Source of the DNA: Mucilaginibacter sp. PAMB04168
GTDB lineage: Bacteria > Bacteroidota > Bacteroidia > Sphingobacteriales > Sphingobacteriaceae
Length of the DNA: 64,000 nucleotides
Direction of reading: 5' to 3'
Assembly (NCBI RefSeq): GCF_039634365.2
Contig: NZ_CP155079.2
Location: 3,410,001 to 3,474,000 of the forward strand
In this document: in pieces, positions 1-64,000 of the stretch
Position numbering within the stretch: position 1 is the first letter of the stretch
How the letters are laid out: each line of letters opens with the position of its first letter
The notes under the pieces: generated by a model
What the model was told of the DNA's origin: nothing
What the model saw: the letters and a program-made list of their open reading frames with translations, nothing else
Database searches by the model: none
Program-made: the position numbers and the translations under genes

Positions 1-801
1 TACCTTAATGAAGGTTTTACTCTCGAGCACCCGTAATAGTTTAGCTTGCAGTTCCATGCTTACCTCGCCTATCTCGTCTAAAAAAACGGTGCCATGTTGG
101 GCCTCTTCCAAAAGCCCTTTTTTGTCTTTTAAAGCCCCTGTAAATGCCCCTGCCTTGTAACCAAACAATTCGCTTTCCAGCAGTTCAGCAGTAAAACTAC
201 TGCAGTTGATTGCCACAAATGGCATCAACCGCCGCTGACTTTCATAATGTATGGCTGATGCAAAAACTTCCTTACCGGTTCCGGTTTCGCCTAACAGCAA
301 TACGGTGGTATCGGTCGTAGCCACCTTCCGGGCCAGGCTAACCGCTTCTGTAATGGGCTTGGATGTTCCGATTATTTGAGCAAAGCTATGTTTGCTATGT
401 ATTTTCTTTTCCTGTTCGAAGGTACGCTGTTGCAGTTGTGCTTTCTGTAATGCCTGGTTTATAAGCGGTATAATCTTGTCATTATCGTCGCCTTTAATTA
501 TGTAATTAAAAGCGCCGTTTTGCATGGCTTTTACCCCATCTGCTATGGTGCCATAGGCGGTAAGATTGATAACCTCTACGTATGGTTTTCTTTCTTTAAT
601 GGTTTTTACCAGGTCAACCCCGTTTACATCGGGTAGCTTTACATCACTAAGCACTACCTGCACATCTTCCTGTACCAATAGCTTTAGGCCGTCTTTACCG
701 GTGGCCGCCTGCAGCACGCTAAAACCTTCTAACTCTATAATGCGCGAAAGCAAGCCACTTAATTTCTTTTCGTCATCGATGATGAGAATGGTATTTTGCA
801 T
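1..801 (-). CDS. Sigma-54-dependent response regulator, NtrC family (partial, C-terminus off the left edge)
   Basis: Reading from an ATG at 801 leftwards, the frame is open for 267 codons to base 1, so the gene is cut by the window edge. Residues 1-115 form a receiver domain with acidic pair D9-D10 and phospho-acceptor D53 in LSDVKLPD. From about 140 an AAA+ sigma-54 interaction domain begins: Walker A GETGTGKE at 171-178, the sigma-54 contact loop GAFTGA at 218-223, and Walker B GTVFLDE at 237-243. Established knowledge: such proteins activate RNA polymerase-sigma54 when phosphorylated by a partner kinase. The DNA-binding C-terminus and any kinase would lie to the left. Target genes cannot be told from here. 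The neighbour at 1133 points away and need not be related. Confidence 0.95.
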
Positions 802-1132
802 AGCAAGTAAATCAATGCAATAATATGCTTAAACTCCCGTAGAGGCAAGAAAAACATTCGGCCTTTGCTTAAGCAAAGCCTGATAGGACGTGCAACCAAT
901 TAATAAAATAGTCAACCGAACCTCTAACGACAGAACTACAACAGGCAAGGTGCGCTTATCGGTTCGCTGTTTTTTGTGTTATTTATTTTCCCTGGTCCAC
1001 TTTTGGGCGTTAAACAATTTATACGTTCCATTCTTAGCGTAAATTATCAGCGTTAAACATTGTTAGTATGTTTTTTAATTGTACGTGCACTTTAGCATCT
1101 TTAAGCTGGTTTTGCACATTATATTTACAACC
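802..1132. other. Intergenic region between divergent genes
   Basis: About 330 bases separate the response regulator (minus) from the serine hydrolase (plus). A short palindrome centred near 870 (TTTGCTTAAGCAAA) is visible close to the regulator start and could be an operator or a small hairpin. I see no gene or clear -7 box. Confidence 0.4.
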
Positions 1133-2368
1133 ATGAAACGCATTTTATTGGCAATGCTTACTATGGCAACACTTAGCTCCCATGCTCAAAACATAGACAC
1201 TGTATTTTTAAAGAGATTATTAGCGTCGCGGCCAGACTTGTTCGCAAACATCCTAAAGCATCCGCAACAAAACGAGGTTCAGTTACTTTACACAAAAATT
1301 GACCGGGATAAGAATAACGTTCCGCATTTTACCTCATATAGTTACCGGCTAAATCCCAAACGGTACTTTTACCCGGCAAGTACAGTAAAATTACCTACAG
1401 CCATTTTTGCACTTGAAAAAATAAATGAAGTGAAAGTTACCGGTTTTAACAGAGATGCGGTAATGATTACTGACAGCGCCTTTGCCGGCCAAACAAAAGT
1501 TACTAAAGACCCTACCTCACCCAACGGCGCACCCAGCATTGCGCATTACATCAAAAAGATCTTGCTGGTGAGCGATAATGATGCTTATAACCGCTTGTAC
1601 GAATTTGTGGGCCGTGAAGAGATCAACCAAAAATTAAAAAAGTATCAGTTAAACAATACACGCATTGTTGGCCGTTTAGCCATTGGTGATGTAGGCGAAG
1701 GCACTAAACATACCAACCCGGTAAATTTTTATAAAGACGGCAAATTGGTTTATACTAAACCAGCCCTGTTTGATGCTAATGATTACCCCATGCAAATGGA
1801 CTATATGCTACAAGGTAAAGGCTATCTGGATAACAAAGACCAGTTAGTAATGAAGCCATTTGATTTTAGCGAAAAGAACATTTACACCATAGCCGACCAG
1901 CAATCGGTTCTAAAACGATTGATGTTCCCGGAGGTATATCCGTTAAAGCAGCGGTTCAATTTGCTAAAGGATGACTACCGGTTAATTTATAAATACATGA
2001 GCATGCTGCCTACCGAGAGCGATTACCCTGCCTACAAACGCCCGGAGTTTTATCCTGCGTTTTGTAAGTTCTTGTTTTATGGGTCTGACAGCAGTGCAGT
2101 GATTAACCCGGATATAAGAATATTCAACAAAATAGGTGATTCTTACGGTTATAATATTGATAACGCTTACATTGTTGATTTCAAAAACAAGGTAGAGTTT
2201 ATGATTACGGCGGTAGTACAATCAAACGAAGACGGTATTTACAACGATAGTAAGTATGAGTACCAAACCGTATGTCTTCCTTTTTTGAAGAACATAGGCC
2301 AGGTACTTTATTCATACGAGTTAAAACGCAAAAAAGAACACCTGCCCAATTTGTCTAAGTTCAAGTAA
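1133..2368 (+). CDS. Secreted class A beta-lactamase-fold serine hydrolase
   Basis: 411 residues from the ATG at 1133. An upstream in-frame TTG at 1079 would add 18 residues before an otherwise normal signal peptide, so the ATG is preferred. The N-terminus MKRILLAMLT...SHAQN is a Sec signal. Two hallmarks of penicillin-recognising serine hydrolases are present: SxxK as STVK at 83-86 and SDN at 147-149. A KIG triplet in FNKIGDSYGY near the C-terminus sits where KTG/KSG usually lies. Family knowledge: the serine is the acylated nucleophile. The protein is longer than a typical class A beta-lactamase (about 290 aa) and has an extended N-terminal part, so beta-lactam hydrolysis is not assured; an esterase or transpeptidase-like role is possible. 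No operon partner; it converges with the ThuA gene at 2412. Confidence 0.85.
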   Translation: MKRILLAMLTMATLSSHAQNIDTVFLKRLLASRPDLFANILKHPQQNEVQLLYTKIDRDKNNVPHFTSYSYRLNPKRYFYPASTVKLPTAIFALEKINEVKVTGFNRDAVMITDSAFAGQTKVTKDPTSPNGAPSIAHYIKKILLVSDNDAYNRLYEFVGREEINQKLKKYQLNNTRIVGRLAIGDVGEGTKHTNPVNFYKDGKLVYTKPALFDANDYPMQMDYMLQGKGYLDNKDQLVMKPFDFSEKNIYTIADQQSVLKRLMFPEVYPLKQRFNLLKDDYRLIYKYMSMLPTESDYPAYKRPEFYPAFCKFLFYGSDSSAVINPDIRIFNKIGDSYGYNIDNAYIVDFKNKVEFMITAVVQSNEDGIYNDSKYEYQTVCLPFLKNIGQVLYSYELKRKKEHLPNLSKFK

Positions 2369-2411
2369 CCTATTAATGGCTTTACTCAATTTGGCTAAGC
2401 GCTAATTAAAC

Positions 2412-3251
2412 TTACCTTTTGCCTAGCCATTGTAAAGCGTTTAATAAAAACTTATTTTGCATGCTGTTGTGAAATGTATAGGATAGGGTTCTATTAGTAT
2501 TATCAAACTTGTGCTCGTAGTCCATATCGTTGTGTCCCATATTCACATAAACCATACGGTAATTCTTGTTTCTCCAAGCCACCGGATAGTCGCCGCTATG
2601 CCAAATTTCATTCGGTTTTGGCCCGGTTCCTAACGGAAAGCTACTCGTATCAACTGATAACAGAATTTCGATTGCAGCATTCTGGCGCAGGTTCTTTTCC
2701 CACCTATACCATTCGTTAGGGGCTGCTGTAAAAGTTGCCGGAAGACCTTTTGTAATGTCACTTCGTTTATTTTCTACACGCAATACAGCAGAAGTTGGCC
2801 GCCAGGTATTGCTGCTATACTGCCCGGAGCCCAAAAATTCGTTATGGTACCAGTCCCAGTTTTGAGGAACGCCTGAAGGACTTAATGCGAAGGCTGCAAA
2901 ATGGAACCCCATCCAGGCGCCGCCACCTTTCATGTAAGCCTCAAACGCTGCACGCTGTTCAGGCTGCTCTGGTCTGGTATCTAAAAAAAGCACCACCTGG
3001 TACTTGCTTAAAAAAGCCATATTCAGGTTGTTCCAGTTATTGGTAGAGTCATAAGTAAAGTTGTATTTCTTAGCCATTTCGGGAAACCAATGATTAGCTT
3101 CTTGTACGAAACTGATATGAGCTAAATCTGCTTTAGCGGTATAAAAAGCAATGACCTTAAATTTCGGTTTTGCTGCATCTGCAGCAGCACCAATAGCTAC
3201 AAGCGCGAATAACGCAACTACAGTAGCCAGGCCTTTAAAAGCTGTCTTCAT
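2412..3251 (-). CDS. Secreted ThuA-like protein (first of two)
   Basis: 279 residues with a signal peptide (MKTAFKGLATVVALFALVAI, cleavage near AADA). The rest matches the ThuA/trehalose-utilization fold, a class I glutamine-amidotransferase-like domain: F-K-V-I-A-F-Y opening strand, a GGGAWMGFHFAAF turn, and a late NMGHNDMDYEH histidine-bearing loop. ThuA-domain proteins are linked to sugar metabolism in many Bacteroidota, but their chemistry is poorly defined. It is the last gene of locus A, 18 bases after the GH18 stop, and is a paralogue of the gene at 4472, so the GH18 gene lies between two ThuA genes. Role in processing or binding sugars released by GH18/GH3 is inference. Confidence 0.85.
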   Translation of the reverse strand: MKTAFKGLATVVALFALVAIGAAADAAKPKFKVIAFYTAKADLAHISFVQEANHWFPEMAKKYNFTYDSTNNWNNLNMAFLSKYQVVLFLDTRPEQPEQRAAFEAYMKGGGAWMGFHFAAFALSPSGVPQNWDWYHNEFLGSGQYSSNTWRPTSAVLRVENKRSDITKGLPATFTAAPNEWYRWEKNLRQNAAIEILLSVDTSSFPLGTGPKPNEIWHSGDYPVAWRNKNYRMVYVNMGHNDMDYEHKFDNTNRTLSYTFHNSMQNKFLLNALQWLGKR

Positions 3252-3269
3252 ATTTGGATTTGTTGTTTA

Positions 3270-4403
3270 CTATCGTGACTGCATATTTTTTAGAGAAAGC
3301 TGTATCTGATCTAACAACTGGCTGTTTGGATCGGCATCGTATTCCCAAAACATTACTCCGGCCATTTGATGATCGATCACATACTTGCATTTATGCCCAA
3401 CCGACCATCCGTCTTCATAGGTGATAAACTGCCTGTTTTTTGGGTTAAAAAGATAGGGAGCCCGTGCTGAGGTGTCCTGGTATCTTTGAAATCCGTTTTT
3501 GTTTATAAATTCATCCTGCAACACATAAAAGTCACGGCCTTGCATGTAAGCACTTTTACGGTCACCAAGTCCGGTACGTGCAGTGCTGTCTAGCTGAAAC
3601 ATTCTTCCATAAAAGGCAAGGCCCATAACTAGCTTGGAGATGGGTACACCTGCTGCTATATAATCTCTTACAGCCTTATCTGCACTGTCGCCGCGCGGAT
3701 CGCTTGCCGATGCATACAAATTACTATGATGTACAGCCCGATTACCACCAAAATAATCGTAAGTCATTAAATTGATGTAATCCAAACTGACCTGAACTTT
3801 GCCCATTTCGGTATGCTTTAAAAAGGTACGGAAAGCACCTGTGGCAGCAGTCAGCAGAAATCGCTTGTCGAGCTTTCGTCCAGCCAGATCCAGCTCCAAA
3901 CGCAATGCTTTAAGCAACAGGGTGAAATTTTGCTTATCCGACGCCAGGAAGTGGTGCCCACTGCCGGCCATGCCCGGATATTCCCAGTCTATATCAAGCC
4001 CATCCAGGTGAAACCTCTTTAAAAGGTCCACAGCACTGGCTGCAAAAGCTTGCCTGGAGGTATCAGAAAGTGCTGCTTCTGAGAAGCTATCGCTCCAGCT
4101 CCACCCACCTACTGACAGTAATACTTTGAGTGCCGGATTCTTTTTCTTAAGGCCTATTAAATTTACTAAATTTATGCTGTCTATTCTGGTATAAGCCAGC
4201 CTGACCCTGTTGCGTACAACCTTGGCAAACGCATAATTGATGTGTGTCATCTTGTTAACCTGGATTTGTTCTGCAGGTATGACCCTGCCCCGGTAACCAC
4301 CCACATAACCAATGATAACCTTTTTGGGGCCGTCGGCACCAATGCCAAAAACCTGTAACGCCACGCTCCAACACAAAAAAACAGAAAGTACAATTTTGCT
4401 CAT
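3270..4403 (-). CDS. GH18 glycoside hydrolase (chitinase or endo-beta-N-acetylglucosaminidase type)
   Basis: 377 residues from the ATG at 4403. An in-frame ATG 11 codons upstream (4436) would put charged residues before the hydrophobic signal MSKIVLSVFLCWSVAL, so the internal start is chosen. Both GH18 signatures are intact: the SxGG strand as SVGGW (about residues 97-101) and the catalytic DxxDxDxE as DGLDIDWE (134-141, general acid E141). A TYDYFG strand and a C-terminal MFWEYDAD strand, typical of the barrel, follow. Family knowledge: substrate-assisted hydrolysis of beta-1,4-GlcNAc linkages. No chitin-binding module is present, so a soluble oligosaccharide or a surface glycan is as likely as crystalline chitin. 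It sits between two ThuA genes within locus A, downstream of two SusC/SusD pairs and a GH3 enzyme. Confidence 0.92.
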   Translation of the reverse strand: MSKIVLSVFLCWSVALQVFGIGADGPKKVIIGYVGGYRGRVIPAEQIQVNKMTHINYAFAKVVRNRVRLAYTRIDSINLVNLIGLKKKNPALKVLLSVGGWSWSDSFSEAALSDTSRQAFAASAVDLLKRFHLDGLDIDWEYPGMAGSGHHFLASDKQNFTLLLKALRLELDLAGRKLDKRFLLTAATGAFRTFLKHTEMGKVQVSLDYINLMTYDYFGGNRAVHHSNLYASASDPRGDSADKAVRDYIAAGVPISKLVMGLAFYGRMFQLDSTARTGLGDRKSAYMQGRDFYVLQDEFINKNGFQRYQDTSARAPYLFNPKNRQFITYEDGWSVGHKCKYVIDHQMAGVMFWEYDADPNSQLLDQIQLSLKNMQSR

Positions 4404-4471
4404 CTCGTTTTTAGTTATATCGGTAAAAAAGATCATAGTATGCTCTTTAAAACCAAATGCTTTTATAAACT

Positions 4472-5236
4472 TTAAGTTCTCAAGGCCCAGAATATGGCGT
4501 TGCTAACAAGCCGTTTATAGGCCTCATTCTTAAACAATTGGGGGGAATGCCCCATAAAAATATAAACGTTTCTTGCCTTGACTTGCGGATTCACCCAAAC
4601 TACCGGATGATCACCCATTTTAATAGTGGCAGATGGCTCATACGTACTTTCATCAACACTGGCCAGTACCTTAACCTTACCGCGGGGGCTCAGATTGTAG
4701 GTGTACCATTCCTCTTTTTCGATAAGGAATGTAGCCGGAACACCCTCCATTACCGGGTGCTTCCCATCTTCTACCTTTACCATTCCGTTGGCAAACGTTG
4801 AGATGTAATTTTTAAAGCGGATATCGCCCATAAAATGTGCAAACCACGACCAAAGCGGGTAGCCATCAAACTGCCCAAGCAAAGTGGCATGATGAAAGCC
4901 TAACCAGCCGCCTTTTCCCTTTTCTATATATTGTTGAAAAGCTTTTTCAGCTCTTAGTGGCCAACTGTAAGGAGGATAATCAAGCTGTATAATAAGTTGA
5001 TAGTGATCCAGGCTACCTGGCCCGATTTGTTGCGCATCAGTGATATAATCTATCGTTAAACCGCTATCGGTAGCCAGTTTGTTTAACCAGTTTTTTGCTG
5101 CCAATGAATAGGCCAGGTGATGACCGCCATTTTCATATAGCACCAGCACACGCCGATGTGATACCTGGCCCGCCCGCGCCCGAAGCGCGCACATACTGAA
5201 TAACATTACTAAGGCAATGCAAAACAGGCTTTTCAT
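4472..5236 (-). CDS. Secreted ThuA-like protein (second of two)
   Basis: 254 residues, signal peptide with cleavage near RARA-GQ. The ThuA-type core is visible as RRVLVLYENGGHH, KGGWLGFHHATLLG, an EEWYTYNLSP segment and VYIFMGHSPQLF near the end. It shares the order of motifs with the gene at 2412 (GGG/KGG-x-W-x-GFH, NEWYR/EEWYT, MGHN/MGHS) and is a divergent paralogue rather than a recent duplicate. It has a GGHH motif early on that the other copy lacks (AKADLAH there), so the two may differ in activity or metal binding. It lies 45 bases after the GH3 stop and 68 bases before the GH18 start, within the locus A transcription unit. Confidence 0.85.
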   Translation of the reverse strand: MKSLFCIALVMLFSMCALRARAGQVSHRRVLVLYENGGHHLAYSLAAKNWLNKLATDSGLTIDYITDAQQIGPGSLDHYQLIIQLDYPPYSWPLRAEKAFQQYIEKGKGGWLGFHHATLLGQFDGYPLWSWFAHFMGDIRFKNYISTFANGMVKVEDGKHPVMEGVPATFLIEKEEWYTYNLSPRGKVKVLASVDESTYEPSATIKMGDHPVVWVNPQVKARNVYIFMGHSPQLFKNEAYKRLVSNAIFWALRT

Positions 5237-5281
5237 TTGATTTCAAACTTTAGATTAGTATTAATTGCGTTAAAGCCGGCC

Positions 5282-7534
5282 TCACTTGTTGCTGGACAAT
5301 CCCTGGTTTACCACATCTTGTAACTCAAAATCTGTACTCAGCTTAATATCGTTTGAGGCGGCGCCAATCATTAATTTAAATGATCCCGGCTCAGTGATCC
5401 AGCCTTGCGTTGGTTTATAAAAAGCTAACTGATCTGGTTTAACCGTAAATGTAACGCCCTGATGTTCGCCGGGCTTAAGCATTATTTTGGCAAAAGCTTT
5501 TAGTTCTTTAACCGGCCTTACAACAGATGCCTTTTTATCCTGTAAGTACAGCTGCACTACCTCTTCACCGGCAAAGGCACTGTTGTTAGTGAGTGTGAAC
5601 GTTACATTAAAGCTTTCCTTTTGCGTTAGCTTGGCTTTACTAATTTTCAGGTCGCTATAAGTAAAACTACTGTAGCTTAACCCGTAGCCAAATGCGTAAC
5701 GTGGGGTATTAGGCAGGTCAATATATGCTGATTTGTACACGATTCCGCTGGTAGCAGTAACCGGCCTGCCGGTGTTTGAGTAATTATAAAATATAGGGAT
5801 TTGCCCCATAGCGCGTGGGAAAGTGATCGGAAGCTTTCCGGATGGATTATAGTCGCCTGAGATAACGTTAGCTATTGCATTTCCGGCTTCAGAACCCAGC
5901 CAGAAAGCGTATATAATACCATCTGCTTTATCAGCAATGTCATTAAAAATCATTGGCCGACCCGCCATTAATACAACAATTACCTTTTTACCGGTGGCCT
6001 TAATGGCATTAAACAATTCCTCCTGTTTACCGGGAAGATGAATGTCTGAACGGGACTTAGCCTCACCCGACATATCTCCTGCCTCACCCAACGCCATAAT
6101 TACTATATCCGACTTGGTGGCCAGTTCAATAGCTTCATGAAAGCCTGCACTACTGGTATCATTGATGCCGCAACCACGGGCATAATTAAACGTGGTTTGC
6201 GAGCTAAACTTTTTACGCAAACCCATATATACGCTGGTTATACTTGCTGTATCTGCATACACGGTCCAGCTTCCCGCTAAGTCCTTTTTTGCTTTTATAA
6301 GCGGCCCAATTAGCGCTACCGATTTAGGTGCTTGCTGAAGGGGTAAAATATGGTTCTCATTTTTAAGTAACACTATTGATTTTTCCGCAACCGATCTTGC
6401 AATCAATTGGTGCGAATTATCGGCCATCACTTTTGCTTCGCGCGTTGCATCACAAAACCTATAAGGATCATCAAACAAGCCCAATTCGAACTTTTTATAT
6501 AAAATGCGCCGTACGGCATCATCTATCCATTTGATATTGACCTTACCGGAAACAACCAAGCTTTCCAGCTCCTTTTTGTACGCCTGACTTTCCATATCCA
6601 TATCGCTGCCGGCAGTAATGGCATGGCGTGCCGCATCTTTCAAATCATCAGCATAGCCCCAGGTTGTCATCTCACCTATCGATCCCCAGTCACTTACAAC
6701 AAATCCCGGGTACTTCCAGTCGCCTTTTAATATATCGCGCTGCAAATACCGGTTGCCCGTAGCCGGGATGCCGTTCAACGTATTAAATGAATTCATAAAA
6801 GTGGCAATGCCGGCATCTGCTGCTGCTTTAAAAGGCGGTAAGTATACCTCCTGCAACATTTGCTCGCTCATATCAACCGCATTATAATCGCGGCCGGCAA
6901 GCGCAGCGCCATAGGCGGCAAAGTGTTTGGCGCAAGCCATAACGGCATCGGTACCCCCAAGCCTTTCACCCTGGAAACCCTTTACCCTTGCTTTGGCAAT
7001 TACCGACCCTAAGTAAGTGTCTTCTCCTGCCCCTTCCATTACACGTCCCCAGCGCGCGTCACGTGCAATATCAACCATGGGTGCAAAGGTCCAGTGAATA
7101 CCAGATGCAGCCGCCTCTTTAGCCGCTGTATGCGCAGACAAACGTATGGCGGCAGTGTCCCAGGATGCTGCTTCGGCCAACGGGACCGGAAAAACGGTTT
7201 TATAACCATGAATTACATCCAGGCTAAAAAGCAGCGGGATTTTCAGCCTCGATTGCAGGGCCACTCCTTGTATCTCGCGTGTATCTTTAACGCCCTTTAC
7301 ATTGAGCATCGAACCCACCATACCGTTTTTAATTTCGTTACGCAGATTATATTGCTGGGGGTTGGATGGCCCGGTTACATCACGTCCGGAATATTGGTTT
7401 AACTGGCCAATCTTTTCTTTAAGCGTCATAAGCCTAAGTACAGAATCAACCCGTTGATGAATGCGCTTGCTTTGAGCCGATGTATTGAGGCAATACATGA
7501 GCAGAAAACAAAGCACCGCATTGTATTTTTTCAT
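5282..7534 (-). CDS. bglX: GH3 beta-glucosidase, BglX type
   Basis: 750 residues, close to the length of BglX. Signal peptide at 1-20 (ends TSAQ). The TIM-barrel domain carries KHFAAYG at 203-209 and the catalytic nucleophile D282 in GFVVSDWGS. An alpha/beta sandwich domain follows (KSDIVIMALGEAGDMSGEA, holding the usual acid/base candidate Glu), then a C-terminal fibronectin-III-like domain from about 660. Family knowledge: BglX-type enzymes remove terminal beta-linked glucose in the periplasm; related GH3 enzymes act on xylose or GlcNAc. With GH18 downstream, exo-cleavage of released oligosaccharides is a plausible role. It is preceded by an 85-base gap after the SusD gene and reads as part of the same operon. 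Confidence 0.93.
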   Translation of the reverse strand: MKKYNAVLCFLLMYCLNTSAQSKRIHQRVDSVLRLMTLKEKIGQLNQYSGRDVTGPSNPQQYNLRNEIKNGMVGSMLNVKGVKDTREIQGVALQSRLKIPLLFSLDVIHGYKTVFPVPLAEAASWDTAAIRLSAHTAAKEAAASGIHWTFAPMVDIARDARWGRVMEGAGEDTYLGSVIAKARVKGFQGERLGGTDAVMACAKHFAAYGAALAGRDYNAVDMSEQMLQEVYLPPFKAAADAGIATFMNSFNTLNGIPATGNRYLQRDILKGDWKYPGFVVSDWGSIGEMTTWGYADDLKDAARHAITAGSDMDMESQAYKKELESLVVSGKVNIKWIDDAVRRILYKKFELGLFDDPYRFCDATREAKVMADNSHQLIARSVAEKSIVLLKNENHILPLQQAPKSVALIGPLIKAKKDLAGSWTVYADTASITSVYMGLRKKFSSQTTFNYARGCGINDTSSAGFHEAIELATKSDIVIMALGEAGDMSGEAKSRSDIHLPGKQEELFNAIKATGKKVIVVLMAGRPMIFNDIADKADGIIYAFWLGSEAGNAIANVISGDYNPSGKLPITFPRAMGQIPIFYNYSNTGRPVTATSGIVYKSAYIDLPNTPRYAFGYGLSYSSFTYSDLKISKAKLTQKESFNVTFTLTNNSAFAGEEVVQLYLQDKKASVVRPVKELKAFAKIMLKPGEHQGVTFTVKPDQLAFYKPTQGWITEPGSFKLMIGAASNDIKLSTDFELQDVVNQGLSSNK

Positions 7535-7619
7535 TTTTGTTGGTCATAATTTTAACTGCACCTGATGTATCACCCAAACATCTTGTACATATTTAGGCGA
7601 TACGACGTTGCTTTGCAGT

Positions 7620-9371
7620 TTAATATCCAGGATTTTGAACAAGCGACTTGTCCCTGTTAATTTCAGTTTGCGGTATTGGAAACAGGTAATTCGATTCCAC
7701 AAATACATGATTAGCGTTCCCCGACGGTGTAGCTACCACTTTAGCATAAGTGTAGGTATTGCCGGTCTTAGTGATCTTCATCGCATATATGGTTTGATTT
7801 TGCGTAAAGGGTGCAATTTTCCAACGTCGTACATCAAAATAGCGGTGATCCTCATACGCAAATTCTACCCGGTATTCGTTCTGTATCACTTTACGCATGT
7901 CGTCTTTCGACAGGCCGGCAGTAAGACCGTATAAGCCATCTGCACCAGGTAAAATTCCGGCCCGCTTTCTTATCAGTTTAAGTTGCTCGTAAGCCGTATT
8001 AACATCTCCCATCTCGTTTTTTGCTTCTGCGTAGGCCAGCAAAATTTCGGCATACCGGATCAGTGGAAAGCATCTGTCGGTGTTTGACCCGCCATTTTGA
8101 GCAGAGTTATCGCTCATCATCTTTCGCCAAAAATATCCGGTGCTATTCTTCACTACATTGTAGCCGTCTCTGGCGGCACCATCATAAGTAAAAATAGGGT
8201 CCTTCTTTCCGGTAGTATTATTATACCAGGGCGTTTCGTTATAAATAAAGGTGTAATTAAAACGGGGGTCCCGATTTTTAAAAGGATCTGTAGCCGCATA
8301 CATCGGCGATTTTGCAATCGGTCCGCCATCAACAATAGGTTTACCGTCAATCATTCCAAAAGCTTCGGCTAAATTCTGAGTGGGCATAGACTCAACCGTG
8401 TTGTTGCCTCTTGATGGTGGCAAAAGCCGGTTCTCTAAAGTTTTATTGGGAGCAAGCATACCCGGCAAAACGTACTCTGTGTTTACACGGGTAAGAAAGA
8501 CTCTCGAGAAACCATATCCCGGGGCAGTTACATTGTCTTCCATCAGCATGTATTTATTCAGTTTAATAACTGCTTCTGCCGCATCAGCAGCTTGTTTCCA
8601 ACGGTCTGGATTAAAATCAGGATAGGAAGTTAGCGCCTTTAGCTCAGGGTTGCCGGATACGCCGCCTCCATTAAATAACGGGCTGGCCGCATACAATAAC
8701 ACTCTGGCTTTTAAACCAAGGCAGGCTCCCTTGGTAATGCGACCGTAATTTTGCGGCAGGTGCTCTATCGGCAAAACGTTTGCAATAGCATCTAACTCGC
8801 TTATTATGTAGCTAACGCACTCGGCATAAGTATTTCGAGGTATGTTCAGATCGTCAGATGGTTCGAACAGCTTGTCGCCTATTAAAGGCACACCGCCAAA
8901 GTTGCGCAACAGTATGGCATAATACCACGCTCGCAAAAAGCGTACTTCGGCCATAGTAAGTTCTTGTGTGGCAGGTTTAAGCGGTGAATTTTTTACATTA
9001 CCCAAAAACACGTTCGATCTTCTGATATTTCGCCAGGCAATGTTCCAGGCATCAATATAAGGTGTGGTTTGGGTTGGATTCATGGTGCCCAAACTGGTCA
9101 TTACAAAGGGCTGTGTAGGGCCACTTAAGGTACCCCACCCTTCTCCGGCACCTTCATCTGTTCCAGCAAAAATACCTTCATACCGCTTATAGCTAAAGGT
9201 GAAGCTAACATCGCTGTAAATGCCGTACATAAAGCGCATAGTAAGCACACTATCGGCAAAGGTCGACTCCTTATTTAGTGTTGTACTTGTTTGCGGGTCG
9301 AGCAAATCCTGGTTCTTGCATGAGTAAAGCAGTATACTCAACAAGGCCAGTAAAAAACTAAGCTTTTTCAT
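7620..9371 (-). CDS. SusD/RagB family surface glycan-binding lipoprotein (locus A, second pair)
   Basis: 583 residues with a lipobox ending at C18 (LLYSCKN), so it is a lipidated outer-membrane protein. SusD landmarks in order: EVRFLRAWYYAILLRNFGGVPL (TPR helix with the FGGVP turn), KARVLLYAASPLFNGGG, RYAEILLAYAEAKNEMG, the LSKDDMRKVIQNEYRVEFAYE-HRYFDVRRW segment, and a C-terminal Q-NPGY ending. SusD proteins cap the SusC channel and deliver oligosaccharides. Four bases separate it from the stop of its SusC partner at 9376, indicating co-translation. GH3, ThuA and GH18 genes follow on the same strand. Confidence 0.96.
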   Translation of the reverse strand: MKKLSFLLALLSILLYSCKNQDLLDPQTSTTLNKESTFADSVLTMRFMYGIYSDVSFTFSYKRYEGIFAGTDEGAGEGWGTLSGPTQPFVMTSLGTMNPTQTTPYIDAWNIAWRNIRRSNVFLGNVKNSPLKPATQELTMAEVRFLRAWYYAILLRNFGGVPLIGDKLFEPSDDLNIPRNTYAECVSYIISELDAIANVLPIEHLPQNYGRITKGACLGLKARVLLYAASPLFNGGGVSGNPELKALTSYPDFNPDRWKQAADAAEAVIKLNKYMLMEDNVTAPGYGFSRVFLTRVNTEYVLPGMLAPNKTLENRLLPPSRGNNTVESMPTQNLAEAFGMIDGKPIVDGGPIAKSPMYAATDPFKNRDPRFNYTFIYNETPWYNNTTGKKDPIFTYDGAARDGYNVVKNSTGYFWRKMMSDNSAQNGGSNTDRCFPLIRYAEILLAYAEAKNEMGDVNTAYEQLKLIRKRAGILPGADGLYGLTAGLSKDDMRKVIQNEYRVEFAYEDHRYFDVRRWKIAPFTQNQTIYAMKITKTGNTYTYAKVVATPSGNANHVFVESNYLFPIPQTEINRDKSLVQNPGY

Positions 9372-9375
9372 ATCG

Positions 9376-12300
9376 TTAAAAAGTAAGTTGTAATCCGAAG
9401 TTGAAAATTTTGGTTTGTGGGTAAAAGGCTGAACCGTCCTGCCCTGAGTTGTTCTCAGGATCTATTTGATAGATATTTTTATCTACCAAAGCCCATGTGG
9501 CCAGGTTATAACCGTTGGCATAAACTCGTACACCGCTGAATTTGAATTTGTTTACAAACTTTGCCGGAAGTGTATAACCAATCTCCATGGTTTTAAGCCT
9601 CAGGTAATCCCCTCTTCTCATCCAATAGTCGGACACGTAATTAGCAGGGTGGCTGGTAGTTGCACCAATGTTTGTTGCTATGCGAGGAAAACTTGGATTT
9701 TCCTGATTATCAGGCCGCCATGCATTCTGGTGTATGTCGCGGAAATTATTAACAAACGGAACAACAGATTCGGCTATGCCACGAAGTGCAAAATTAAGCG
9801 CGCTTTGAAACGTTGCCGTAATGCTGAAACCCTTGTAACTGAAGGAAGGCGTAAAACCGATGATCGTATTGGGTAAGTTCGGATATTTAAGCACGGTCTG
9901 ATCATCTGTGGTGATAAGGCCATCGCCATTTCTGTCCAGGTATTTTAAATCGCCGGCGTTAGCTGCGCCAACCGCTGCTGGCTTGGCAACCTTAGGGTCG
10001 GCTATATCTGCTGCCGTATAGTAACCTAAAAAGGTATAGCCCAGTATAGTACCCATTGGCTGACCGGTGAGCGATAACCATGGATAAGGCTGACGGGGCT
10101 CATCCCGCTCCAGCACTTTATTGCGGGCATAAGAAACATTGCCGCGCAATGAGTAATTTAAGTTACCAATGTTGTTGTTATAGCCCAGATCAACCTCAAA
10201 GCCGCGGTTTTGAACACGCCAAAGGTTAGCCGGAGGCAAATCAACTCCAATTAAGCTTGGAACTGATGCCCGAGGCTGCAGGATATCATAACGATAACGT
10301 CTGAATACCTCAACAGTGGCAGTTACTTTCCCTTTAAACATGGTTAAATCCATACCCACGTTGGTGACCTTTTCTTTCTCCCAGGAAACTATGTTGCCCA
10401 AAGCACCTTCAGTAATACCAGTAAAGCTGTTGTTAGATTCACCTACCGAATAGCTTCCACCGTTTGCGTACGTTTGCAGGTAGATGTAAGTATTGCCATA
10501 CACCTTGTCACTGCCTGTTAAACCGTATGAACCTCTGAATTTCAGCAAGTCGACAAAGTGAATATGCTTTTTGAAAAACTCCTCTTCGCTAATGTTCCAA
10601 CCTGCTGCAACTGCCGGGAAAAACCCGTAACGGCTACCCTCAGGAAAACGGTTTGAGCCGTTGTAGCCTGCTGTGAATTCGATTAAGTACTTACGTTTAT
10701 AATCATACCCTAAACGACCGGTTAATCCGCGCAGGGCGGCCGGATCACCTGTTCCGGTAACAGCGTTCTGATCGTTAAGCAAAGCCAGTCCATAAACGTG
10801 GTTTCCGCCAAACGTGCGGTCGTAGTTTAAAGACGCCAGGTAGTTCAGACGCTTATAGGAATTACCGCCGTTTGTTCCATACACCAAGGAATACTTTTCG
10901 ATACGACTGGTGTTGTTTTTGGGTGCATAGGTATCAGTAACCGGGTTATAAATGAAAGATGGAAAACCTGATGCAGTGCCACGGGTAAGGCTGCGCCAGT
11001 ATTGATAGCGCCCGTTATAGCTAAAGTTGATCATAGCAGACAATCCTTTTGTAAGCATATCGAGTTTTTGTACTGCTTTAAGATTGCCGGTTATGTCATT
11101 ATAATAGTCGCGGTTATAACCGCTTAAAGCAATACGGCCCACAATGTTGTTATTGATTGCCGTAGCTGAATTGGCACCGTAAGAGCCGTCAGGGTTGTAA
11201 ATGGGATAGGCAAACGGTGGTAATTGGTTGTAATCACTTATTTCATAAAAAGCATTATTACGGCCGTTTCGGCCACCTATATTTGGTTGATTGATCTCAT
11301 TAAACGCACCAGATAAATCCAATTTTAGCGCTAATGTCTTGGTTGCCTGGATATCTAAATTTGACCGGAAGTTTGACCGGCGATAATAGTAATTGGTGTT
11401 TACCTGCGAATTAGGGTCATCAAAATTTTGCAGCAAGCCGCCTTGTGACAGGTAACCTGCCGAAATAAAATACCGGGCTTTATCCACGCCGCCCGATATA
11501 TTTAAATTCTCCCTGAACTCTGAAGCGGATGGCCTGATCAGTGTCTTGGTCCAGTTTACATTCGGATGGCCATACGGATCTGTGCCGTCTTGAAAGAGCT
11601 GAAGGTCGCGGGTGTTATACAAGGGCTGCTGACCGGCGTTCACATAGCCTTCATTTACCAGCAAAGCCGATTGATAGGCATCGAGATAGTGTGGTTGATT
11701 GGTAGGTGTTTGAAAGCCTGCCTCAGACCGCAAGGTGACCACCGGCTTTCCCAGTTTACCACGCCGGGTAGTAATTACCATTACCCCATTTGCTCCCCTT
11801 ACGCCGTAAATAGCCGTAGTAGCCGCATCTTTTAATAACGAAATAGACTCTACCTGATCAGGATCTAACTCACTGATGGGTTGTGTAAACTCTACATCAT
11901 CAACTATAATAAGCGGGGCACCATCATTGGGTGTACTTAATCCGCGTATTAAGAAAGAGGCACCATCGGAACCTGGCCTGCCCGAACGCTGTTGTGATGT
12001 AAACCCCGGTAAACGACCGATAAGCGCATTCTGGATACTGGCGGTAGGCGTTTGCCGAATATCGTCTCCTTTGATACTACTTATTGCACCTGTGTTTGTG
12101 ATTTTCTTTTGGGTACCGTAGCCTACAACCACCACCTCTTCAATGCCTTTGGCATCGGGCTGCAAGTCAATAACCAACTTGCTCCGGCCGGCTACATTTA
12201 CCTCTTTAGTTAAATAACCTACCGACGAAACCACCAGCACCTGGCTGTTACCTTTCAACGTAATCTTAAAATTACCCTCACCGTCAGACGTGGTACCGTT

Positions 12301-12438
12301 ATTTTGGTTCTTCTCAAGCACCGTAACGCCCGGTATTTTTTCCTTTCCTTCGGTAACCGTACCGGTAATTGTTCTTTGCTGGGCAAACAGCTGCTGTATG
12401 CAGAGGAGCCCTATAATAATCAATAAATATTTTTTCAT
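9376..12438 (-). CDS. SusC/RagA family TonB-dependent outer-membrane transporter (locus A, second pair)
   Basis: 1020 residues. Signal peptide at 1-20, then a carboxypeptidase-regulatory-like beta-sandwich (TITGTVTEGKEKIPGVTV ... VSSVGYLTKEV), the SusC signature VVVVGYGTQKK near 101-111, a plug domain whose end reads AIYGVRGANGVMVITTRRGK, and a long barrel ending in aromatic F (FNFGLQLTF), as needed for outer-membrane insertion. Imports oligosaccharide with its SusD partner using TonB energy. It lies 21 bases downstream of the preceding SusD stop, so the two SusC/SusD pairs of locus A form one tandem array. Confidence 0.96.
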   Translation of the reverse strand: MKKYLLIIIGLLCIQQLFAQQRTITGTVTEGKEKIPGVTVLEKNQNNGTTSDGEGNFKITLKGNSQVLVVSSVGYLTKEVNVAGRSKLVIDLQPDAKGIEEVVVVGYGTQKKITNTGAISSIKGDDIRQTPTASIQNALIGRLPGFTSQQRSGRPGSDGASFLIRGLSTPNDGAPLIIVDDVEFTQPISELDPDQVESISLLKDAATTAIYGVRGANGVMVITTRRGKLGKPVVTLRSEAGFQTPTNQPHYLDAYQSALLVNEGYVNAGQQPLYNTRDLQLFQDGTDPYGHPNVNWTKTLIRPSASEFRENLNISGGVDKARYFISAGYLSQGGLLQNFDDPNSQVNTNYYYRRSNFRSNLDIQATKTLALKLDLSGAFNEINQPNIGGRNGRNNAFYEISDYNQLPPFAYPIYNPDGSYGANSATAINNNIVGRIALSGYNRDYYNDITGNLKAVQKLDMLTKGLSAMINFSYNGRYQYWRSLTRGTASGFPSFIYNPVTDTYAPKNNTSRIEKYSLVYGTNGGNSYKRLNYLASLNYDRTFGGNHVYGLALLNDQNAVTGTGDPAALRGLTGRLGYDYKRKYLIEFTAGYNGSNRFPEGSRYGFFPAVAAGWNISEEEFFKKHIHFVDLLKFRGSYGLTGSDKVYGNTYIYLQTYANGGSYSVGESNNSFTGITEGALGNIVSWEKEKVTNVGMDLTMFKGKVTATVEVFRRYRYDILQPRASVPSLIGVDLPPANLWRVQNRGFEVDLGYNNNIGNLNYSLRGNVSYARNKVLERDEPRQPYPWLSLTGQPMGTILGYTFLGYYTAADIADPKVAKPAAVGAANAGDLKYLDRNGDGLITTDDQTVLKYPNLPNTIIGFTPSFSYKGFSITATFQSALNFALRGIAESVVPFVNNFRDIHQNAWRPDNQENPSFPRIATNIGATTSHPANYVSDYWMRRGDYLRLKTMEIGYTLPAKFVNKFKFSGVRVYANGYNLATWALVDKNIYQIDPENNSGQDGSAFYPQTKIFNFGLQLTF

Positions 12439-12459
12439 GTTTAGTTAAATGGGCAATCG

Positions 12460-14169
12460 TTACCAGCCAAAGTTTTGAATCAGATTACTGCTTTTTGAGA
12501 TTTCGGCAAAAGGGACGGGATACAAATACATTTTAGGAAAAGCAAACCGCACCTGCCCTACCGGCACTTTGGTATAGGTGAATGTGCTGTTTGCATTTTT
12601 AATGATTTGCATGCCACTAAGGTTCTGGTTCAGTACCCTTTCGGCATCTTTCCATCTGCGCAGGTCCCAATAACGGTGTTCTTCAAAAGCCAGTTCCAGC
12701 CTTCTTTCATTTTTAATGGCGTCGCGCATTTCAGCCTTGGTCATATTGTCTTTAATGCCAAACTTGTTGGTTGTGCCTTCGGTAATCTGAGCTCGCCTTC
12801 TTAAGTCGCGCAGGGCATTATAAATGTCTGCGCTTGGGGTAGATAGATATTCGTTTTGCGCCTCTGCAAAGTTGAGCAGTATTTCGGCGTAACGAAAAAT
12901 GATAAAGTTGCGAGGGCCGTTAGCATAAGAAGTTGCCGTGGTAAAATTGCCCATGAATTTACGCAGGTAATAACCAGTTTTAGTTTGCACGCGTCCGCCT
13001 TTGTTAGGCTTGTCCAAACCGCCTTCAAACATTTCCAGTTTGCGATTTAGCCAGGTTACATCATTAGCCAGTACGGTAAAAGCCAACCTGGGATCGCGGT
13101 TTGCGTATGGGGCTTGTGATTGATAGCCGGAGCCGGTCTCTGCTATGGCGCGTCCGGCAAGCGTGGGGAAAGCATCAACCAAATCCTGCGTGGGGCTGGT
13201 ACGGCCCAAGCCGGTTGCCTGATTAGAAAAACCGATAGGCCCGTTATTGTACTCAATATCATAATTAACATCTCGCAGATAATCTAAAATGATCTCTGAA
13301 TTTTTGCGGTCTAAAAATATAGCGCTAAAGCTCTTGCTGGCAGGCGCGGGTAAGCTATACGGTTTGCCTGGGAGGTTAATAAGTTCTAAAGCTGCCTGGG
13401 CTGCTTTGTTCCACCTTTCAGCATCAAAATTGGCATAGCCCATTACCTCTCGCTGCTCAGCAGTGGCTCCGGCAGCAACACCTCCATTAAATAACGGACT
13501 GGCGGCATATAATAGCACCCGTGATTTAAGCGCTAAAACAGCGCCACGGGAAGCATGGCCCCAGTCGGTTGCTGAAAGCGGCTCTTGCTTTACCAAGGTT
13601 TTAATGGCATCGCATTCGTTAACTATGTAATCTACACAGGCGGCAAATGTGCTGCGTTTGATATTCAGGTTATCCGCATCAGAAAAAACCTGGTCGCCCA
13701 CTAACGGAATACCGCCGTAGCGCTTAAGCAGTTCAAAATAAGCCATGGCACGTAAAAAACGAACTTCTGCTTTCCAGCCTGGTATTCTGGCAGCTACAGG
13801 CACTACATCAATTTTCTGCAAAAACACGTTTACTTTACGAATGGTGGTGTAACCGTTATTCCAATAACCGTCCGGGTTGCTGATAACACTGCTAATACGT
13901 GCCTGAGAGACATTTTCAATATCCGTTCCATCTCTTGATGGCAGGGCATCATCTGTAGCAGCATCTAAAAAGTCGCCGCCAATGCGGTTAAATCCATTTG
14001 GCAAACTGCTATATAAATTGTTTAAATATTGTTCGGCGTAATAGCCGTTTTTATCTTGAGGATCAAAAACCAGGTCTTCAGTCAGGTTTTCAAGTGGCCC
14101 ATCCTGCTGATACTTTTTACAGCCTGATATAATCAGAACTGCTAAAAGAATTAAGTATATGTTTTTCAT
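12460..14169 (-). CDS. SusD/RagB family surface glycan-binding lipoprotein (locus A, first pair)
   Basis: 569 residues, lipobox ending at C17 (LIISGCKK). SusD features include EVRFLRAMAYFELLKRYGGIPL, KSRVLLYAASPLFNGG, RYAEILLNFAEAQNEY, an LRRRAQI helix and EERRLELAFEEHRYWDLRRW-like segment, ending in QNFGW. It is similar in layout to the SusD at 7620 and shares runs with it, suggesting an old duplication of the pair. Three bases lie between its start and the stop of the SusC gene at 14173. The two pairs could take up different products of one substrate; this is inference from position only. Confidence 0.95.
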   Translation of the reverse strand: MKNIYLILLAVLIISGCKKYQQDGPLENLTEDLVFDPQDKNGYYAEQYLNNLYSSLPNGFNRIGGDFLDAATDDALPSRDGTDIENVSQARISSVISNPDGYWNNGYTTIRKVNVFLQKIDVVPVAARIPGWKAEVRFLRAMAYFELLKRYGGIPLVGDQVFSDADNLNIKRSTFAACVDYIVNECDAIKTLVKQEPLSATDWGHASRGAVLALKSRVLLYAASPLFNGGVAAGATAEQREVMGYANFDAERWNKAAQAALELINLPGKPYSLPAPASKSFSAIFLDRKNSEIILDYLRDVNYDIEYNNGPIGFSNQATGLGRTSPTQDLVDAFPTLAGRAIAETGSGYQSQAPYANRDPRLAFTVLANDVTWLNRKLEMFEGGLDKPNKGGRVQTKTGYYLRKFMGNFTTATSYANGPRNFIIFRYAEILLNFAEAQNEYLSTPSADIYNALRDLRRRAQITEGTTNKFGIKDNMTKAEMRDAIKNERRLELAFEEHRYWDLRRWKDAERVLNQNLSGMQIIKNANSTFTYTKVPVGQVRFAFPKMYLYPVPFAEISKSSNLIQNFGW

Positions 14170-14172
14170 GAA

Positions 14173-17100
14173 TTATAAATTGATGTTAACGCCAGCGGTA
14201 ATAAGTTTCTGTACGGGATACCCGCCTGTGTAGCTTTCGGGATCCAAACCGTTGAGTTGCGTAGTAGTGAATAAATTGTACCCATTCACAAAGATTCTTG
14301 CCCGGGTTAGCCTTATCTTTTTTATGATAGAAACTGGCAAGGTATAACCTAACTCAATAGAACGTAGGCGCAGATAATTAGCTGGTTTGTACCAGTACGA
14401 TGAAAACTGCTGATTGTTAAGGTTACGACCGATAGAAAGACGCGGATAGGTAGCAGTAGCTGCTGTAGCAGGTGTCCACCGGTTAAGATGATGCTCATAA
14501 GCCTGCTCCTTACCACTACCTTGGAATTCCCAGTACGAATTTCCTGACAGGTAAACCATGCGGTTAGCTACACCCTGCACCAATGCCGAAAAATCAAATC
14601 CCTTCCAATTTGCACCCAGGTTCAATCCGCCGTACAGCAAAGGTTTGGTGCCCCCAATAGCAGTGATATCATTTTCATCAATAGTGCCATCCTGGTTCAG
14701 GTCACGGAACTTGATATCGCCCGGTTGTGGTGTGATGCCCACAGGCACTGCGCTTGAAGCTATTTCCTGAGCAGATTGGTAAAGGCCGTCGGCCTGATAG
14801 CCGAACGCCTGGTTTACAGGCATGCCTGTGCGCTGCATCCAGCTATACTTCCGCTGAACTTCGTCCTGATAGGTAACTTTACTTTTGAGAGTTGAAATGT
14901 TTGGCGAAATAAAATAGCCGAACTTTCCTATTTTATTACTGTAGGTTAGCTGTAACTCCAAACCTGAGTAACGCTGTTTGCCGATATTTACCCTTGGGTA
15001 AGCGTTACCTAAAACCTGAGCATTAGTGCCAATCGACTGTAAAAGGTCATAATAGCTATCAATAAAGTAGTCGGCACTAATAGACAGTTTGTTTTCAAAC
15101 ATACTGGCATCAACACCACCGTTAAACTTTAGGGCTTTTTCCCAAGTTAGGTTAGGGTTGTTTAAAGCTCCTTCCTGTACTCCGCTTACCGGGGTTACTG
15201 CTTCACCAAAGTTATACCCGGTTCCTGAAGCATAGTACTTGTTATACTCAAAATACCCGGCGTTGTTGTTGCCCGTTTTGCCGTAACTGGCTCGTAGCTT
15301 TAAGATATTAAGCCAACTGGCTGTATTTTTAAGAAAATCCTCCTGCTTAATATTCCACCCTAAACCAATAGCCGGGAAGAAACCATAACGGTTATTTTTT
15401 GGATATGCAAGCGAACCGTTATAGGCTAAAGCCACATCCAACAGATATTTTTCCTGATAATTATATGATAACTTGCCCGAAATGCCTTGAACATAAGAGG
15501 GCAGCTGGGAATTTTCTGTCACATTATCGATGTTACCCAACAGCAGCGCCTGCAGTTCATGATCACCAATCTTTTTAGACCATCCGGATGATAGCTCGGT
15601 ATAAAAACGGGTGTTCTGCGCAGTGATCTCAATGGCATTTGACATAGTACTTGGATTACTAAACTGCTGATAACCCGCCGCTCCCTGGGCATTGGCATTT
15701 TGTTGATACGTAGCAAAAGCCTTGGTACGGGTAATGGTTTCGGCCAGGTAGGCGTTAATGGATCCGCGCCCGGCAACCCATAAGCCAGGCAGTATCTTAT
15801 CCAGTTTGGCTTTTAGCCCTAGGTCTACCCTAAAATCGCGGAAGTACTGCGGCTGGTAGCCCGAGTAAACGGTTTGCCCGTAGATATTATTGGTATAATC
15901 ACGGTTGCCACCTAAAGTCCCATTATCGTTTAATACAGGGTAAGCGTTATTAGGCGTTGCACGGAAACTTGAGAATATGTTAGACGCTGAATTTCCGGGC
16001 TGGTCCTGATTTTGGATGCGCGTAAAAACATTAAGGTAAGTACTCACATCCTTACTCAAATCAACATCTACATTGGAGCGAAAGATGTATCGTTTATAAC
16101 CTACTCCTGTATTGTAAGTATTGAAATCAGCCGTTTTGATTAAGCCTTGCTGGTTCAGATAATCAAGATCTACGAAGTACCGCGCAACCTTTCGTCCTCC
16201 TGAAATAGCCAGATCAAAACGGTTGTAAGGCGATTTGCTTTTCAGTATCTCCTTTTGCCAGTCTACATCCGGATGCCCGATCGGGTCTGTATGATTGCGG
16301 TACGCATCTAAATCGGCCTGTGTATAGGCCGGAGCTTTGCCGTCATTAGCCAATGCTTCATTGTATAAACGGGAGTAATCATAGGCGTTTAAAAAGTTGG
16401 GCAGGTTGAGCGGAGATTGCAGACCTGACAGCGCAGTAAACGAAATTCGCTGTGCACCTTCGGCTCCCTTTTTTGTAGTGAGTTGTATTACACCACCTGA
16501 TGACCGCATGCCTAACATGGCTGTTGACACAGCGTCTTTAAGCACAGTTACGGATTCAATTTGTTCAGGATTGATAGATGAAAAACTTTGCGGTACCCCA
16601 TCCAGCATAAAAAGCGGCGCCTGCCCACGAAGGGTTACTGTATAATTGTCGGCGCCAGGTTCGCCACTACCCTGAAAGGCCTGTAAGCCGGCAAGGCGGC
16701 CTGCGATTGTGCCATTAATGTAAGTCGAAACTGTTTTAGTGAGTTCCTCACTTCTAACTTCTCCAATAGCTGCTGTATTGGTTGTACGTTTTTGAGGCAC
16801 GTACAATGAATTAAATACCTTAGGTAAGTCTGTAACCGCTTCCTGAAGCGTGACCTGAATAGTTTTGCCTAATTCGACTGCCACTTCTTTCTTTTGGTAA
16901 GAAACTACACTAAAAATCAGCACATCACCTGCGTTGGCATTAATACTGAACTTGCCGTCCAAATCTGTTTGGGTTGAAATGTTTTTAGATTTAACTTGAA
17001 CGTTAACATCAATTAAAGGCTTTCCGGCAATGTCGGTCACTGTGCCTGTAACTGGCGATTGGTTAGCTTGCTGATGGCTGGTTAATATTTCGTCACCATT

Positions 17101-17211
17101 GTGCAAGTAGTTTGGTGCATTGGCCAATACTTCGCCCCTATGTATGACAGCGAGCCATACCAAGGTCAAAGAAATTTTTTGCAAAACTCTTTTAAGTAGA
17201 ATTTTTCTCAT
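14173..17211 (-). CDS. Divergent SusC/RagA family TonB-dependent transporter (locus A, first pair)
   Basis: 1012 residues from the ATG at 17211. An upstream in-frame start at 17301 would prefix 30 residues without signal character, whereas MRKILLKRVLQKISLTLVWL reads as a signal peptide. A carboxypeptidase-regulatory-like domain (SPVTGTVTDIAGKPLIDV) and plug are present, but the usual VVVGYG-x-KK signature is replaced by VFNSLYVPQKR, and the plug end reads TAMLGMRSSGGVIQLTTKKG instead of TAIYGARGANGVIxITTKKG. The barrel is full length and ends KLITAGVNINL. This is the promoter-proximal gene of locus A. It belongs to a recognisable divergent branch of SusC; substrate unknown. Confidence 0.93.
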   Translation of the reverse strand: MRKILLKRVLQKISLTLVWLAVIHRGEVLANAPNYLHNGDEILTSHQQANQSPVTGTVTDIAGKPLIDVNVQVKSKNISTQTDLDGKFSINANAGDVLIFSVVSYQKKEVAVELGKTIQVTLQEAVTDLPKVFNSLYVPQKRTTNTAAIGEVRSEELTKTVSTYINGTIAGRLAGLQAFQGSGEPGADNYTVTLRGQAPLFMLDGVPQSFSSINPEQIESVTVLKDAVSTAMLGMRSSGGVIQLTTKKGAEGAQRISFTALSGLQSPLNLPNFLNAYDYSRLYNEALANDGKAPAYTQADLDAYRNHTDPIGHPDVDWQKEILKSKSPYNRFDLAISGGRKVARYFVDLDYLNQQGLIKTADFNTYNTGVGYKRYIFRSNVDVDLSKDVSTYLNVFTRIQNQDQPGNSASNIFSSFRATPNNAYPVLNDNGTLGGNRDYTNNIYGQTVYSGYQPQYFRDFRVDLGLKAKLDKILPGLWVAGRGSINAYLAETITRTKAFATYQQNANAQGAAGYQQFSNPSTMSNAIEITAQNTRFYTELSSGWSKKIGDHELQALLLGNIDNVTENSQLPSYVQGISGKLSYNYQEKYLLDVALAYNGSLAYPKNNRYGFFPAIGLGWNIKQEDFLKNTASWLNILKLRASYGKTGNNNAGYFEYNKYYASGTGYNFGEAVTPVSGVQEGALNNPNLTWEKALKFNGGVDASMFENKLSISADYFIDSYYDLLQSIGTNAQVLGNAYPRVNIGKQRYSGLELQLTYSNKIGKFGYFISPNISTLKSKVTYQDEVQRKYSWMQRTGMPVNQAFGYQADGLYQSAQEIASSAVPVGITPQPGDIKFRDLNQDGTIDENDITAIGGTKPLLYGGLNLGANWKGFDFSALVQGVANRMVYLSGNSYWEFQGSGKEQAYEHHLNRWTPATAATATYPRLSIGRNLNNQQFSSYWYKPANYLRLRSIELGYTLPVSIIKKIRLTRARIFVNGYNLFTTTQLNGLDPESYTGGYPVQKLITAGVNINL

Positions 17212-17922
17212 AAAGTTAAATTGGTTTGATATTACCAGTTGGAACCGGCGGGTTAAAGATATGTGAAAAGAGAAGAAAAATACAAGGAATTTTATTTGCA
17301 AATAATTGATAATTAGGTGTTTATAATTAAAACAATACGGTTAATGCACCTAAATGGAACTGCATAACTAGCTGATTTCAAGAAGCGTTCATGAAAGCAG
17401 TTTAAAATGCTAATACGGTTAAAGTTTAATACAAATAATTTTCAATTTTTAGCTCTTCACGGTAAGTCATTTATTGCTTAAAGACTGTTGTAGACACTTG
17501 CGTACCGCCAAACATTGCACAAGAAATCGAAACCCCCACAGATTTTTGCTCAAACAGCAACTTAGAATGATATTGAGGTACAACTTAAGATTTGAAGATA
17601 GAAATGTGCCATAAGATGCATTAAGGCTACTAAGGAAAAGAAGCAGAAAAATTCAGCATCTGGTTGAAAATTGACCAGGTTGAAATAAAAAGGGCACGCT
17701 TTCAGCTGTTATGGCGGTTTTAAATTATACTAAAGCGTATTATTAGCACTGCGTTTTGGAAATATTCTGATGATACTTAATTTTTTGTTCCACTGATTAC
17801 AACGCAAACAAGCAACTGTTTAATGAGAGAAGCGAGTATTTTTAAGATTGACGGGAGCAAAAAAGCTTTATAGCTTATATGCTGGACGTATTCCTTAGTA
17901 TAACTATAGTTTAACATTATAC
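17212..17922. other. Upstream region of locus A
   Basis: About 710 bases with no convincing gene, between the locus A SusC start and the MFS stop. It should hold the locus A promoter. Two direct copies of AATACGGTTAA lie at 17334-17344 and 17412-17422, 78 bases apart. A weak hairpin near 17896-17930 overlaps the end of the MFS gene. No LacI-type operator and no C-tract motif of the locus C type is found here. Confidence 0.45.
17334..17422. repeat. Two direct copies of AATACGGTTAA upstream of locus A
   Basis: Identical 11-mers at 17334-17344 and 17412-17422 lie 120-210 bases before the SusC start at 17211. Paired identical 11-mers in an upstream region suggest regulator sites, but no bound protein can be named. 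The core AATACGGTT also appears at 59380 and 59426 in another spacer. Confidence 0.35.
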
Positions 17923-19290
17923 TTAACTACCTTTCACCCTAACATATTTAATAGTTAAGATAGTTGTTAACGTAATTAGCAAGATAGCTACACAAGCAAT
18001 TAATGGTATAGCAGAAAGGATAGATTCCGAACCACCTGCTGCCAATGCGCCAAACGCGGCAACACCAATAGCTCCACCGGTTTGCCTAACAGTATTTAGC
18101 ACAGCTGAAGCCGTGCCCGATAATGATTTTTCTACACTGGCTAAAATACCGGTGATCATGGCAGGCACAGCCATTCCCATACCTACCGGCATAATTAAAA
18201 AAGGAAAGAAAAGCTGCCAATACGGGGTATTTGCTTTAGCCAGGAACAAGCCGGCAAAGCCGACGGCGAAGAGCGCAAGCCCAGCTATGATGGAGGCGCC
18301 GATACCAAACCGGTTAATCACCCTTCCACTCAGCAAATTAGTGATTACAAAGCCTACCGTCAATGGAACAAAAGCAAGCCCCGCCGTCATGGATGGATAA
18401 TGTAGAACGTTTTGCAGGTAAAGGCTAAGCACAAACACGCTGCCATAATAAGTGCCATTAAGCACCCCTCCTAACAAAAGCAGCACATTAAAGCGCGAGG
18501 AATTAAATAGATGTAAGGGTAATATTGGATACGATATCCGCTTTTCAATTGCTAAAAATAAAACGAAAAAGCTAAGGCTTAACAATAACCCTCCCCAAAT
18601 CAAAGGATTTTTCAATCCGAGCTGGTGCCACTCTATAATTGCGGCTATTAGTAAAGTAGCTGCCAGCATCCATATTAACTGTCCGGCGGTATCAAACTTT
18701 TTAGCAGCAGTTGAAATGGCGCCTTTAAGGAGCTTAAAACTCAAAACAAAAGCCGCTATACAGAAAGGAATATTCACGTAAAAAATAAACCGCCAGTTAC
18801 TAATGTGGATTAAAACTCCTCCAATAAGCGGACCAGCAGCCAACGCCGAGCTGCCGGCAGCTGTCCAGAGCCCTACTGCCCGTGCACGTGTAGCAGGTTC
18901 GTGTGCAAAGGCCTGGTTTAGTAATGACAGCGAACTTGGGATCATGGTTGCAGCCCCTATGCCTTGCAAGATTCGGAAAATGACCAGGCTAAATGAATTA
19001 CCCGCTAACCCACAGCCCGCAGAAGCGATCCCAAAAATTACAATACCGATTTGGAAAATCCGTAAGGCACCCAAGCGGTCACTTAAGCTACCTGCTGACA
19101 ACATGAGTACCGCAAAAGCCAGGGTGTACGCATCAACCACCCATTGCAAGGTGCTTATACCTGCCTGGTAAGACTGCGCTATTTGAGGTAAAGCAAGATT
19201 AACTATAGATACATCCAGTTGCGCAACCACAAAGGCTAAGCTGGTTATGGTAACCACCTGTACGAAACTGGTTTGTTTTACTGTACTCAA
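17923..19290 (-). CDS. MFS drug/metabolite exporter, DHA2 (EmrB/QacA) type
   Basis: 455 residues, strongly hydrophobic with about 14 predicted membrane segments. Motifs: LDVSIVNLALPQI in the first helix (DHA2 motif D1), a GxLxDRxGxxR loop as GSLSDRLGALRIF, ILQGIGAATMIPSSL, and NWRFIFYVNIP, all typical of the EmrB/QacA group. The start is TTG at 19290: no in-frame ATG or GTG precedes the first helix, and the next Met is inside helix 2. A -7-like TACTTTTG lies at 19321-19314. Family members export drugs or dyes by proton antiport. It stands alone; the GNAT gene upstream is 206 bases away. Confidence 0.9.
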   Translation of the reverse strand: MSTVKQTSFVQVVTITSLAFVVAQLDVSIVNLALPQIAQSYQAGISTLQWVVDAYTLAFAVLMLSAGSLSDRLGALRIFQIGIVIFGIASAGCGLAGNSFSLVIFRILQGIGAATMIPSSLSLLNQAFAHEPATRARAVGLWTAAGSSALAAGPLIGGVLIHISNWRFIFYVNIPFCIAAFVLSFKLLKGAISTAAKKFDTAGQLIWMLAATLLIAAIIEWHQLGLKNPLIWGGLLLSLSFFVLFLAIEKRISYPILPLHLFNSSRFNVLLLLGGVLNGTYYGSVFVLSLYLQNVLHYPSMTAGLAFVPLTVGFVITNLLSGRVINRFGIGASIIAGLALFAVGFAGLFLAKANTPYWQLFFPFLIMPVGMGMAVPAMITGILASVEKSLSGTASAVLNTVRQTGGAIGVAAFGALAAGGSESILSAIPLIACVAILLITLTTILTIKYVRVKGS

Positions 19291-19496
19291 TTTAACGGTA
19301 TGCTAATACGCCGCAAAAGTAAACAAACTTCATTAAGTATATAGGCTGGCCATTTTATGCAGTGTGGAATACCTTTTGTTGTTTGTTATCACTGCTGGCG
19401 GTAGCTAATTACGAATTTGTGATTGAAAAATTTACAAGTGAGCCCTTCATTTCCTAATTTAGAATCTTGGTTACTAAACGATAACTATAACGGCCC

Positions 19497-20189
19497 TTAT
19501 ATTATATCTGAACCGGTTAGCACATAGATGATCATCTCTGTTCGGACAACGAAACCTAAGGCCTGATAGAGGTTAATGGCACGGGTGTTATCTGCTCTAA
19601 CGTGTAAGTATGGGATCTTACCGGCGGCGCGTAATTGGCGGATATGACTGTTAATAAGCGCTCGTGCATACCCTTTGCCGGTATGAACAGGATGTGTGCA
19701 AACAGCACTGATTTCGACATAAGGCCCGCAATGAAAGCGATGACCGGCCATAGCAACCAGTTGTTTATCCTCAAAGATGCCTTCATAGCCACCAAACCTG
19801 ATCGTTTTTTCCATGAAGGGTCCGGGCGGACTCAATTTGGTCAGTTCTAACATTGCAGGAACGTCTTCGTCACTTAATTTAGTAATTGTTATTTGCCGCT
19901 GTTCTTCAGGTGTTGCGCCTTCATACATCATTTGGTATCCATCTATCCGGTTAACAATGGTCCAGGGATGTGCATTTAGATTTTTATCGGTTGTAAAAAC
20001 GGCAATGGTTTCACTCCAGGGTTTAAGGTCCATTAACGCCTTGAAATGTGTAAAGTTATTTTCTGCAACAGCGGCGAAGGCCGAAACTCCCGGTGCATAA
20101 TATCTAGCTATATGGTTGCCTATAGCCAAATTCACGTTGCCCGACGTTAAAGCTGCCCAAACAGGGTTATCCAATTGTTCTATTAACAT
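19497..20189 (-). CDS. GNAT family N-acetyltransferase (FR47-like)
   Basis: 230 residues. The C-terminal half holds the GNAT fold: an AVCTHPVHTGKGYARALI segment matches acetyl-CoA-binding motif A (Q/RxxGxG/A), followed by YLHVRADNTRAINLYQALGF, a classic motif B. The N-terminal 110 residues form a less conserved domain (WAALTSGNVNLAIG...). The substrate cannot be told. The start codon at 20189 lies just downstream of a decayed HxlR regulator gene on the same strand, which could once have controlled a neighbour. Confidence 0.88.
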   Translation of the reverse strand: MLIEQLDNPVWAALTSGNVNLAIGNHIARYYAPGVSAFAAVAENNFTHFKALMDLKPWSETIAVFTTDKNLNAHPWTIVNRIDGYQMMYEGATPEEQRQITITKLSDEDVPAMLELTKLSPPGPFMEKTIRFGGYEGIFEDKQLVAMAGHRFHCGPYVEISAVCTHPVHTGKGYARALINSHIRQLRAAGKIPYLHVRADNTRAINLYQALGFVVRTEMIIYVLTGSDII

Positions 20190-20217
20190 GTGCTCTCTTT
20201 ACTAAATCTGTCCTGTG

Positions 20218-20520
20218 TTATTCCGGAGTTTTGTCTGAATATTTGTACCGTATTTGTCCGGTCATTACGCATACCCCCAACCAGATCCTGCTTCAGTGCT
20301 GTTGGGTGGTGTTGCGATCACGTAACCACTATTTCCAGCAAACCTAACCGGTCGGCCAAGATATGGGTTGCGATCTTCTCTGCAGAGTTTAGAAATTTGC
20401 CGCAGGTCGATTGCCCGTCCATGATCATGTCGCGCAAAATAATCAATTGTCCGTTTGTCGCCAAAGAAGTCGAGCGTTTAAACTCGGCGGTCCATCAGAA
20501 CGCGACTTTATTTCCTTCAT
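20218..20520 (-). pseudogene. Decayed HxlR-family transcriptional regulator (several frameshifts)
   Basis: Read leftwards from an ATG at 20520, the DNA begins MKEIKSRSD, the typical HxlR opening. The frame must then shift to read LDFFGDKRTI, and again to read LIILRDMIMDG...KFLNSAEKIATHILADRLGLLE, which are the helix-turn-helix and recognition helix of HxlR winged-helix proteins (compare GDKWTLLIIRD and EGISTNILADRL in intact members). A third shift is needed after the second helix (NSGYVIATPPNSTE), and stops follow. Each single frame is interrupted, so no functional protein is expected. An inverted repeat just upstream (20530-20561) probably was its operator. The plus-strand open frame covering the same bases is a shadow. 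Confidence 0.8.
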
Positions 20521-20529
20521 AAAAAAATG

Positions 20530-20561
20530 ACAGTTAGTAACTTGCACTTACAAGTAACTAA
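20530..20561. promoter_or_regulatory. Inverted repeat upstream of the HxlR pseudogene
   Basis: AGTTAGTAACTTG is followed after six bases by CAAGTAACTAACT, arms matching at 12 of 13 positions. It sits 10 bases outside the pseudogene start, where HxlR regulators commonly bind. To its right, an ATG at 20622 opens only 22 codons (MSPVKPMEPK...), possibly the stump of the divergent gene it controlled. Confidence 0.5.
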
Positions 20562-20799
20562 CTATCATTTTTAGATTGCGAGTACAACTAAAATAATATA
20601 AATAAAAAGACTTTAAGACTTATGTCACCGGTTAAACCAATGGAACCTAAACCCGAACGGAATAGTACATTTTTAGCCATACAAGCGTAATAACAAATGG
20701 AAGCTCATCACTTGTCACCATTCGCGCTCCAGCAAGCATAAGCCTTTGACAAGTTTACGCAACCCTTAAAATACATTCCATCCTACTGTTATCTGCATA

Positions 20800-21420
20800 T
20801 CAGTGCTTCGGGTAATTCAGGGTGGCTTTAACTTCGTCTATTTGCTGCGTATGCCGGTTGCTGTGTGCCGCGATGAGCAGGATAAACTGATAGCTATCAT
20901 AAGTACCAACAGGTAAAACCACAATATGGTTGCGCAAATCAGCTTTCGATTCTTTAACCAGGGCAATCAGTTTTTCACGCCCGGCTTTAAAAGCAGTTAA
21001 GGCTTCGGCTACTGTTTGATAGGGTGAATTTGCAGGCTCCAGTGCTGTAAAAGTTTTAGATCTACGGCTACGATCTTCCACCGCTTTGACCAGGTCATCA
21101 TCGCTGAACCTGATCTCGGTTCTTTTTTCCGGATTCGCCGGTTGAGATAAGGCAGGTTCTGCCATGGCCCAAAGTTCCTTTTCAGCGGCTGCAATATGTT
21201 TGATACATTCGGCCACGCTCCATTTGTCGGCCGCCGGTTTAAAGTTAAGTTGCGCTTCGCTTAAGCCTTTTACGGCTGCAAAGACGCCGGCTTCAGTTTG
21301 CTGTAATAACTGGACTGCCTTTGATCGTTCTGGTGAGGTAAGCATATTTGTTGTTTTTTGTTGTGCCAGGCCTTGGTATACTGCAAGGCTTAAAAATGTG
21401 GTAATCAGGAGGTGTTTCAT
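20800..21420 (-). CDS. DinB-like superfamily protein with signal peptide
   Basis: 206 residues. Signal-like N-terminus MKHLLITTFLSLAVYQGLAQ, then a four-helix DinB/DUF664-type fold: a WSVAECIKHIAAAEKELW helix with a metal-ligand-type His, and a C-terminal LIAAHSNRHTQQIDEV helix with two His residues in the usual HxxxH spacing. DinB-like proteins bind divalent metal and include thiol-S-transferases and many of unknown function. The start follows the stop of the PEP-mutase-like gene by one base, so the two are translated together; a functional link is not known. Confidence 0.85.
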   Translation of the reverse strand: MKHLLITTFLSLAVYQGLAQQKTTNMLTSPERSKAVQLLQQTEAGVFAAVKGLSEAQLNFKPAADKWSVAECIKHIAAAEKELWAMAEPALSQPANPEKRTEIRFSDDDLVKAVEDRSRRSKTFTALEPANSPYQTVAEALTAFKAGREKLIALVKESKADLRNHIVVLPVGTYDSYQFILLIAAHSNRHTQQIDEVKATLNYPKH

Positions 21421-21421
21421 C

Positions 21422-22165
21422 TTAAAATAAAGGTATTAAGGTTTGAGAGGTATTAACGGATTTAATTGCTTTTTCCAAATTTTGATAGGTTGCCCGGTAA
21501 ACGAAAACCGCCATACTAATTCTTTTTATACCGGCTTTTGCCAACGATTCAACAGTAGCCAGGTTTGGGCCGCCTACGATATTAACCGGTAAGGATACTG
21601 CCGAGGTGATTGCCGAGATTACCGCAGGATCACCAATGCCGGTTACGAAAAGACCGTCCGCACCCGCATCTCTGTAAAGCTTCGCCCTGCGGATAACGGT
21701 TTCAAAGGGTTCTGGCAATTTTTGTAGAAAAGCATCGGTGCGGGCGTTTATAAAAAGTTGCTGGCCGGTTCTTGCCAGGTAATTTTTTATACTTTCCAAC
21801 TTCCGCAAATACACGGATTCACCTTCAGCATCTTCTAAATTGATGCCCGCAACTCCAAGATCGAGCAGTTGTTGAATATGATCATTGATAACAGAAAGGT
21901 CGTTCGTATATCCCCTTTCAAAGTCAACGGATAAAGGTATAGTTGTAGCGGCTTTTATTCTTTGAATGATGTAGAGCAATTCCTTAAAAGGAATCTTTTC
22001 GCCATCTGCGTATCCTAATGAATCTGCAATAGCGCCGCTGGAGGTGCCGATGGCCGGAAAACCGGTAGCTTCGATTAGTTGAGCACTTTTAGCATTCCAG
22101 GCGTTAGCCAATAAAAACGGGTTCGATTGGTAATGTAACTGATAAAAGGTTTGGTATGAAGTCAT
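21422..22165 (-). CDS. Isocitrate lyase/PEP mutase superfamily enzyme
   Basis: 247 residues from the ATG at 22165; the TTG two codons earlier is less likely. The barrel shows the superfamily order: NAWNAKSAQLIEATGFPAIGTSS (phosphate/substrate loop), PLSVDFERGY (metal-binding Asp), GINLEDAEGES (ED pair), INARTDAFL, and AGADGLFVTGI. Family members cleave or form C-C or P-C bonds in 2-methylisocitrate, oxaloacetate or phosphonopyruvate. The KKCGH active-site loop of true isocitrate or methylisocitrate lyases is not evident, so it fits the short oxaloacetate-hydrolase/phosphonomutase-like branch. It forms a two-gene unit with the DinB-like gene. Confidence 0.88.
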   Translation of the reverse strand: MTSYQTFYQLHYQSNPFLLANAWNAKSAQLIEATGFPAIGTSSGAIADSLGYADGEKIPFKELLYIIQRIKAATTIPLSVDFERGYTNDLSVINDHIQQLLDLGVAGINLEDAEGESVYLRKLESIKNYLARTGQQLFINARTDAFLQKLPEPFETVIRRAKLYRDAGADGLFVTGIGDPAVISAITSAVSLPVNIVGGPNLATVESLAKAGIKRISMAVFVYRATYQNLEKAIKSVNTSQTLIPLF

Positions 22166-22171
22166 GATCAA

Positions 22172-23027
22172 AGCTATTGTAATAATCGCGTACTGGCAGG
22201 GCGCTATTTAGACATCTTAAGGGGTTGATTTAGACAATACGTGCGCTTATCTTACGCCATAAAATACGAAAGTACGCCCGCTAATCACTGGCTAAATGAT
22301 TTAAGCAGCATTATGGTCGCCTATAGCGTATTCGGCCGGGCCATAGCTACGGCTAACAAGTTTAAAATTGAGCGGGTTGGTATCAAAAACAGTTCATTTC
22401 ACCAAGTGCTCCTAAAGAAGTGACCGCATCAAGGTATCTCGCAAACCAAGAGAACCTATCTTGTTATCATTGTTCGCCAAACCATTACGAAGGCTCAACC
22501 GCTATGAACAACGAAGTAATTAAGTTGCCAGGTGACACTTGGAGGGCATAACTTCCGGCTGCTAAACGAATCGTTTACTGTAAGCTTGGTTCATTTGACA
22601 AGCAAATGCTTGGCATAAATAAGTAGGACAGACAATTTCTTGAACAATAGGTGCTTTGCCGGTCAAACAGGTGAACTGGAAAAAGTGCTTTTATTGATCG
22701 AACTAATGAATCCCCACCACCGCTACGAGGGGACATTCCACTAGGGTGGCAAACCGTTTTCATGGCAGCCGGCTACCTGACACTGCGGCAACAGCAGGTA
22801 AGTTTATTGTATCGCTTTTTTACGTGACCTGTTTCCCTCTGTTGTTGTACTATTTAAGTTGAACAGCAAGAGCTTCCTACAGAGCTGGTATCGAATATTT
22901 AATGCTGGCCTACTACAGAATTTCACTCACCGATTACCTTTCCATAAAACAGGAAAATGACGGATTTGTCAGTTCGTCATTTGTTGTAAACGTTTATTTC
23001 TCATTTCAATTTGTTCATCGAAATTAC
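22172..23027. other. Gene-poor stretch, possible decayed DNA
   Basis: About 850 bases without a gene I can support. A GTG-initiated open frame at 22241-22423 (60 codons) and a minus frame at 22575-22763 show no family resemblance and no supporting context. The stretch follows the HxlR pseudogene neighbourhood and may be eroded sequence. Confidence 0.4.
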
Positions 23028-23543
23028 TTACTCATCAAAGTAAGTTCGAACATATGTAATCTTTCCTTTCAAAACACCATTCGGTGAGGTTGGTGTGGTA
23101 ATCAAAAAGGACCACTTCCCGTCTTTAAGGTCATTCGCTTCTTTATCAGATAGTGCGTTTAAAGAAAAAAAGGCACTTGTCAGGCTATCGGTCTTCGGAC
23201 GATTGTTCGCTGTTGTGGTACTAACAAAGATATCCCTAAGTTGAACGTTTTCCTGTCCAACTGCGTTTGGTCCATAAAAACGGGCAGTAACAACTGTAGT
23301 GTCCAAATTTTTCCAGTTTAGCTTGTAATTAAAAACCTTTTGGTTAGCATCATAAACACCGGAAAACGTTGCTGTGCCGGTTGAAGTTCCGGGCGGTGTT
23401 AACTGCGCAGCGTTACCGGTACCCGCAAAAACAAGCTTTCCAAGATCATTTGGCCTGCTGTCGTCAAACTTTTTACAAGAATAGAAGCTTAAGCTGCCAA
23501 GGCAGGTTATGACGTACAAGGCATTCTTCAAACAAATTTTCAT
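23028..23543 (-). CDS. CHRD-domain lipoprotein (locus B)
   Basis: 171 residues with a lipobox ending at C23 (LSFYSCKKFDDS). The mature part resembles the CHRD domain: a QLTPPGTSTGTATFSGVYD strand pair, a KVFNYKLNWKNLDTTVVTARFYGP segment and NGVLKGKITYVR close to the end. CHRD domains are beta-rich modules of unknown ligand in bacterial surface proteins. It is the last gene of locus B, 18 bases after the DUF5017 stop, so it probably sits on the cell surface with the SusC/SusD complex. Function beyond location is not known. Confidence 0.85.
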   Translation of the reverse strand: MKICLKNALYVITCLGSLSFYSCKKFDDSRPNDLGKLVFAGTGNAAQLTPPGTSTGTATFSGVYDANQKVFNYKLNWKNLDTTVVTARFYGPNAVGQENVQLRDIFVSTTTANNRPKTDSLTSAFFSLNALSDKEANDLKDGKWSFLITTPTSPNGVLKGKITYVRTYFDE

Positions 23544-23561
23544 GAGTTGAATAGATTGATT

Positions 23562-24485
23562 TTAGTTGGTAATCGTAAATGTGAATTCCTTAATAACTTC
23601 TGCACTGTTTTCGCTATCCTGATTTTTGGCTACGAAAGTCACCTTGTAAGTACCCGGCTTTTTAAATATATACCTAAAGTCCGTCGGTTTTACAGTAGCG
23701 TTTTTCAAAATCTGTCCATAATCTGATGGAATGGTGTTCAACACAAGTGGTCGGGAAATTGCCCAGTCTTCATCTTTTGCACTGCCGATTGCAGGAGCGT
23801 TGAATGTCAGCGAATTATTGGCAAAATTCCAGGAATTATCAATGTTAGCAACCGAAATGATATTATTCAGTCCCGCACTGTTAACGTTACTTGCCATTGT
23901 ATTAACGGTATCTTTAAAAAAGCTTCGTATCGTCAATGCGGGTGTTGGACCCACTGTCCATTTACGCGACACAGCATTTACAGTTGACATATCGGCTAAA
24001 TACCGAAAGGCTACATAAATCGGCAACGAGCCATTCAACTGATCCTCCAGATGGACATTCCCCGAGGCAACGGCTGTTGTTGTGGTTGCCAATTTCGCAC
24101 GGGAGGATATATCCGTCCAGGTTGCTTTTTGAAGACTTACGATATCACTTCCGCCATTAAAATCTTTAGACACAAGCACCGCAAAATTATTAAGAGAGGC
24201 AGGCTGTGTAGTTGCGCTAGGCGCAGTTGTTGATGTGGAAAAATTCAGGATTACGGAGTCTGGAGCGGCACTAAGGCGTTCCCTGTTCTCATAACGATGG
24301 TTGGGTTCACCCGAGTAAAAGGTAATATAATCCGGGTTTCCGCTGAAAGAGAAATACACGGTGTCTTTAGTTGTCATATTTATTTTCGAAGCCTTTACAT
24401 CAAAGTCCGAAGGGGGAGTTACTTTTACCTTATTGCATGCAGATAGCGCTAGTAATAAAGCAGGCATTATTAAGTATCTTTTCAT
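23562..24485 (-). CDS. DUF5017-type surface lipoprotein (locus B, SusE/SusF position)
   Basis: 307 residues from the ATG at 24485 (an in-frame TTG lies two codons earlier). Lipobox LLLALSACNK. The first domain, FDVKASKINMTTKDTVYFSFSGNPDYITFYSGEPNHRY, is the pattern I associate with DUF5017 proteins. The C-terminal part contains YIFKKPGTYKVTFVAKNQDSEN, a PKD/Ig-like strand pattern. Genes in this place after SusD usually encode surface glycan-binding proteins (SusE/SusF analogues). Carbohydrate binding here is inference from position and lipidation. Confidence 0.82.
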   Translation of the reverse strand: MKRYLIMPALLLALSACNKVKVTPPSDFDVKASKINMTTKDTVYFSFSGNPDYITFYSGEPNHRYENRERLSAAPDSVILNFSTSTTAPSATTQPASLNNFAVLVSKDFNGGSDIVSLQKATWTDISSRAKLATTTTAVASGNVHLEDQLNGSLPIYVAFRYLADMSTVNAVSRKWTVGPTPALTIRSFFKDTVNTMASNVNSAGLNNIISVANIDNSWNFANNSLTFNAPAIGSAKDEDWAISRPLVLNTIPSDYGQILKNATVKPTDFRYIFKKPGTYKVTFVAKNQDSENSAEVIKEFTFTITN

Positions 24486-24499
24486 GTTCAAGAAGTGAA

Positions 24500-26509
24500 T
24501 TAATAACCTGGATTCTGTTTTATCTTTTTGTTAAGTAGAATTTCATTTTGAGGAATCGGCCATAAAATATCTTTGGAGCCTATGTTAGTACCGGGAGCGG
24601 CTGCAGCACCAATAACATCGGCAGCTGTAATTTCAGTAGCCATTGGCGGTATTGGCATATTCCATTTTGGGTTTGACGATCCTGCTATATCCACCAACAA
24701 GCTCTGAACCGTTGGTACAAATATTCCCCAGCGCTTAAGGTCAGACTTACGCAGTGCTTCAAATGCCAGTTCAAGGTAGCGTTCGTTTTGAACAGCTATG
24801 CGAAAATCGTCTTTACTCAGACCCTGCGTCAAATCACCGGTGGTTACTGTGGTTAAATTTGCGGTCGCAGTAGCCTGCACTCCGGCATAAGTGAATGTGG
24901 CACCGGTTGTTGCGGGGTTAGATGCGCCCGAAGCTTGTGCGGGTGGAGTTGCAGTTGAAACGCCGGCTTTGGTTACTGTATACAGTTTTCCGGCATTGGT
25001 TACTTGAGTGTTGAGTGCATAGTTTGTATTTGCTGCCCAAGGCGTACCAATTATGACGGTAGGTGCTGTAATATAACCGCTACCGGCATTAGTTACCGAA
25101 ATCAGGCTTACAGCGCCCGAGGTTAAGGTGCTTACTGCAGTAGCATTACCTGTGGAAAAATTAACCGCCGGAGCAGTTGTATAGCCAGAGCCTGCGTTAG
25201 TGATGGTAAAGTTATATATTATAGGGGTTTTACTGTATGCCCTTCTGCGTACCTGATTGATGGCGTTGTAGGCTTCTGCGGTTGGCCCGTTAAGCTCATT
25301 CTCAGCTTCGGCATACATTAGCAGCACATCCGAATAACGCAACATAGGGAAATTCACCTGAGATGTTGTCTGCGTTAAACGGCTAACGTCTGGTTCGTAC
25401 TCCCTGTTCCATTTACTAATCTGCCTTGACCAAATCTGATTGGACGTATAGTAAGTTTTGTTTAAACCGGCCCAACCATAACTTGATAAATTCCAATCTC
25501 TTCTCAGGTCGCCCGGCTGGTAGGAAACATATAAGCGAGGGTATGCCCTTACGTAACCGTAACTATAGCCATCATAAACAACAGGTGAGCCGCTCCCGGT
25601 AGATTTGCCAATGTTCATGAACACATTGAACTGCCCTCCTGCTGAAACCGCTCCGGTAGCATTTTGATTGAACCCAATTTCCCAGATATTTTCCTGGTTA
25701 TAGCGATTTTGAATCTCATCAAGAAAGACCTGCTGATAGGAAGAAAGTAAGGTATGCTGCCTTGATTCGATCACTTTTGCCGCCCACTTTTTTGCATCAG
25801 CAAAACGTTTGGTATCGTTCACCGGATTTCCAGCAGCATAAAGGCACACACGTGCAAGTATTCCTTCAACTGCGGTGACGGAAATTTTTTCTGAATAGCC
25901 TATAGAAGCGAATGTTTGATCGGTAAGCATTCCTTCTGCTGCAGTCATATCGCTAATGATCTGGTCATAAACCAACTTTACAGGCGTACGTTCAATTTGC
26001 CCTTCCGAGGGATCCTGGGTAGCATGAACCATGAGGGGCACATCCCCGTACCACTGTGCAAGCAGGAAGTAATAATAACCTCGCAAAAACAAGGCTTCTC
26101 CTTTTGCCTTTCTTACGGTAGCGGCGCTTACTGTTCCCGATGCAGCGGACACATCTATGTTGTCTAACAAACTGTTGCAATAATTGATTGATTGGTAGCA
26201 AAGTCGCCAAAACGTGCCTATATCACCATCAGTAGAAGGGACAATCGTATAGCTGTAGTTATTGTAACCGTAGTTAAGATTATAAAAATAAGTTTCGTCG
26301 GTACCCAGTGTAAGGCGGGTTGCATAAAATGAGCCATACAATGTACTGGCTCTTAAGTTAAAATACAGCCCTGCCAAAGCAGCCCTAACCTGCGCTTCGG
26401 AAGAATAAGAAGTCTGAGGTACCAATGCCCCTGTAGGTACTGTGTCAAGCACCTTTTTACATGATGTAAAAGGCAATATGATCATTATGTATATGAGTAT
26501 CTTTTTCAT
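24500..26509 (-). CDS. SusD/RagB family lipoprotein with an inserted repeat/CBM-like domain (locus B)
   Basis: 669 residues, lipobox ending at C17. The SusD frame is normal on both sides: GEALFLRGYYYFLLAQWYGDVPL (137-159), RYSDVLLMYAEAENELNG (391-408), INQVRRRAY (417-425), then LTQGLSKDDFRIAVQNERYLELAFE (560-584) and a C-terminal IKQNPGY. Between residues about 427 and 559 lies an extra segment of about 130 residues that ordinary SusD proteins lack. It holds two copies of an NAGSGYxTAPxV repeat and a W-AANTNYALNTQV-NAGKLYTV stretch resembling CBM5/12-like or tail-fibre modules. The frame is open through it and composition is similar, so it is not a sequencing frameshift. Eight bases separate it from the SusC stop. 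Confidence 0.95.
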   Translation of the reverse strand: MKKILIYIMIILPFTSCKKVLDTVPTGALVPQTSYSSEAQVRAALAGLYFNLRASTLYGSFYATRLTLGTDETYFYNLNYGYNNYSYTIVPSTDGDIGTFWRLCYQSINYCNSLLDNIDVSAASGTVSAATVRKAKGEALFLRGYYYFLLAQWYGDVPLMVHATQDPSEGQIERTPVKLVYDQIISDMTAAEGMLTDQTFASIGYSEKISVTAVEGILARVCLYAAGNPVNDTKRFADAKKWAAKVIESRQHTLLSSYQQVFLDEIQNRYNQENIWEIGFNQNATGAVSAGGQFNVFMNIGKSTGSGSPVVYDGYSYGYVRAYPRLYVSYQPGDLRRDWNLSSYGWAGLNKTYYTSNQIWSRQISKWNREYEPDVSRLTQTTSQVNFPMLRYSDVLLMYAEAENELNGPTAEAYNAINQVRRRAYSKTPIIYNFTITNAGSGYTTAPAVNFSTGNATAVSTLTSGAVSLISVTNAGSGYITAPTVIIGTPWAANTNYALNTQVTNAGKLYTVTKAGVSTATPPAQASGASNPATTGATFTYAGVQATATANLTTVTTGDLTQGLSKDDFRIAVQNERYLELAFEALRKSDLKRWGIFVPTVQSLLVDIAGSSNPKWNMPIPPMATEITAADVIGAAAAPGTNIGSKDILWPIPQNEILLNKKIKQNPGY
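24833..25231 (-). other. Extra domain inserted in SusD
   Basis: Codes for residues 427-559 of the SusD protein. Two repeats, NAGSGYTTAPAV (438-449) and NAGSGYITAPTV (474-485), are followed by PWAANTNYALNTQV (490-503) and GKLYTVTKAG (507-516), then a TTGATFTYAG strand. The W..N..Y..G..V..GKLY pattern is reminiscent of small CBM5/12-like sugar-binding modules; the NAGSGY repeats are common in phage tail and adhesin proteins. The insertion site is the loop between the last TPR helix and the LSKDDFR helix. Confidence 0.7.
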
Positions 26510-26517
26510 TATGGGTC

Positions 26518-29500
26518 TTATAAGGTTAGGTTAGCGCCAAAGGTTAATACTCGCGTTCTTGGATATGGAGAGAAATCGAATCCAGGGGCTAAGTTGTTGC
26601 CGGCATTCGTGCTGACCTCCGGATCAGGTCCGCTATATTTGGTAAACGTTAGCAAATTTTGTCCCGACAGAGAAAACCGAAGATTGTTGATATGCAAGCG
26701 CGAAAGCATTTTCCTAGGTAAATTATAACCGATTGAAACGGTTTTCAGACGTAAGTAAGAAGCGTCTTCAATGATGCGGGTCGAATATTGTCTCAGTCCG
26801 CCAGTATTCGCGTTTGCGCGCGGGTATTCATTGGTCGGGTTAGTCGGTGTCCATCTGTTAACATAGGAAGCGAACTGATTGACATTTACGCTACCTAAGT
26901 TTGTTGTTGGAGAATTTCCGGATTGGGGTGCGTTGGTATTCCCTTCAAACTTAAGTTTATTGGCGTTCATCACCTGGTTTCCATATGACCATTGAAGGAA
27001 TACGTTCAAGTCAAAATTTTTGTAGGAGAAGTTGTTAGAAAAGCCGCCGTAGTGTAGCGGATAAGGATTACCAATTACCGTGTAATCATCACCGTTGATC
27101 AATCCGTCTCCGTTTATGTCTTTGTATTTAGGATCGCCTGGTTGAACAACCAATGACTGATTTGTTTGTGGGCTTGCCAGTGTATTTTTGCCGGCGTAAT
27201 AAGGAATGCCTTCTTTGAGCACGTAATAAAATCCGGCTGTTCCGTTCGGAATCTTGTAAAAGTCGTTCAGTTGGTATAAACCGTCAGCAACATAGCCGTA
27301 GAACTGCGCCACGGGCCGGCCAATTTTTGCAATATAATTGGGCGTCGTCATGGCAGACTCAAAGCTCCTTGTTGTTAACCTCGATTCCTCTCCTCCCGTT
27401 AACTCCAGTACCCTGTTCCTGTTAAATGAAATATTAAAGCTACTACTCCAGGTAAAATTCTTTTTACTGATGTTTACGGTTGCCAGCGTAAATTCAAGAC
27501 CTTCGTTACTTACGCTGCCCACATTTTGAAAAGCCGTTGTAAACCCTGTACTGTAAGGCATTGCAGCACTCAAAAGAAGATTTTTGGTGATACGTTTATA
27601 ATAATCGGTCTCAAAGTTCAATCGACCTTTAAACAATGAAAAATTAATGCCCAGGTCTGATTCATACGTAGTTTCCCATTTCAAATTATAGTTAGACATT
27701 GTCTGTACGGTTGAGCCATAAACATTCTGATCGTTATAAGAATAGTAAATGTTGCTGCCTGTATTAATTTGGGATAGGTAAGCAAAATCAGCTACCCGGT
27801 TGTTGCCGATCACACCATAACTAAAACGAATCTTGGCATCGTCAATGAACGAGTACTTTTTCATGAAATTCTCACCACTGAAACGCCAGGCTAAAGCACC
27901 TGAAGGGAAATACCCCCATCTGTTATCCTTGTAAAATTTGGAAGATCCGTCGGCTCTGAAGTTGGCAGTGAACAAGTAGTTTTTGCGGTATGTGTAATTT
28001 AATCTTCCATAGTAGGATTGTAACGCACTCAGGGAAGAAGAAGAACTCACTCTGTAGGGGGTGCCCTGTCCCAGCCCGTTAATCCCCAACGATTCGTTCG
28101 GTAAATTTGTTGCAGAAAAGCCGTTACCGCTGTTCTTACTGGTTTGCGAGCTATAACCTATTAATGCCGAAAGGATATTATTTTGATTAAAATTTTTGGA
28201 GTAAGAAAGTGTATTCTCATTAATAAAACTAATTGACTTCCCTGCAGATGTGCTGCCGTTAACCCCGAAAGCAGCACCGGCAGCTGTTAACGGGCTGCCG
28301 GACTGTGTTCGGGAATTGTAAAAGGTGTTGGTAAGTGAGTTCGTTAAATTAATTCCGGCAGTTACACGAAGCTGCAAGCCAGGAATAATCTTATATTCAA
28401 GATAAGAGTTACCGGTTAGCGTGTTAGCTAAGCGGTCATTAATCACATTGCTTGTGTTAATGTAAGGATTAATGGATGAGTTGCCACCAGGCAGGCCGCC
28501 ATCCTCGTTATTATCGACCAAGTCATTGTAAATAAAGTTTTCATCAAACAGGCCCGAACTCAGTACCGGGCGGTAGCTCCAAATGTTATACATGAGGTTG
28601 AATGCGGCCAAGTTTTGCCCGTTTCCTGTTGGATTGGCTTGAACCGAAGGAATGGATCCATAAGATTTGGTATCGGCGTAGTTGGTATTGATACCAATCT
28701 TCAGCTTATCATTAATTTCCTGATCAAGAACAATCCGCGCCTGATAACGCTTGAAACCACTTTTAATGATCAAACCAGCCTGGTCGGCATAGGAGGCAGA
28801 AACAGCGTAAGACGTTTTACCTGATCTTCCGGTAAGAGACACGTTATGATTTTGGAATGCAGGCAGCTTATTGAACATGATATCCTGCCAGTTTATGGTT
28901 TGAGCATTTTTGTAACTGTCCAGCGTTTTTCCATTGCGGAAGTATACATAGCTGGTGAAATAAGGGTTAATATCATTCTGAAGTTTTACAAACTCATATG
29001 CATCCATCAGCTTCACATTATTAATAGATTTTTGAAATCCACTATTGGTAGAAAATGTTAGTTGCGGGATGCCAGAGGTGCCTTTTTTAGTCGTAATTAA
29101 AATAACTCCATTAGAACCGCGGGCACCATAAATTGCTGTAGCAGAGGCATCTTTTAAAACATCGATGGAGGCGATATCAGCCGGATTGATGGAATTGAAG
29201 TTGGCATCTTCCTGAGGAAAACCATCAATTACGTAAAGCGGAGCCGAGGATTGCGACACCGAACCCACTCCCCGTACAAGTATCTCTGCATTAGCGCCCG
29301 GTTGGCCATCATTTGATGTGACCTGTACACCTGCAATGCGCCCTGCCAACGCTCCGTCAACTGAAGTCACGGCAGCTTTTTGAATATCTTTCATGTTTAC
29401 GGAACCCACAGAACCTGTTAGGTCCCTTTTTTTTGACGTTCCATAACCAATAACAACCACATCATTGAGGTCATTAGCACTTGATTTCATGATAACGTCT

Positions 29501-29823
29501 ATCGAATTGTTGGATCCAATGGGTATCTCCCTATTTTCATACCCCACAAACGTGAATACCAGCACTGCATTCCTATTTGGAGCAGAGATAGAATAATTGC
29601 CTTTAGCATCTGTACGAGTGGCGGTTCGGGTTGTTTTCAGGGTAACGGTCACACCAGCCATTGTACCCGTCTCGTCAGAAACGGTACCTTTAATAATGAT
29701 AGCTTGCGAAAAAGCGGGCGAGCAAATGACGATGAAAGCACAGACTAACAATAGTATTTGCCACGTGACCGGGGTAGAAATAAAGATGCGACTGGTTAAA
29801 GCAAAAGTAGAACTTTGTTTCAT
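26518..29823 (-). CDS. SusC/RagA family TonB-dependent transporter (locus B)
   Basis: 1101 residues from the ATG at 29823 (a TTG one codon earlier is unlikely). A long N-terminal region with signal segment WQILLLVCAFIVICSPAFSQ, a carboxypeptidase-regulatory-like domain (IIKGTVSDETGTMAGVTVTL), the signature VVVIGYGTSKKRDLTG, plug end AIYGARGSNGVILITTKKG, and a barrel ending VLTFGANLTL. First gene of locus B. A TAATTTTG -7 box (29906-29899) and a LacI-type operator (29910-29925) lie 76-102 bases upstream, with a second operator at 30045-30060. Hence transcription is probably controlled by the LacI-family protein encoded at 55762. Confidence 0.96.
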   Translation of the reverse strand: MKQSSTFALTSRIFISTPVTWQILLLVCAFIVICSPAFSQAIIIKGTVSDETGTMAGVTVTLKTTRTATRTDAKGNYSISAPNRNAVLVFTFVGYENREIPIGSNNSIDVIMKSSANDLNDVVVIGYGTSKKRDLTGSVGSVNMKDIQKAAVTSVDGALAGRIAGVQVTSNDGQPGANAEILVRGVGSVSQSSAPLYVIDGFPQEDANFNSINPADIASIDVLKDASATAIYGARGSNGVILITTKKGTSGIPQLTFSTNSGFQKSINNVKLMDAYEFVKLQNDINPYFTSYVYFRNGKTLDSYKNAQTINWQDIMFNKLPAFQNHNVSLTGRSGKTSYAVSASYADQAGLIIKSGFKRYQARIVLDQEINDKLKIGINTNYADTKSYGSIPSVQANPTGNGQNLAAFNLMYNIWSYRPVLSSGLFDENFIYNDLVDNNEDGGLPGGNSSINPYINTSNVINDRLANTLTGNSYLEYKIIPGLQLRVTAGINLTNSLTNTFYNSRTQSGSPLTAAGAAFGVNGSTSAGKSISFINENTLSYSKNFNQNNILSALIGYSSQTSKNSGNGFSATNLPNESLGINGLGQGTPYRVSSSSSLSALQSYYGRLNYTYRKNYLFTANFRADGSSKFYKDNRWGYFPSGALAWRFSGENFMKKYSFIDDAKIRFSYGVIGNNRVADFAYLSQINTGSNIYYSYNDQNVYGSTVQTMSNYNLKWETTYESDLGINFSLFKGRLNFETDYYKRITKNLLLSAAMPYSTGFTTAFQNVGSVSNEGLEFTLATVNISKKNFTWSSSFNISFNRNRVLELTGGEESRLTTRSFESAMTTPNYIAKIGRPVAQFYGYVADGLYQLNDFYKIPNGTAGFYYVLKEGIPYYAGKNTLASPQTNQSLVVQPGDPKYKDINGDGLINGDDYTVIGNPYPLHYGGFSNNFSYKNFDLNVFLQWSYGNQVMNANKLKFEGNTNAPQSGNSPTTNLGSVNVNQFASYVNRWTPTNPTNEYPRANANTGGLRQYSTRIIEDASYLRLKTVSIGYNLPRKMLSRLHINNLRFSLSGQNLLTFTKYSGPDPEVSTNAGNNLAPGFDFSPYPRTRVLTFGANLTL

Positions 29824-29898
29824 CAATGTGTGGTTAGGATTAATTGGAATTATTCTTTAAGTGGATTTGAGATCGACTTTAAATTTAGGTTAACTGCC

Positions 29899-29906
29899 CA
29901 AAATTA
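29899..29906 (-). promoter_or_regulatory. -7 box TAATTTTG of locus B promoter
   Basis: On the minus strand the octamer fits the Bacteroidota -7 consensus TAnnTTTG and lies 76 bases before the SusC ATG. No clear -33 TTG is seen at the expected distance; that space is occupied by the operator. Confidence 0.55.
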
Positions 29907-29909
29907 CTA

Positions 29910-29925
29910 ACTAAATCGGTTAAGT
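29910..29925. promoter_or_regulatory. LacI-type operator, proximal site of locus B
   Basis: ACTAAATCGGTTAAGT, an imperfect palindrome with the central CG typical of LacI-family operators. It lies three bases from the -7 box, between the -7 and -33 positions, where a bound repressor would block polymerase. Confidence 0.7.
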
Positions 29926-30044
29926 AATGTGATATAATAAGTTTTGTATAATTTTTATCTTTTAATATTATTTCTTGAGCAGTTTGTAGGTATATAACCT
30001 GATAATTAGAACTTTGTAAATGATCAGCGCATTTTACTCTACTA

Positions 30045-30060
30045 CGTAAACCGATTTAGT
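30045..30060. promoter_or_regulatory. LacI-type operator, distal site of locus B
   Basis: CGTAAACCGATTTAGT, the reverse-orientation match to the same consensus, centred 135 bases upstream of the proximal site. A second site at this range is compatible with DNA looping. Confidence 0.55.
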
Positions 30061-30372
30061 AAATTTACGTATTCGATAACTGCCGAGTAGTTTGGCGTGT
30101 CGGATTAAAAGGTACTAAGCAAAAGAAATAAAGTATATGATTGCAATTGAAGAACGTCACTGGCTGGCTATTGACGTTAACCAATTGTTTACCATGTTGT
30201 TGCCGAGGGAATGATACCAATTCATAATGATAACTCATTAGTAAACTTGTTTTAAGAACTGAAATTAACCATGTTTTACCTAATCTGAATGGAGCTTGGA
30301 CGCGGTTCAAAAACAGCTTAGATATTATAATCAATCAAAATAATCTTCTTACTAAGGACACTAAGCACGTAC

Positions 30373-31893
30373 TTAATACCCTGACGTAACGACCTTGGAA
30401 GCGCCACCGTCACTCTTAATAAACTTATAGTTCTCTACATGTTCACCTATGAAAATTCCACCCAGGTCTGATGTTTTGTAATACGATGGCTTCTGTGGCA
30501 TTGAGTCAAAAAGGTTCCTCCCGTTTATTGTCAGATTCTCAAAGGTGATATTCTTGATTTTATGTAATTCGTCATAACCCGTAATAATAGAAAGACTTGC
30601 CTTATCGCCCTTATAAACAATGTTTTTGAATAACACATCTTCAATTCCACGCCCCGGTGAGGTATTGTATTTTTTGTTAAACATTACCCTAAGGTTAATC
30701 AACTGTCCTTTACGAATATTATCTACCCTAATGCTGTCAAAAACAATCTCTTTTATCAAGTTATCATCACCAGCGTTTAATGCCAGGCAGCCTTGGTAAT
30801 CTAACTGGTTTTCGTGCTGGTCAAGAATATCAAGATTTGCAAATTTCATTTTGGACAAGGTGTCGGGATCCGCAGAATCACCATGCGTCCCAATCAGGAG
30901 CGGGTGAGCCATATCGGCCCACAGAACAGAGTTCTTAACGGTTATATTAGTACTGTTGCCATAATATTTCCAGCGATGGCCATAAATGGCAATACAGTCA
31001 TCCGAATTTCGCATAAAGACGCGATTGATATTTACGTTAGTGCAGCAGAAAATATCTAAACCATCACCGTTTCCCTCAAAGCTAAAGGATTTAATATTGT
31101 CGATATTAATATCACTGGACTGGCCCATCAGAACTGTATACTTGTGAGGTAATACAATTATACCTTCCATTTTAACATCTTTCGAATATTCTACAGTGAT
31201 CGCATCTGCTCTTCCATTGGCGTATTGCCGAGTAGCTGACCCGTTTCCGGCTCCAGGAGGCGCGTTGGGTTTAAACAATTGGGTAAGTATTCCATGTCCA
31301 TAGATCCTTACATTTTCGGCGTTAGAAACAATGAACCTACCTTGAACAACTGCTCCACCTGCAATGTAAACCCGTTGGCCGGATTTTAATACCATATCAC
31401 CAATTGTATGCAATCCGGGGCCGTAATAAACTAGGTTGGCACCCTGGGTTGGCTGCTGCTCTAAAGGATTTGCAAATAGGTGTAGATTATTGAATATATC
31501 TCCATTTACCTCCAACGAAAAGTTTTTCGGTTTACTTAGCTTAAGTAAGATGGAATTGCCTGTCACTTTAATTGGCAAATTTTCTTGGTTAGGACGTAGT
31601 TTAGCCTCGCTAACCTGTTCTTTCAAAACCTGGACGAGTACATCAACCTCACCCTGAAAGTCGAAATAAGCAAAGGAACTGATTTGTGGACTTGTTTTAG
31701 TGTCGGTTGTTTGAGCTACTTGAGCCATATAGACCGGAATAGGTAACCAACTACCTCCTTTCTGCCTTATAGAGACCTTATACCTTTCATTGTTGAGCGC
31801 ACTACCCTTTGGTGCGGGATAGTTAACTACCTGCGCACAAATTGCAGAAGTAAAAAAAGTCAGCCATAGGTTTAAAAATAACGTTTTTTTCAT
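30373..31893 (-). CDS. Secreted pectin-lyase-fold glycoside hydrolase (clan GH-N, GH28-like; GH49-like alternative)
   Basis: 506 residues from the ATG at 31893; the ORF extends 19 codons upstream but the signal MKKTLFLNLWLTFFTSAICAQ starts here. Residues about 25-145 form an N-terminal beta-sandwich (YKVSIRQKGGSWLPIPVYM ...), then a right-handed beta-helix (GDMVLKSGQRVYIAGGAVVQG; VRIYGHGIL). The catalytic Asp set of clan GH-N is visible as NGDGLD (275-280) and SDDCIAIYGH (297-306), with a downstream GTHGDS in place of the usual G/SHG. The N-terminal sandwich before the helix recalls GH49, whereas the motif spacing recalls GH28 polygalacturonases. Either way it should cleave an alpha-linked polysaccharide. 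Single gene directly downstream of the hybrid regulator; a C-tract motif lies 160 bases upstream. Confidence 0.85.
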   Translation of the reverse strand: MKKTLFLNLWLTFFTSAICAQVVNYPAPKGSALNNERYKVSIRQKGGSWLPIPVYMAQVAQTTDTKTSPQISSFAYFDFQGEVDVLVQVLKEQVSEAKLRPNQENLPIKVTGNSILLKLSKPKNFSLEVNGDIFNNLHLFANPLEQQPTQGANLVYYGPGLHTIGDMVLKSGQRVYIAGGAVVQGRFIVSNAENVRIYGHGILTQLFKPNAPPGAGNGSATRQYANGRADAITVEYSKDVKMEGIIVLPHKYTVLMGQSSDINIDNIKSFSFEGNGDGLDIFCCTNVNINRVFMRNSDDCIAIYGHRWKYYGNSTNITVKNSVLWADMAHPLLIGTHGDSADPDTLSKMKFANLDILDQHENQLDYQGCLALNAGDDNLIKEIVFDSIRVDNIRKGQLINLRVMFNKKYNTSPGRGIEDVLFKNIVYKGDKASLSIITGYDELHKIKNITFENLTINGRNLFDSMPQKPSYYKTSDLGGIFIGEHVENYKFIKSDGGASKVVTSGY

Positions 31894-32225
31894 CTTAATG
31901 ATCGTGGCAGTCCTCCCCAAAAGCAACAATTTTGAATTTGGTAAAGCCATTGGTTTAGCTTATTGAACTGCATTGCATGATCGGATACTTAAATCTGATC
32001 GTAACGCATAATGCATATTCAGTTCGCTAATTTGGTGGGTAAATCAGAAAGCCAAGGGGGGTATAGCGGTCATATAAAGGGGCCAAAATGGCAATTTCAT
32101 TCCCCATCTTCCACAATTTATGATTACAGCACTTTGATATATAGAATCGCCTGGCAAATCGATTCTGTTATATAATGCCGCTCTAAAAAAGGAACTAATT
32201 AAGCAAGCACTACAAATACATAAGT
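31894..32225. other. Upstream region of the GH28-like gene
   Basis: About 330 bases between the hybrid regulator stop and the GH28-like gene. It contains the C-tract motif at 32053-32064 and a second short C-run (minus GGCCCC at 32080-32085). No -7 box of the TAnnTTTG form is evident, which would fit activator-dependent expression. Confidence 0.45.
32053..32064 (-). promoter_or_regulatory. C-tract motif ATACCCCCCTTG (GH28-like gene)
   Basis: Minus-strand 12-mer identical to the one at 43258-43269 upstream of the locus C SusC gene. A further minus-strand GGCCCCTTTAT lies about 20 bases upstream of it. The shared placement (125-160 bases before a start codon, same strand) suggests a binding site, most simply for the hybrid regulator encoded between them. 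Confidence 0.5.
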
Positions 32226-35200
32226 TTAACTGCTTTTTGATTTTTGCCCTTTTAGTGTAGGGTTTAGTTTGTAGGCTGGAAGAAAAGCTCCTCTGTATTT
32301 TTTGATAAACCCGGAAGGGTTAGTTTTAAACAACTTTTGAAACTGTTCCCGAAAATATTTGATGTCTTGGAAGCCTACTTTGTAAGCGATTTCTTTAATC
32401 TGCAAATCAGTCTGAATCATTAACTCAGCAGCCTTACGAAGCCGAATGTACCGAATGAACTCACTTCCGGTCAGACCGCAAATGGATTTGATTTTCCGGA
32501 ATAATTTTGATCGGCTCATATTAAGTTCCTCAGCAAGTACAATCACAGTGAATTCTTCATTTTCCAAATGTTTTTCAATAACTACTATGCATTTATGTAA
32601 GAAATCACTGTATTCTGCCGGCACCTTTAATTCGTTGTTTTTTAAAGTGATTTCATTGAAAAAGTAATTTTTCAATGTATCTCTGCCCTTTAGTAAGCTT
32701 TTAATTTTGGCAACCAACAGATCGCTTTCAAAAGGCTTGCTGATGTAGTCATCTGCACCGCATTCTATCCCCTTTAATTTAATTTCCGGTGAAGAAGTAC
32801 CTGTAAGCAAAACAATTGGAATGTGGCTCAATGATGGGGCATCCTTCATATCAGAACAAAATTCCACGCCGCTTTTCCCCGGCATAATAACATCACAAAC
32901 AATGATATCTGGATGATGTTCCAGAACCAGCTCAAATCCTGCTTCGGCGTTCCCGGCTTCCAGTACGACATAACTTTTATCCAATAGGGATTTAACGTAG
33001 TTCCTGATCTCCTCATCATCGTCAATCAATAATACGACTGCCTTATTTTGAACAATTTCGTCCATCGCACCCGACTCAGAATTTATCCGAACAGCCGATG
33101 ATGATCGGAGCGGCTCGCTAGCAGCATCAGTTATAGCAATTTCCTGCAAGAGCGGCAAAGTATTACTCATAGAATTTGAAGCTGTTTCGAACCTCGCTTG
33201 ATCAATAGGTCTTACAGTGCGCTGTGGAAGCAGCACATTGAAGGAAGTTCCTCCTTCTTCCCTATTTGTATAACTAATGGCTCCTTTATGTAGCTCTACA
33301 AACTTTTTTGCTAAAAACAACCCTATTCCAAAACCGCTCTGTGCATGGCCGGATCCAGACTGGGATAGACGATAAAACTTATCAAAAAGTTTATCGCCAA
33401 CGTGGTTCGGTATACCCTCGCCATTGTCTTCAACAACCATTAATACCTGGTTATCTTTTAAACTTACGTCTAGCCTAACCGTCCCGCCAACAGGGGTGTA
33501 CTTTAACGCATTAGATAACAGATTAAACAGAACTATTTCGATTTTCTCCCGATCAGCTAACATTTCAGCATGCTCGTTCACGCATGAAAATTCATAAAAT
33601 ATTCCTTTTGACCTTGCCTGATTATTAAAGCAGATGAATACTTCCAGGCAAACCTCACGAAGCGTAAAAACAGAAAGATCGAGATCTGCTATCTCGTTTT
33701 CAGACTTTTTGAAAAGCATGATCTGATCAACCAGATTGAGCAGCCGTCTTGAGTTACGGTACACAGAACTTAAATCAATCAGGTCACGGTTTGCACCATC
33801 ACTCTGAAGTAAATCTTTAAGGGGGTTTACAATTAAGGTGAGTGGAGTTCTCAGTTCATGAGCGATATTAGTGAAGAAAGAGATCTTCTTTTCGTTGATC
33901 TCCTCTATAAATTTTAACTCATATTTTAGGCTGGTTTGCTTACGATGATAAAAAAGATAACCGTAAATGGAACTAAATATTAAAGTAAAGTAAAATGCAT
34001 AAGCCCACCAGGCCCGGTACCAAGGCGGTAAAATGACAATGGATATCCTTCTTTCTACCGTATTCCACAAACCTGAAGAATTTGTCGATTTAATCCTTAA
34101 GGTGTATGCACCCTCATTTAGGTGGGAATAGTTAATGGAGCGCTGGCTACCAACAAAATTCCAAACTTTATCTCTGCCCTGTAAGAGATAAGCATACTGT
34201 ATTTTTCCGGGAAGTGAATACTCTAGTGCAGCATAATCTAACGAAATAATGGCCTTATCGTATGGTAATGTTAATTTTTTAACTTGATAAATATTATCAG
34301 CATCAGGTAAATAATTTGAATTTGCCCCAACCGATAAATTGGCCAGGCGCACACCAGAGATAACCAAAGGAGGAAAGTCATGAAACTGTCTGACACTATC
34401 CGGATTAAAAATCGTAAAGCCTTTTATACCGCCAAATATCAGCTCACCTGTATGTAGCCGAACAGAAGCATTATAATAAAACTGGTTGGATTGCAGGCCA
34501 TCTGCAGCGTAATAATTCTCTATTTTACCACTGCGCTTGTTGAATTTGGACAGGCCATAATTGGTACTTGCCCATATGTTTCCTGCAATATCCTCTTCAA
34601 TATTAAGTACTTTGTTATTGCATAATCCATTAGCCTCGGTGTAATTAGATAGTTTACCCGTGCGAATGTTGTAAGCAAATAAACCTCTTCCATACGTTCC
34701 TATCCATAATAATCCAGAAGCGCTTTGATGCAAGGTCCGAACTGCTGCACCGAAATTCAAAACTTCTTTTATACCATGCTTTAAATCTGCCTTCAAAAGA
34801 CTGGTAAAGCTACCAAGCCAAAGGTGCTGATCATCAGCACTGGTTATGGTAAGAATATCCTGATTAACAGGGAAAGGAACTGGTTTTAACTCCTTGGCTA
34901 AAACATCATACATAAACAAACGGTTGTTACCACCATTTTTGCTATTTCCTCTCAATATCGACGCAAATATTCGTCCTTTTAAATCTGTATAAAGTTTCCA
35001 CACCGGGTTACGAAAACTCCGGTTGCTGAAGGGAACAGGGTCGAACCGGTTTGTGTTCCGATTGAATTTTTTAACGCCTTCGCCGCCAAAAATTCCAATC
35101 CATATTTGAGACTCATGATCCCTTGTAATACTCGAGATACGATTTCCGGACACTTGATCCCGACTGGTGAGCGATCCGGTAGGTATTTCGGTAAAACGTC

Positions 35201-36374
35201 CTGTAGCCCGCTTCCATAAACTTACACCGCCACCGTCCGTTCCAACCCAAACATTATCTCCATCCTCACAAAATGAAAAAGTAAAATTGTTATTTAAACT
35301 TGTGCTATTGCCGGGTTGATGGCTATAAGTAGTAAACTGATGTTTTTTATCATTTAAGATATCAATCCCTCCCCGCAACGTCCCAACCCACTTGCGACCT
35401 AATTCGTCTTCGTAAAGGGCATTGATTGCATCACTCGACAAATTACTTACTTTATAATACTGAAGACTAGCTATTGCCGGATTTGTAGTGGATGGAAGGT
35501 AAATGATACCCTTGCCATCTGTTGCGGCCCACAATTGTCCGCTTTTTGTCACTAATAAGTCGAAGATTTTGCAATTGTTGAGCTCAGAATCCCGGGAAGT
35601 AATAGAATACATCTTTTTAGATGGGATTTCATAACACAAAAGACCAGTCGTGGTGCCAATCCAAATAAATTTTGAGTTAACAATTTTTAAGGACGATGCC
35701 AGGGATTGAATTTTACAGCAAACTTTAAGTGAAGAAGTCTTGTGGTCATAGAAACACAAGCCGACATTGTTGACCATAACCCATACATTGTCGCTTTGAT
35801 CTACAGTGATGGCACTTGCTGTATAATTATCCAACTTTTTGCCATCCTTTTGAAGCGGAATGACATAAGCGTTAGCTTTTCCGGTTTCCTTGCACAATAA
35901 CCCTAATTCGTTGCAGGCGAAAAACACATCACCTTTCTTATTAAACTCTATACCATTGGTCCAATGTGTTGCCTTTATGAGTTGGTGATTGTTAATTTCG
36001 ATTGGTAAGATGCTGAATTGGAGAGTTTTATTATTTAGCAGCCCTATCCCTTTTTCTGTTCCAACCCAAAGGTTACCATGGACATCAGAATTTATACAAT
36101 TAACAAGATCATCTGGCAGGGAGGTGGAATCTTTGTATCGGTGTCGAAAGACTTTAAAATTATAACCATCAAACCGGTTAAGTCCGTCTTTCGTACCAAA
36201 CCACATTAACCCAATTTTATCTTTATGAATGGTGGTTACCGTATTGTTAGATAGCCCTTGTTCTATACCAAGGTAGTATAGGGGCTGACCTTTAACGTAA
36301 GTAGAACATAGAAAGGCCGTTAAAAAAAATAGCGCCCTAAAAAGTATCCGGCAGTTTAACCTCTGGCAATCCAT
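32226..36374 (-). CDS. Hybrid two-component system regulator (sensor kinase, receiver and AraC-type DNA-binding domains in one protein)
   Basis: 1382 residues from the ATG at 36374 (TTG two codons earlier unlikely); positions below are for the longer frame. Signal/anchor at about 10-30. Two-component-regulator propeller repeats run from 35 to about 660 (GLMWFGTKDGLNRFDG, NLWVGTEKGIG, NIWASTNYGLSKF). Y_Y_Y domain about 700-785, one membrane helix about 789-811, HisKA with phospho-His H841 in NIAHELRTPLTL, HATPase with NLLSNALKYTP (953-963) and DNGEGIP, receiver with DDD 1120-1122 and acceptor D1163 in CDVIMPGKSG, then an AraC-type HTH (1260-1370). Family knowledge: the periplasmic propeller binds an oligosaccharide and the AraC domain activates the adjacent utilization genes. 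It sits inside locus C, so locus C is its likely target. Confidence 0.97.
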   Translation of the reverse strand: MDCQRLNCRILFRALFFLTAFLCSTYVKGQPLYYLGIEQGLSNNTVTTIHKDKIGLMWFGTKDGLNRFDGYNFKVFRHRYKDSTSLPDDLVNCINSDVHGNLWVGTEKGIGLLNNKTLQFSILPIEINNHQLIKATHWTNGIEFNKKGDVFFACNELGLLCKETGKANAYVIPLQKDGKKLDNYTASAITVDQSDNVWVMVNNVGLCFYDHKTSSLKVCCKIQSLASSLKIVNSKFIWIGTTTGLLCYEIPSKKMYSITSRDSELNNCKIFDLLVTKSGQLWAATDGKGIIYLPSTTNPAIASLQYYKVSNLSSDAINALYEDELGRKWVGTLRGGIDILNDKKHQFTTYSHQPGNSTSLNNNFTFSFCEDGDNVWVGTDGGGVSLWKRATGRFTEIPTGSLTSRDQVSGNRISSITRDHESQIWIGIFGGEGVKKFNRNTNRFDPVPFSNRSFRNPVWKLYTDLKGRIFASILRGNSKNGGNNRLFMYDVLAKELKPVPFPVNQDILTITSADDQHLWLGSFTSLLKADLKHGIKEVLNFGAAVRTLHQSASGLLWIGTYGRGLFAYNIRTGKLSNYTEANGLCNNKVLNIEEDIAGNIWASTNYGLSKFNKRSGKIENYYAADGLQSNQFYYNASVRLHTGELIFGGIKGFTIFNPDSVRQFHDFPPLVISGVRLANLSVGANSNYLPDADNIYQVKKLTLPYDKAIISLDYAALEYSLPGKIQYAYLLQGRDKVWNFVGSQRSINYSHLNEGAYTLRIKSTNSSGLWNTVERRISIVILPPWYRAWWAYAFYFTLIFSSIYGYLFYHRKQTSLKYELKFIEEINEKKISFFTNIAHELRTPLTLIVNPLKDLLQSDGANRDLIDLSSVYRNSRRLLNLVDQIMLFKKSENEIADLDLSVFTLREVCLEVFICFNNQARSKGIFYEFSCVNEHAEMLADREKIEIVLFNLLSNALKYTPVGGTVRLDVSLKDNQVLMVVEDNGEGIPNHVGDKLFDKFYRLSQSGSGHAQSGFGIGLFLAKKFVELHKGAISYTNREEGGTSFNVLLPQRTVRPIDQARFETASNSMSNTLPLLQEIAITDAASEPLRSSSAVRINSESGAMDEIVQNKAVVLLIDDDEEIRNYVKSLLDKSYVVLEAGNAEAGFELVLEHHPDIIVCDVIMPGKSGVEFCSDMKDAPSLSHIPIVLLTGTSSPEIKLKGIECGADDYISKPFESDLLVAKIKSLLKGRDTLKNYFFNEITLKNNELKVPAEYSDFLHKCIVVIEKHLENEEFTVIVLAEELNMSRSKLFRKIKSICGLTGSEFIRYIRLRKAAELMIQTDLQIKEIAYKVGFQDIKYFREQFQKLFKTNPSGFIKKYRGAFLPAYKLNPTLKGQKSKSS

Positions 36375-36916
36375 CCTCAAAAATTTACAATTAACCCCTG
36401 CACAACCATTTAAGGCAATATGAATGAGGAGAAATGGTTATTAAAATTGGCTACTGCTAAATTAATATAATTGATGAGAACTAAAAAGAAAAGAGCTGTT
36501 CTTTACTTAATTCCTCAAAATGGTGAAAGTTTGATTCGGGCTTCAGATTTTTGGGGGAATTGTAAAAGTTTCGGTAAGCCTGTATAGTGCAAACTGCTTA
36601 TCTGCCCTTCTTCACTAAGGCGCCTGAGGACGGTTGATAATCTAACACTTTAACGACATCAAGTTTCGTTAGCTGCCAGTTGCCGAACGCTGCATGGCGG
36701 CAAACGATTCTGAGTTACCTAACATCTCAGAAGACGCTGCAATCTGTGCAGCGTGTTTAATACGTTTGTTACCATGAGTAAAGATGCTCATATTACAACC
36801 TCAGAGGAATTTATCAACCTTGGGATACAAGCAGGTTGACAAATTACCTCAAGGTTTATGGCACCGCATGCCAACAATTTTATATAGCCAGTATAGAGTT
36901 AATTGACCTGGTATGA
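36375..36916. other. Spacer between GH43 stop and hybrid regulator start
   Basis: About 540 bases with no gene. A GC-rich perfect hairpin, ACGCTGCA-ATCTG-TGCAGCGT, lies at 36734-36754, about 160 bases after the GH43 stop; it lacks a good T-run in either direction. The promoter for the regulator should lie near 36400-36500, but I see no clear -7 box. Confidence 0.4.
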
Positions 36917-37912
36917 TCAAGGTGCTAGTTTATATTGGCCGGTCTTTAAATTGATAGACCATGGCTTAGGCTCGGGCAGCTTTAATTTACCATCTCCAAT
37001 TTCCAAAGGCATCCATAAATATCTCGAATCCCATTGCTCTTTGGGTTTCCAGATATCGCCCATAAAAATAGCCGTTGTGCCTTTTGTCCCTGTGACTTTA
37101 AGGATCATTGTAGATTGAGAACTGTAAGTATTAGTTTCGGGCGGTGCGATATCCTTAAATTCAGACCAGGGGCCTGCAAGTGATTTTGCAGTGGCAAATT
37201 TATTAGGGTTTGGCCGCCATCCCGTAAGCGCTGAACCAATGGCATAATAAAGCCCTTTATAATGCACAACAGCACCGCCTTCTAAAGGCGCATGGATAAA
37301 ACAGACTTCCTTATCCACATTCATATAATCATCGGTTAAGCGGGCTATGTAAAACCCTTTAGAAGGTCTGCTTTCAAATATAAGATAAGCAGAGCCGTCA
37401 TCATCCACAAATTGCCCAATGTCCCGGCTCTCGTACCCTAAAGGTCGGAAGCTTTTTACGTACTGGTAATCGCCGTCGACCCGATCGCATACAGCAACGC
37501 CTACCCGTGCAACTTTGTACCGGGCATCATCAATATGCATATACATTACATATTTACGTGTTTTGGCATTATAAAACACCTTTGGCCGTTCCAGTACCCA
37601 ACGATACCCAAGATTTTCTGGATCCTGAATATTGATAACCTTATTCCTGAAAGTCCAGTGTGTCAAATCTTTTGACGAGTAACAACCCACATAGCGGTAG
37701 CTGGTATCGTTATCCTGAGCGCGGTATTCACCGAACCAATAATAGGTATCTTTAATTTTAATAATGCCACCACCGTGTGCCTGAACATGGTTACCTTTAT
37801 TATCGGGCCAAATAGCGCCTGGCTGAATAAGCCCTTTGCTGGCATCTTGTGCGAATGCGTTCAGGCCAGAAAATATGATGTATAAAGTAACAAGACTTAA
37901 GAATCTGAACAT
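36917..37912 (-). CDS. GH43 exo-beta-1,3-galactanase type (GH43_24-like)
   Basis: 331 residues, signal peptide ending AFAQ (1-22). Five-bladed propeller opening QAHGGGIIKIKDTYYWFGE. The residues I would align with characterised exo-beta-1,3-galactanases are E108 in LERPKV, E211 in PLEGGAV and Q266 in SSQST. In that subfamily a Gln, not an Asp, is believed to serve as the base partner (from memory of the Phanerochaete enzyme); the usual GH43 N-terminal base Asp is absent here. The protein has no C-terminal CBM. Expected substrate: the beta-1,3-galactan backbone of type II arabinogalactan. It follows the SusD stop by 74 bases, with a hairpin in between. Confidence 0.85.
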   Translation of the reverse strand: MFRFLSLVTLYIIFSGLNAFAQDASKGLIQPGAIWPDNKGNHVQAHGGGIIKIKDTYYWFGEYRAQDNDTSYRYVGCYSSKDLTHWTFRNKVINIQDPENLGYRWVLERPKVFYNAKTRKYVMYMHIDDARYKVARVGVAVCDRVDGDYQYVKSFRPLGYESRDIGQFVDDDGSAYLIFESRPSKGFYIARLTDDYMNVDKEVCFIHAPLEGGAVVHYKGLYYAIGSALTGWRPNPNKFATAKSLAGPWSEFKDIAPPETNTYSSQSTMILKVTGTKGTTAIFMGDIWKPKEQWDSRYLWMPLEIGDGKLKLPEPKPWSINLKTGQYKLAP

Positions 37913-37939
37913 AATATGTAGAGCAAAAAATTGTATAAA

Positions 37940-37970
37940 CAGCCTGCATCGGAATGCTCGATACAGGCTG
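37940..37970 (-). terminator. Hairpin between SusD and GH43 genes of locus C
   Basis: CAGCCTGCATCG and CGATACAGGCTG form a 12-bp stem with one G-T pair around a short loop. On the minus strand it is followed by TTTATACAATTTTTT, so it can act as a partial terminator or an mRNA-stabilising end that lowers GH43 expression relative to SusC/SusD. Confidence 0.6.
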
Positions 37971-37986
37971 ATTTGTTATCTGTTAT

Positions 37987-39798
37987 TTACCAACCCGGAT
38001 TTTGAACAAGTTTTGGGTTAAGGGCCAATTGGCTAGATGGTATTGGATATAAGTAATTTTTTTCAGTAAACTGCCTTCCGGTGTTATCCAGTATCAGATT
38101 ACCATTCGCATCCAGGCCATTGGTTGGTTTTGGGCTAAGCGCATTGGGCCCTAGTTCAGCCTGTGTGCCTTTGTATTTAATACCAATTGGCCAGGGGCTA
38201 ACAAATGCAGCTGCATTACCATAAGCGGTTCCACCAACATTAGTTACCAAATCTGTTGCTGCACTGTGCCAGCGTTTGATGTCATCAAATCTGAAATTTT
38301 CATAATACAGTTCGATGAATCGTTCGCGTCTTATTTCGGTTCTAAAATCTAATCCGTTTGCAGAGACAAAGCCGTTACTCAACTTTGGCATATTCTTATT
38401 AACGCGAAGCCGAACAACGTTAAGGGACTTGTCTAAATCCGCATCGCTTATGGCCTCATTGCTTTCATATACTGCTTCAGCATAGTTCAATAACACCTCG
38501 GCATACCGAATTACTGGATAATCATAAGATTCCTTGGTGTCAGGAACACTTCGCTCCGCTATCCACTTTTGGTTGGTGTAACCAGCTATTTGGGTAACTT
38601 TGCCACTAAAAGAGTTGTTAATGTCGGGGGCATCATTTAACCAAGTTATTCTCCCATTTGAATTGCCATACCAATAGTAAGAATTCATTACCCTGATGGT
38701 ATATTTTAGACGGTTATCGCGGTTTGTAAATTCCGACCCATATTGTTGAAATCCTTGAAACAACGGCGACTTTTCTATGGGTAAGCCATCCTGACAAAGA
38801 AACGCGTTGACAAACTTATGCTGAGGGCCAATTTGCCAGCCCTGACGGCTGACATTAATGTTGATTACTTTTGATACATCATCGTAGCGATAGGCTAAGA
38901 CATATTCATGATTGGCCACTTTATTTACACCTGCAGGGTTTGATTTAGGATTCTCTAATATAAACAGGTATTTCTGAGCTGAATCGCCTAAGATGGTACT
39001 GTTTCCCCCTAACGCGTTGGAGGCGGCTGTTCCAAAAAGTGCAAATTGATTGCTGGCGATAACAGCATTAGAAGCAGCGGCTGATTTGTCCAGTAACGCC
39101 TTGTAACGTGTAGGAGGTAAATTCCTGAATTTGAGCCAAGTTCCTTCATACAGGGCTACCCGGCCTAAAAAAGCCTGAGCAGCCGTACGGCTTACTCTTC
39201 CATAATCCGGAGAATTAGCCAGTATAGAGGCCGGCAAGTTAGGGATAGCTGCTTCTAAATCGGAAATAATCTGGTCGGCTATTGCATCGCGATCTGCCTT
39301 TGGACCGTAAAGTTCCGGTGAATTTAGATCGAGCGTTTTGGTTACTAATGGCACGCCACCAAACAATTGTAGCAGCTCAAAGTAACAGTAGGCCCTAAAA
39401 AATTTAGCCTCTGCAACAAACTGTGCAATGCCAGCCTGGTCACTATAACCTGCCGCTTTTTCAAGCAAGTAGTTACAGTTGCGAATGTTTGCGTAATTGT
39501 TAGTCCAGTTATTGTCTGTTGCCGGTACAGTGTTTATACCGGCGCCGTAGGTGCCTCCACCGTTAAAGACGTCAGCCCGGCCGTCATAGTGAGCGTTATC
39601 TGCAAATGAATTACCAAAGTTATGCAGATAGCTGTAATATTGATTTGCCCAAGTTTTGAAATCATTTGGGGTCTTGAAATAGGCCGCATCAGCAAGTGTG
39701 TCCAAAGGTTCAAGATTGGTAACTTTATTACATCCCCACTGGAATGCGATTAAAATAAGCGCTGTACAATACAGCATATTTCTATTAAGTTTTTTCAT
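37987..39798 (-). CDS. SusD/RagB family surface glycan-binding lipoprotein (locus C)
   Basis: 603 residues, lipobox ending at C23 (LIAFQWGCNK). SusD landmarks: EAKFFRAYCYFELLQLFGGVPLV, AQAFLGRVALYEGTW, RYAEVLLNYAEAVYESN, an LRVNKNMP helix in place of the common LRRRAG, RRERFIELYYENFRFDDIKRW, and the C-terminal LVQNPGW. It binds oligosaccharide on the cell surface and caps SusC. The start is eight bases from the stop of its SusC partner. This is the only SusD of the region tied to the hybrid regulator locus. Confidence 0.96.
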   Translation of the reverse strand: MKKLNRNMLYCTALILIAFQWGCNKVTNLEPLDTLADAAYFKTPNDFKTWANQYYSYLHNFGNSFADNAHYDGRADVFNGGGTYGAGINTVPATDNNWTNNYANIRNCNYLLEKAAGYSDQAGIAQFVAEAKFFRAYCYFELLQLFGGVPLVTKTLDLNSPELYGPKADRDAIADQIISDLEAAIPNLPASILANSPDYGRVSRTAAQAFLGRVALYEGTWLKFRNLPPTRYKALLDKSAAASNAVIASNQFALFGTAASNALGGNSTILGDSAQKYLFILENPKSNPAGVNKVANHEYVLAYRYDDVSKVININVSRQGWQIGPQHKFVNAFLCQDGLPIEKSPLFQGFQQYGSEFTNRDNRLKYTIRVMNSYYWYGNSNGRITWLNDAPDINNSFSGKVTQIAGYTNQKWIAERSVPDTKESYDYPVIRYAEVLLNYAEAVYESNEAISDADLDKSLNVVRLRVNKNMPKLSNGFVSANGLDFRTEIRRERFIELYYENFRFDDIKRWHSAATDLVTNVGGTAYGNAAAFVSPWPIGIKYKGTQAELGPNALSPKPTNGLDANGNLILDNTGRQFTEKNYLYPIPSSQLALNPKLVQNPGW

Positions 39799-39806
39799 AT
39801 CTACGT

Positions 39807-42800
39807 TTAAAAAGTAAGGTTTGCACCTAAGGTTACATAGCGGTAAAAAGGATACCTTTCATTTCCTTGTGTAGTCCGGGTTACTTCAGGATCCCATCCG
39901 TCACGAATACCACTGAATTCAAACAAATCACTTCCAGACAAATAAAATCTAACTGTTTTGAAAGCTTTTGTTCGCTGCATTAGCGATTTAGGTAAAGTAT
40001 AACCCACCACGATGTTTTTACATCTTACGTATGCACCGTTCTCTACCGACCAGGTTGAAGCTTGATAATTATATGCGTTAATAGCATTACTATGCAAATT
40101 AGGATAATATGCGTCTGTGTTAGTTGGTGACCATGTTTTTCCTATCCAGGAAGTCACCTGGGCTTGTCCCAATGCGGTATATGGTATGCGCCAGTTATTC
40201 TGACTACCCTGGGCACGGAAAATTGTCCTGTTTCCTACTCCTTGAAAAATACTGTAGAAGTCGAACCCTTTCCACTGGAAACCAAAATTGAGTCCAAAGG
40301 TTAACCGAGGAATGTCACTTCCTAAATAGACTAAGTCTCCCATATCGGCTGTTGAACTGCCTATTGACAATTTACCATCACCATTCACGTCAGCAAATGA
40401 GTTGTCTCCGGGACGTAAACCAGAAAATTGCCCCGGAAGATTAGGCAGTGCTGTAGCTGCCGGTAAATTGATATTATTATTCACACCACCTACATTGTAG
40501 TATTTATTGTAAGCGTCCACTTCTGCCTGAGTTTGCAGGCGGCCGGCATACTGCAATCCAAAGTAAGAGTTGAGTGAGTAACCTTCAACTGTCGAATTAA
40601 ATCCGGAAGCCACTAAAGGATTTCCATTGAAATAGATGAGTTTGTTCCGACTATCGGTTAGGTTACCTGATACCGTATAGTTAAACTGGCCAATATGATC
40701 TTTCCAGGTAATCACACCCTCCCAACCCCAAGTTTTTAAATTACCATTATTGCTTCTTGGTGCACCAATACCCAGTACACCCGGATAAGTGACGCTGATT
40801 AGCATATTATCGTTTTTGCGCTGAAATACATCCACAGTGCCACTTAGCTTGCCCTTTAGCACACCAAAATCAAAACCTAAGTTCATATCACGGACAGTTT
40901 CCCAAGTTCGGTTTAGTGATACCAAGTTTCCGGTAGAGTTGGTTTGGGTTGCAATGCTGCTGCCCAATAAGTTGTTACTTGTTCTGGCCTGTAGTTGAAG
41001 GATGTAGTCATACAATCCAATGTCGGCTTGGCTTCCTCGGGTGCTGTAAGAACCACGGAACTTTAAATCGTTGAAAATATTTAGCCGTTTAATAAACCCT
41101 TCTTCGGACATACGCCAGGCTGCTGATAATCCGTAAAATGCTTTCCACCTTTTTTCGGCAGCAAATTTTGAACTGCCGTCGTACCTTACAGAACCTTCAA
41201 ACAGATACTTACTTTTAAAGGCGTAGGTTCCGCGTGCAAAGTAAGAGCCTAGCGCATAGTGGTTACGTGATTCTCCGTTGTCCACAAAACCGCCTACACC
41301 GCTGGTTAGGCCTCCTCCTAAATAAGGGATATCTTCATTAGCTAAATTATAAGTCCTTGAATAAGTAGAATTGTACTCATCTCTTTCGTAAGAACTACCC
41401 AGCATCACACTCATATCGTGGTTCTTATCAAAAGTATTCGCATAAGTAACCCGCCCAACCAGGTTGTAGTAAGCATCATTTACGTAACCCCTGTAATAAT
41501 TAGCGTTCGCGCCAGTATTGCCCGCTGTCCCAGTTGAAGGATTAGTAGTAATTAAGTAACGATCGTCATAAGAGTAAAATCGCACGGACTTGGTTTGTAT
41601 CTGAGCGTCCTGATACCAGGAGTTGTAGCCAACCGTACTGCTGAAAGTTAGGTGCTTAGCAAAGTTGTAAGTTAGTGTAGAGTTCAGATAACCACGGGTG
41701 TTGAACTCCAGGTTGTCTCCACCATCGCGTAGTGCCCCTGGAGGGCTTGGTACGGTACCCCACTGATAAGGCTGGCCCGACTGTGTATATGCCGGTATGC
41801 CTGGTTGAAAACCGTTACTGAGCGCACTATAACCACCGTAGCCGTACTGCGTTGGCTGCTGAATATTATTGCGTTCGAGTGCAATACTTAAATCCAAATT
41901 TACTTTAGGGCTAAAGCGGAATCCGTTATTTAAACGTACGTTGTAGCGTTGGTTACCATTATTGCCAACACGTAACTGACTTCCATCATTCAAATAGCCT
42001 AAAGATGCCCGGTAGGTAACTTTGTCGCTACCGCCTGATACTGCCAGATTGTGTTGGGTTGAGGTAGCGGTTCCCCACAAGAAGTCAGACATTCTTGTAT
42101 CAGTAAAATTCAGCTCCTTAACATCTCCAAATTTGGGAACAGGTAAGCCATTGTAAGTTAACTGCGGCGTTACATTGAATGAACCATTATAGCCAGGAAC
42201 TTGTGAGCCAAGAACTACTGTACCATTGTTGGCTAAAGCAAAATTAGCCATCTGGTACCATAGATCGTTGGGATCAACAACGCCGTAATAATCGTTAATC
42301 TTGGCTTCTTTCAATCCATTTGCCCACTGCTCAACATTGGTCATCTCTGGCTGCAATCCTATGTACTTCTTAGAAACGGTCGGATCGTACTGTATTTGTG
42401 TTGTACCAGACTTGCCTTTTTTTGTAGTTATCAGCACCACGCCATAAGCGGCACGGGCACCATAAATGGCCGCGGAAGCGTCTTTTAATACTGATATGTT
42501 ATCAATATCACTTGGATTTAAGGAATTGAGTGCATTATTGTTGTTCAACGCTACTCCATCAAGTATAATCAATGGATCCTGATTGTTGGTAGATGTAGCA
42601 CCGCGGATTTGGAAGTTCCAATTTTCACGGCCTGGTTGAGCCGAGCTTCGGGTAACAACAACACCCGGTACCTGCCCTTGCAAATTGGCGATTGGGTTAT
42701 TTGTAGGGCCGCGGTCTTGAAAAGTCTTAGAAGATACTGTGGCAATGGCTCCTGTTAAGGTTGCTTTTTTTTGCGCGCCATAAGCCACAACCACTACCTC

Positions 42801-43133
42801 ATCCAAATTACTGGCATTCGCTTCAATCGAGATAGACATTACTCCCGAACGGCTTGCCGGCACCTCCTTGGTGGTATAACCAACATAGCTGATTTGAAGA
42901 ACTGTACCGTCAGGAGCATTTATTGTAAACCGCCCATTAACGTCGGTTTGTGTTGATAATTGCTGTCCTTTTACCTTAACGGTAGCACCAACAATGGGCT
43001 CGTTAGATTGATTATCCAGAATTCGCCCCGTTACGGGGCCGGTCTGTGCAGTGGCGTGCAAGTATAACAGCAACATAGAAAAGCAGGTAATTACAAGCTG
43101 CCTTGTCCACTGTTTAAAAGTAGAGTTCTCCAT
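39807..43133 (-). CDS. SusC/RagA family TonB-dependent transporter (locus C)
   Basis: 1108 residues. Signal segment LVITCFSMLLLYLHATAQ, carboxypeptidase-regulatory-like domain (PVTGRILDNQSNEPIVGATV), signature VVVVAYGAQKKATLTGAI (note A for G in VGYG), plug ending AIYGARAAYGVVLITTKKG, and a barrel ending VTLGANLTF. First gene of locus C. The C-tract 12-mer ATACCCCCCTTG lies 125 bases upstream and is followed by GACCCC and TTTTCCCCC on the same strand. There is no LacI-type operator here, unlike locus B, so the two SusC loci are probably under different regulators. Confidence 0.96.
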   Translation of the reverse strand: MENSTFKQWTRQLVITCFSMLLLYLHATAQTGPVTGRILDNQSNEPIVGATVKVKGQQLSTQTDVNGRFTINAPDGTVLQISYVGYTTKEVPASRSGVMSISIEANASNLDEVVVVAYGAQKKATLTGAIATVSSKTFQDRGPTNNPIANLQGQVPGVVVTRSSAQPGRENWNFQIRGATSTNNQDPLIILDGVALNNNNALNSLNPSDIDNISVLKDASAAIYGARAAYGVVLITTKKGKSGTTQIQYDPTVSKKYIGLQPEMTNVEQWANGLKEAKINDYYGVVDPNDLWYQMANFALANNGTVVLGSQVPGYNGSFNVTPQLTYNGLPVPKFGDVKELNFTDTRMSDFLWGTATSTQHNLAVSGGSDKVTYRASLGYLNDGSQLRVGNNGNQRYNVRLNNGFRFSPKVNLDLSIALERNNIQQPTQYGYGGYSALSNGFQPGIPAYTQSGQPYQWGTVPSPPGALRDGGDNLEFNTRGYLNSTLTYNFAKHLTFSSTVGYNSWYQDAQIQTKSVRFYSYDDRYLITTNPSTGTAGNTGANANYYRGYVNDAYYNLVGRVTYANTFDKNHDMSVMLGSSYERDEYNSTYSRTYNLANEDIPYLGGGLTSGVGGFVDNGESRNHYALGSYFARGTYAFKSKYLFEGSVRYDGSSKFAAEKRWKAFYGLSAAWRMSEEGFIKRLNIFNDLKFRGSYSTRGSQADIGLYDYILQLQARTSNNLLGSSIATQTNSTGNLVSLNRTWETVRDMNLGFDFGVLKGKLSGTVDVFQRKNDNMLISVTYPGVLGIGAPRSNNGNLKTWGWEGVITWKDHIGQFNYTVSGNLTDSRNKLIYFNGNPLVASGFNSTVEGYSLNSYFGLQYAGRLQTQAEVDAYNKYYNVGGVNNNINLPAATALPNLPGQFSGLRPGDNSFADVNGDGKLSIGSSTADMGDLVYLGSDIPRLTFGLNFGFQWKGFDFYSIFQGVGNRTIFRAQGSQNNWRIPYTALGQAQVTSWIGKTWSPTNTDAYYPNLHSNAINAYNYQASTWSVENGAYVRCKNIVVGYTLPKSLMQRTKAFKTVRFYLSGSDLFEFSGIRDGWDPEVTRTTQGNERYPFYRYVTLGANLTF

Positions 43134-43239
43134 ACATGAAGGTTTAATAAATAATTAATTGGTTTTTTGATCAGCGGCTTTTAAGTGAAGACCGCTTAAT
43201 TGATGGAGGCTAAAATCGAGGAAAATAGAACTACGAAGA

Positions 43240-43269
43240 GGGGGAAAAGGGGTCAAACAAGGGGGGTAT
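43240..43269 (-). promoter_or_regulatory. C-tract cluster upstream of locus C SusC
   Basis: On the minus strand the 12-mer ATACCCCCCTTG (43269-43258) is followed by GACCCC and then TTTTCCCCC. The 12-mer is identical to that before the GH28-like gene. Repeated C-runs at about one helical turn suggest a dimeric AraC-type regulator site; this is inference. Confidence 0.5.
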
Positions 43270-43563
43270 TATGAAGGATTGTAAAGAAAAGCCGGTTAGA
43301 AAGCTTTGAAAAGTTAAAACAAGCTAAATGGATAAGTTTATTAAATTGAATAAGTTAATGCTCCAATAACTTTTTACTGAACTGAATCAGCGTCATTAAT
43401 TAAAGAACAAGAATTAACAGTTAACTTATACGAAACAGTTTACGGGAGATATACTTAGATAATTACCACCCTTGAATGCATCGATACCTAGTCGGTTGAT
43501 GTAGCTAAATTTTGCACCCTTTATTTGACTGAATTGCCACCGTTCCGCCCGGGTTCAACTTCC

Positions 43564-43571
43564 TAGTTTTG
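43564..43571 (+). promoter_or_regulatory. -7 box TAGTTTTG of the first lyase gene
   Basis: Fits the Bacteroidota TAnnTTTG consensus and lies 47 bases before the ATG at 43619. TTG occurs at 43534-43536, somewhat further than the usual -33 spacing. Confidence 0.45.
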
Positions 43572-43618
43572 GCTTAACCATAACCACTGAACCAATATCA
43601 AACTTAAATTTTTGTAGA

Positions 43619-44887
43619 ATGAAAAAACAAACACTTATTGCTTTGGCGGCAGCATTTACCTTTACCGCTATCTCCTGTCAGAAAGAAAATAAAAGTAACA
43701 AATCTGAGCAGGTAGCAACGCAAAGCGAGCAGGCTGGTAAAGTTACTTTAGCAACCACCTTCGCCCATCCCGGACTGCTGCACAATGCTGCAGATTTTAC
43801 CCGAATGATTAGTAAAGTTAATGCCAATGCCCAGCCACAGAAATCAGGCTGGGATAAACTTTTGGCTAACTCTCACTCATTAGCCACTTATGCCATGCAA
43901 GGCCCTGCTGCCATTGTATATAGAGGATCGGGCAGTCCGGAGAACTATTCAAAACTTTATAACGATATAGCAGCAGCCTACCAAAACGCTCTTCGTTGGA
44001 AGATTGCAGGAACAACCGCTAATGCAGATAAAGCAGTTGCGATTATGAACGCCTGGTCAAACACGCTTACTTCTATTCAGGGATCAGCTGATCGATTTCT
44101 GGCGGCTGGTATCTATGGGTATGAATTTGCCAATGCCGCTGAGATTATGCGCAGTTACAGCGGCTGGGCTGCCGCTGACTTTACGCGTTTTAAAAATATG
44201 ATGCTGAACGTATTTTACCCGCTTAATCATGACTTTTTGGTTAATCACAATACAGCCTGCATCACTAACTATTGGGCTAACTGGGACGCCTGTAATATGG
44301 CAAGCATTTTAGCAATAGGCGTTTTGTGTGACGACACTGCCAAATTTAACGAGGCCATTACGTATTTTAAAAGCGGTGCAGGTAATGGGGCTTACGGTAA
44401 AGTTGCTCCTTTTGCTTACACAACTGATGGCGGTTTAGCTCAATGTCAGGAAAGTGGTCGGGATCAGGGCCATTGTGGACTGGATATTTCATTATATGGT
44501 GCACTTTGTCAAATGGCTTTTAATCAGGGACAAGATCTATTTCAGTACAATCCATGGAGCGACACCCGTCCCAGAATTCAAGGCATGTGCGAATATGTGG
44601 CTTCTTACAACCTTGGAAACACCGTGCCGTTTACCACTTACAATTGGGGAAGCGGACAAACTTGTACTGCCAATTCTCAAACGGTTATTTCTTCTTCGGG
44701 CAGAGGAGACACCCGTCCAAGCTGGGAACTGCTTTATGGCTATTATGTACAGTTAAGAGGGTTAAGCTCCCCTAACATCACTGCATATGCGCAAAAAGTA
44801 AGACCTGAAGGAGGTGGTGGCGATTATGGAACAACCAGCGGTGGCTATGATCAATTAGGTTTTGGAACGCTAACCTACACCCGATAA
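43619..44887 (+). CDS. PF05426-type polysaccharide lyase lipoprotein (alginate/glucuronan lyase-like)
   Basis: 422 residues, lipobox ending at C20 (FTAISCQKEN), so surface or periplasmic lipoprotein. The (alpha/alpha) toroid domain spans about 48-420. Features: YQNALRWKIAGT (121-132), ANAAEIMRSY (171-180), NTACITNYWANWDACNM (211-227) and the strongly conserved ECQ-type motif CQESGRDQGH (276-285), which contains plausible catalytic and substrate-binding Arg/His. PF05426 lyases cleave uronate polymers by beta-elimination; the layout recalls PL38-like enzymes, but the exact family and substrate are not certain. It diverges from locus C and has a paralogue at 57048 with two additional C-terminal domains. 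Followed by a strong hairpin terminator. Confidence 0.85.
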   Translation: MKKQTLIALAAAFTFTAISCQKENKSNKSEQVATQSEQAGKVTLATTFAHPGLLHNAADFTRMISKVNANAQPQKSGWDKLLANSHSLATYAMQGPAAIVYRGSGSPENYSKLYNDIAAAYQNALRWKIAGTTANADKAVAIMNAWSNTLTSIQGSADRFLAAGIYGYEFANAAEIMRSYSGWAAADFTRFKNMMLNVFYPLNHDFLVNHNTACITNYWANWDACNMASILAIGVLCDDTAKFNEAITYFKSGAGNGAYGKVAPFAYTTDGGLAQCQESGRDQGHCGLDISLYGALCQMAFNQGQDLFQYNPWSDTRPRIQGMCEYVASYNLGNTVPFTTYNWGSGQTCTANSQTVISSSGRGDTRPSWELLYGYYVQLRGLSSPNITAYAQKVRPEGGGGDYGTTSGGYDQLGFGTLTYTR

Positions 44888-44910
44888 AAACACTTCACAA
44901 GTGGTTATGG

Positions 44911-44944
44911 TAAGCAGATGAATAGCCAATAATTCATCTGCTTA
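44911..44944 (+). terminator. Hairpin terminator after the first lyase
   Basis: TAAGCAGATGAAT and ATTCATCTGCTTA form a perfect 13-bp stem around an 8-base loop, 24 bases after the stop. The following bases are T-rich but not a full T-run. Confidence 0.7.
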
Positions 44945-45081
44945 TTACTTACATCATTTTTGGGCAAAATGCAACAGATGAATGTATTAAGTATAGCGTA
45001 ACCTTTGACTAACCTATCTACTTTCTATCATTTTGTATCGCTGTAACGTCATTAACATTAAGGCGATTGATCTATTTGAGT

Positions 45082-45489
45082 ATGTATTTTGATGAATCAG
45101 AACTAAAAGAAGTGGCGTATTGGAGTTATGAAGATGAATTGCTGAACCATTCCGCCCCATCGCTTTATCCAATTTATACAGACCTCGCTTCAAATTTGTC
45201 TCACCATTACGGTTTTGCATCACTTCATCAGGAGCATTTGCTACTTCATAGTGATGATCGCGCCGTTATAAAATATAGTTCTGTAAGTAAAATCTCTAGG
45301 GGTTTCCAGGATAATGGCACTCAACCCGCACTTTCGACGATAATTGGCCACTGGAGTTTCTTAACCATCCAGTTCAAATGTTCAAAAGCTAATCGGAATT
45401 TATACATCAGGTTTCACAATGACTCAGGCGGCGTAAAAATAACCCGCTATTATACATTCCTAGTCCGTGTTATTCGTTTAAGCGAATAA
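45082..45489 (+). CDS. Hypothetical protein, 135 aa
   Basis: 135 residues from the ATG at 45082; a TTG at 45067 would add five. No signal peptide or membrane helix. The sequence is rich in Tyr, His and Ser (MYFDESELKEVAYWSYEDEL ... KITRYYTFLVRVIRLSE) and looks like a small soluble protein. I do not recognise a family. It is isolated between the lyase terminator and an empty stretch, so context gives no function. Could be spurious; the full-length open frame and plausible composition make it somewhat more likely real. Confidence 0.4.
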   Translation: MYFDESELKEVAYWSYEDELLNHSAPSLYPIYTDLASNLSHHYGFASLHQEHLLLHSDDRAVIKYSSVSKISRGFQDNGTQPALSTIIGHWSFLTIQFKCSKANRNLYIRFHNDSGGVKITRYYTFLVRVIRLSE

Positions 45490-45807
45490 GTTGATGGCGC
45501 ACGCTTATTTAAAACTTACGGCGTAGCCGTCTTTTAACCGAGAACTTTTGTTGTACCACTTGGGATCCATTTTGAAATTCCTGTTGGTATTATTCAGTTG
45601 GCAGAAGGTTCACTGCTAACATCTTCGCTATTATTAGCCTATGGTTTGTCCATTGTTATCTTAAAAATCCAAGCGCCCTTATTTTTAACGAACATCTTGC
45701 ATTTAGTTGAATACATTGTGAGTTATCTGATTAGTAACCGGATGATTTTACGATCGCATGCATAAAGCTGATCAATTTCATAACTTCGTTATAGACAGAT
45801 TATTCTA
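45490..45807. other. Intergenic stretch with an open hydrophobic frame
   Basis: About 320 bases. A plus-strand frame is open from a stop at about 45536 to about 45762 and would encode a hydrophobic peptide (LLTSSLLLAYGLSIVIL, FLTNILHLVEYIVSYLI) but has no start codon near its beginning. It may be a remnant of a membrane protein gene. Confidence 0.3.
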
Positions 45808-47676
45808 TCATCGGGTTTCTCTGATTTTTGGCCTGATGATAAGGGCCTGACCACCTTTAGCTTTAAGATTGATATTAAGTTGTGACTGGCTGGTAACTGT
45901 AACCTCTCTTTTTAAGATTCCTTTCCTTTCGTCATCTTCATAAATAGTAGCTATATATTCTTTATGGGGCGTTAAAAAGCTCAGTGGTATACTCGACCTC
46001 CATGCAGTCAAACCGGCTGCATTGCCCATGTACCAGGTTTCGCCTTTACGTCGGGCAACGCTGATGTACTCGCCAATCTTACCATCCAGGTATTTGCTAT
46101 CATCCCAAACGGTTGGAACATATTTAAAAAACTCTATCTCCTTTTCATCCTGATAATCACCTGCCTTTCCATACCAAAAAATAGCTTGCAAAGGGTCAAA
46201 GTAAACCACAGTAAGTGCCAGTTGCTGCCCTTTGCTAACCTTTAAATTTTTAGCAAAGTCGCTTTTGGCGTTAGGGAAACAAAAAGTAAAATCAGCCGGG
46301 CCAGCCAGGAACCGGGTAAATGGCAAGACCATGTTATGGAATGCGTCCGGACTGTTCTCATCTCCGCGGATACCCTCCTGGCTTAAATGGTAAGGGTAAC
46401 GCCTGCTTGTTCCGGTTGGTTTATAATGATCATGAACATTCAGCACAAACCCATAGTCATTCACTTTTTTAACAGCCTGATCTAGCCACGCTAAACCCTG
46501 TTGCGTTCCTCCATCAATAAAACCAAATTTCATCCCACTTACTCCCCACTTTTTGAACAGCGGTAAGATGGTATCTAACTTAGCTTTGAGTCCAACGTAA
46601 TTAACATAAAGAATCACACCAATATCTTTTGAACGGGCGTAGCTTGTAATTTTAGGTATGTTTACTGCTGGTATGGGTTGTGTAGGATCGGAAGTGGTTC
46701 TGAATTCTGCGCCGTACCATCCCGCATCTAACATAATATACTGAAAATTCATTTTCGCAGCGAAATCCACGCCTTCCAAGGCGCCTTCTGTACTGATAGG
46801 TACTCTAAAGACTTTGCCCGGCCTGATGTTTTCAAGATTGGTATTAGACGGCTCGACCAACTTTAAATTTAATTGACTAAAATTGTGCAGGCCTACAGCA
46901 TTTGTTGACATACTAATAGTACGCCAAGGGGATAATAAACTTTTATCAAACGTAACCGCTGTGTCTATAGTGACTTGCTTATCACGCCCAACGGTGTCCG
47001 TATAAAATTGGAGTTTCAAACTGTTCTTATCCTTACCATGAACGAAAACACATTTGGTATAATTCCGGTTATCTGCTTCACCTATAGAAAGATATAAACC
47101 ACTTTTTTGAACAAGGGTAGCCGGCTGATCACAGATGCCTGTTAAAGAGTCTAACTTGAGCGGTCTGAAGAGTGATTCTTCATGATATTGATAAACTGTT
47201 GAGGCGCTGGCCAGATTGTACTCTGTTAATTCTTCCTCTAAGCGGGTTGAGCCACTTTTTAAGTCAAGCCTGTATCGTATTGCAATGCTGCCATTATATA
47301 CACGTACCAATAGCTGATACGGCGTTCCGGTTGTTTTGCACTGCAATGTTAAAGCATTATAACTGTTGTCAATATCACTGGTTTCTCCCAATGGCCAGCG
47401 GAAGCTTGACCGTACCGAAGTTGTTTTTCCGGGTTGAGCATTAACTACTTTATCTGTTTTGTAGTTATGAAGACGCAAGCCAAGTAAAGACCAGAGAACC
47501 GCTGGTTTATGGTTAAAAGAAATACGATAAACCAAGTCCTGCTGATTACGAATTCCCAATTCGATGAGCGTTGTGCCATTTGGCGACCTTAAGCTGCTCA
47601 CTTTACGCACCTGTGCTTGCGCGGTAAAGCATATAAATAACAGTAAGCCCGCCAATAATAAGAATCGATTCTTCAT
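45808..47676 (-). CDS. GH97 glycoside hydrolase (first of two)
   Basis: 622 residues, signal peptide ending AQAQ (1-22). GH97 order: N-terminal beta-super-sandwich (LRSPNGTTLIELGI ...), TIM-barrel with YIMLDAGWYG (313-322), GVILYVNYVG, SGMKFGFIDGG (380-390), VLNVHDHYKPTG (411-422) and SQEGIRGDE (432-440), then a C-terminal beta-domain ending QALIIRPK. E434 and E440 fit the conserved acidic residues. The strand that carries an Asp nucleophile in retaining GH97 enzymes reads KFGF here, with Gly at 385. Substrate not assignable. Last gene of the six-gene operon, 114 bases after the GH43 stop with a hairpin between. Confidence 0.93.
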   Translation of the reverse strand: MKNRFLLLAGLLLFICFTAQAQVRKVSSLRSPNGTTLIELGIRNQQDLVYRISFNHKPAVLWSLLGLRLHNYKTDKVVNAQPGKTTSVRSSFRWPLGETSDIDNSYNALTLQCKTTGTPYQLLVRVYNGSIAIRYRLDLKSGSTRLEEELTEYNLASASTVYQYHEESLFRPLKLDSLTGICDQPATLVQKSGLYLSIGEADNRNYTKCVFVHGKDKNSLKLQFYTDTVGRDKQVTIDTAVTFDKSLLSPWRTISMSTNAVGLHNFSQLNLKLVEPSNTNLENIRPGKVFRVPISTEGALEGVDFAAKMNFQYIMLDAGWYGAEFRTTSDPTQPIPAVNIPKITSYARSKDIGVILYVNYVGLKAKLDTILPLFKKWGVSGMKFGFIDGGTQQGLAWLDQAVKKVNDYGFVLNVHDHYKPTGTSRRYPYHLSQEGIRGDENSPDAFHNMVLPFTRFLAGPADFTFCFPNAKSDFAKNLKVSKGQQLALTVVYFDPLQAIFWYGKAGDYQDEKEIEFFKYVPTVWDDSKYLDGKIGEYISVARRKGETWYMGNAAGLTAWRSSIPLSFLTPHKEYIATIYEDDERKGILKREVTVTSQSQLNINLKAKGGQALIIRPKIRETR

Positions 47677-47719
47677 CTTTGAAAAGGTTTAAATATTCCA
47701 GTTAAACATTATAGGTAAA

Positions 47720-47775
47720 AAGTGATGAACCGCCATCTACACACCCAAGGAAAGCAGCTTTCGGAATCATCACTT
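47720..47775 (-). terminator. Stem-loop between GH43 and GH97 in the GH88 operon
   Basis: AAGTGATGA and TCATCACTT form a perfect 9-bp stem, with an inner CCG/CGG pair and a smaller GAAAGC-AGCTTTC hairpin inside the loop. On the minus strand a T-run (TTTTTACC) follows. It may stop part of the transcripts before the last gene. Confidence 0.5.
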
Positions 47776-47790
47776 CAATTATCAAAATTT

Positions 47791-49428
47791 TTATAGAGCA
47801 TTTCGCTCAATCCGGAACCAGTCAATGTCCGCGTAGCCTCCCACGCGTACATTTGGTTGACTCACACTAAACAAACCTACCTTGGCCCCAATCCATTTAT
47901 CGGGTTGAGCAGTGAACAATTTGCCAATGTTGTTAAATGTAACGCCATCTTCGCTATAACTAAACTTACAAGTACCCTTATCGTCAACCAATTCGACTCT
48001 AAGAAAAGCTGCTGCTCCACTTATACGTTGCTCTTCAAGAACACTTTCTGGGGTTCCTTCAAGTGCCCGGTCGCATTTTACCTGACTGATTTTATATCCT
48101 TTTTGATCTTTTGAGATTGCCAGATAAGCGTAGTCATTCCCCATAATTAAAATTCCTGCTTTCTTACTTTGCCAAACGTCCCATTCCACTTGAAACTGAA
48201 GTTTGACAGTGGCCGTGAACCGCGGCGCAGGAAACTTTTGGAGAAGCAAGTTAGGCGTATTCCATAAGTTTTGGGCATTAGCTGTTTGGGGATAACAAAA
48301 AAGGCGCAAATAGCCACTGCCAGGAAGTAGTGCACTCCATTGTATCTTAGGATTACTGTGCCATTGCCATTGCAAGCCTATATGGCTGACATTAAATTTA
48401 TCATTTTCAACTGGTGTTTGAACACGGTAACTTCTTCCTACGTTAGGCTTTCTGTAAGTTAGTACCGGCTCACCAGTACCGTCGCCATCTGCATCAAGGC
48501 CCATCACTGGCCAATTGTTCACCCATTTCACCGGCTGCAGATGCACCACCCTGCCGTAAGCGCCTTTATCCTGAAAATGCAGAAACCAGGACTCTCCGGT
48601 TTGTGTGTCCACAAGAGCACCTTGATGAGGACCATTGATCTCAGATTTGCCTTGTGCTAAAACTACTTTTTGTTCATATGGGCCGTAAACGGATTTAGCA
48701 CGTAGTGCCAATTGCCAGCCGGTTGCCACTCCACCGGCCGGAGCAAATATGTAATAATAACCGTTTCTTTTATATAATTTAGGACCTTCAACCGTATGGT
48801 TAAATCCATGGCCATCAAACACATGTCTGCCTTCTGTAACAACCTTGGTGCCCGTTGTATTCATTTCGTAAAGCGTTAACAAGCTATTAACCCCTGCCCT
48901 ACTTCCTGCCCAGCCTACAGCCAGATAAACTTTTCCATCTTCATCCCATAATGGACAAGGATCGATAACTCCCTTCTCAGCTAACACCAAAACTGGCTTA
49001 CTCCACTTAGATAGAGGATTGACTGTTTTAATCATAAATATACCGTAATCAGGATCAGGGTAGTAGATGAAATATTCGCCCTTGTGGTAACGGATAGCTG
49101 GCGCCCAAACACCTTTGCCATGTTGTGGCAATTCATATACAGCATCAGGCTCTTGTTTGTTTAAGGCGTAATTAACGATAGTCCAGTTAACTAAATCACG
49201 AGAATGCAAAATGGGCAATCCAGGCATACAGTTGAAACTAGAAGACACCATATAATAATCATCACCTACACGGATCGCGTCCGGATCCGAGTAGTCAGCG
49301 TGTATAATAGGGTTTTTATAAGTTCCATCACCGTTATCTGCTTTCCATACCTCCGATACTTGCGAATACACGTTAACGCCCGGTAAAAAGCAAAAACAGA
49401 TCAAAAAAGCTTTTTTATAAAATTTCAT
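47791..49428 (-). CDS. GH43 beta-xylosidase/alpha-L-arabinofuranosidase type (GH43_12-like) with C-terminal beta-sandwich
   Basis: 545 residues, signal peptide ending NVYSQ (1-22). The propeller has the GH43 triad: base D48 in ADYSDPDAI, pKa modulator D156 in VIDPCPLWDEDG and acid E214 in TVEGPKLY. A C-terminal concanavalin-like domain (about 350-545; FTATVKLQFQVEWDVWQSKKAGILIMG and VGLFSVSQPNVRVGG) is the typical accessory domain of this branch. It removes terminal pentose (arabinose or xylose) from oligosaccharides. It is quite different from the galactanase-type GH43 at 36917. Member of the GH88-GH97-ROK-permease operon, 110 bases after the permease stop. Confidence 0.92.
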   Translation of the reverse strand: MKFYKKAFLICFCFLPGVNVYSQVSEVWKADNGDGTYKNPIIHADYSDPDAIRVGDDYYMVSSSFNCMPGLPILHSRDLVNWTIVNYALNKQEPDAVYELPQHGKGVWAPAIRYHKGEYFIYYPDPDYGIFMIKTVNPLSKWSKPVLVLAEKGVIDPCPLWDEDGKVYLAVGWAGSRAGVNSLLTLYEMNTTGTKVVTEGRHVFDGHGFNHTVEGPKLYKRNGYYYIFAPAGGVATGWQLALRAKSVYGPYEQKVVLAQGKSEINGPHQGALVDTQTGESWFLHFQDKGAYGRVVHLQPVKWVNNWPVMGLDADGDGTGEPVLTYRKPNVGRSYRVQTPVENDKFNVSHIGLQWQWHSNPKIQWSALLPGSGYLRLFCYPQTANAQNLWNTPNLLLQKFPAPRFTATVKLQFQVEWDVWQSKKAGILIMGNDYAYLAISKDQKGYKISQVKCDRALEGTPESVLEEQRISGAAAFLRVELVDDKGTCKFSYSEDGVTFNNIGKLFTAQPDKWIGAKVGLFSVSQPNVRVGGYADIDWFRIERNAL

Positions 49429-49538
49429 TGCAGCACTTTATTAATAGTTTTAGTGATCTGATTATAAGTTTCTCCTATATATACTTTCTGTTCATCAATG
49501 ATTTTCAAGCCGGTCTTCAAATGGTGCACTGGTAATAA

Positions 49539-50777
49539 TTATTTATGCTTGACTTGATAGAACTTTGCGCCAAACATAAAGATTACTGCGTAACAAACAA
49601 TTGGCAAGTAATAAGCTGTTGCCACATCATGATTAGCAATCAGCCCCATCAGCATCGGGAAAAACGCCCCACCTACTACACCCATAGAGATAAATGAGGA
49701 GGCTTGCTGGGTTTGTTTGCCCAGGTTCTTGATTCCAAGGCTGAATATGGTAGGGAACATGATACTGAAAAAGAAATTAATCATGAAAAGCGCCACATAA
49801 GAAACCCATCCCAATTTCTGAGCAACAATCAGGCACATGAGAATACTTCCCACAGCAAACGCGGCCAACAACTTGTTAGGAGCAATAAACCGCATTAAAA
49901 ATGTGCCTACAGCCCGGCCAATAGCCATCATCGCCATAAAAATGCTCATATAGCCTACGGCTGTGGCATCACTTAAGCCCATTACTTCATGGCCATAGTT
50001 AATAAAAAAAGCCCAAGTGCCGCCCTGAGCCGCAACGTTAAAGAACTGCGCAATAACGGCCCACACAAAATGGCGGTGTTCATACAGCTTCTTCCTGGGT
50101 TCAGTATCAACATTAACAGATTCAGGATCAACATGGGTGCCTTCTGCCGTGTGCGGATCGGTCAATACTGGAATGCGGAGAAAGAAAAAAACGAATGCAA
50201 TTAAAACGATGACACAGCCGATACCGACATACAATGTTTTTACGGAAGATAAATGGTCTTCTTGGCCACCAGAAGCATGAAACAAAAAGTATTCGCCTAT
50301 TTGCGGACCAACAATTGCACCTACTGCATTAAAAAATTGGGAAAGATTTACGCGTTGATCACTGGTACGTTGATCGCCCAAGGCAGCTGCGAAGGGGTGA
50401 GCTACTGTCTCGAGTGTTGCCATACCACAACCCAATACGAACAAGGCAATCCGGAAATAGCCGAAAGAACCAGCATTGGCTGCCGGCACAAACAGAAAGG
50501 TACCAATAGCAAATAGACTTAACCCCAGGATGACTCCAGGTTTATAACCAAATCTCTTTAAAAAATAGCCCGCAGGAATGCTCATAACGAAATAGGCACC
50601 AAATACAGAGAATTGAATTAAGCCAGATTGAGATTTTGACAGCTGAAGTACATTTTGAAAATGTTTATTTAAAACATCACTCATTGAATGTAGCAATCCC
50701 CACATCAAGAATAACGATGTTACAAATATGAAAGTGATAAGATATCTTCTTTCAGTAAAAGTCGCTTTTTGTTCCAT
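49539..50777 (-). CDS. Sugar MFS transporter, FucP-like
   Basis: 412 residues with 12 membrane helices. Opening ITFIFVTSLFLMWGLLHSMSDVLNKHFQ and the GYKPGVILGLSLFAIGTFLF and ATLETVAHPFAAALGD segments are characteristic of the L-fucose/glucose-galactose permease branch. Established members are proton symporters for L-fucose, galactose or glucose. The substrate cannot be read from sequence; a sugar released by the GH97/GH43/GH88 enzymes of the same operon is expected. It starts 14 bases after the ROK kinase stop, linking import with phosphorylation. Confidence 0.93.
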   Translation of the reverse strand: MEQKATFTERRYLITFIFVTSLFLMWGLLHSMSDVLNKHFQNVLQLSKSQSGLIQFSVFGAYFVMSIPAGYFLKRFGYKPGVILGLSLFAIGTFLFVPAANAGSFGYFRIALFVLGCGMATLETVAHPFAAALGDQRTSDQRVNLSQFFNAVGAIVGPQIGEYFLFHASGGQEDHLSSVKTLYVGIGCVIVLIAFVFFFLRIPVLTDPHTAEGTHVDPESVNVDTEPRKKLYEHRHFVWAVIAQFFNVAAQGGTWAFFINYGHEVMGLSDATAVGYMSIFMAMMAIGRAVGTFLMRFIAPNKLLAAFAVGSILMCLIVAQKLGWVSYVALFMINFFFSIMFPTIFSLGIKNLGKQTQQASSFISMGVVGGAFFPMLMGLIANHDVATAYYLPIVCYAVIFMFGAKFYQVKHK

Positions 50778-50791
50778 GCAATGTTAGGTGG

Positions 50792-51694
50792 TTAAGATTT
50801 AGATTGGTTGTGAAGATTATGCTCAAAGGTGAATGCAGCACCAATTAAGGCAGCATCCTCGCCCAAAAGGTCTGTTACAACAAAGTTGGGGTCTATATAT
50901 GGCGCTAATTGTATTTGTAACTCATTCAAAAACAAATGTTTTGATTTTGCAATGTTACCTCCAATCAGCACTTTTTGGGGCTGATGGCTAACTACCTTAT
51001 CCGTTATAAATGCGGCAAAACTTCTGGCAAAAGAAAGAAAGACACTGCTCGCATTACTATCAACGTCGGCAAGTTCGGCTAAGTCCTTTACATTGTTGCA
51101 ACTCACGCCTGCCAAAAGTGAATATGCTTTAAGGAACCAGCGCGTTGAAAAGTAATCATCGGCAATACTGCTACCAAAACACTCGCTTCCCCAATTGGCA
51201 TCAGTTGTGACGCCCGCCATACTCACTGCCGATCCCATTCCCGTCCCCAGCGTAAATCCGATTAAACGGGAGCAATCCTGTCCGGATCCAGCCATTACCT
51301 CGCCATGCACTAACGCTTCCGCGTCATTACGAAACCTGATATTTTCAGGTTCCAGTTTGAGAAGGCTTGCCAGGCCTTCTTTCACATTAATCCCGTAAAG
51401 AAGTTCATACTTATGCAAGCCTTTGATGAAAGAAACACCGGTTTCATAATTGAAAGGGCCTGGCATGGCTAATGCTAAACGCGTGATTTTTTCCGGAAAT
51501 ACCGTCAATACCGCTTTAATAGCATCAGACCATACCGAAAGAATTCTATCTGCCGAATCTTGTGCGTTGACGGGGCGTCTCGTACGGGTATCTTTTACTA
51601 TAGATTTATTAAGCAAATCAATTACAGCAACAGTAATGTGCGATCCGCCTATGTCGGCACTAATAATGAACTTCTCTTCGCTTGGTATCTTCAT
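50792..51694 (-). CDS. ROK-family sugar kinase
   Basis: 300 residues from the ATG at 51694 (a TTG two codons earlier is less likely). The ATP-binding DIGGSHITVAVID opening, GPFNYETG, FRNDAEALVHGE with catalytic-type Asp, and GFTLGTGMGSAV are ROK hallmarks. The zinc-binding CxCGxxGC motif common in ROK proteins is absent (SECFGSS is in its region), which is known in some members. No N-terminal helix-turn-helix, so it is a kinase and not a repressor. It would phosphorylate the hexose imported by the FucP-like permease. It lies 26 bases after the GH97 stop. Confidence 0.9.
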   Translation of the reverse strand: MKIPSEEKFIISADIGGSHITVAVIDLLNKSIVKDTRTRRPVNAQDSADRILSVWSDAIKAVLTVFPEKITRLALAMPGPFNYETGVSFIKGLHKYELLYGINVKEGLASLLKLEPENIRFRNDAEALVHGEVMAGSGQDCSRLIGFTLGTGMGSAVSMAGVTTDANWGSECFGSSIADDYFSTRWFLKAYSLLAGVSCNNVKDLAELADVDSNASSVFLSFARSFAAFITDKVVSHQPQKVLIGGNIAKSKHLFLNELQIQLAPYIDPNFVVTDLLGEDAALIGAAFTFEHNLHNQSKS

Positions 51695-51720
51695 TAACAA
51701 AAAAGTAAAAAAAGCATCGG

Positions 51721-53694
51721 TTATTTTGAGGGTGTCAGGTAAATTGCTTCTCCTCCTGAGGCAAATAAATTAGCTTGTAGAACAGATTTATAATTTACCC
51801 TAACTGTCTGCACCTTGACATGTGTGGTGGTATTTAGCCCCGGATCATCACTGTAAATGGTAGCCGTGTACTGGCTGTCTTTCTTTAAAAAGTCTAATTG
51901 AAGGCTGAGTTTCCTCGCATCGTTATTGGTGATGATGCCAACGTACCAATCATCTCTACTTCTGCGAGCGGTGGCAATATAGTGACCGGGTAAGCCTGCA
52001 ATAACTTTAGTTTCGTCCCAACTGGTAGGAATCTTTTTCCAATAATCAAGTTCAGGTTCACCGTGGTATTGAGACGGCCTGTCGTACCAGAATAATGTTT
52101 GAATAGGACTGTAATACACGGCTGCAAGCGCCAGTTGATGGGCATGAGTTGTTTTAATACGTTTATCAAAGTAACAGATCGTATAATCAGCCGCTCCGGC
52201 TATATATCGCGTAAACGGCAGTACCGTGTTATGTGTAGCGTCGGGCATTTCCTCATTTCCACGAATCCCTTCTGCTGTCATTAGATTGGGCCAGGTACGT
52301 TGCTCTCCGGTAGGGCGCCAATCGTCATGAATATTCACCATGATCTGCTGGTCGGCGGCTTGGTGAATTGCTTTTTCAAGCCAGGTCGTCCAGCGGTGAG
52401 AACCCACCTGTACAAAACCAAATTTCACGCCTTTTACACCCCATTTTTTGTAATAAGTAAATAAGCTATCGCTTTGAGCAAGCAAGGCTTGTTGATTAAC
52501 ATACAGCCAGACACCTATTCCCTTGTTAGATCCATACTGAATAATACCTGGCAGGTCGAAATCAGGAATAGCTACTTTGGTGGCATCCGAGCTGAAACTG
52601 AATGCCGGGCCATACCATTTCCAATCAAATAATATGTACTGTAAACCTTGTTGCGCAGCAAAATCGATGTTCGCTTTAGCCTCAGCTGTAGTCAAATTCA
52701 TTACGCGCATAATTTTTCCGGGTTTAATCCACCCCGGGTTTTGAATCTGATTAGGAGGGTTTAAATTCAGCAGCAAACTATTGTTCTCAATTAACGCCCC
52801 TGGTGAGTTCGCAACCATAATGACTCTCCATGGTGTAGCTACCGGGGAAATCAAAGCTGCCTCGCCTGCCATTGAGGTAACGAGTGTATTAGGCTTATCA
52901 TTACTTAAACGGAACTTGGCCCGTGCATAGTCAACCATCTGCGCTTCTGCGAGACAAGCATAAATGCCGCCCGGCAACTCCAGTGTTAGCGGTCGTTCAC
53001 TTTCACCAGGCCAATTTTTAAGTGGTAGTTTTTGATAAGGCGCTTGCGCCCAATTGGCAAGCCAGGCCATTGTTCCATCTGGTAACGAAAATTCAGTGTT
53101 TTCACTGGTTATGTTATAGTATGTACCTTTCGGATTTTCTGGAAAGCGATAGCGAATAGCGGCTCCTTCATCGTAAGCACGAATTTCAAGATACATTACA
53201 TAGATCGGATTATCATCTTTAACAAACGCTATGGTAGCTGCATTGTAGCAATCTCTGATTTGGGCTTGTTCGCCATAGACCGGCTTCCACAAAGAATCTT
53301 TGCTTGATGTTACAACCCCGGTCACTTTCAGATTTTCAAACCATCTTTGATGAGTATCTACCTGCAGTGCCATTGCCTTTTCAGATAAATTGTTATCCAG
53401 CCGCAAATCCAGTTCGGATTCCTTTATCACCGTCTTTCCATAAAAATCGACTGAATAGTACATCCTTCGGTGCCCTTCATCCCCCGTCTGATGAAAGTCG
53501 ATCTGCAGGTTTCCGTTGGGAGATTTTAATACAGTATGCTGAATGGCCGTAGTTTGTCCTTCGGCCGATGTGCAAATCACACACATCAGTTGTATTATAC
53601 AGGTAACCACTGCTTTGTTTATAGCAATCTTGTTGAATCCCCGACGCGACACTTGTATTAGCCAACATGACAGCAAAGAACGACTTGTCTTCAT
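51721..53694 (-). CDS. GH97 glycoside hydrolase (second of two)
   Basis: 657 residues. An N-terminal extension of about 25 residues precedes a signal-like segment (KAVVTCIIQLMCVICTSAEGQ), so the true start may lie downstream; no internal Met offers a better signal start before it except one inside the hydrophobic core. GH97 features: VLKSPNGNLQIDF, LQYILFDWKWYG (351-362), VKGVKFGFVQVG (420-431), VNIHDDWRPTG (453-463), TAEGIRGNEEM (473-483), and a final GGEAIYLTP. E475 and E481 fit conserved acids. Like its paralogue it has KFGF with Gly at 426. The start follows the GH88 stop by two bases, so translation is coupled. Confidence 0.93.
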   Translation of the reverse strand: MKTSRSLLSCWLIQVSRRGFNKIAINKAVVTCIIQLMCVICTSAEGQTTAIQHTVLKSPNGNLQIDFHQTGDEGHRRMYYSVDFYGKTVIKESELDLRLDNNLSEKAMALQVDTHQRWFENLKVTGVVTSSKDSLWKPVYGEQAQIRDCYNAATIAFVKDDNPIYVMYLEIRAYDEGAAIRYRFPENPKGTYYNITSENTEFSLPDGTMAWLANWAQAPYQKLPLKNWPGESERPLTLELPGGIYACLAEAQMVDYARAKFRLSNDKPNTLVTSMAGEAALISPVATPWRVIMVANSPGALIENNSLLLNLNPPNQIQNPGWIKPGKIMRVMNLTTAEAKANIDFAAQQGLQYILFDWKWYGPAFSFSSDATKVAIPDFDLPGIIQYGSNKGIGVWLYVNQQALLAQSDSLFTYYKKWGVKGVKFGFVQVGSHRWTTWLEKAIHQAADQQIMVNIHDDWRPTGEQRTWPNLMTAEGIRGNEEMPDATHNTVLPFTRYIAGAADYTICYFDKRIKTTHAHQLALAAVYYSPIQTLFWYDRPSQYHGEPELDYWKKIPTSWDETKVIAGLPGHYIATARRSRDDWYVGIITNNDARKLSLQLDFLKKDSQYTATIYSDDPGLNTTTHVKVQTVRVNYKSVLQANLFASGGEAIYLTPSK

Positions 53695-53696
53695 GA

Positions 53697-54920
53697 CTAT
53701 AGATTTTGGTATAAACGCTTACCAACCTGAAGTTTCTTTAACCGGACAAGGGCTTCCAGGTAATAATAATCAGCATAGATTATTGATGCATCAATTTCGG
53801 AGCCATTAGGATGATGCCCGGTAGAATGCAATAGCGCTGCCGAATTTACATCCCTACTTTGATATTGAGCTGATGATAACGCTTTTAGCATTTGCTCAGC
53901 TTTTTGACGGTATAAGCGGGCCTGGCTTTTATCCTTCACAAAGGTTGACAGCTCGAGTAAAGCAGACGCAGTAATTGCTGCGGCTGACGCATCACGAGAC
54001 TCGTTTGGTATATTGGGTGCATTAAAATCCCAATATGGCACCATGTCTTCGGGAAGCTTTGCAAGGTATATACCAGCTACTTTTTGTGCAAAATGCAAAA
54101 ATTGCGGATCTTTAGTTTCCCTGTAACACATCGTGTAACCATATATGGCCCATGCCTGCCCCCTTGCCCACATACTGCTGTCTGAATAACCCTGGTGTGT
54201 AATGCCTTTAATTTTCTTTCCGGTTACTGTATCGTACACTACCACATGATAGGCGCTATAATCTGGACGGAAATGGTTCTTCATAGTTGTCTTTGCATGG
54301 GTAGATGCAATTTCATATAATCTTTTAGGGCCCCCATTTTTAGATGCCCAAAACAGCAGTTCTAAGTTGATCATATTATCGATGATTGTATTATGCGGCC
54401 ACCCCATACGTTTAACATTTTGAGGCCAAGATAATATTGTTCCGATTTTAGGATTAAATAGTGTAGCTAACGAATCTGCTGCCTTAAGTATAACCGCTTT
54501 GTATTCCAGATTTTTGGTTAAACGGTAGCCGTTACCAAAGCTGTTGAACAACTGAAAACCCAAATCATGATCAAATCCGGGCTCACTGGCAATCGGCGTT
54601 AATTGGCGTGTAAATTTATCGGCTTCAGACAGCCATTTTTTATTGTGCGTGCTTTCATATAAATACCAAAGTTCACCGGGCCAAAAGCCACTACACCAAT
54701 CCCGGTAGGTTGTAAATTTCCATTTATTCTGACCATTTTGAATATTTCGGGGCATATTCAACTCAGAATTGTTCGGTATAAGCTTAAGTACTTTATTAGC
54801 CTGGCTGGCGCAGTAATTTATATTGTAGATTGCTGAGAATGGTTGTTGTGCATAGGTATTTGAAACCAAACATAGACAACTTAAAAATAAGACAGCAATG
54901 TGTTTAATAGCCAATTTCAT
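53697..54920 (-). CDS. GH88 unsaturated glucuronyl hydrolase
   Basis: 407 residues from the ATG at 54920. The frame opens 33 codons earlier, but MKLAIKHIAVLFLSCLCLVSNTYAQ is a clear signal peptide, so the internal start is used. The (alpha/alpha)6 barrel has CSGFWPGELWYLYE, D119 in FDHDLGFQLFNSFGNGYRL and D181 in TIIDNMINLELLFWA, which match the two catalytic Asp residues of unsaturated glucuronyl hydrolases. Such enzymes remove the 4,5-unsaturated uronic acid left by a polysaccharide lyase. First gene of the operon; two PF05426 lyases encoded nearby could make its substrate. A LacI-type operator and -7 box lie about 290 bases upstream. Confidence 0.94.
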   Translation of the reverse strand: MKLAIKHIAVLFLSCLCLVSNTYAQQPFSAIYNINYCASQANKVLKLIPNNSELNMPRNIQNGQNKWKFTTYRDWCSGFWPGELWYLYESTHNKKWLSEADKFTRQLTPIASEPGFDHDLGFQLFNSFGNGYRLTKNLEYKAVILKAADSLATLFNPKIGTILSWPQNVKRMGWPHNTIIDNMINLELLFWASKNGGPKRLYEIASTHAKTTMKNHFRPDYSAYHVVVYDTVTGKKIKGITHQGYSDSSMWARGQAWAIYGYTMCYRETKDPQFLHFAQKVAGIYLAKLPEDMVPYWDFNAPNIPNESRDASAAAITASALLELSTFVKDKSQARLYRQKAEQMLKALSSAQYQSRDVNSAALLHSTGHHPNGSEIDASIIYADYYYLEALVRLKKLQVGKRLYQNL

Positions 54921-55204
54921 GGTAATATTCCTTAATCTTCTATTTATAATTTCTAAATGTTTGGCCATGTTAACTACATCATCACGCCTGCCTGCAAACA
55001 TTTTATTATTGAGCAGCAAGCTCCAGTTATCATTACCGAACCGTTGTCTTTATAGATGCGTACTTTAATCTATCTCTGACGGCCCTTTAACGATAAGATA
55101 GCTTACTAACAAGCCATCTTTAAAGCATGGTCCTTAAATCGCGTTGCCAAAAAAACTATAAAGTTCAGTTATCATGAGCCGCAGAATAGAAAGAAGCTCG
55201 CGTT

Positions 55205-55212
55205 CAAAAATA
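55205..55212 (-). promoter_or_regulatory. -7 box TATTTTTG of the GH88 operon
   Basis: Minus-strand match to TAnnTTTG, giving a leader of roughly 285 bases before the ATG at 54920. The LacI-type operator begins three bases upstream of it, exactly as at locus B. Confidence 0.5.
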
Positions 55213-55215
55213 ATT

Positions 55216-55231
55216 ACTAAATCGATTAAGT
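55216..55231. promoter_or_regulatory. LacI-type operator, proximal site of the GH88 operon
   Basis: ACTAAATCGATTAAGT, the best match to the palindromic consensus in the window (only positions 4 and 13 fail to pair). Overlaps the spacer between -7 and -33. Confidence 0.7.
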
Positions 55232-55421
55232 TAATGTCGCAGGTGTGATTTGCTTAAAATTCATTAGCTTCTAAAATCTATTAGGAATCCAGAGCGCGGA
55301 TTTAATTTAATCTGCACTTTTCTTAAAATAAAGTCACTTTAATTGAATTTTTAACAATAGCTATACCCCTTTATCTGTATGTCTTGTTTAAACGTCTACC
55401 AGTATAAGCGGTCAGTAAATT

Positions 55422-55437
55422 ACTAAATCAGTTAAGT
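55422..55437. promoter_or_regulatory. LacI-type operator, distal site of the GH88 operon
   Basis: ACTAAATCAGTTAAGT, differing from the consensus only at the central CG (CA). It lies 206 bases from the proximal site. Confidence 0.55.
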
Positions 55438-55761
55438 GGAGAGCAGGTGATTTTACATTACTTGGCGTGAGTGGAGGAATCAGCGCATTTGTAAACAATG
55501 CAGGTGCACGCTGTAAAAAGCTGGAGAAACAAGATTATGAGTTGGCATACTTCATCATTCAAGCTTCAAAACTATTTCATTGCAAACACACGTTTTTAAG
55601 CATTAAAAAGAATAGCGTTAAACGGGTACAAGTGAATTAAAAGAGCTTAAAACCAGGTAAACGCTGAATACTTAAACACGTTGATTCCATAGTATTTAAA
55701 CAAACAGCACTTATGATGATCTTTACAGATACTAATGAAAGCTCGCTAATTTCCCGATTAT

Positions 55762-56796
55762 TTAAAGCATTACAACTTGCTTGCGAGTTGTAGAATTTCG
55801 AACTATAAGGGAAGTGGCTAATTGGACAACTCTTGGGGCACTCTCACCATCATTGTCCAGTTGTTCCAGAATTAGTTGAACGGTTTGGTCGCAAATAGCT
55901 TGAATAGGTTGGGATATTGCCGTGATTGAAGGTTTGAAAAGGCGGAACAGATTAGCGTCGTCGAAAACGATAATACCTATTTGTTGTGGGATTTTAAGGT
56001 CAAGGTTCAGTATTGCTTCAAGACCATTCTCGGCCAGATAGTTGGTTGCAAAAAATACGGCATCGATATTTGGGTTATTTTTCAAATAATCTTCAATATC
56101 AGCTACTGTCTTTTCTTTTTGTTCATGGTATTTCAATTTCATTACATAGGATTGCCGACCTGCCTCTTTTATACACTCCAGGTATCCCCTTTCGCGTTCT
56201 TTCATCTGCGCTTGGTCAGAAGCCAATGTAATCATTGCAATATGTTGATAATCATTATCCAGAAAATGCTGAATAGCCCGGGTGGTACCTTTAAAATTAT
56301 CAACTAAAACACAACTGCTGTCTACCTCTGCAAGCGGCCTGTCAAAGAATACAACTGGTATCTTGTCATCAATTAGCTCTTGCACTGCCTGTTCAATTCC
56401 TGGCGCCGGAGCAATGATAAATCCGTCCACTTGATGGTTACGGAACACTTGGATAAGATCTTTTGTGACCTCCGTGTTATTCTCCGTGCTACCATAAACG
56501 ATACGATAACCTTTATTCCCTAATATCTCTTCGAAACGCCTGGCAATTGTAGAAAAGAAAGCATCTGAAATATCCTCAATCAATATTCCAATAGTTTTAC
56601 TGCGGCCGGTACGAAGGCCTTGAGCCATTCTGTTAGGTCTATAACCAACTTTCTCAATATGCTTTAAGACCTTTTTTTGCATGGCCTTGCTGATACCGTT
56701 TTCATCTGCCTTACCATTCAAGACAAAAGACACTGTTGTTTTGGATACATTGAGCTGTTCAGCAATATCCTTTATAGATAATTTTTTTTTCATCAT
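55762..56796 (-). CDS. LacI-family transcriptional regulator
   Basis: 344 residues from the ATG at 56796. The N-terminal HTH LSIKDIAEQLNVSKTTVSFVLNGKA is followed by the hinge helix region NRMAQGLRTGRSKTIGILIEDISDAFFS, the standard LacI minor-groove linker, then a periplasmic-binding-protein-like sensor domain (QVDGFIIAPAPG, VFFDRPL, IGIIVFDDANLFRLFKPSITAISQPI). Established role: sugar-responsive repressor or activator. The ligand is unknown. A match to the local operator consensus lies 60 bases before its start, so it probably controls itself, and the same site occurs at locus B, the GH88 operon and the large lyase gene. It is transcribed separately between the operon and the lyase. Confidence 0.95.
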   Translation of the reverse strand: MMKKKLSIKDIAEQLNVSKTTVSFVLNGKADENGISKAMQKKVLKHIEKVGYRPNRMAQGLRTGRSKTIGILIEDISDAFFSTIARRFEEILGNKGYRIVYGSTENNTEVTKDLIQVFRNHQVDGFIIAPAPGIEQAVQELIDDKIPVVFFDRPLAEVDSSCVLVDNFKGTTRAIQHFLDNDYQHIAMITLASDQAQMKERERGYLECIKEAGRQSYVMKLKYHEQKEKTVADIEDYLKNNPNIDAVFFATNYLAENGLEAILNLDLKIPQQIGIIVFDDANLFRLFKPSITAISQPIQAICDQTVQLILEQLDNDGESAPRVVQLATSLIVRNSTTRKQVVML

Positions 56797-56856
56797 CAAC
56801 GTTCAGCAGTCTTGTATTCGAGAGATTTTTAAAACGCAAATTACGAAAAGTGAAAA

Positions 56857-56871
56857 ACTAAATCGATTTTA
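56857..56871. promoter_or_regulatory. LacI-type operator upstream of lacI
   Basis: ACTAAATCGATTTTA, sharing the first ten bases of the consensus, 60 bases upstream of the lacI ATG. Suggests autoregulation. Confidence 0.55.
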
Positions 56872-57047
56872 ATTTACTATTAGAAATACAATCCGTTATT
56901 AGCTTAAATACTAGCATTATCTCTTTTCACCTCGAAAGTGCTACGAGCCAAAAACAGACCGACATTGTGAATAAGGTAAAGAGATAGAACTGCAAGGCAG
57001 TTGAAGTAGTTACGGCTAAACTGTCAAATCAAACTTCTTTATATGAA

Positions 57048-59060
57048 TTACCTCGTAATCTTCACCTCGCCAAACCTCACCGTAGTAGGTACATCTTTTA
57101 TTCCGGAATAAACCAACATCCCAAAATCGCCACTCTTTTTGCAATTCAATTGTGCTGAACCAGCTGTCATCCACGTCTTACCGTCTGTGGAGTAAGCAGC
57201 TGTGAACAAATTGTTTTCACGCTCCAATTTCAACCATACCGGGCCAGTTAACCGATTGTAAGTGACTGCAGGTTCGCTGATAACGGGCGACGTGTAAATA
57301 ATGTCGGAACTATCTGATGATGCAGTTCGAGCCCGTAATTGCACTACCCATCCAGGTGCTTCGATTTGGGATGTCGATCGGGGCGACACAACTATTTCAA
57401 CGCTTTTTGACCCAACATCTGACGCCTCACGGAATGTTAAACCAAAGCCTGTAAACTGTGAACTTAATTGTGGAATATATTTCCCTCCGATAGTAGCATC
57501 ACCATTAACTGCTTTGGTCACAAACATAGCCTTATCATAGGGAACATCCATGCCCATTCCACTACTTTGAATGATAAACGTGTTGTCAATGTAATTTACT
57601 ACACTTTGACGCTTAGCGGAAAGATCAGTTTGCTTCCATCCTGAAGGCAATCCAGCACTAATTGCTAAAGGATAGGCGTTTGAACTTTGCACTTCTCCGT
57701 TTACAGAACATACCGTATAACGATATTGATTGCCTTTAGCGGCAGACAGGTCATAGAAAGCAGCATGTTTAATGCCTTTAGCAATTATTTTAAAGGTACC
57801 TTCACCATCTTGCGCCCGCTTTACTATGTAAGATGTTGCTCCAATAACCGGGACCCAAGTTAAGTGAATAGATTTGCTTTCATATTCTGCATGAAGTCCT
57901 GCAGGCGCAACCAAAATGTTGTTATGCGATCTATTTTTGTTGGCACCATTGTCTGCTCTCGAATAAAGGAAAGTTCCGAAGCCAATATGATCTGCGCCTG
58001 GCAAACCCTGCAGTTCGGGCCTGACTTTCTCTGCCGCCTGCTGGGTATACGGCGCTTGCGCACTAATACGATGAACATAGTGGTTGTAAACTTCTTCATA
58101 AACAGCTCTTAACTTCCCCCTGTCCTGTTCCGAAATACGAGGATGTAAGTATTTACCAGTTCTGTCCATTGCAGGCACATAAGGCACTTCCATACCTAAA
58201 TTGTACTTAGCAGTGTATTCAAATCCCTTCAGGAGGCGGTTATCGTAAATGCTGTATAAATTAAGGCCTTGGTTCCATGCCATCTCCGAGCAGTCAGCCA
58301 GGTGCGCTATCCCCAGTTGTGTGTGGCCCTGATCACGCCCGCTTTCCTGGCATTGACCTTGTTCATTAATGATATAATTGGGTAAACTTCCGTCGCCCCA
58401 GCCATATTGGTAGTAAACAATAGCCCGTTCAAACATCATGCGATCATTACAGAATATAGCAATAGCCATCATTGTCTTAAGGGCGGCAGAATCCCAATTT
58501 CCGTTAGCAAATGGCGCAAAATCTTTGATTACCGGGTAAATCACCGTTTTGAAATGCACCTCGGCCTTTTTAATGTCATCTGATCTCCAACCAGCATTTG
58601 TGTACCGTAGAATTTCTGCTGCATTAACCATTTTAAATGGCCCGAGTCCGGCCATCAGCACAGCATCCCTACCTGTAATTTCTTGGAGTGTGCTAGCCCA
58701 TTTGTTAATAATTTCTTTAGACTTTTCTGCATAGCGCTGCTCACCTGTTACAGTCCACATAATGGCATTTTGGTAAGCAGCGTTTGCATCTGCATCATAA
58801 ATTGCTTGCCCAACTGTTGGGTTTCTCCCTACGGTAGGCATAGCCCCCTGCACTTTATAGTCGGGTTGTGATTGAGCATGCGCCTTAAAAACTAAATAAC
58901 CGGCATAGAGAGGCTGGGAAGAGTTAAGAACTCCTTTCTTCAAACGGACTAAGTCCTCCTGACTTTGTAATATTCCCGGATGAATAAATGGTTGCGCCTG
59001 CAGCGAAATAACTTTGAGCAAAAAAACAGATAGAAAAATACCTTTTGAAATTATTTTCAT
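57048..59060 (-). CDS. Multidomain PF05426-type polysaccharide lyase
   Basis: 670 residues, signal peptide ending SLQAQ (1-23), not a lipoprotein. The lyase domain covers about 25-365 with AYQNAIMWTVTGEQRY (95-110), NAAEILRYT (146-154), NGNWDSAALKTMMAIAIFCNDR (186-207) and CQESGRDQGHTQLG (237-250). A fibronectin-III-like domain (about 378-465; AGLHAEYESKSIHLTWVPV) and a C-terminal concanavalin/DUF1349-like domain (about 475-670; FTAAYSTDGKTW) follow. The ESGRDQGH motif is identical to that of the lipoprotein paralogue at 43619, though the rest differs considerably. It should cleave a uronate-containing polymer to products with unsaturated ends. It stands alone, with a LacI-type operator and -7 box about 510 bases upstream. 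Confidence 0.88.
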   Translation of the reverse strand: MKIISKGIFLSVFLLKVISLQAQPFIHPGILQSQEDLVRLKKGVLNSSQPLYAGYLVFKAHAQSQPDYKVQGAMPTVGRNPTVGQAIYDADANAAYQNAIMWTVTGEQRYAEKSKEIINKWASTLQEITGRDAVLMAGLGPFKMVNAAEILRYTNAGWRSDDIKKAEVHFKTVIYPVIKDFAPFANGNWDSAALKTMMAIAIFCNDRMMFERAIVYYQYGWGDGSLPNYIINEQGQCQESGRDQGHTQLGIAHLADCSEMAWNQGLNLYSIYDNRLLKGFEYTAKYNLGMEVPYVPAMDRTGKYLHPRISEQDRGKLRAVYEEVYNHYVHRISAQAPYTQQAAEKVRPELQGLPGADHIGFGTFLYSRADNGANKNRSHNNILVAPAGLHAEYESKSIHLTWVPVIGATSYIVKRAQDGEGTFKIIAKGIKHAAFYDLSAAKGNQYRYTVCSVNGEVQSSNAYPLAISAGLPSGWKQTDLSAKRQSVVNYIDNTFIIQSSGMGMDVPYDKAMFVTKAVNGDATIGGKYIPQLSSQFTGFGLTFREASDVGSKSVEIVVSPRSTSQIEAPGWVVQLRARTASSDSSDIIYTSPVISEPAVTYNRLTGPVWLKLERENNLFTAAYSTDGKTWMTAGSAQLNCKKSGDFGMLVYSGIKDVPTTVRFGEVKITR

Positions 59061-59563
59061 TTTAGATTTTTGGTTAGTGTACTTTCATGTGATTTTAATT
59101 TTACAATCATCATGTATTCTCACTCTTGGTTAGCTATAATAGATAACATCTTGGTTCATGTAATGTATCTTAAACTGCTTCCGCGTATTCAAATCAATCT
59201 CAAACGCGGCAGTGCTTATAGTAAATAACCTACAACTAAGTTGAATTTCTCAAGCAATTAAAAGGACCGTAACGAAACCATAAAATGCAATTCGATATCG
59301 GAATAGCCGGTTTTCTGTCTCACGAGATACTAAACTGCTTGATTAATGATCACATTCAATCTGAAAAGCATAAAATTAAAATACGGTTCGCTAATAATCT
59401 TGATAGTCTTCTATCTTCGATGCGTAATACGGTTTTACTTCTGTTTAAGATCTAAATTCGTGTAACAGGATTAGACCCGCATTCACCCATCAATAACCAA
59501 TTTATCTATTTAATCATTGTTGAGCTCCTAAAGTCACCTTACTTTAAAATTGATTTGCTACAG

Positions 59564-59571
59564 CAAACTTA
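59564..59571 (-). promoter_or_regulatory. -7 box TAAGTTTG of the large lyase gene
   Basis: Minus-strand match to TAnnTTTG, four bases from the LacI-type operator. The implied leader is about 500 bases, which is long, so another promoter nearer the gene is possible. Confidence 0.4.
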
Positions 59572-59575
59572 GTTA

Positions 59576-59591
59576 ACTTAAACGATTTAGT
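59576..59591. promoter_or_regulatory. LacI-type operator upstream of the large lyase
   Basis: ACTTAAACGATTTAGT; its reverse complement ACTAAATCGTTTAAGT matches the consensus at all fixed positions. Confidence 0.65.
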
Positions 59592-59994
59592 AAAGATTCA
59601 TGGATGACAAATTTTACGACGAGCTATTGGCTTAATGTTTAAGTCGCAAACTTGATGTCCACTCTTTAAATATCATTCCTGCATAAGATAGTGGTATCTG
59701 TTCGCTAGTTAGAAAAGTGATTTAGCATAAGCAGATCACTTAAACATATTGCCATCTTACATTCTTAACGGCTAACTCCTACTTAGGGGCCTTGTTATTA
59801 ATAATTGTAGAGGAAGTAGTTAAAGGCAATAACTTATTCATAGAGTCCAACTGAAAGCCAAATACAATTTAAGTAGTAATCAAGCGAACTAGGTGTAATT
59901 TAAAAATCATTTACAACGGTTTAACGAACTACAACACCTATGCAATCAGCCCCACATAAACATATATTGATTAGAAAACTGGTGCTGCTGACAC

Positions 59995-60041
59995 TTAAGT
60001 TTAATATGGGTGGTTGAGGTAACCACCCATATTAAACTTAA
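59995..60041. repeat. Perfect 21-bp inverted repeat (hairpin)
   Basis: TTAAGTTTAATATGGGTGGTT and its exact complement surround a 5-base loop GAGGT. There is no good T-run on either side and the nearest gene ends are more than 200 bases away. It may be a terminator, an RNA-stabilising structure or the relic of a mobile element. Confidence 0.8.
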
Positions 60042-60247
60042 TTTCATCACAAATAACTAAGCTATACTTTTACTACAACCTCATGCTCCGAATTAATAAA
60101 GGAGCGCGGGCAAAAGTATTCTTTTGGCTTTCTAAACGCATACCCAAAACCGCTGGCTTTAAAAGCGATGCTTATCTGGCTTAATGCGTAACAGTAAAGT
60201 CGAATGCCCTGGTTTACTAAATAAGATACAGCTAGTTACAAATAGAT

Positions 60248-60664
60248 TTATTGAAATGACGACAAATAAATGTACTTGGTTATCATACCTGTTGGTGTGT
60301 AATATTCTGCTTTAAGAAGCGCATACTGCCCGGCTCTCAGTTGCAAAGTACCGTATTGGCCATAATTAAAGTAGCTTTCCGGGTTACCGGCATAAAGACT
60401 TATGGAGCCAAATCCGCTTAATTCTCCTGATGTAAATTTTCGTGGCTCAAGATAAATTTCAGTATCCGGTGCTACATGATATTCCGGACAATAATACGGG
60501 TCATCACCCATTTCAAACGTCCCGTAAGAATCAAAGCCATAATAATCTCCATAGGTATACTGGAAATAACATTTGTATTCAGTTTGCGCTGAAACCTTAG
60601 ACGAAAAAGCTAGTAGAAATATACAAGTAAAAATGCCTGGAAGATAGATTTTTAAAGTTTTCAT
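60248..60664 (-). CDS. Small secreted tyrosine-rich protein of unknown function
   Basis: 138 residues from the ATG at 60664; the frame opens 31 codons earlier but the signal peptide MKTLKIYLPGIFTCIFLLAFSSKVSAQ begins here. The mature part of about 110 residues is rich in Tyr, Gly and Phe (YKCYFQYTYGDYYGFDSYG, YYTPTGMITKYIYL) and reads as beta-strands. Two Cys residues (positions about 31 and 57) could form a disulfide. I recognise no family. It is monocistronic. Secretion is well supported by the signal; function is not. Confidence 0.7.
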   Translation of the reverse strand: MKTLKIYLPGIFTCIFLLAFSSKVSAQTEYKCYFQYTYGDYYGFDSYGTFEMGDDPYYCPEYHVAPDTEIYLEPRKFTSGELSGFGSISLYAGNPESYFNYGQYGTLQLRAGQYALLKAEYYTPTGMITKYIYLSSFQ

Positions 60665-61321
60665 TTTTGGTTTGATTAAATTATTGCCGCTATTCTGGGT
60701 CATGGCTTCCCCATCCTGTTTTGGAGAAGACAGGACACTCCATTGTTGGCCGAACAATATTTTAGCCCTCTGCGGGAGAACAATTTCCTTATAATAAAAG
60801 ATACGGTTTGAATATTTTAAGTGTAATTACTCCTCTATCGCGTAATTGAATTAACGCATGTTGAAATACTTTTAAAAGTTGATTGCAGACTTATATTCAA
60901 CGCTTTTCCTAAGTCAGTCAAGCAAATCTCCACATTCTTAAAGTAGTTTGAGGGGGGCAAAGCGGTTAGTTACAGGGGACAAATGTTGAAAATTGCATTC
61001 TGATGCAATAGCTTGTGGTGATCATGAACAGTAGCTAGATAAACACTAATATTTCCCTTTATACAGATGGTTTTCTTAATGCTTTGACCAAGCAGTATAA
61101 AGAACCCCTAAATTGATATTTAGAGGGTTTTTAATATTTTGACAGGCTTATAGTGGTGACGGAGGGATTGAGCCCAAGCCTTAAATATAGATCTACAGTG
61201 ATTTATATTATTCAATCTTACCTACTCCCTAATTTACCTTTTTTAGAAGTACCAAAATTGTCTATAACTAAAGATAGTTAACCCGTTAAAAGCGGACGTA
61301 GCAGGATATTATACCTGAGTG
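60665..61321. other. Spacer with a tRNA-3'-end-like fragment
   Basis: About 650 bases without a gene. A minus-strand GCCCCCCT run at 60952-60961, reading CCGCTTTGCCCCCCTC in context, resembles the C-tract motif of locus C. A tRNA-3'-end-like sequence and hairpin lie at 61101-61175 (separate entry). Confidence 0.45.
61101..61175 (-). other. tRNA 3'-end-like fragment followed by a terminator-like hairpin
   Basis: On the minus strand, CTCAATCCCTCCGTCACCAC (61171-61152) resembles a T-loop, T-stem and acceptor end with CCA. About 25 bases downstream, AACCCTCTAAAT and ATTTAGGGGTT form a hairpin with one bulge, followed by CTTTA. No 5' half of a tRNA is present to the right. This order, 3' end plus terminator, fits an att-site scar or a decayed tRNA gene. 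Confidence 0.35.
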
Positions 61322-61708
61322 TTAAATACCTTTTAAAGGCTTATTAACAAACTCTCCTTTTTGCAAGGCGATCTGATTTCCCCAGCCAAGAACTGCATCA
61401 AGTACAGGTATAAAGGAACGGCCAAAATCAGTTAAGCTGTAAATAACTTTGATAGGTGGCTTTTCTCCGAAGACCTCTCTCGAGATCAGGCCATCCTCTT
61501 CCAATTGCTTTAACTGCAGGCTTAATGTTCTTTCAGTAATCCCCGGCATGTCCTTTCCAAGCTCACTATAACGCTTACCCGTATCTTTTAGGTGGTATAG
61601 CATTACCACTTTCCATTTTCCGCCCACCAAATCCATCGCCAGGCTTACCGTACATGGATAAACCTTATTATTCACCTTTATCAGATCGCTTTTACATTCT
61701 ATACTCAT
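61322..61708 (-). CDS. HxlR-family transcriptional regulator
   Basis: 128 residues. Winged-helix HxlR pattern: CTVSLAMDLVGGKWKVVMLYHLKDTGKRYSELGKDMPGITERTLSLQLKQLEEDGLI and KVIYSLTDFGRSFIPVLDAVLGWG. A Cys at position 18 sits just before the helix, the place used by redox- or electrophile-sensing HxlR proteins such as HypR. It is divergent from an NmrA-like gene, the common arrangement in which the regulator controls its neighbour. Two palindromes lie in the 101-base gap between the starts. Confidence 0.93.
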   Translation of the reverse strand: MSIECKSDLIKVNNKVYPCTVSLAMDLVGGKWKVVMLYHLKDTGKRYSELGKDMPGITERTLSLQLKQLEEDGLISREVFGEKPPIKVIYSLTDFGRSFIPVLDAVLGWGNQIALQKGEFVNKPLKGI

Positions 61709-61727
61709 TTACTTCGATTTGTTGCAG

Positions 61728-61743
61728 CTATCCTTATGGATAG
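61728..61743. promoter_or_regulatory. Palindrome in the HxlR/NmrA gap
   Basis: CTATCCTTATGGATAG, perfect 6-base arms, 19 bases from the HxlR start. Candidate operator for autoregulation. Confidence 0.5.
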
Positions 61744-61778
61744 TTATTGCAAAGCTATAAAGCTATACATAGTTTCGC

Positions 61779-61797
61779 AACTATAATTTTTATAGTT
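61779..61797. promoter_or_regulatory. Palindrome upstream of the NmrA-like gene
   Basis: AACTATAATTTTTATAGTT, perfect 7-base arms, ending 12 bases before the ATG at 61810. Candidate HxlR operator. Confidence 0.5.
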
Positions 61798-61809
61798 CAC
61801 CATTTAATC

Positions 61810-62766
61810 ATGAAAAGAACACCATGGCAACATAAGCCGCTCATCACCATCACCGGTGTTTTAGGCAAACAAGGACGTAGCGCAGCTCAAACGCTTTTAG
61901 CAAGCGGCAAGTATAGAGTGCGGGGCATTACCCGCCGCATTAACTCTCCTGAGGCACTACATTTAGTAGCACAGGGAGCTGAACTGGTGAACATACCGCT
62001 TGATCAGGGATACCAAAAAGAATTTGTTGAAGCTTTTCGTGGCTCAGACGGTGTTTTCTTAATGACGCCCAATATCGCCCCGCCGGCAACGCATGAATTT
62101 GAATTAGGTAAGGAGTTGGCCGATGCCGCAGTTGAAGCGGGTGTACCTCGTATTATCTTCAGCAGCCTGGAGAATGTTGACCGTATTACAGCAGGTAAAA
62201 TGTTTGCTCCTCATTTTACGGACAAAGCCAGAATCGAGGAGTATATCCGGACACTGCCAGTTATCAGCTCGTTCATTTACATGGCTTTCTTCTACACCAA
62301 CCTGGTTGAATTTTACACGCCTAAAATGCAGGGTGATACGCTGGTATTCCCGATTTATTTACCTGAAGATTTCCGCGCACCATTCGTCGACCCGCTTACA
62401 GCTACCGGACCGGCAGTTTTGGAATTATTATCCGACTCAGCCAAATATGCCGGTAAATCGCTGCCAGTGATAGGCGATATAATCTCACCCCGGGAAATGA
62501 TCGAAACGTTTAACCAGGTCACCGGCAAGAGCGCTGTTTACAGTTCTGCATATACGCGCGATGAATTACTTCATCATTTCCCTGAATTTGGTTTGAACGA
62601 ATTTTTAGTACGTGAGATTTTAGGCATGACAGCATATGCGGTTGACTGTGGTTATTTCAGTAAAGACCGTGACTGGTCATGGAGCCGGCAGATAAACCCG
62701 GAAAGTTTGAGTTGGGAACAATTTTTGAGAACCACCGGTTGGCAGGGGCAAAAGCTTTCCTTTTAG
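61810..62766 (+). CDS. NmrA-like NAD(P)-binding protein
   Basis: 318 residues from the ATG at 61810; 21 codons upstream are open but overlap the palindromic operator region. Rossmann start ITITGVLGKQGRSAAQTLL with a GxxGxxG motif and RGITRR, which suits NADP(H). SDGVFLMTPN and IIFSSLENVDRIT follow, and there is no YxxxK catalytic pair, as in the atypical short-chain-dehydrogenase NmrA/HSCARG branch. Such proteins act as redox sensors or quinone/isoflavone-type reductases. Controlled probably by the divergent HxlR protein. Ends in a strong hairpin terminator. Confidence 0.9.
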   Translation: MKRTPWQHKPLITITGVLGKQGRSAAQTLLASGKYRVRGITRRINSPEALHLVAQGAELVNIPLDQGYQKEFVEAFRGSDGVFLMTPNIAPPATHEFELGKELADAAVEAGVPRIIFSSLENVDRITAGKMFAPHFTDKARIEEYIRTLPVISSFIYMAFFYTNLVEFYTPKMQGDTLVFPIYLPEDFRAPFVDPLTATGPAVLELLSDSAKYAGKSLPVIGDIISPREMIETFNQVTGKSAVYSSAYTRDELLHHFPEFGLNEFLVREILGMTAYAVDCGYFSKDRDWSWSRQINPESLSWEQFLRTTGWQGQKLSF

Positions 62767-62778
62767 GCCTGGTCGATA

Positions 62779-62815
62779 AAGAAGCGTTTTACTATGTATT
62801 AGTAAAACGCTTCTT
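62779..62815 (+). terminator. Hairpin terminator after the NmrA-like gene
   Basis: AAGAAGCGTTTTACTA and TAGTAAAACGCTTCTT form a perfect 16-bp stem with a 5-base loop, 12 bases after the stop. A short T-rich tail follows. Confidence 0.8.
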
Positions 62816-63008
62816 GTTATTAATCCTGAAAGATATTTCTTGCCATCATCTCTTTGTTGCTGATTCCTTACATTAAATATCTTCGTATTTCTGTTATATC
62901 CATAATGAACCAACGCAGTAGAATGGTATCACATCCACCTAAACGCCTATTCCGTTACCAAGAAAGTATTGCCGGTCCTCAAAGTAAACCATTACAAAAT
63001 CCGAATAG

Positions 63009-63629
63009 CTAATGCTTCGTATTGGTTAAAAACCGTGCTTTGAAGGCATCTTCAGACATTAAATATGTTAGGTAGGTAAGTACATTGTGTTCGCATTCCG
63101 GCTTTGTTGGTTCCAAGCTGCGCATTACTAAGTTATTATTATTATCAGTTGATTCTACAGCTATCTTTTCATTCGTTCCGGTAAAATTAAACACAGGTAC
63201 AGGATTCTTTTGTGTTCCATAGTCCGAATCTGTAAGATCTTCTTTGTTAACATATACCAAGATTTCTTTTCCTTCCAATTTATCGGCCAGTGAAAAGGTA
63301 CGCTGCCGATTTATATCACATAGATAGATCTTAAAAAATTTCCTGCTTTTTTTATCATAGATAGAGATCAGCATAAGTTGGCCAGTAATCCCTTTAAAAC
63401 CTATTGGGTTAGCTCCCGCTCTGTAGCTGTCATATTCAACTTTTAATTGGTTAGTATAAGCAGTACTCATTTGTGGAACCACAATTTTGTATGGAATTAT
63501 TTGCTGCAGATAAACTTGCAAGTACTTAGCGCCATCGTTTTCACTAACCATAACCCTGTTGTAGATGAATACAAAAATTGGAAAAAGGACAAAAATGCCG
63601 ACCAACCATCCGATGGATTTTGAGCTCAT
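63009..63629 (-). CDS. Membrane-anchored hypothetical protein
   Basis: 206 residues. One N-terminal membrane helix (about 7-25, GWLVGIFVLFPIFVFIYN) anchors a soluble domain with alternating strands (YKIVVPQMSTAYTNQLKVEYD, GQLMLISIYDKKSRKFFKIYLCDI). I do not recognise the family. The lack of a signal-cleavage site indicates a membrane-tethered protein with the rest probably outside the cytoplasm. It is isolated and its neighbours give no clue. Confidence 0.65.
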   Translation of the reverse strand: MSSKSIGWLVGIFVLFPIFVFIYNRVMVSENDGAKYLQVYLQQIIPYKIVVPQMSTAYTNQLKVEYDSYRAGANPIGFKGITGQLMLISIYDKKSRKFFKIYLCDINRQRTFSLADKLEGKEILVYVNKEDLTDSDYGTQKNPVPVFNFTGTNEKIAVESTDNNNNLVMRSLEPTKPECEHNVLTYLTYLMSEDAFKARFLTNTKH

Positions 63630-64000
63630 TATTTTAAAGAAGTGATAAAATTAACGTCATTGATCTATAAGTTCTGTTCATATGGTCGGTGGTATATTAA
63701 GTTAGCAAAATCCAAGTGCATACGCCTGGTAGCCACAACAGATCAAAGTCAGACCAGTTCATTCAATATTTAGCCTTTAGCTATTGGTTAAGACAATTAA
63801 GTCTGATATATCGGCAGACCATTTTGCCTTAAGTATATGTTTAGGAGTCTCAAAAATGAGATGAACTTGAAATTTTGAACTGCAGGCATAACTAAACAAT
63901 TACTGGAACCGCTTTAATAAGACTTTAAGAACCCCTATTTAAAACAACTGAAAAAAGGCCGATTCGGATGGACCATTCTTTCCTTATTACGGGTAAAAAA
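63630..64000. other. Right-end intergenic sequence
   Basis: About 370 bases to the window edge with no open frame worth calling and no strong hairpin. A gene may begin beyond the edge. Confidence 0.4.

Follow-up and report, generated by a model that had tools for sequence, protein, structure and literature searches.

A SusD lid is commonly regarded as a single compact domain for ligand capture. The available text of PMC2954216 describes the BT_3984 SusD, in which TPR4 lies in the C-terminal half; H6, TPR2, H10, H24, and H25 are proposed as the face that contacts SusC, and the variable TPRs, including H20 of TPR4, are suggested as binding sites for the partners that vary from locus to locus. 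A sharing of domains between Bacteroidota and their phages has been described for BACON, which is presented in the available part of PMC6949934 as a putative carbohydrate-binding domain of Bacteroidetes proteins and of crAss-like phage tail proteins, single copies of which move horizontally between Bacteroidota and their phages. In the window, that is, the whole stretch of 64,000 nucleotides that was analysed, a SusD-like lid carries an inserted module whose relatives are found in virion proteins of tailed phages.

Results

The susD-like gene (24500–26509, minus strand) encodes a lipoprotein lid of 669 amino acids. Its assignment to SusD/RagB is given by the Pfam families SusD_RagB (E 5e-36; 125.2 bits against a cut-off of 23.1) and SusD-like_3 (E 4e-29; 102.6 bits against 27), and by the 32 solved SusD sequences that matched its core in a PDB sequence search. 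The gene lies downstream of, and adjoins, that of a SusC-like TonB-dependent transporter (26518–29826, minus strand; Pfam Plug and CarbopepD_reg_2), the partner of the lid, which is the genomic context of a SusD/RagB protein. Directly downstream of the susD-like gene is that of a DUF5017 protein (23562–24491, minus strand; E 2e-43), a probable surface partner of the lid, and a CHRD protein (23028–23543, minus strand) is encoded just after this SusCD–DUF5017 set. The enzymes tested near the susD-like gene in the window are of the GH28, GH43, GH97, and GH3 types, and a hybrid sensor is also present.

The insert comprises residues ~427–560 of the lid, the originally flagged segment (24833–25231) corresponding to residues 427–559. 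As the original prediction had placed it, the inserted domain stands between two C-terminal helices, which in the AlphaFold2 model comprise residues 411–424 and 566–587. Two helices, at residues 392–407 and 411–424 (25238–25336, minus strand), are found just ahead of the insert in the AlphaFold2 secondary structure, and the helix of residues 566–587 (24749–24814, minus strand) follows it. On comparison with the available description in PMC2954216, the helices of residues 392–424 are probably the fourth TPR, with the insert hanging off that end. Solved-SusD matches that start N-terminally (3ihv, 3otn, 9sje, and others) end at query residues 422–435, and four related SusDs (L066, L067, L068, and L072; the first two from the same genome) have a short loop at this site, which together indicate that the segment is an insertion. 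It is not a chance sequence, because another SusD in this genome carries a segment 49% identical to it at the same site, and 48 of the 301 genomes of the family give a match to it at E ≤ 1e-3.

Of the 134 residues of the insert, only 4 are charged, and Thr and Ala are abundant. Its G+C content is mildly unusual (0.483 against 0.439 in the flanks, with about 5% of the window pieces of the same length being equally high). A search for a trace of the insertion event found no common word of ≥8 bases between the two insert junctions, and the NCBIfam search named no family within the insert.

Anatomy and predicted fold of the module

The two NAGSGY repeats on which the original prediction was based are present, starting at residues 438 and 474, as are W491 and the GKLY motif (residues 507–510). 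The W/GKLY part does not stand beside the repeats, which corrects the original description. Comparison with SusDs that carry only GSGY repeats reveals that the 'ATATANL' strand after the W/GKLY part continues the second repeat, and the W/GKLY part is therefore nested inside repeat 2. The module, with predicted strands at residues 429–554 (24848–25225, minus strand, as are its parts), thus consists of GSGY repeat 1 (residues 429–463; 25121–25225), recognised from the sequence and from PHROGs virion hits; the N-terminal part of repeat 2 (residues 464–488; 25046–25120), delimited by alignments A1 and A4; a nested subdomain of CBM5/12 fold (residues 489–545; 24875–25045), assigned by fold matches to 7eea and to chitin-binding domains; and the resumed repeat 2 (residues 546–554; 24848–24874), delimited by the comparison with GSGY-only SusDs. 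The same nested order, a GSGY repeat followed by a CBM-fold domain between PTVxxG and the ATAT strand, is found in alignments A2 and A4 and in phage proteins.

The AlphaFold2 model of residues 426–571, computed with 29 relatives, is all-beta with a mean pLDDT of 90.9 and a pTM of 0.81. The insert is thus predicted to fold as a separate, autonomous domain, and not as part of the normal SusD core, which the original prediction had named as the outcome that would speak against it. The whole-protein model gives residues 431–550 block pLDDT values of 78–96, with a poor SusD core (mean 57.7). Because a scan of viral contigs found no SusD cores, the alignment behind the whole-protein model was shallow and its core was not used; with a core of this quality, the position of the module relative to SusC cannot be read from the model.

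Relatives in phages and among solved structures

A tblastn search against phages matched 331 records, mostly of cyanophages and mainly over the GSGY part, and phage MW202796.1 showed the full nested build with the same junction as the SusD module. Scans of IMG/VR for the nested module yielded 5 loci at first and then 91 phage loci, 80 of which were kept; the module profile matched 113 open frames on IMG/VR loci, partial matches included. Nine phage proteins were tested against PHROGs and were assigned to tail sheath (two; family 23), baseplate wedge (two; family 438), major tail (one; family 3575), and head closure Hc3 (four; family 578). The phages tested thus carry the module in unrelated virion proteins. 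In alignment A4, the 28 phage rows are 34–51% identical to the insert. The viral BFVD model I3ULP6 fits the whole module (TMq 0.75, rmsd 1.3, 120 columns), and the structure search of viral models over the whole module reached E values down to 2e-9. The likeness of the SusD insert to phage virion modules is true homology, and this link to virions is the surprising part of the finding.

Tail sheath proteins with a GSGY and CBM-fold insertion were observed at L142, L143, L144, L145, and L230. In L143 (3689–5986), whose identity as a tail sheath protein is backed by Pfam, the insertion occupies residues 100–239 of the open frame.

The sequence search of solved structures with the insert alone matched no chain, and the module profile was needed to reach 7eea (E 2e-6). 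This receptor-binding domain of the Pam1 cyanophage tailspike is the best solved structure (Z 10.5, rmsd 1.2 over 59 residues); its Foldseek E value is 0.04, and no solved structure fell below 0.001. The original resemblance to tail-fibre modules is borne out by this match together with the homology to virion modules. In VIA-align, chitin-binding domains of chitinases and deacetylases (ChiB, ChiC, ChiA1, and the deacetylases) were superposed with Z values of 5.1–7.2 and an rmsd of 1.4–2.7 over 44–53 residues, which gives the nested part a CBM5/12 fold, where a Z value below 8 may reflect no more than a common arrangement. The Pfam cut-off for CBM_5_12 (PF02839), 26.2 bits, was reached neither by the whole protein (15.9 bits) nor by the insert alone (19.3 bits, E 0.0012). 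The exposed Trp of chitin binding is presumably W687 of ChiA1, its mapping onto the module being partly assumed. Trp, Phe, or Tyr was sought in the corresponding region, residues 514–534, and was absent here and in 20 of the 22 SusD modules. The label 'CBM-like' originally given to the insert therefore holds for the fold of the nested part and not for the family profile or for the binding residue.

Distribution among SusD proteins

The genome holds 60 SusD frames (61 PF07980 matches, two of which share one frame), and a search with the insert found two places, both SusD. The 48 matching genomes of the family are in part accounted for by forms with GSGY repeats alone and by a small number of proteins other than SusD (L031, L085, and L084). 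In the survey of the class, 10 of 395 genomes matched at E ≤ 1e-6, a threshold at which short forms may escape; the full SusD module was found outside the family once, in genome G436, and otherwise in the present genome. The remaining matches are to different proteins, most of them large and secreted, which contain GSGY repeats and in some cases the nested part as well. In three secreted proteins of other Bacteroidia families (L152, L153, and L155), a CBM-like segment comes after a GSGY strand, and this appears to be the same composite in a non-SusD setting.

Among 123 related SusDs, the loop was empty in 57, held GSGY repeats only in 43, the full module in 22, and a LamG-like domain in one, counts that are biased towards inserts since many rows came from the insert search. 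The core search by itself led to 85 rows, with 52 empty, 26 GSGY-only, 6 full, and 1 LamG loops, where the 6 is an underestimate because full-module rows already present under other identifiers were removed as duplicates. The state was called from the loop length and the module profile, a few 'short' rows having weak scores (L303 and L313) or no score (L315, called by eye). The 123 were taken from 178 distinct frames by dropping those with less than 34% identity to the core of the window's SusD or without a C-terminal match, four named exceptions being kept despite an identity below 34%. Since 57 of the 123 relatives have no insert, it is dispensable.

The claim that such additions are rare in SusDs thus stands for this genome, with 2 of 60 frames, and fails for the subfamily, in which 66 of the 123 sampled carry some loop insert under insert-biased sampling. 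These 66, together with the three nearest SusD relatives, all of which carry the same module, bring the counter-argument foreseen in the original prediction, a segment common to most close homologues, about halfway to being true. A link between the module and the DUF5017 neighbour was considered and rejected, since the neighbour is present in all three common loop states.

One SusD (L279; G026:C1:1140500-1145200, frame at -1472) has a LamG/concanavalin-like domain of ~200 residues in the same loop, with Laminin_G_2 above its cut-off and Laminin_G_3 slightly under. What recurs is therefore an extra beta domain at one site. In another SusD (L071; G312:C130, 1090–3006), GSGY repeats occupy a different loop, ahead of YPTIYDRCIGKWRREYE, and the usual loop is empty. 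The SusD loop is a recurrent landing site, at which modules have been gained, lost, or swapped.

History of the module and the core

The tree of the 123 SusDs requires a minimum of 25 loop-state changes, and constraining the 22 full-module cores to one clade cost 506 log units and was rejected (AU p 4.8e-51). In the module tree, which includes 64 phage modules left after filters for score, coverage, and near-copies, all 22 SusD modules are on one side of a branch with an SH-aLRT of 84, a moderate support for grouping by host type in a tree of 133 columns with many open forks. The nearest to them are the sheath modules of L142, L143, and L145 (support 92), against 61 other phage modules. The SusD modules are also marked by a two-residue insertion at 535–536 (21 of 22, against none of the 64 phage modules) and by F539 (22 of 22, against 5 of 64).

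Imposing the topology of the SusD core on the modules was rejected (AU p 0.009). In 177 of 231 pairs, identity is higher between the modules than between the cores. The two identities correlate (Spearman 0.70), which indicates that part of the module history is vertical. From these sequence comparisons, we read the history as follows: the full module entered the SusDs mainly once and was then mostly inherited vertically, with a degree of exchange among susD genes and numerous losses. The phage pool is the more diverse, which makes a phage origin likely, and phages were probably the donor pool.

Discussion

The role that we favour, at about even confidence, is that of an accessory surface-adhesion cassette on the SusD lid. 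The virion-type decoration module occupies the loop after the last TPR helix pair and would be displayed outwards, away from the proposed SusC-contacting face; because the core model is poor (pLDDT 57.7), this orientation leans on the reading of another SusD in the available text of PMC2954216. There, the module may serve as an additional adhesion surface that keeps a surface partner, such as a polysaccharide or the matrix, close to the transporter, much as similar modules probably aid the sticking of virions to surfaces. The adhesive role is suggested by the company of the module on virion surfaces, by the LamG domain as its alternative in the same loop, and by its fold. A wider form of this reading, in which the loop of the SusD subfamily is a docking site and lids and tailed-phage virions draw on one horizontally moving pool of adhesion modules as the same sticking device, is put forward tentatively, as somewhat doubtful.

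The module could instead be a protein-docking element or spacer, which would support the lid or hold partner lipoproteins (DUF5017, glycoside hydrolases) in position, with no binding of glycans. The proposal in the available text of PMC2954216 that variable TPRs, including TPR4, bind locus partners would fit such a role, as would the nested CBM fold without the expected aromatic residue in 20 of the 22 SusD modules and the scarcity of charged residues (4 of 134). However, a DUF5017-like neighbour accompanies every common loop state (full, 18 of 22; GSGY only, 35 of 43; empty, 43 of the 56 examined), and we regard this role as unlikely, though worth keeping in view. The patchy presence of the module, with its 25 or more state changes over 123 SusDs, and the occurrence of the same domain in unrelated virion proteins, of GSGY repeats in large secreted Bacteroidia proteins, and once of such repeats in a different SusD loop (L071) would suit a mobile passenger that is nearly neutral, in which case a rapidly spreading domain would be tolerated in a permissive loop without selection for any role in SusD. 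A passenger would hardly be expected to keep G476, Y479, Y510, G516, P523, G528, and F539 identical in 22 of 22 SusD modules, nor to have almost all of its copies in one loop, at the site where a LamG-like domain is also placed, and this reading is improbable.

A working CBM5/12 domain that binds chitin or GlcNAc and widens the ligand range of the lid is suggested by the fold, which is like those of the ChiB, ChiC, ChiA1, and deacetylase domains (Z 5–7), and by the weak CBM_5_12 match of the insert alone (E 0.0012). With scores of 15.9 and 19.3 against a cut-off of 26.2 bits, no aromatic residue at the position that we take to be that of W687, and GH28, GH43, GH97, and GH3 types but no chitinases among the nearby enzymes tested, this function is very improbable. 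Scarcely any weight is given to a phage-facing role, in which the module would act as a decoy or mask at a surface receptor by imitating virion adhesion or blocking it; the nearest non-SusD modules are indeed on phage tails, but no prophage copy was found in the genome, and both of its module places are SusD.

The reading as an adhesion cassette can be set against five known systems. With SusD/RagB lids (PF07980, PF14322), the protein shares the core domains, the lipoprotein start, the pairing with SusC, and the position in a polysaccharide locus, and it differs in that a virion-type module of 130 residues follows the C-terminal TPR helices. Text searches of the literature on SusD insertions, extra domains, and phages, within a scope mostly of journals other than subscription ones, returned no report of virion modules in SusD, and the lone match for SusD with tail sheath concerns vesicles. 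BACON is the closest precedent, as a different named domain for which the available part of PMC6949934 describes no SusD insertion. If the adhesion reading is true, a swappable outer loop (virion-type or LamG-type) would add a second, modular surface-binding layer to glycan uptake, and the connection of host surface proteins with the decoration of phage tails would be open to testing beyond BACON, with the module-free relatives as natural controls.

Compared with CBM5/12 domains (PF02839), the nested subdomain has the same fold, whereas the profile cut-off is not reached and the Trp presumed to bind chitin is missing. The Pam1 tailspike receptor-binding domain (7eea) matches the nested subdomain and differs as a tailspike, with the match lying mainly in the nested part. 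The phage virion modules of GSGY repeats and CBM5/12 fold are alike in nested order, junction, identity (34–51%), and fold; the difference is that the module here belongs to a host protein, and that the SusD copies carry the 535–536 insertion and F539.

Follow-up and report, generated by a model that had tools for sequence, protein, structure and literature searches.

A conserved LacI-type operator ties dispersed polysaccharide-utilisation genes of a Mucilaginibacter genome into one predicted regulon

The window, by which we mean the whole 64-kb stretch of DNA analysed here, belongs to a 5.44-Mb Mucilaginibacter genome and carries four units of interest, all on the minus strand. The first, locus B, encodes a SusC-type TonB receptor (26518-29826; Pfam, NCBIfam TIGR04056), a SusD-type lipoprotein (24500-26509), a DUF5017/PKD surface protein (23562-24491) that also follows SusD_B in the related genomes G121, G193 and G256, and, at its end, a CHRD-domain protein (23028-23543), the last three assigned with Pfam; upstream of locus B, Pfam also identified a GH28 gene and a hybrid two-component regulator (HTCS). 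The second is an operon in the order GH88, GH97, ROK kinase, FucP-like symporter, GH43 and GH97, with successive intergenic gaps of 2, 20, 14, 110 and 114 bp. Its first gene encodes a GH88 unsaturated uronyl hydrolase (53697-55019; Pfam), the best solved relative of which is 3wiw (E 2.5e-87), a PDB entry filed as glycosyl hydrolase family 88. The others encode the GH97a glycosidase (51721-53694; Pfam, PDB relatives), a ROK-family sugar kinase (50792-51700; Pfam, NCBIfam, PDB), a FucP-like MFS sugar:H+ symporter (49539-50777; TIGR00885, 301.7 bits against a cut-off of 280.4), a GH43 enzyme of the arabinofuranosidase/xylosidase type (47791-49428; Pfam, PDB) and the GH97b glycosidase (45808-47676; Pfam), which has an operator of its own in G121 and G278. 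The third unit is the gene for a LacI-family regulator (55762-56799), and the fourth encodes an Alginate_lyase-fold protein with Fn3-like and DUF1349 regions (57048-59060; Pfam, PDB Fn3 match), the DUF1349 match being weak. The combination of a SusC/SusD pair and co-located carbohydrate-active enzymes that marks a PUL is present in the window.

What might join these units? The sequence-only reading had proposed that six copies of a LacI-type operator place locus B, the GH88 operon, lacI and the lyase gene in one regulon, and a scan of the window recovered all six. The 16-bp dyad ACTAAATCGNTTAAGT occurs exactly at 29910, 55216 and 59576 (minus strand); the site at 55422 has one mismatch, and the site at 30045 (minus strand) has three. 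At 56857, the left half and the centre are perfect and the right half is degenerate (ACTAAATCGATTTTAA). The even-length palindrome with a central CG that is expected of a LacI local regulon was thus found in the dyad itself; the centre of 55422 is CA instead of CG. As proposed, every site is located upstream of a unit on the minus strand; the lyase start codon is 516 bp from its site. Across genomes, the centre is CG in 27 of 27 promoter-proximal sites, which were picked for having a -7 box.

The motif is highly specific to this region. With up to three mismatches to ACTAAATCGNTTAAGT, the window has 11 matches against 2.8 expected, and none of 100 shuffles gave as many. Pattern searches of the whole genome found only the four window copies, all intergenic, with zero or one mismatch, so that the motif does not occur at random frequency across the genome; the 16 two-mismatch copies outside the window all fall within long ORFs. 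An exact 14-mer core at 2272319 was rejected as a regulon member, since it falls in a coding frame, and the looser pattern CTWAAHCGDTTWAG with one mismatch was uninformative, its 63 matches against 57 in the control being at background level. We also scored the window with an independent matrix built from 24 sites of other genomes and none from the window. The six sites took ranks 1 to 6, with 23.6, 23.3, 19.0, 17.9, 16.5 and 12.8 bits, and rank 7 was 36168, within the HTCS gene; this site and the weak sites at 43340 (locus C) and 40321 were rejected as background with the same matrix. Under a first-order Markov model, about 0.09 matches of at least 16 bits and about 0.85 of at least 12 bits are expected in 64 kb. 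Judged by their scores against this expectation, five of the six sites can be regarded as secure and the lacI site (56857) cannot.

The three exact copies share a further feature. The sequence TAnnTTTG, the flavobacterial sigma-A -7 consensus (PMC9723704), starts 19, 19 and 20 nt gene-ward of the operator start at 29910, 55216 and 59576, respectively. At locus B, the primary operator (29910-29925; 23.3 bits) is followed 3 bp downstream by the predicted -7 box TAATTTTG (29899-29906); at the GH88 operon, the best operator of the window (55216-55231; 23.6 bits) is followed by TATTTTTG (55205-55212); and at the lyase promoter, the operator (59576-59591; 17.9 bits) is followed by TAAGTTTG (59564-59571), all of these elements being on the minus strand. 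Among intergenic sites of at least 20 bits in other genomes, 9 of 10 have TAnnTTTG at 18-22 nt from the operator start (17 of 25 among sites of at least 15 bits across genomes), as do all three sites in the window, against 0.96% of positions in the intergenic background (p 7e-18 for the other genomes and p 9e-7 for the window). The aligned operator promoters show no consistent -33 TTG.

Because the dyad adjoins a -7 box at three promoters, the common sequence might be taken for a promoter element or for a recently copied promoter region instead of an operator. We give this explanation hardly any credence: the sequence is a dyad with a central CG, the second copies at 30045 and 55422 are without a -7 box, other promoters of the genome lack the dyad, and the aligned promoters have almost nothing in common beyond the operator and the -7 box, their flanks being unrelated. 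The predicted -7 boxes place the operator over the core promoter, as expected of a repressor. A protein bound in the spacer between the -33 and -7 elements excludes RNA polymerase, and the promoter architecture, in which the operator would fill this spacer, therefore favours steric repression. Some LacI-family proteins, such as CcpA, activate when bound upstream, and the auxiliary operators in the window do lie upstream, which is compatible with activation; the window LacI could thus be an activator or a mixed regulator rather than a simple repressor at these promoters. Established promoter architecture argues against this, in that the primary operators fill the polymerase-excluding position, and we regard such a role as unlikely.

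The two main promoters have second, upstream operators on the minus strand. At locus B, this operator (30045-30060; 19.0 bits) lies 135 bp from the first, and at the GH88 operon (55422-55437; 16.5 bits) it is 206 bp away. Paired operators before SusC_B also occur in G121, G193 and G256, at 69, 67 and 66 bp, respectively, and G278 has a second operator 77 bp away at another SusC promoter, so that the spacing at SusC promoters is 66-77 bp in four relatives versus 135 bp in the window. At GH88 promoters of relatives, the distances are 224 and 108 bp. These spacings correspond to 6.3-24.9 helical turns without a common phase. The window LacI (345 aa) aligns to residues 2-329 of the 360 residues of E. 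coli LacI, the alignment ending before the C-terminal tetramerisation helix of the E. coli protein. Because both a common helical phase and this helix are missing, DNA looping between the paired operators is unsupported, and binding that is local and either cooperative or additive is the likelier mode.

The same operator was found in related genomes, which the sequence-only reading had named as a place to look. LacI orthologues in Mucilaginibacter and several related genera lie alongside the same genes, often contiguously, and the units in these relatives are preceded by CTAAAyCGrTTwAG. The clearest case is G121 (Mucilaginibacter sp. PPCGB 2223), the nearest named relative, which is of the same genus and has a LacI 73% identical to that of the window (G278, 73%; G193, 58%). 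Here, the genes that are scattered over 36 kb in the window form one contiguous block of about 22 kb (376-399 kb), with GH43-like, MFS, GH97a and GH88 genes in its first part and SusC_B, SusD_B, DUF5017, CHRD, GH97b, lyase, GH43_C, ROK and lacI in its divergent part. Most of the best matches in G121 to a symmetrised matrix made from the window sites alone were at promoters of this block: the interval between GH88 and SusC_B holds four operators, GH97b and ROK are each preceded by one, and lacI has a weaker one in front of it. A 20.9-bit site at 427412 of G121 lies inside a reading frame.

Arrangements similar to that of G121 are found in G278, G193, G006, G108, G020, G073 and G256, the scattered genes of the window being largely contiguous in G193. 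Orthologous genes preceded by operators were detected with the window-only matrix in G121, G006, G108, G020, G073, G034, G278 and G193, a conservation that is not fully independent of ascertainment, as most comparison loci were found via LacI itself. In G278, the operators precede GH97b-lyase, GH88-GH43_C, GH97a-ROK-MFS and a SusC gene, and in G193 they precede SusC_B, GH88 and a GH43_C-GH28 unit. In G006 and G108, which belong to other genera, operons of GH88, ROK and MFS genes stand behind the perfect palindromes ACTAAACCGATTTAGT, with GH97a added in G006, GH28 added in G108 and GH43b just before lacI in both. In G278, the lyase orthologue has the operator upstream, and the same is probably true of G121, where its 12.4-bit site is inside an over-long ORF call (an exact core at 393255 immediately precedes the lyase homology, inside an over-long automatic ORF call). 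In G118, G093 and G089, the LacI proteins are 47-52% identical, yet the sites are few or weaker, which indicates that the motif drifts with LacI identity. Beside a LacI of 40% identity in G052 (C1:5934989-5945101, L132), three SusC genes follow one another, each with a LacI-type palindrome in front of it.

Which protein, then, would bind the operator? The product of 55762-56799 has the helix-turn-helix and periplasmic-binding-protein-like effector domains of the LacI family (PF00356, 47.5 bits with a cut-off of 27; PF13377, 89.6 bits), its closest solved relative is CcpA, and its orthologues adjoin the operator in several genera, so it is the probable repressor of the regulon. It is the only one of the six LacI-HTH proteins of the genome with the recognition helix VSKTTVSFVLNGKA, which its orthologues retain with small changes. 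The exact palindrome CTAAAYCGRTTTAG occurs in 8 of 151 family genomes, namely in 5 of the 10 with the closest LacI versus 3 of the other 141 (Fisher 2e-5), and in two of these three it is at most 11 kb from a LacI of 40-45% identity. An alternative is that the operator is real and is bound chiefly by some other member of the LacI family, or that several such proteins share it. In G121, a good, near-identical dyad at 448167 stands in front of another LacI-like gene (27% identical), and specificity may therefore overlap with another LacI; in G256, several LacI genes share the locus. In the genome studied here, however, the helices of the other five LacI-HTH proteins (VSTGTVDRVLH in two, LSTSTVSRAL, ISAATVSRGL and LSAATVSRAL) differ from VSKTTVSFVLNGKA, and the motif follows the orthologues of the window LacI across genera; we consider this alternative improbable. 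The G256 locus (C125:10242-14920, L142) has, in one stretch, two LacI paralogues of 56% identity and a third of 25%, which may reflect duplication of the regulator.

Autoregulation of the regulator gene is typical for LacI local regulons and is not obligatory. The candidate autoregulatory site upstream of lacI (56857-56872, minus strand) ranks sixth in the window, and at 12.8 bits it is near background; in the relatives, there is a 14.8-bit site at lacI of G121 and none of at least 12 bits directly before lacI in G278. Autoregulation of lacI thus appears weakly supported, and the membership of lacI in its own regulon, as first proposed, stands less firmly than that of the other three units, for which specificity, cross-genome operators and gene linkage support one LacI regulon.

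The regulon also has limits. The claim that loci A and C are without the operator agrees with the independent matrix, the upstream scores being 5.5 for locus A and 7.3 for locus C, both background, as are those for GH28 (2.7) and the HTCS (0.1); no additional operator was found by this matrix in the 110- and 114-bp gaps of the GH88 operon. Locus A (3270-17301) consists of two tandem SusC/SusD pairs with GH3, GH18 and ThuA-domain proteins. In relatives, SusC_C-like, GH43_C/GH43 and GH28 genes are under the operator; in this genome, it may be that locus C and GH28 have dropped out of the regulon or that they answer to the HTCS. The HTCS gene (32226-36380) lies between loci C and B without a LacI operator, and an HTCS of 37-48% identity adjoins the regulon in several relatives, an adjacency that suggests two-layer control. 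This position, together with the fact that HTCS proteins often control PULs (PMC3878776), raises the alternative that the HTCS acts on these genes through the dyad. We find that very improbable, in that the dyad tracks LacI and the sites predicted for HTCS proteins are direct repeats with a spacing of about 21 bp (PMC3878776), not a 16-bp palindrome.

Taking the sites, their specificity and conservation, the promoter geometry and the gene linkage together, we propose, with a probability of roughly 0.9, that a dimer of the window LacI represses three units (locus B, the GH88 operon and the lyase gene) by shutting out RNA polymerase until a product of the polysaccharide releases it. In this model, the 16-bp dyad would be the operator of the protein encoded at 55762-56799, and the dimer would sit in the -33/-7 spacer, blocking the polymerase at locus B, the GH88-GH97-ROK-MFS-GH43-GH97 operon and the lyase gene, with the second upstream operators at the two main promoters probably strengthening repression. 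A breakdown product of the polysaccharide would enter the cell and bind the periplasmic-binding-protein-like domain, and release of the repressor would switch on capture at the surface, trimming in the periplasm and uptake into the cytoplasm together.

The enzymes give a hint of the substrate. In relatives, the neighbours of the regulon include a GH106 rhamnosidase, GH127 and other arabinofuranosidase-type enzymes, and GH28; taken with GH88, GH43 and the lyase, they suggest a plant heteropolysaccharide that is acidic and carries rhamnose and arabinose, for instance a gum or a rhamnogalacturonan. We infer, as the sequence-only reading did, that all of the genes would serve one substrate and that its product would be phosphorylated.

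Discussion of PUL control in Bacteroidota has centred mostly on HTCS, SusR and ECF sigma factors. PULs under these regulators likewise combine SusC/SusD with glycosidases; here, in contrast, the regulator is a soluble LacI-family protein, and the adjoining HTCS apparently does not use the dyad. Compared with E. coli LacI, PurR and Bacillus CcpA, the window LacI has the same protein architecture and a dyad operator, and E. coli LacI uses auxiliary operators too, whereas the operator sequence differs and the tetramerisation helix of E. coli LacI is missing. LacI local regulons with CG-centred even palindromes, and with sugar genes near the regulator as here, are well described (Front Microbiol 2014;5:294, PMC4052901); that survey covers the Bacteroidetes through one taxonomic group (Bacteroides), whereas the present case is of the Sphingobacteriaceae type, with SusC/SusD import and several PUL units. 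The Bacteroides proteins KdgR, UxaR, UxuR and UxmR are LacI-family uronate regulators (BMC Genomics 2013;14:873, PMC3878776). Compared by description, both systems are instances of LacI-family control of uronate-related catabolism in Bacteroidota, but those proteins govern for the most part monosaccharide pathways of the cytoplasm and control few extracellular genes, whereas SusC/SusD and secreted enzymes belong to the predicted regulon here. Our literature search on LacI regulons of PULs in Sphingobacteriaceae or Pedobacter found no description, which is not proof of absence.

The regulation described here is well conserved but fairly ordinary, a usual LacI-regulon prediction of moderate surprise. 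Its interest lies in a LacI operator that is sharply defined, conserved and set at a constant place in the promoter; it links dispersed clusters into one pathway, lets the regulon membership of genes in relatives be predicted and offers a design of regulated promoters for a genus with few tools. On a broader scale, we see about even chances that a Sphingobacteriaceae-wide LacI clade governs whole PULs, including SusC/SusD, through a spacer operator and a second one upstream, beside or instead of HTCS and with non-tetramerising dimers.

Two observations concern the lyase. From the operator and the -7 box, a leader of about 500 nt is predicted (59061-59563) without a convincing ORF, and as Rfam gave no match anywhere in the window, this long leader is not a known riboswitch. 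In G193 (C8:273397-282453, L141), the regulon region encodes a 3018-aa protein that is weakly similar to the window lyase.
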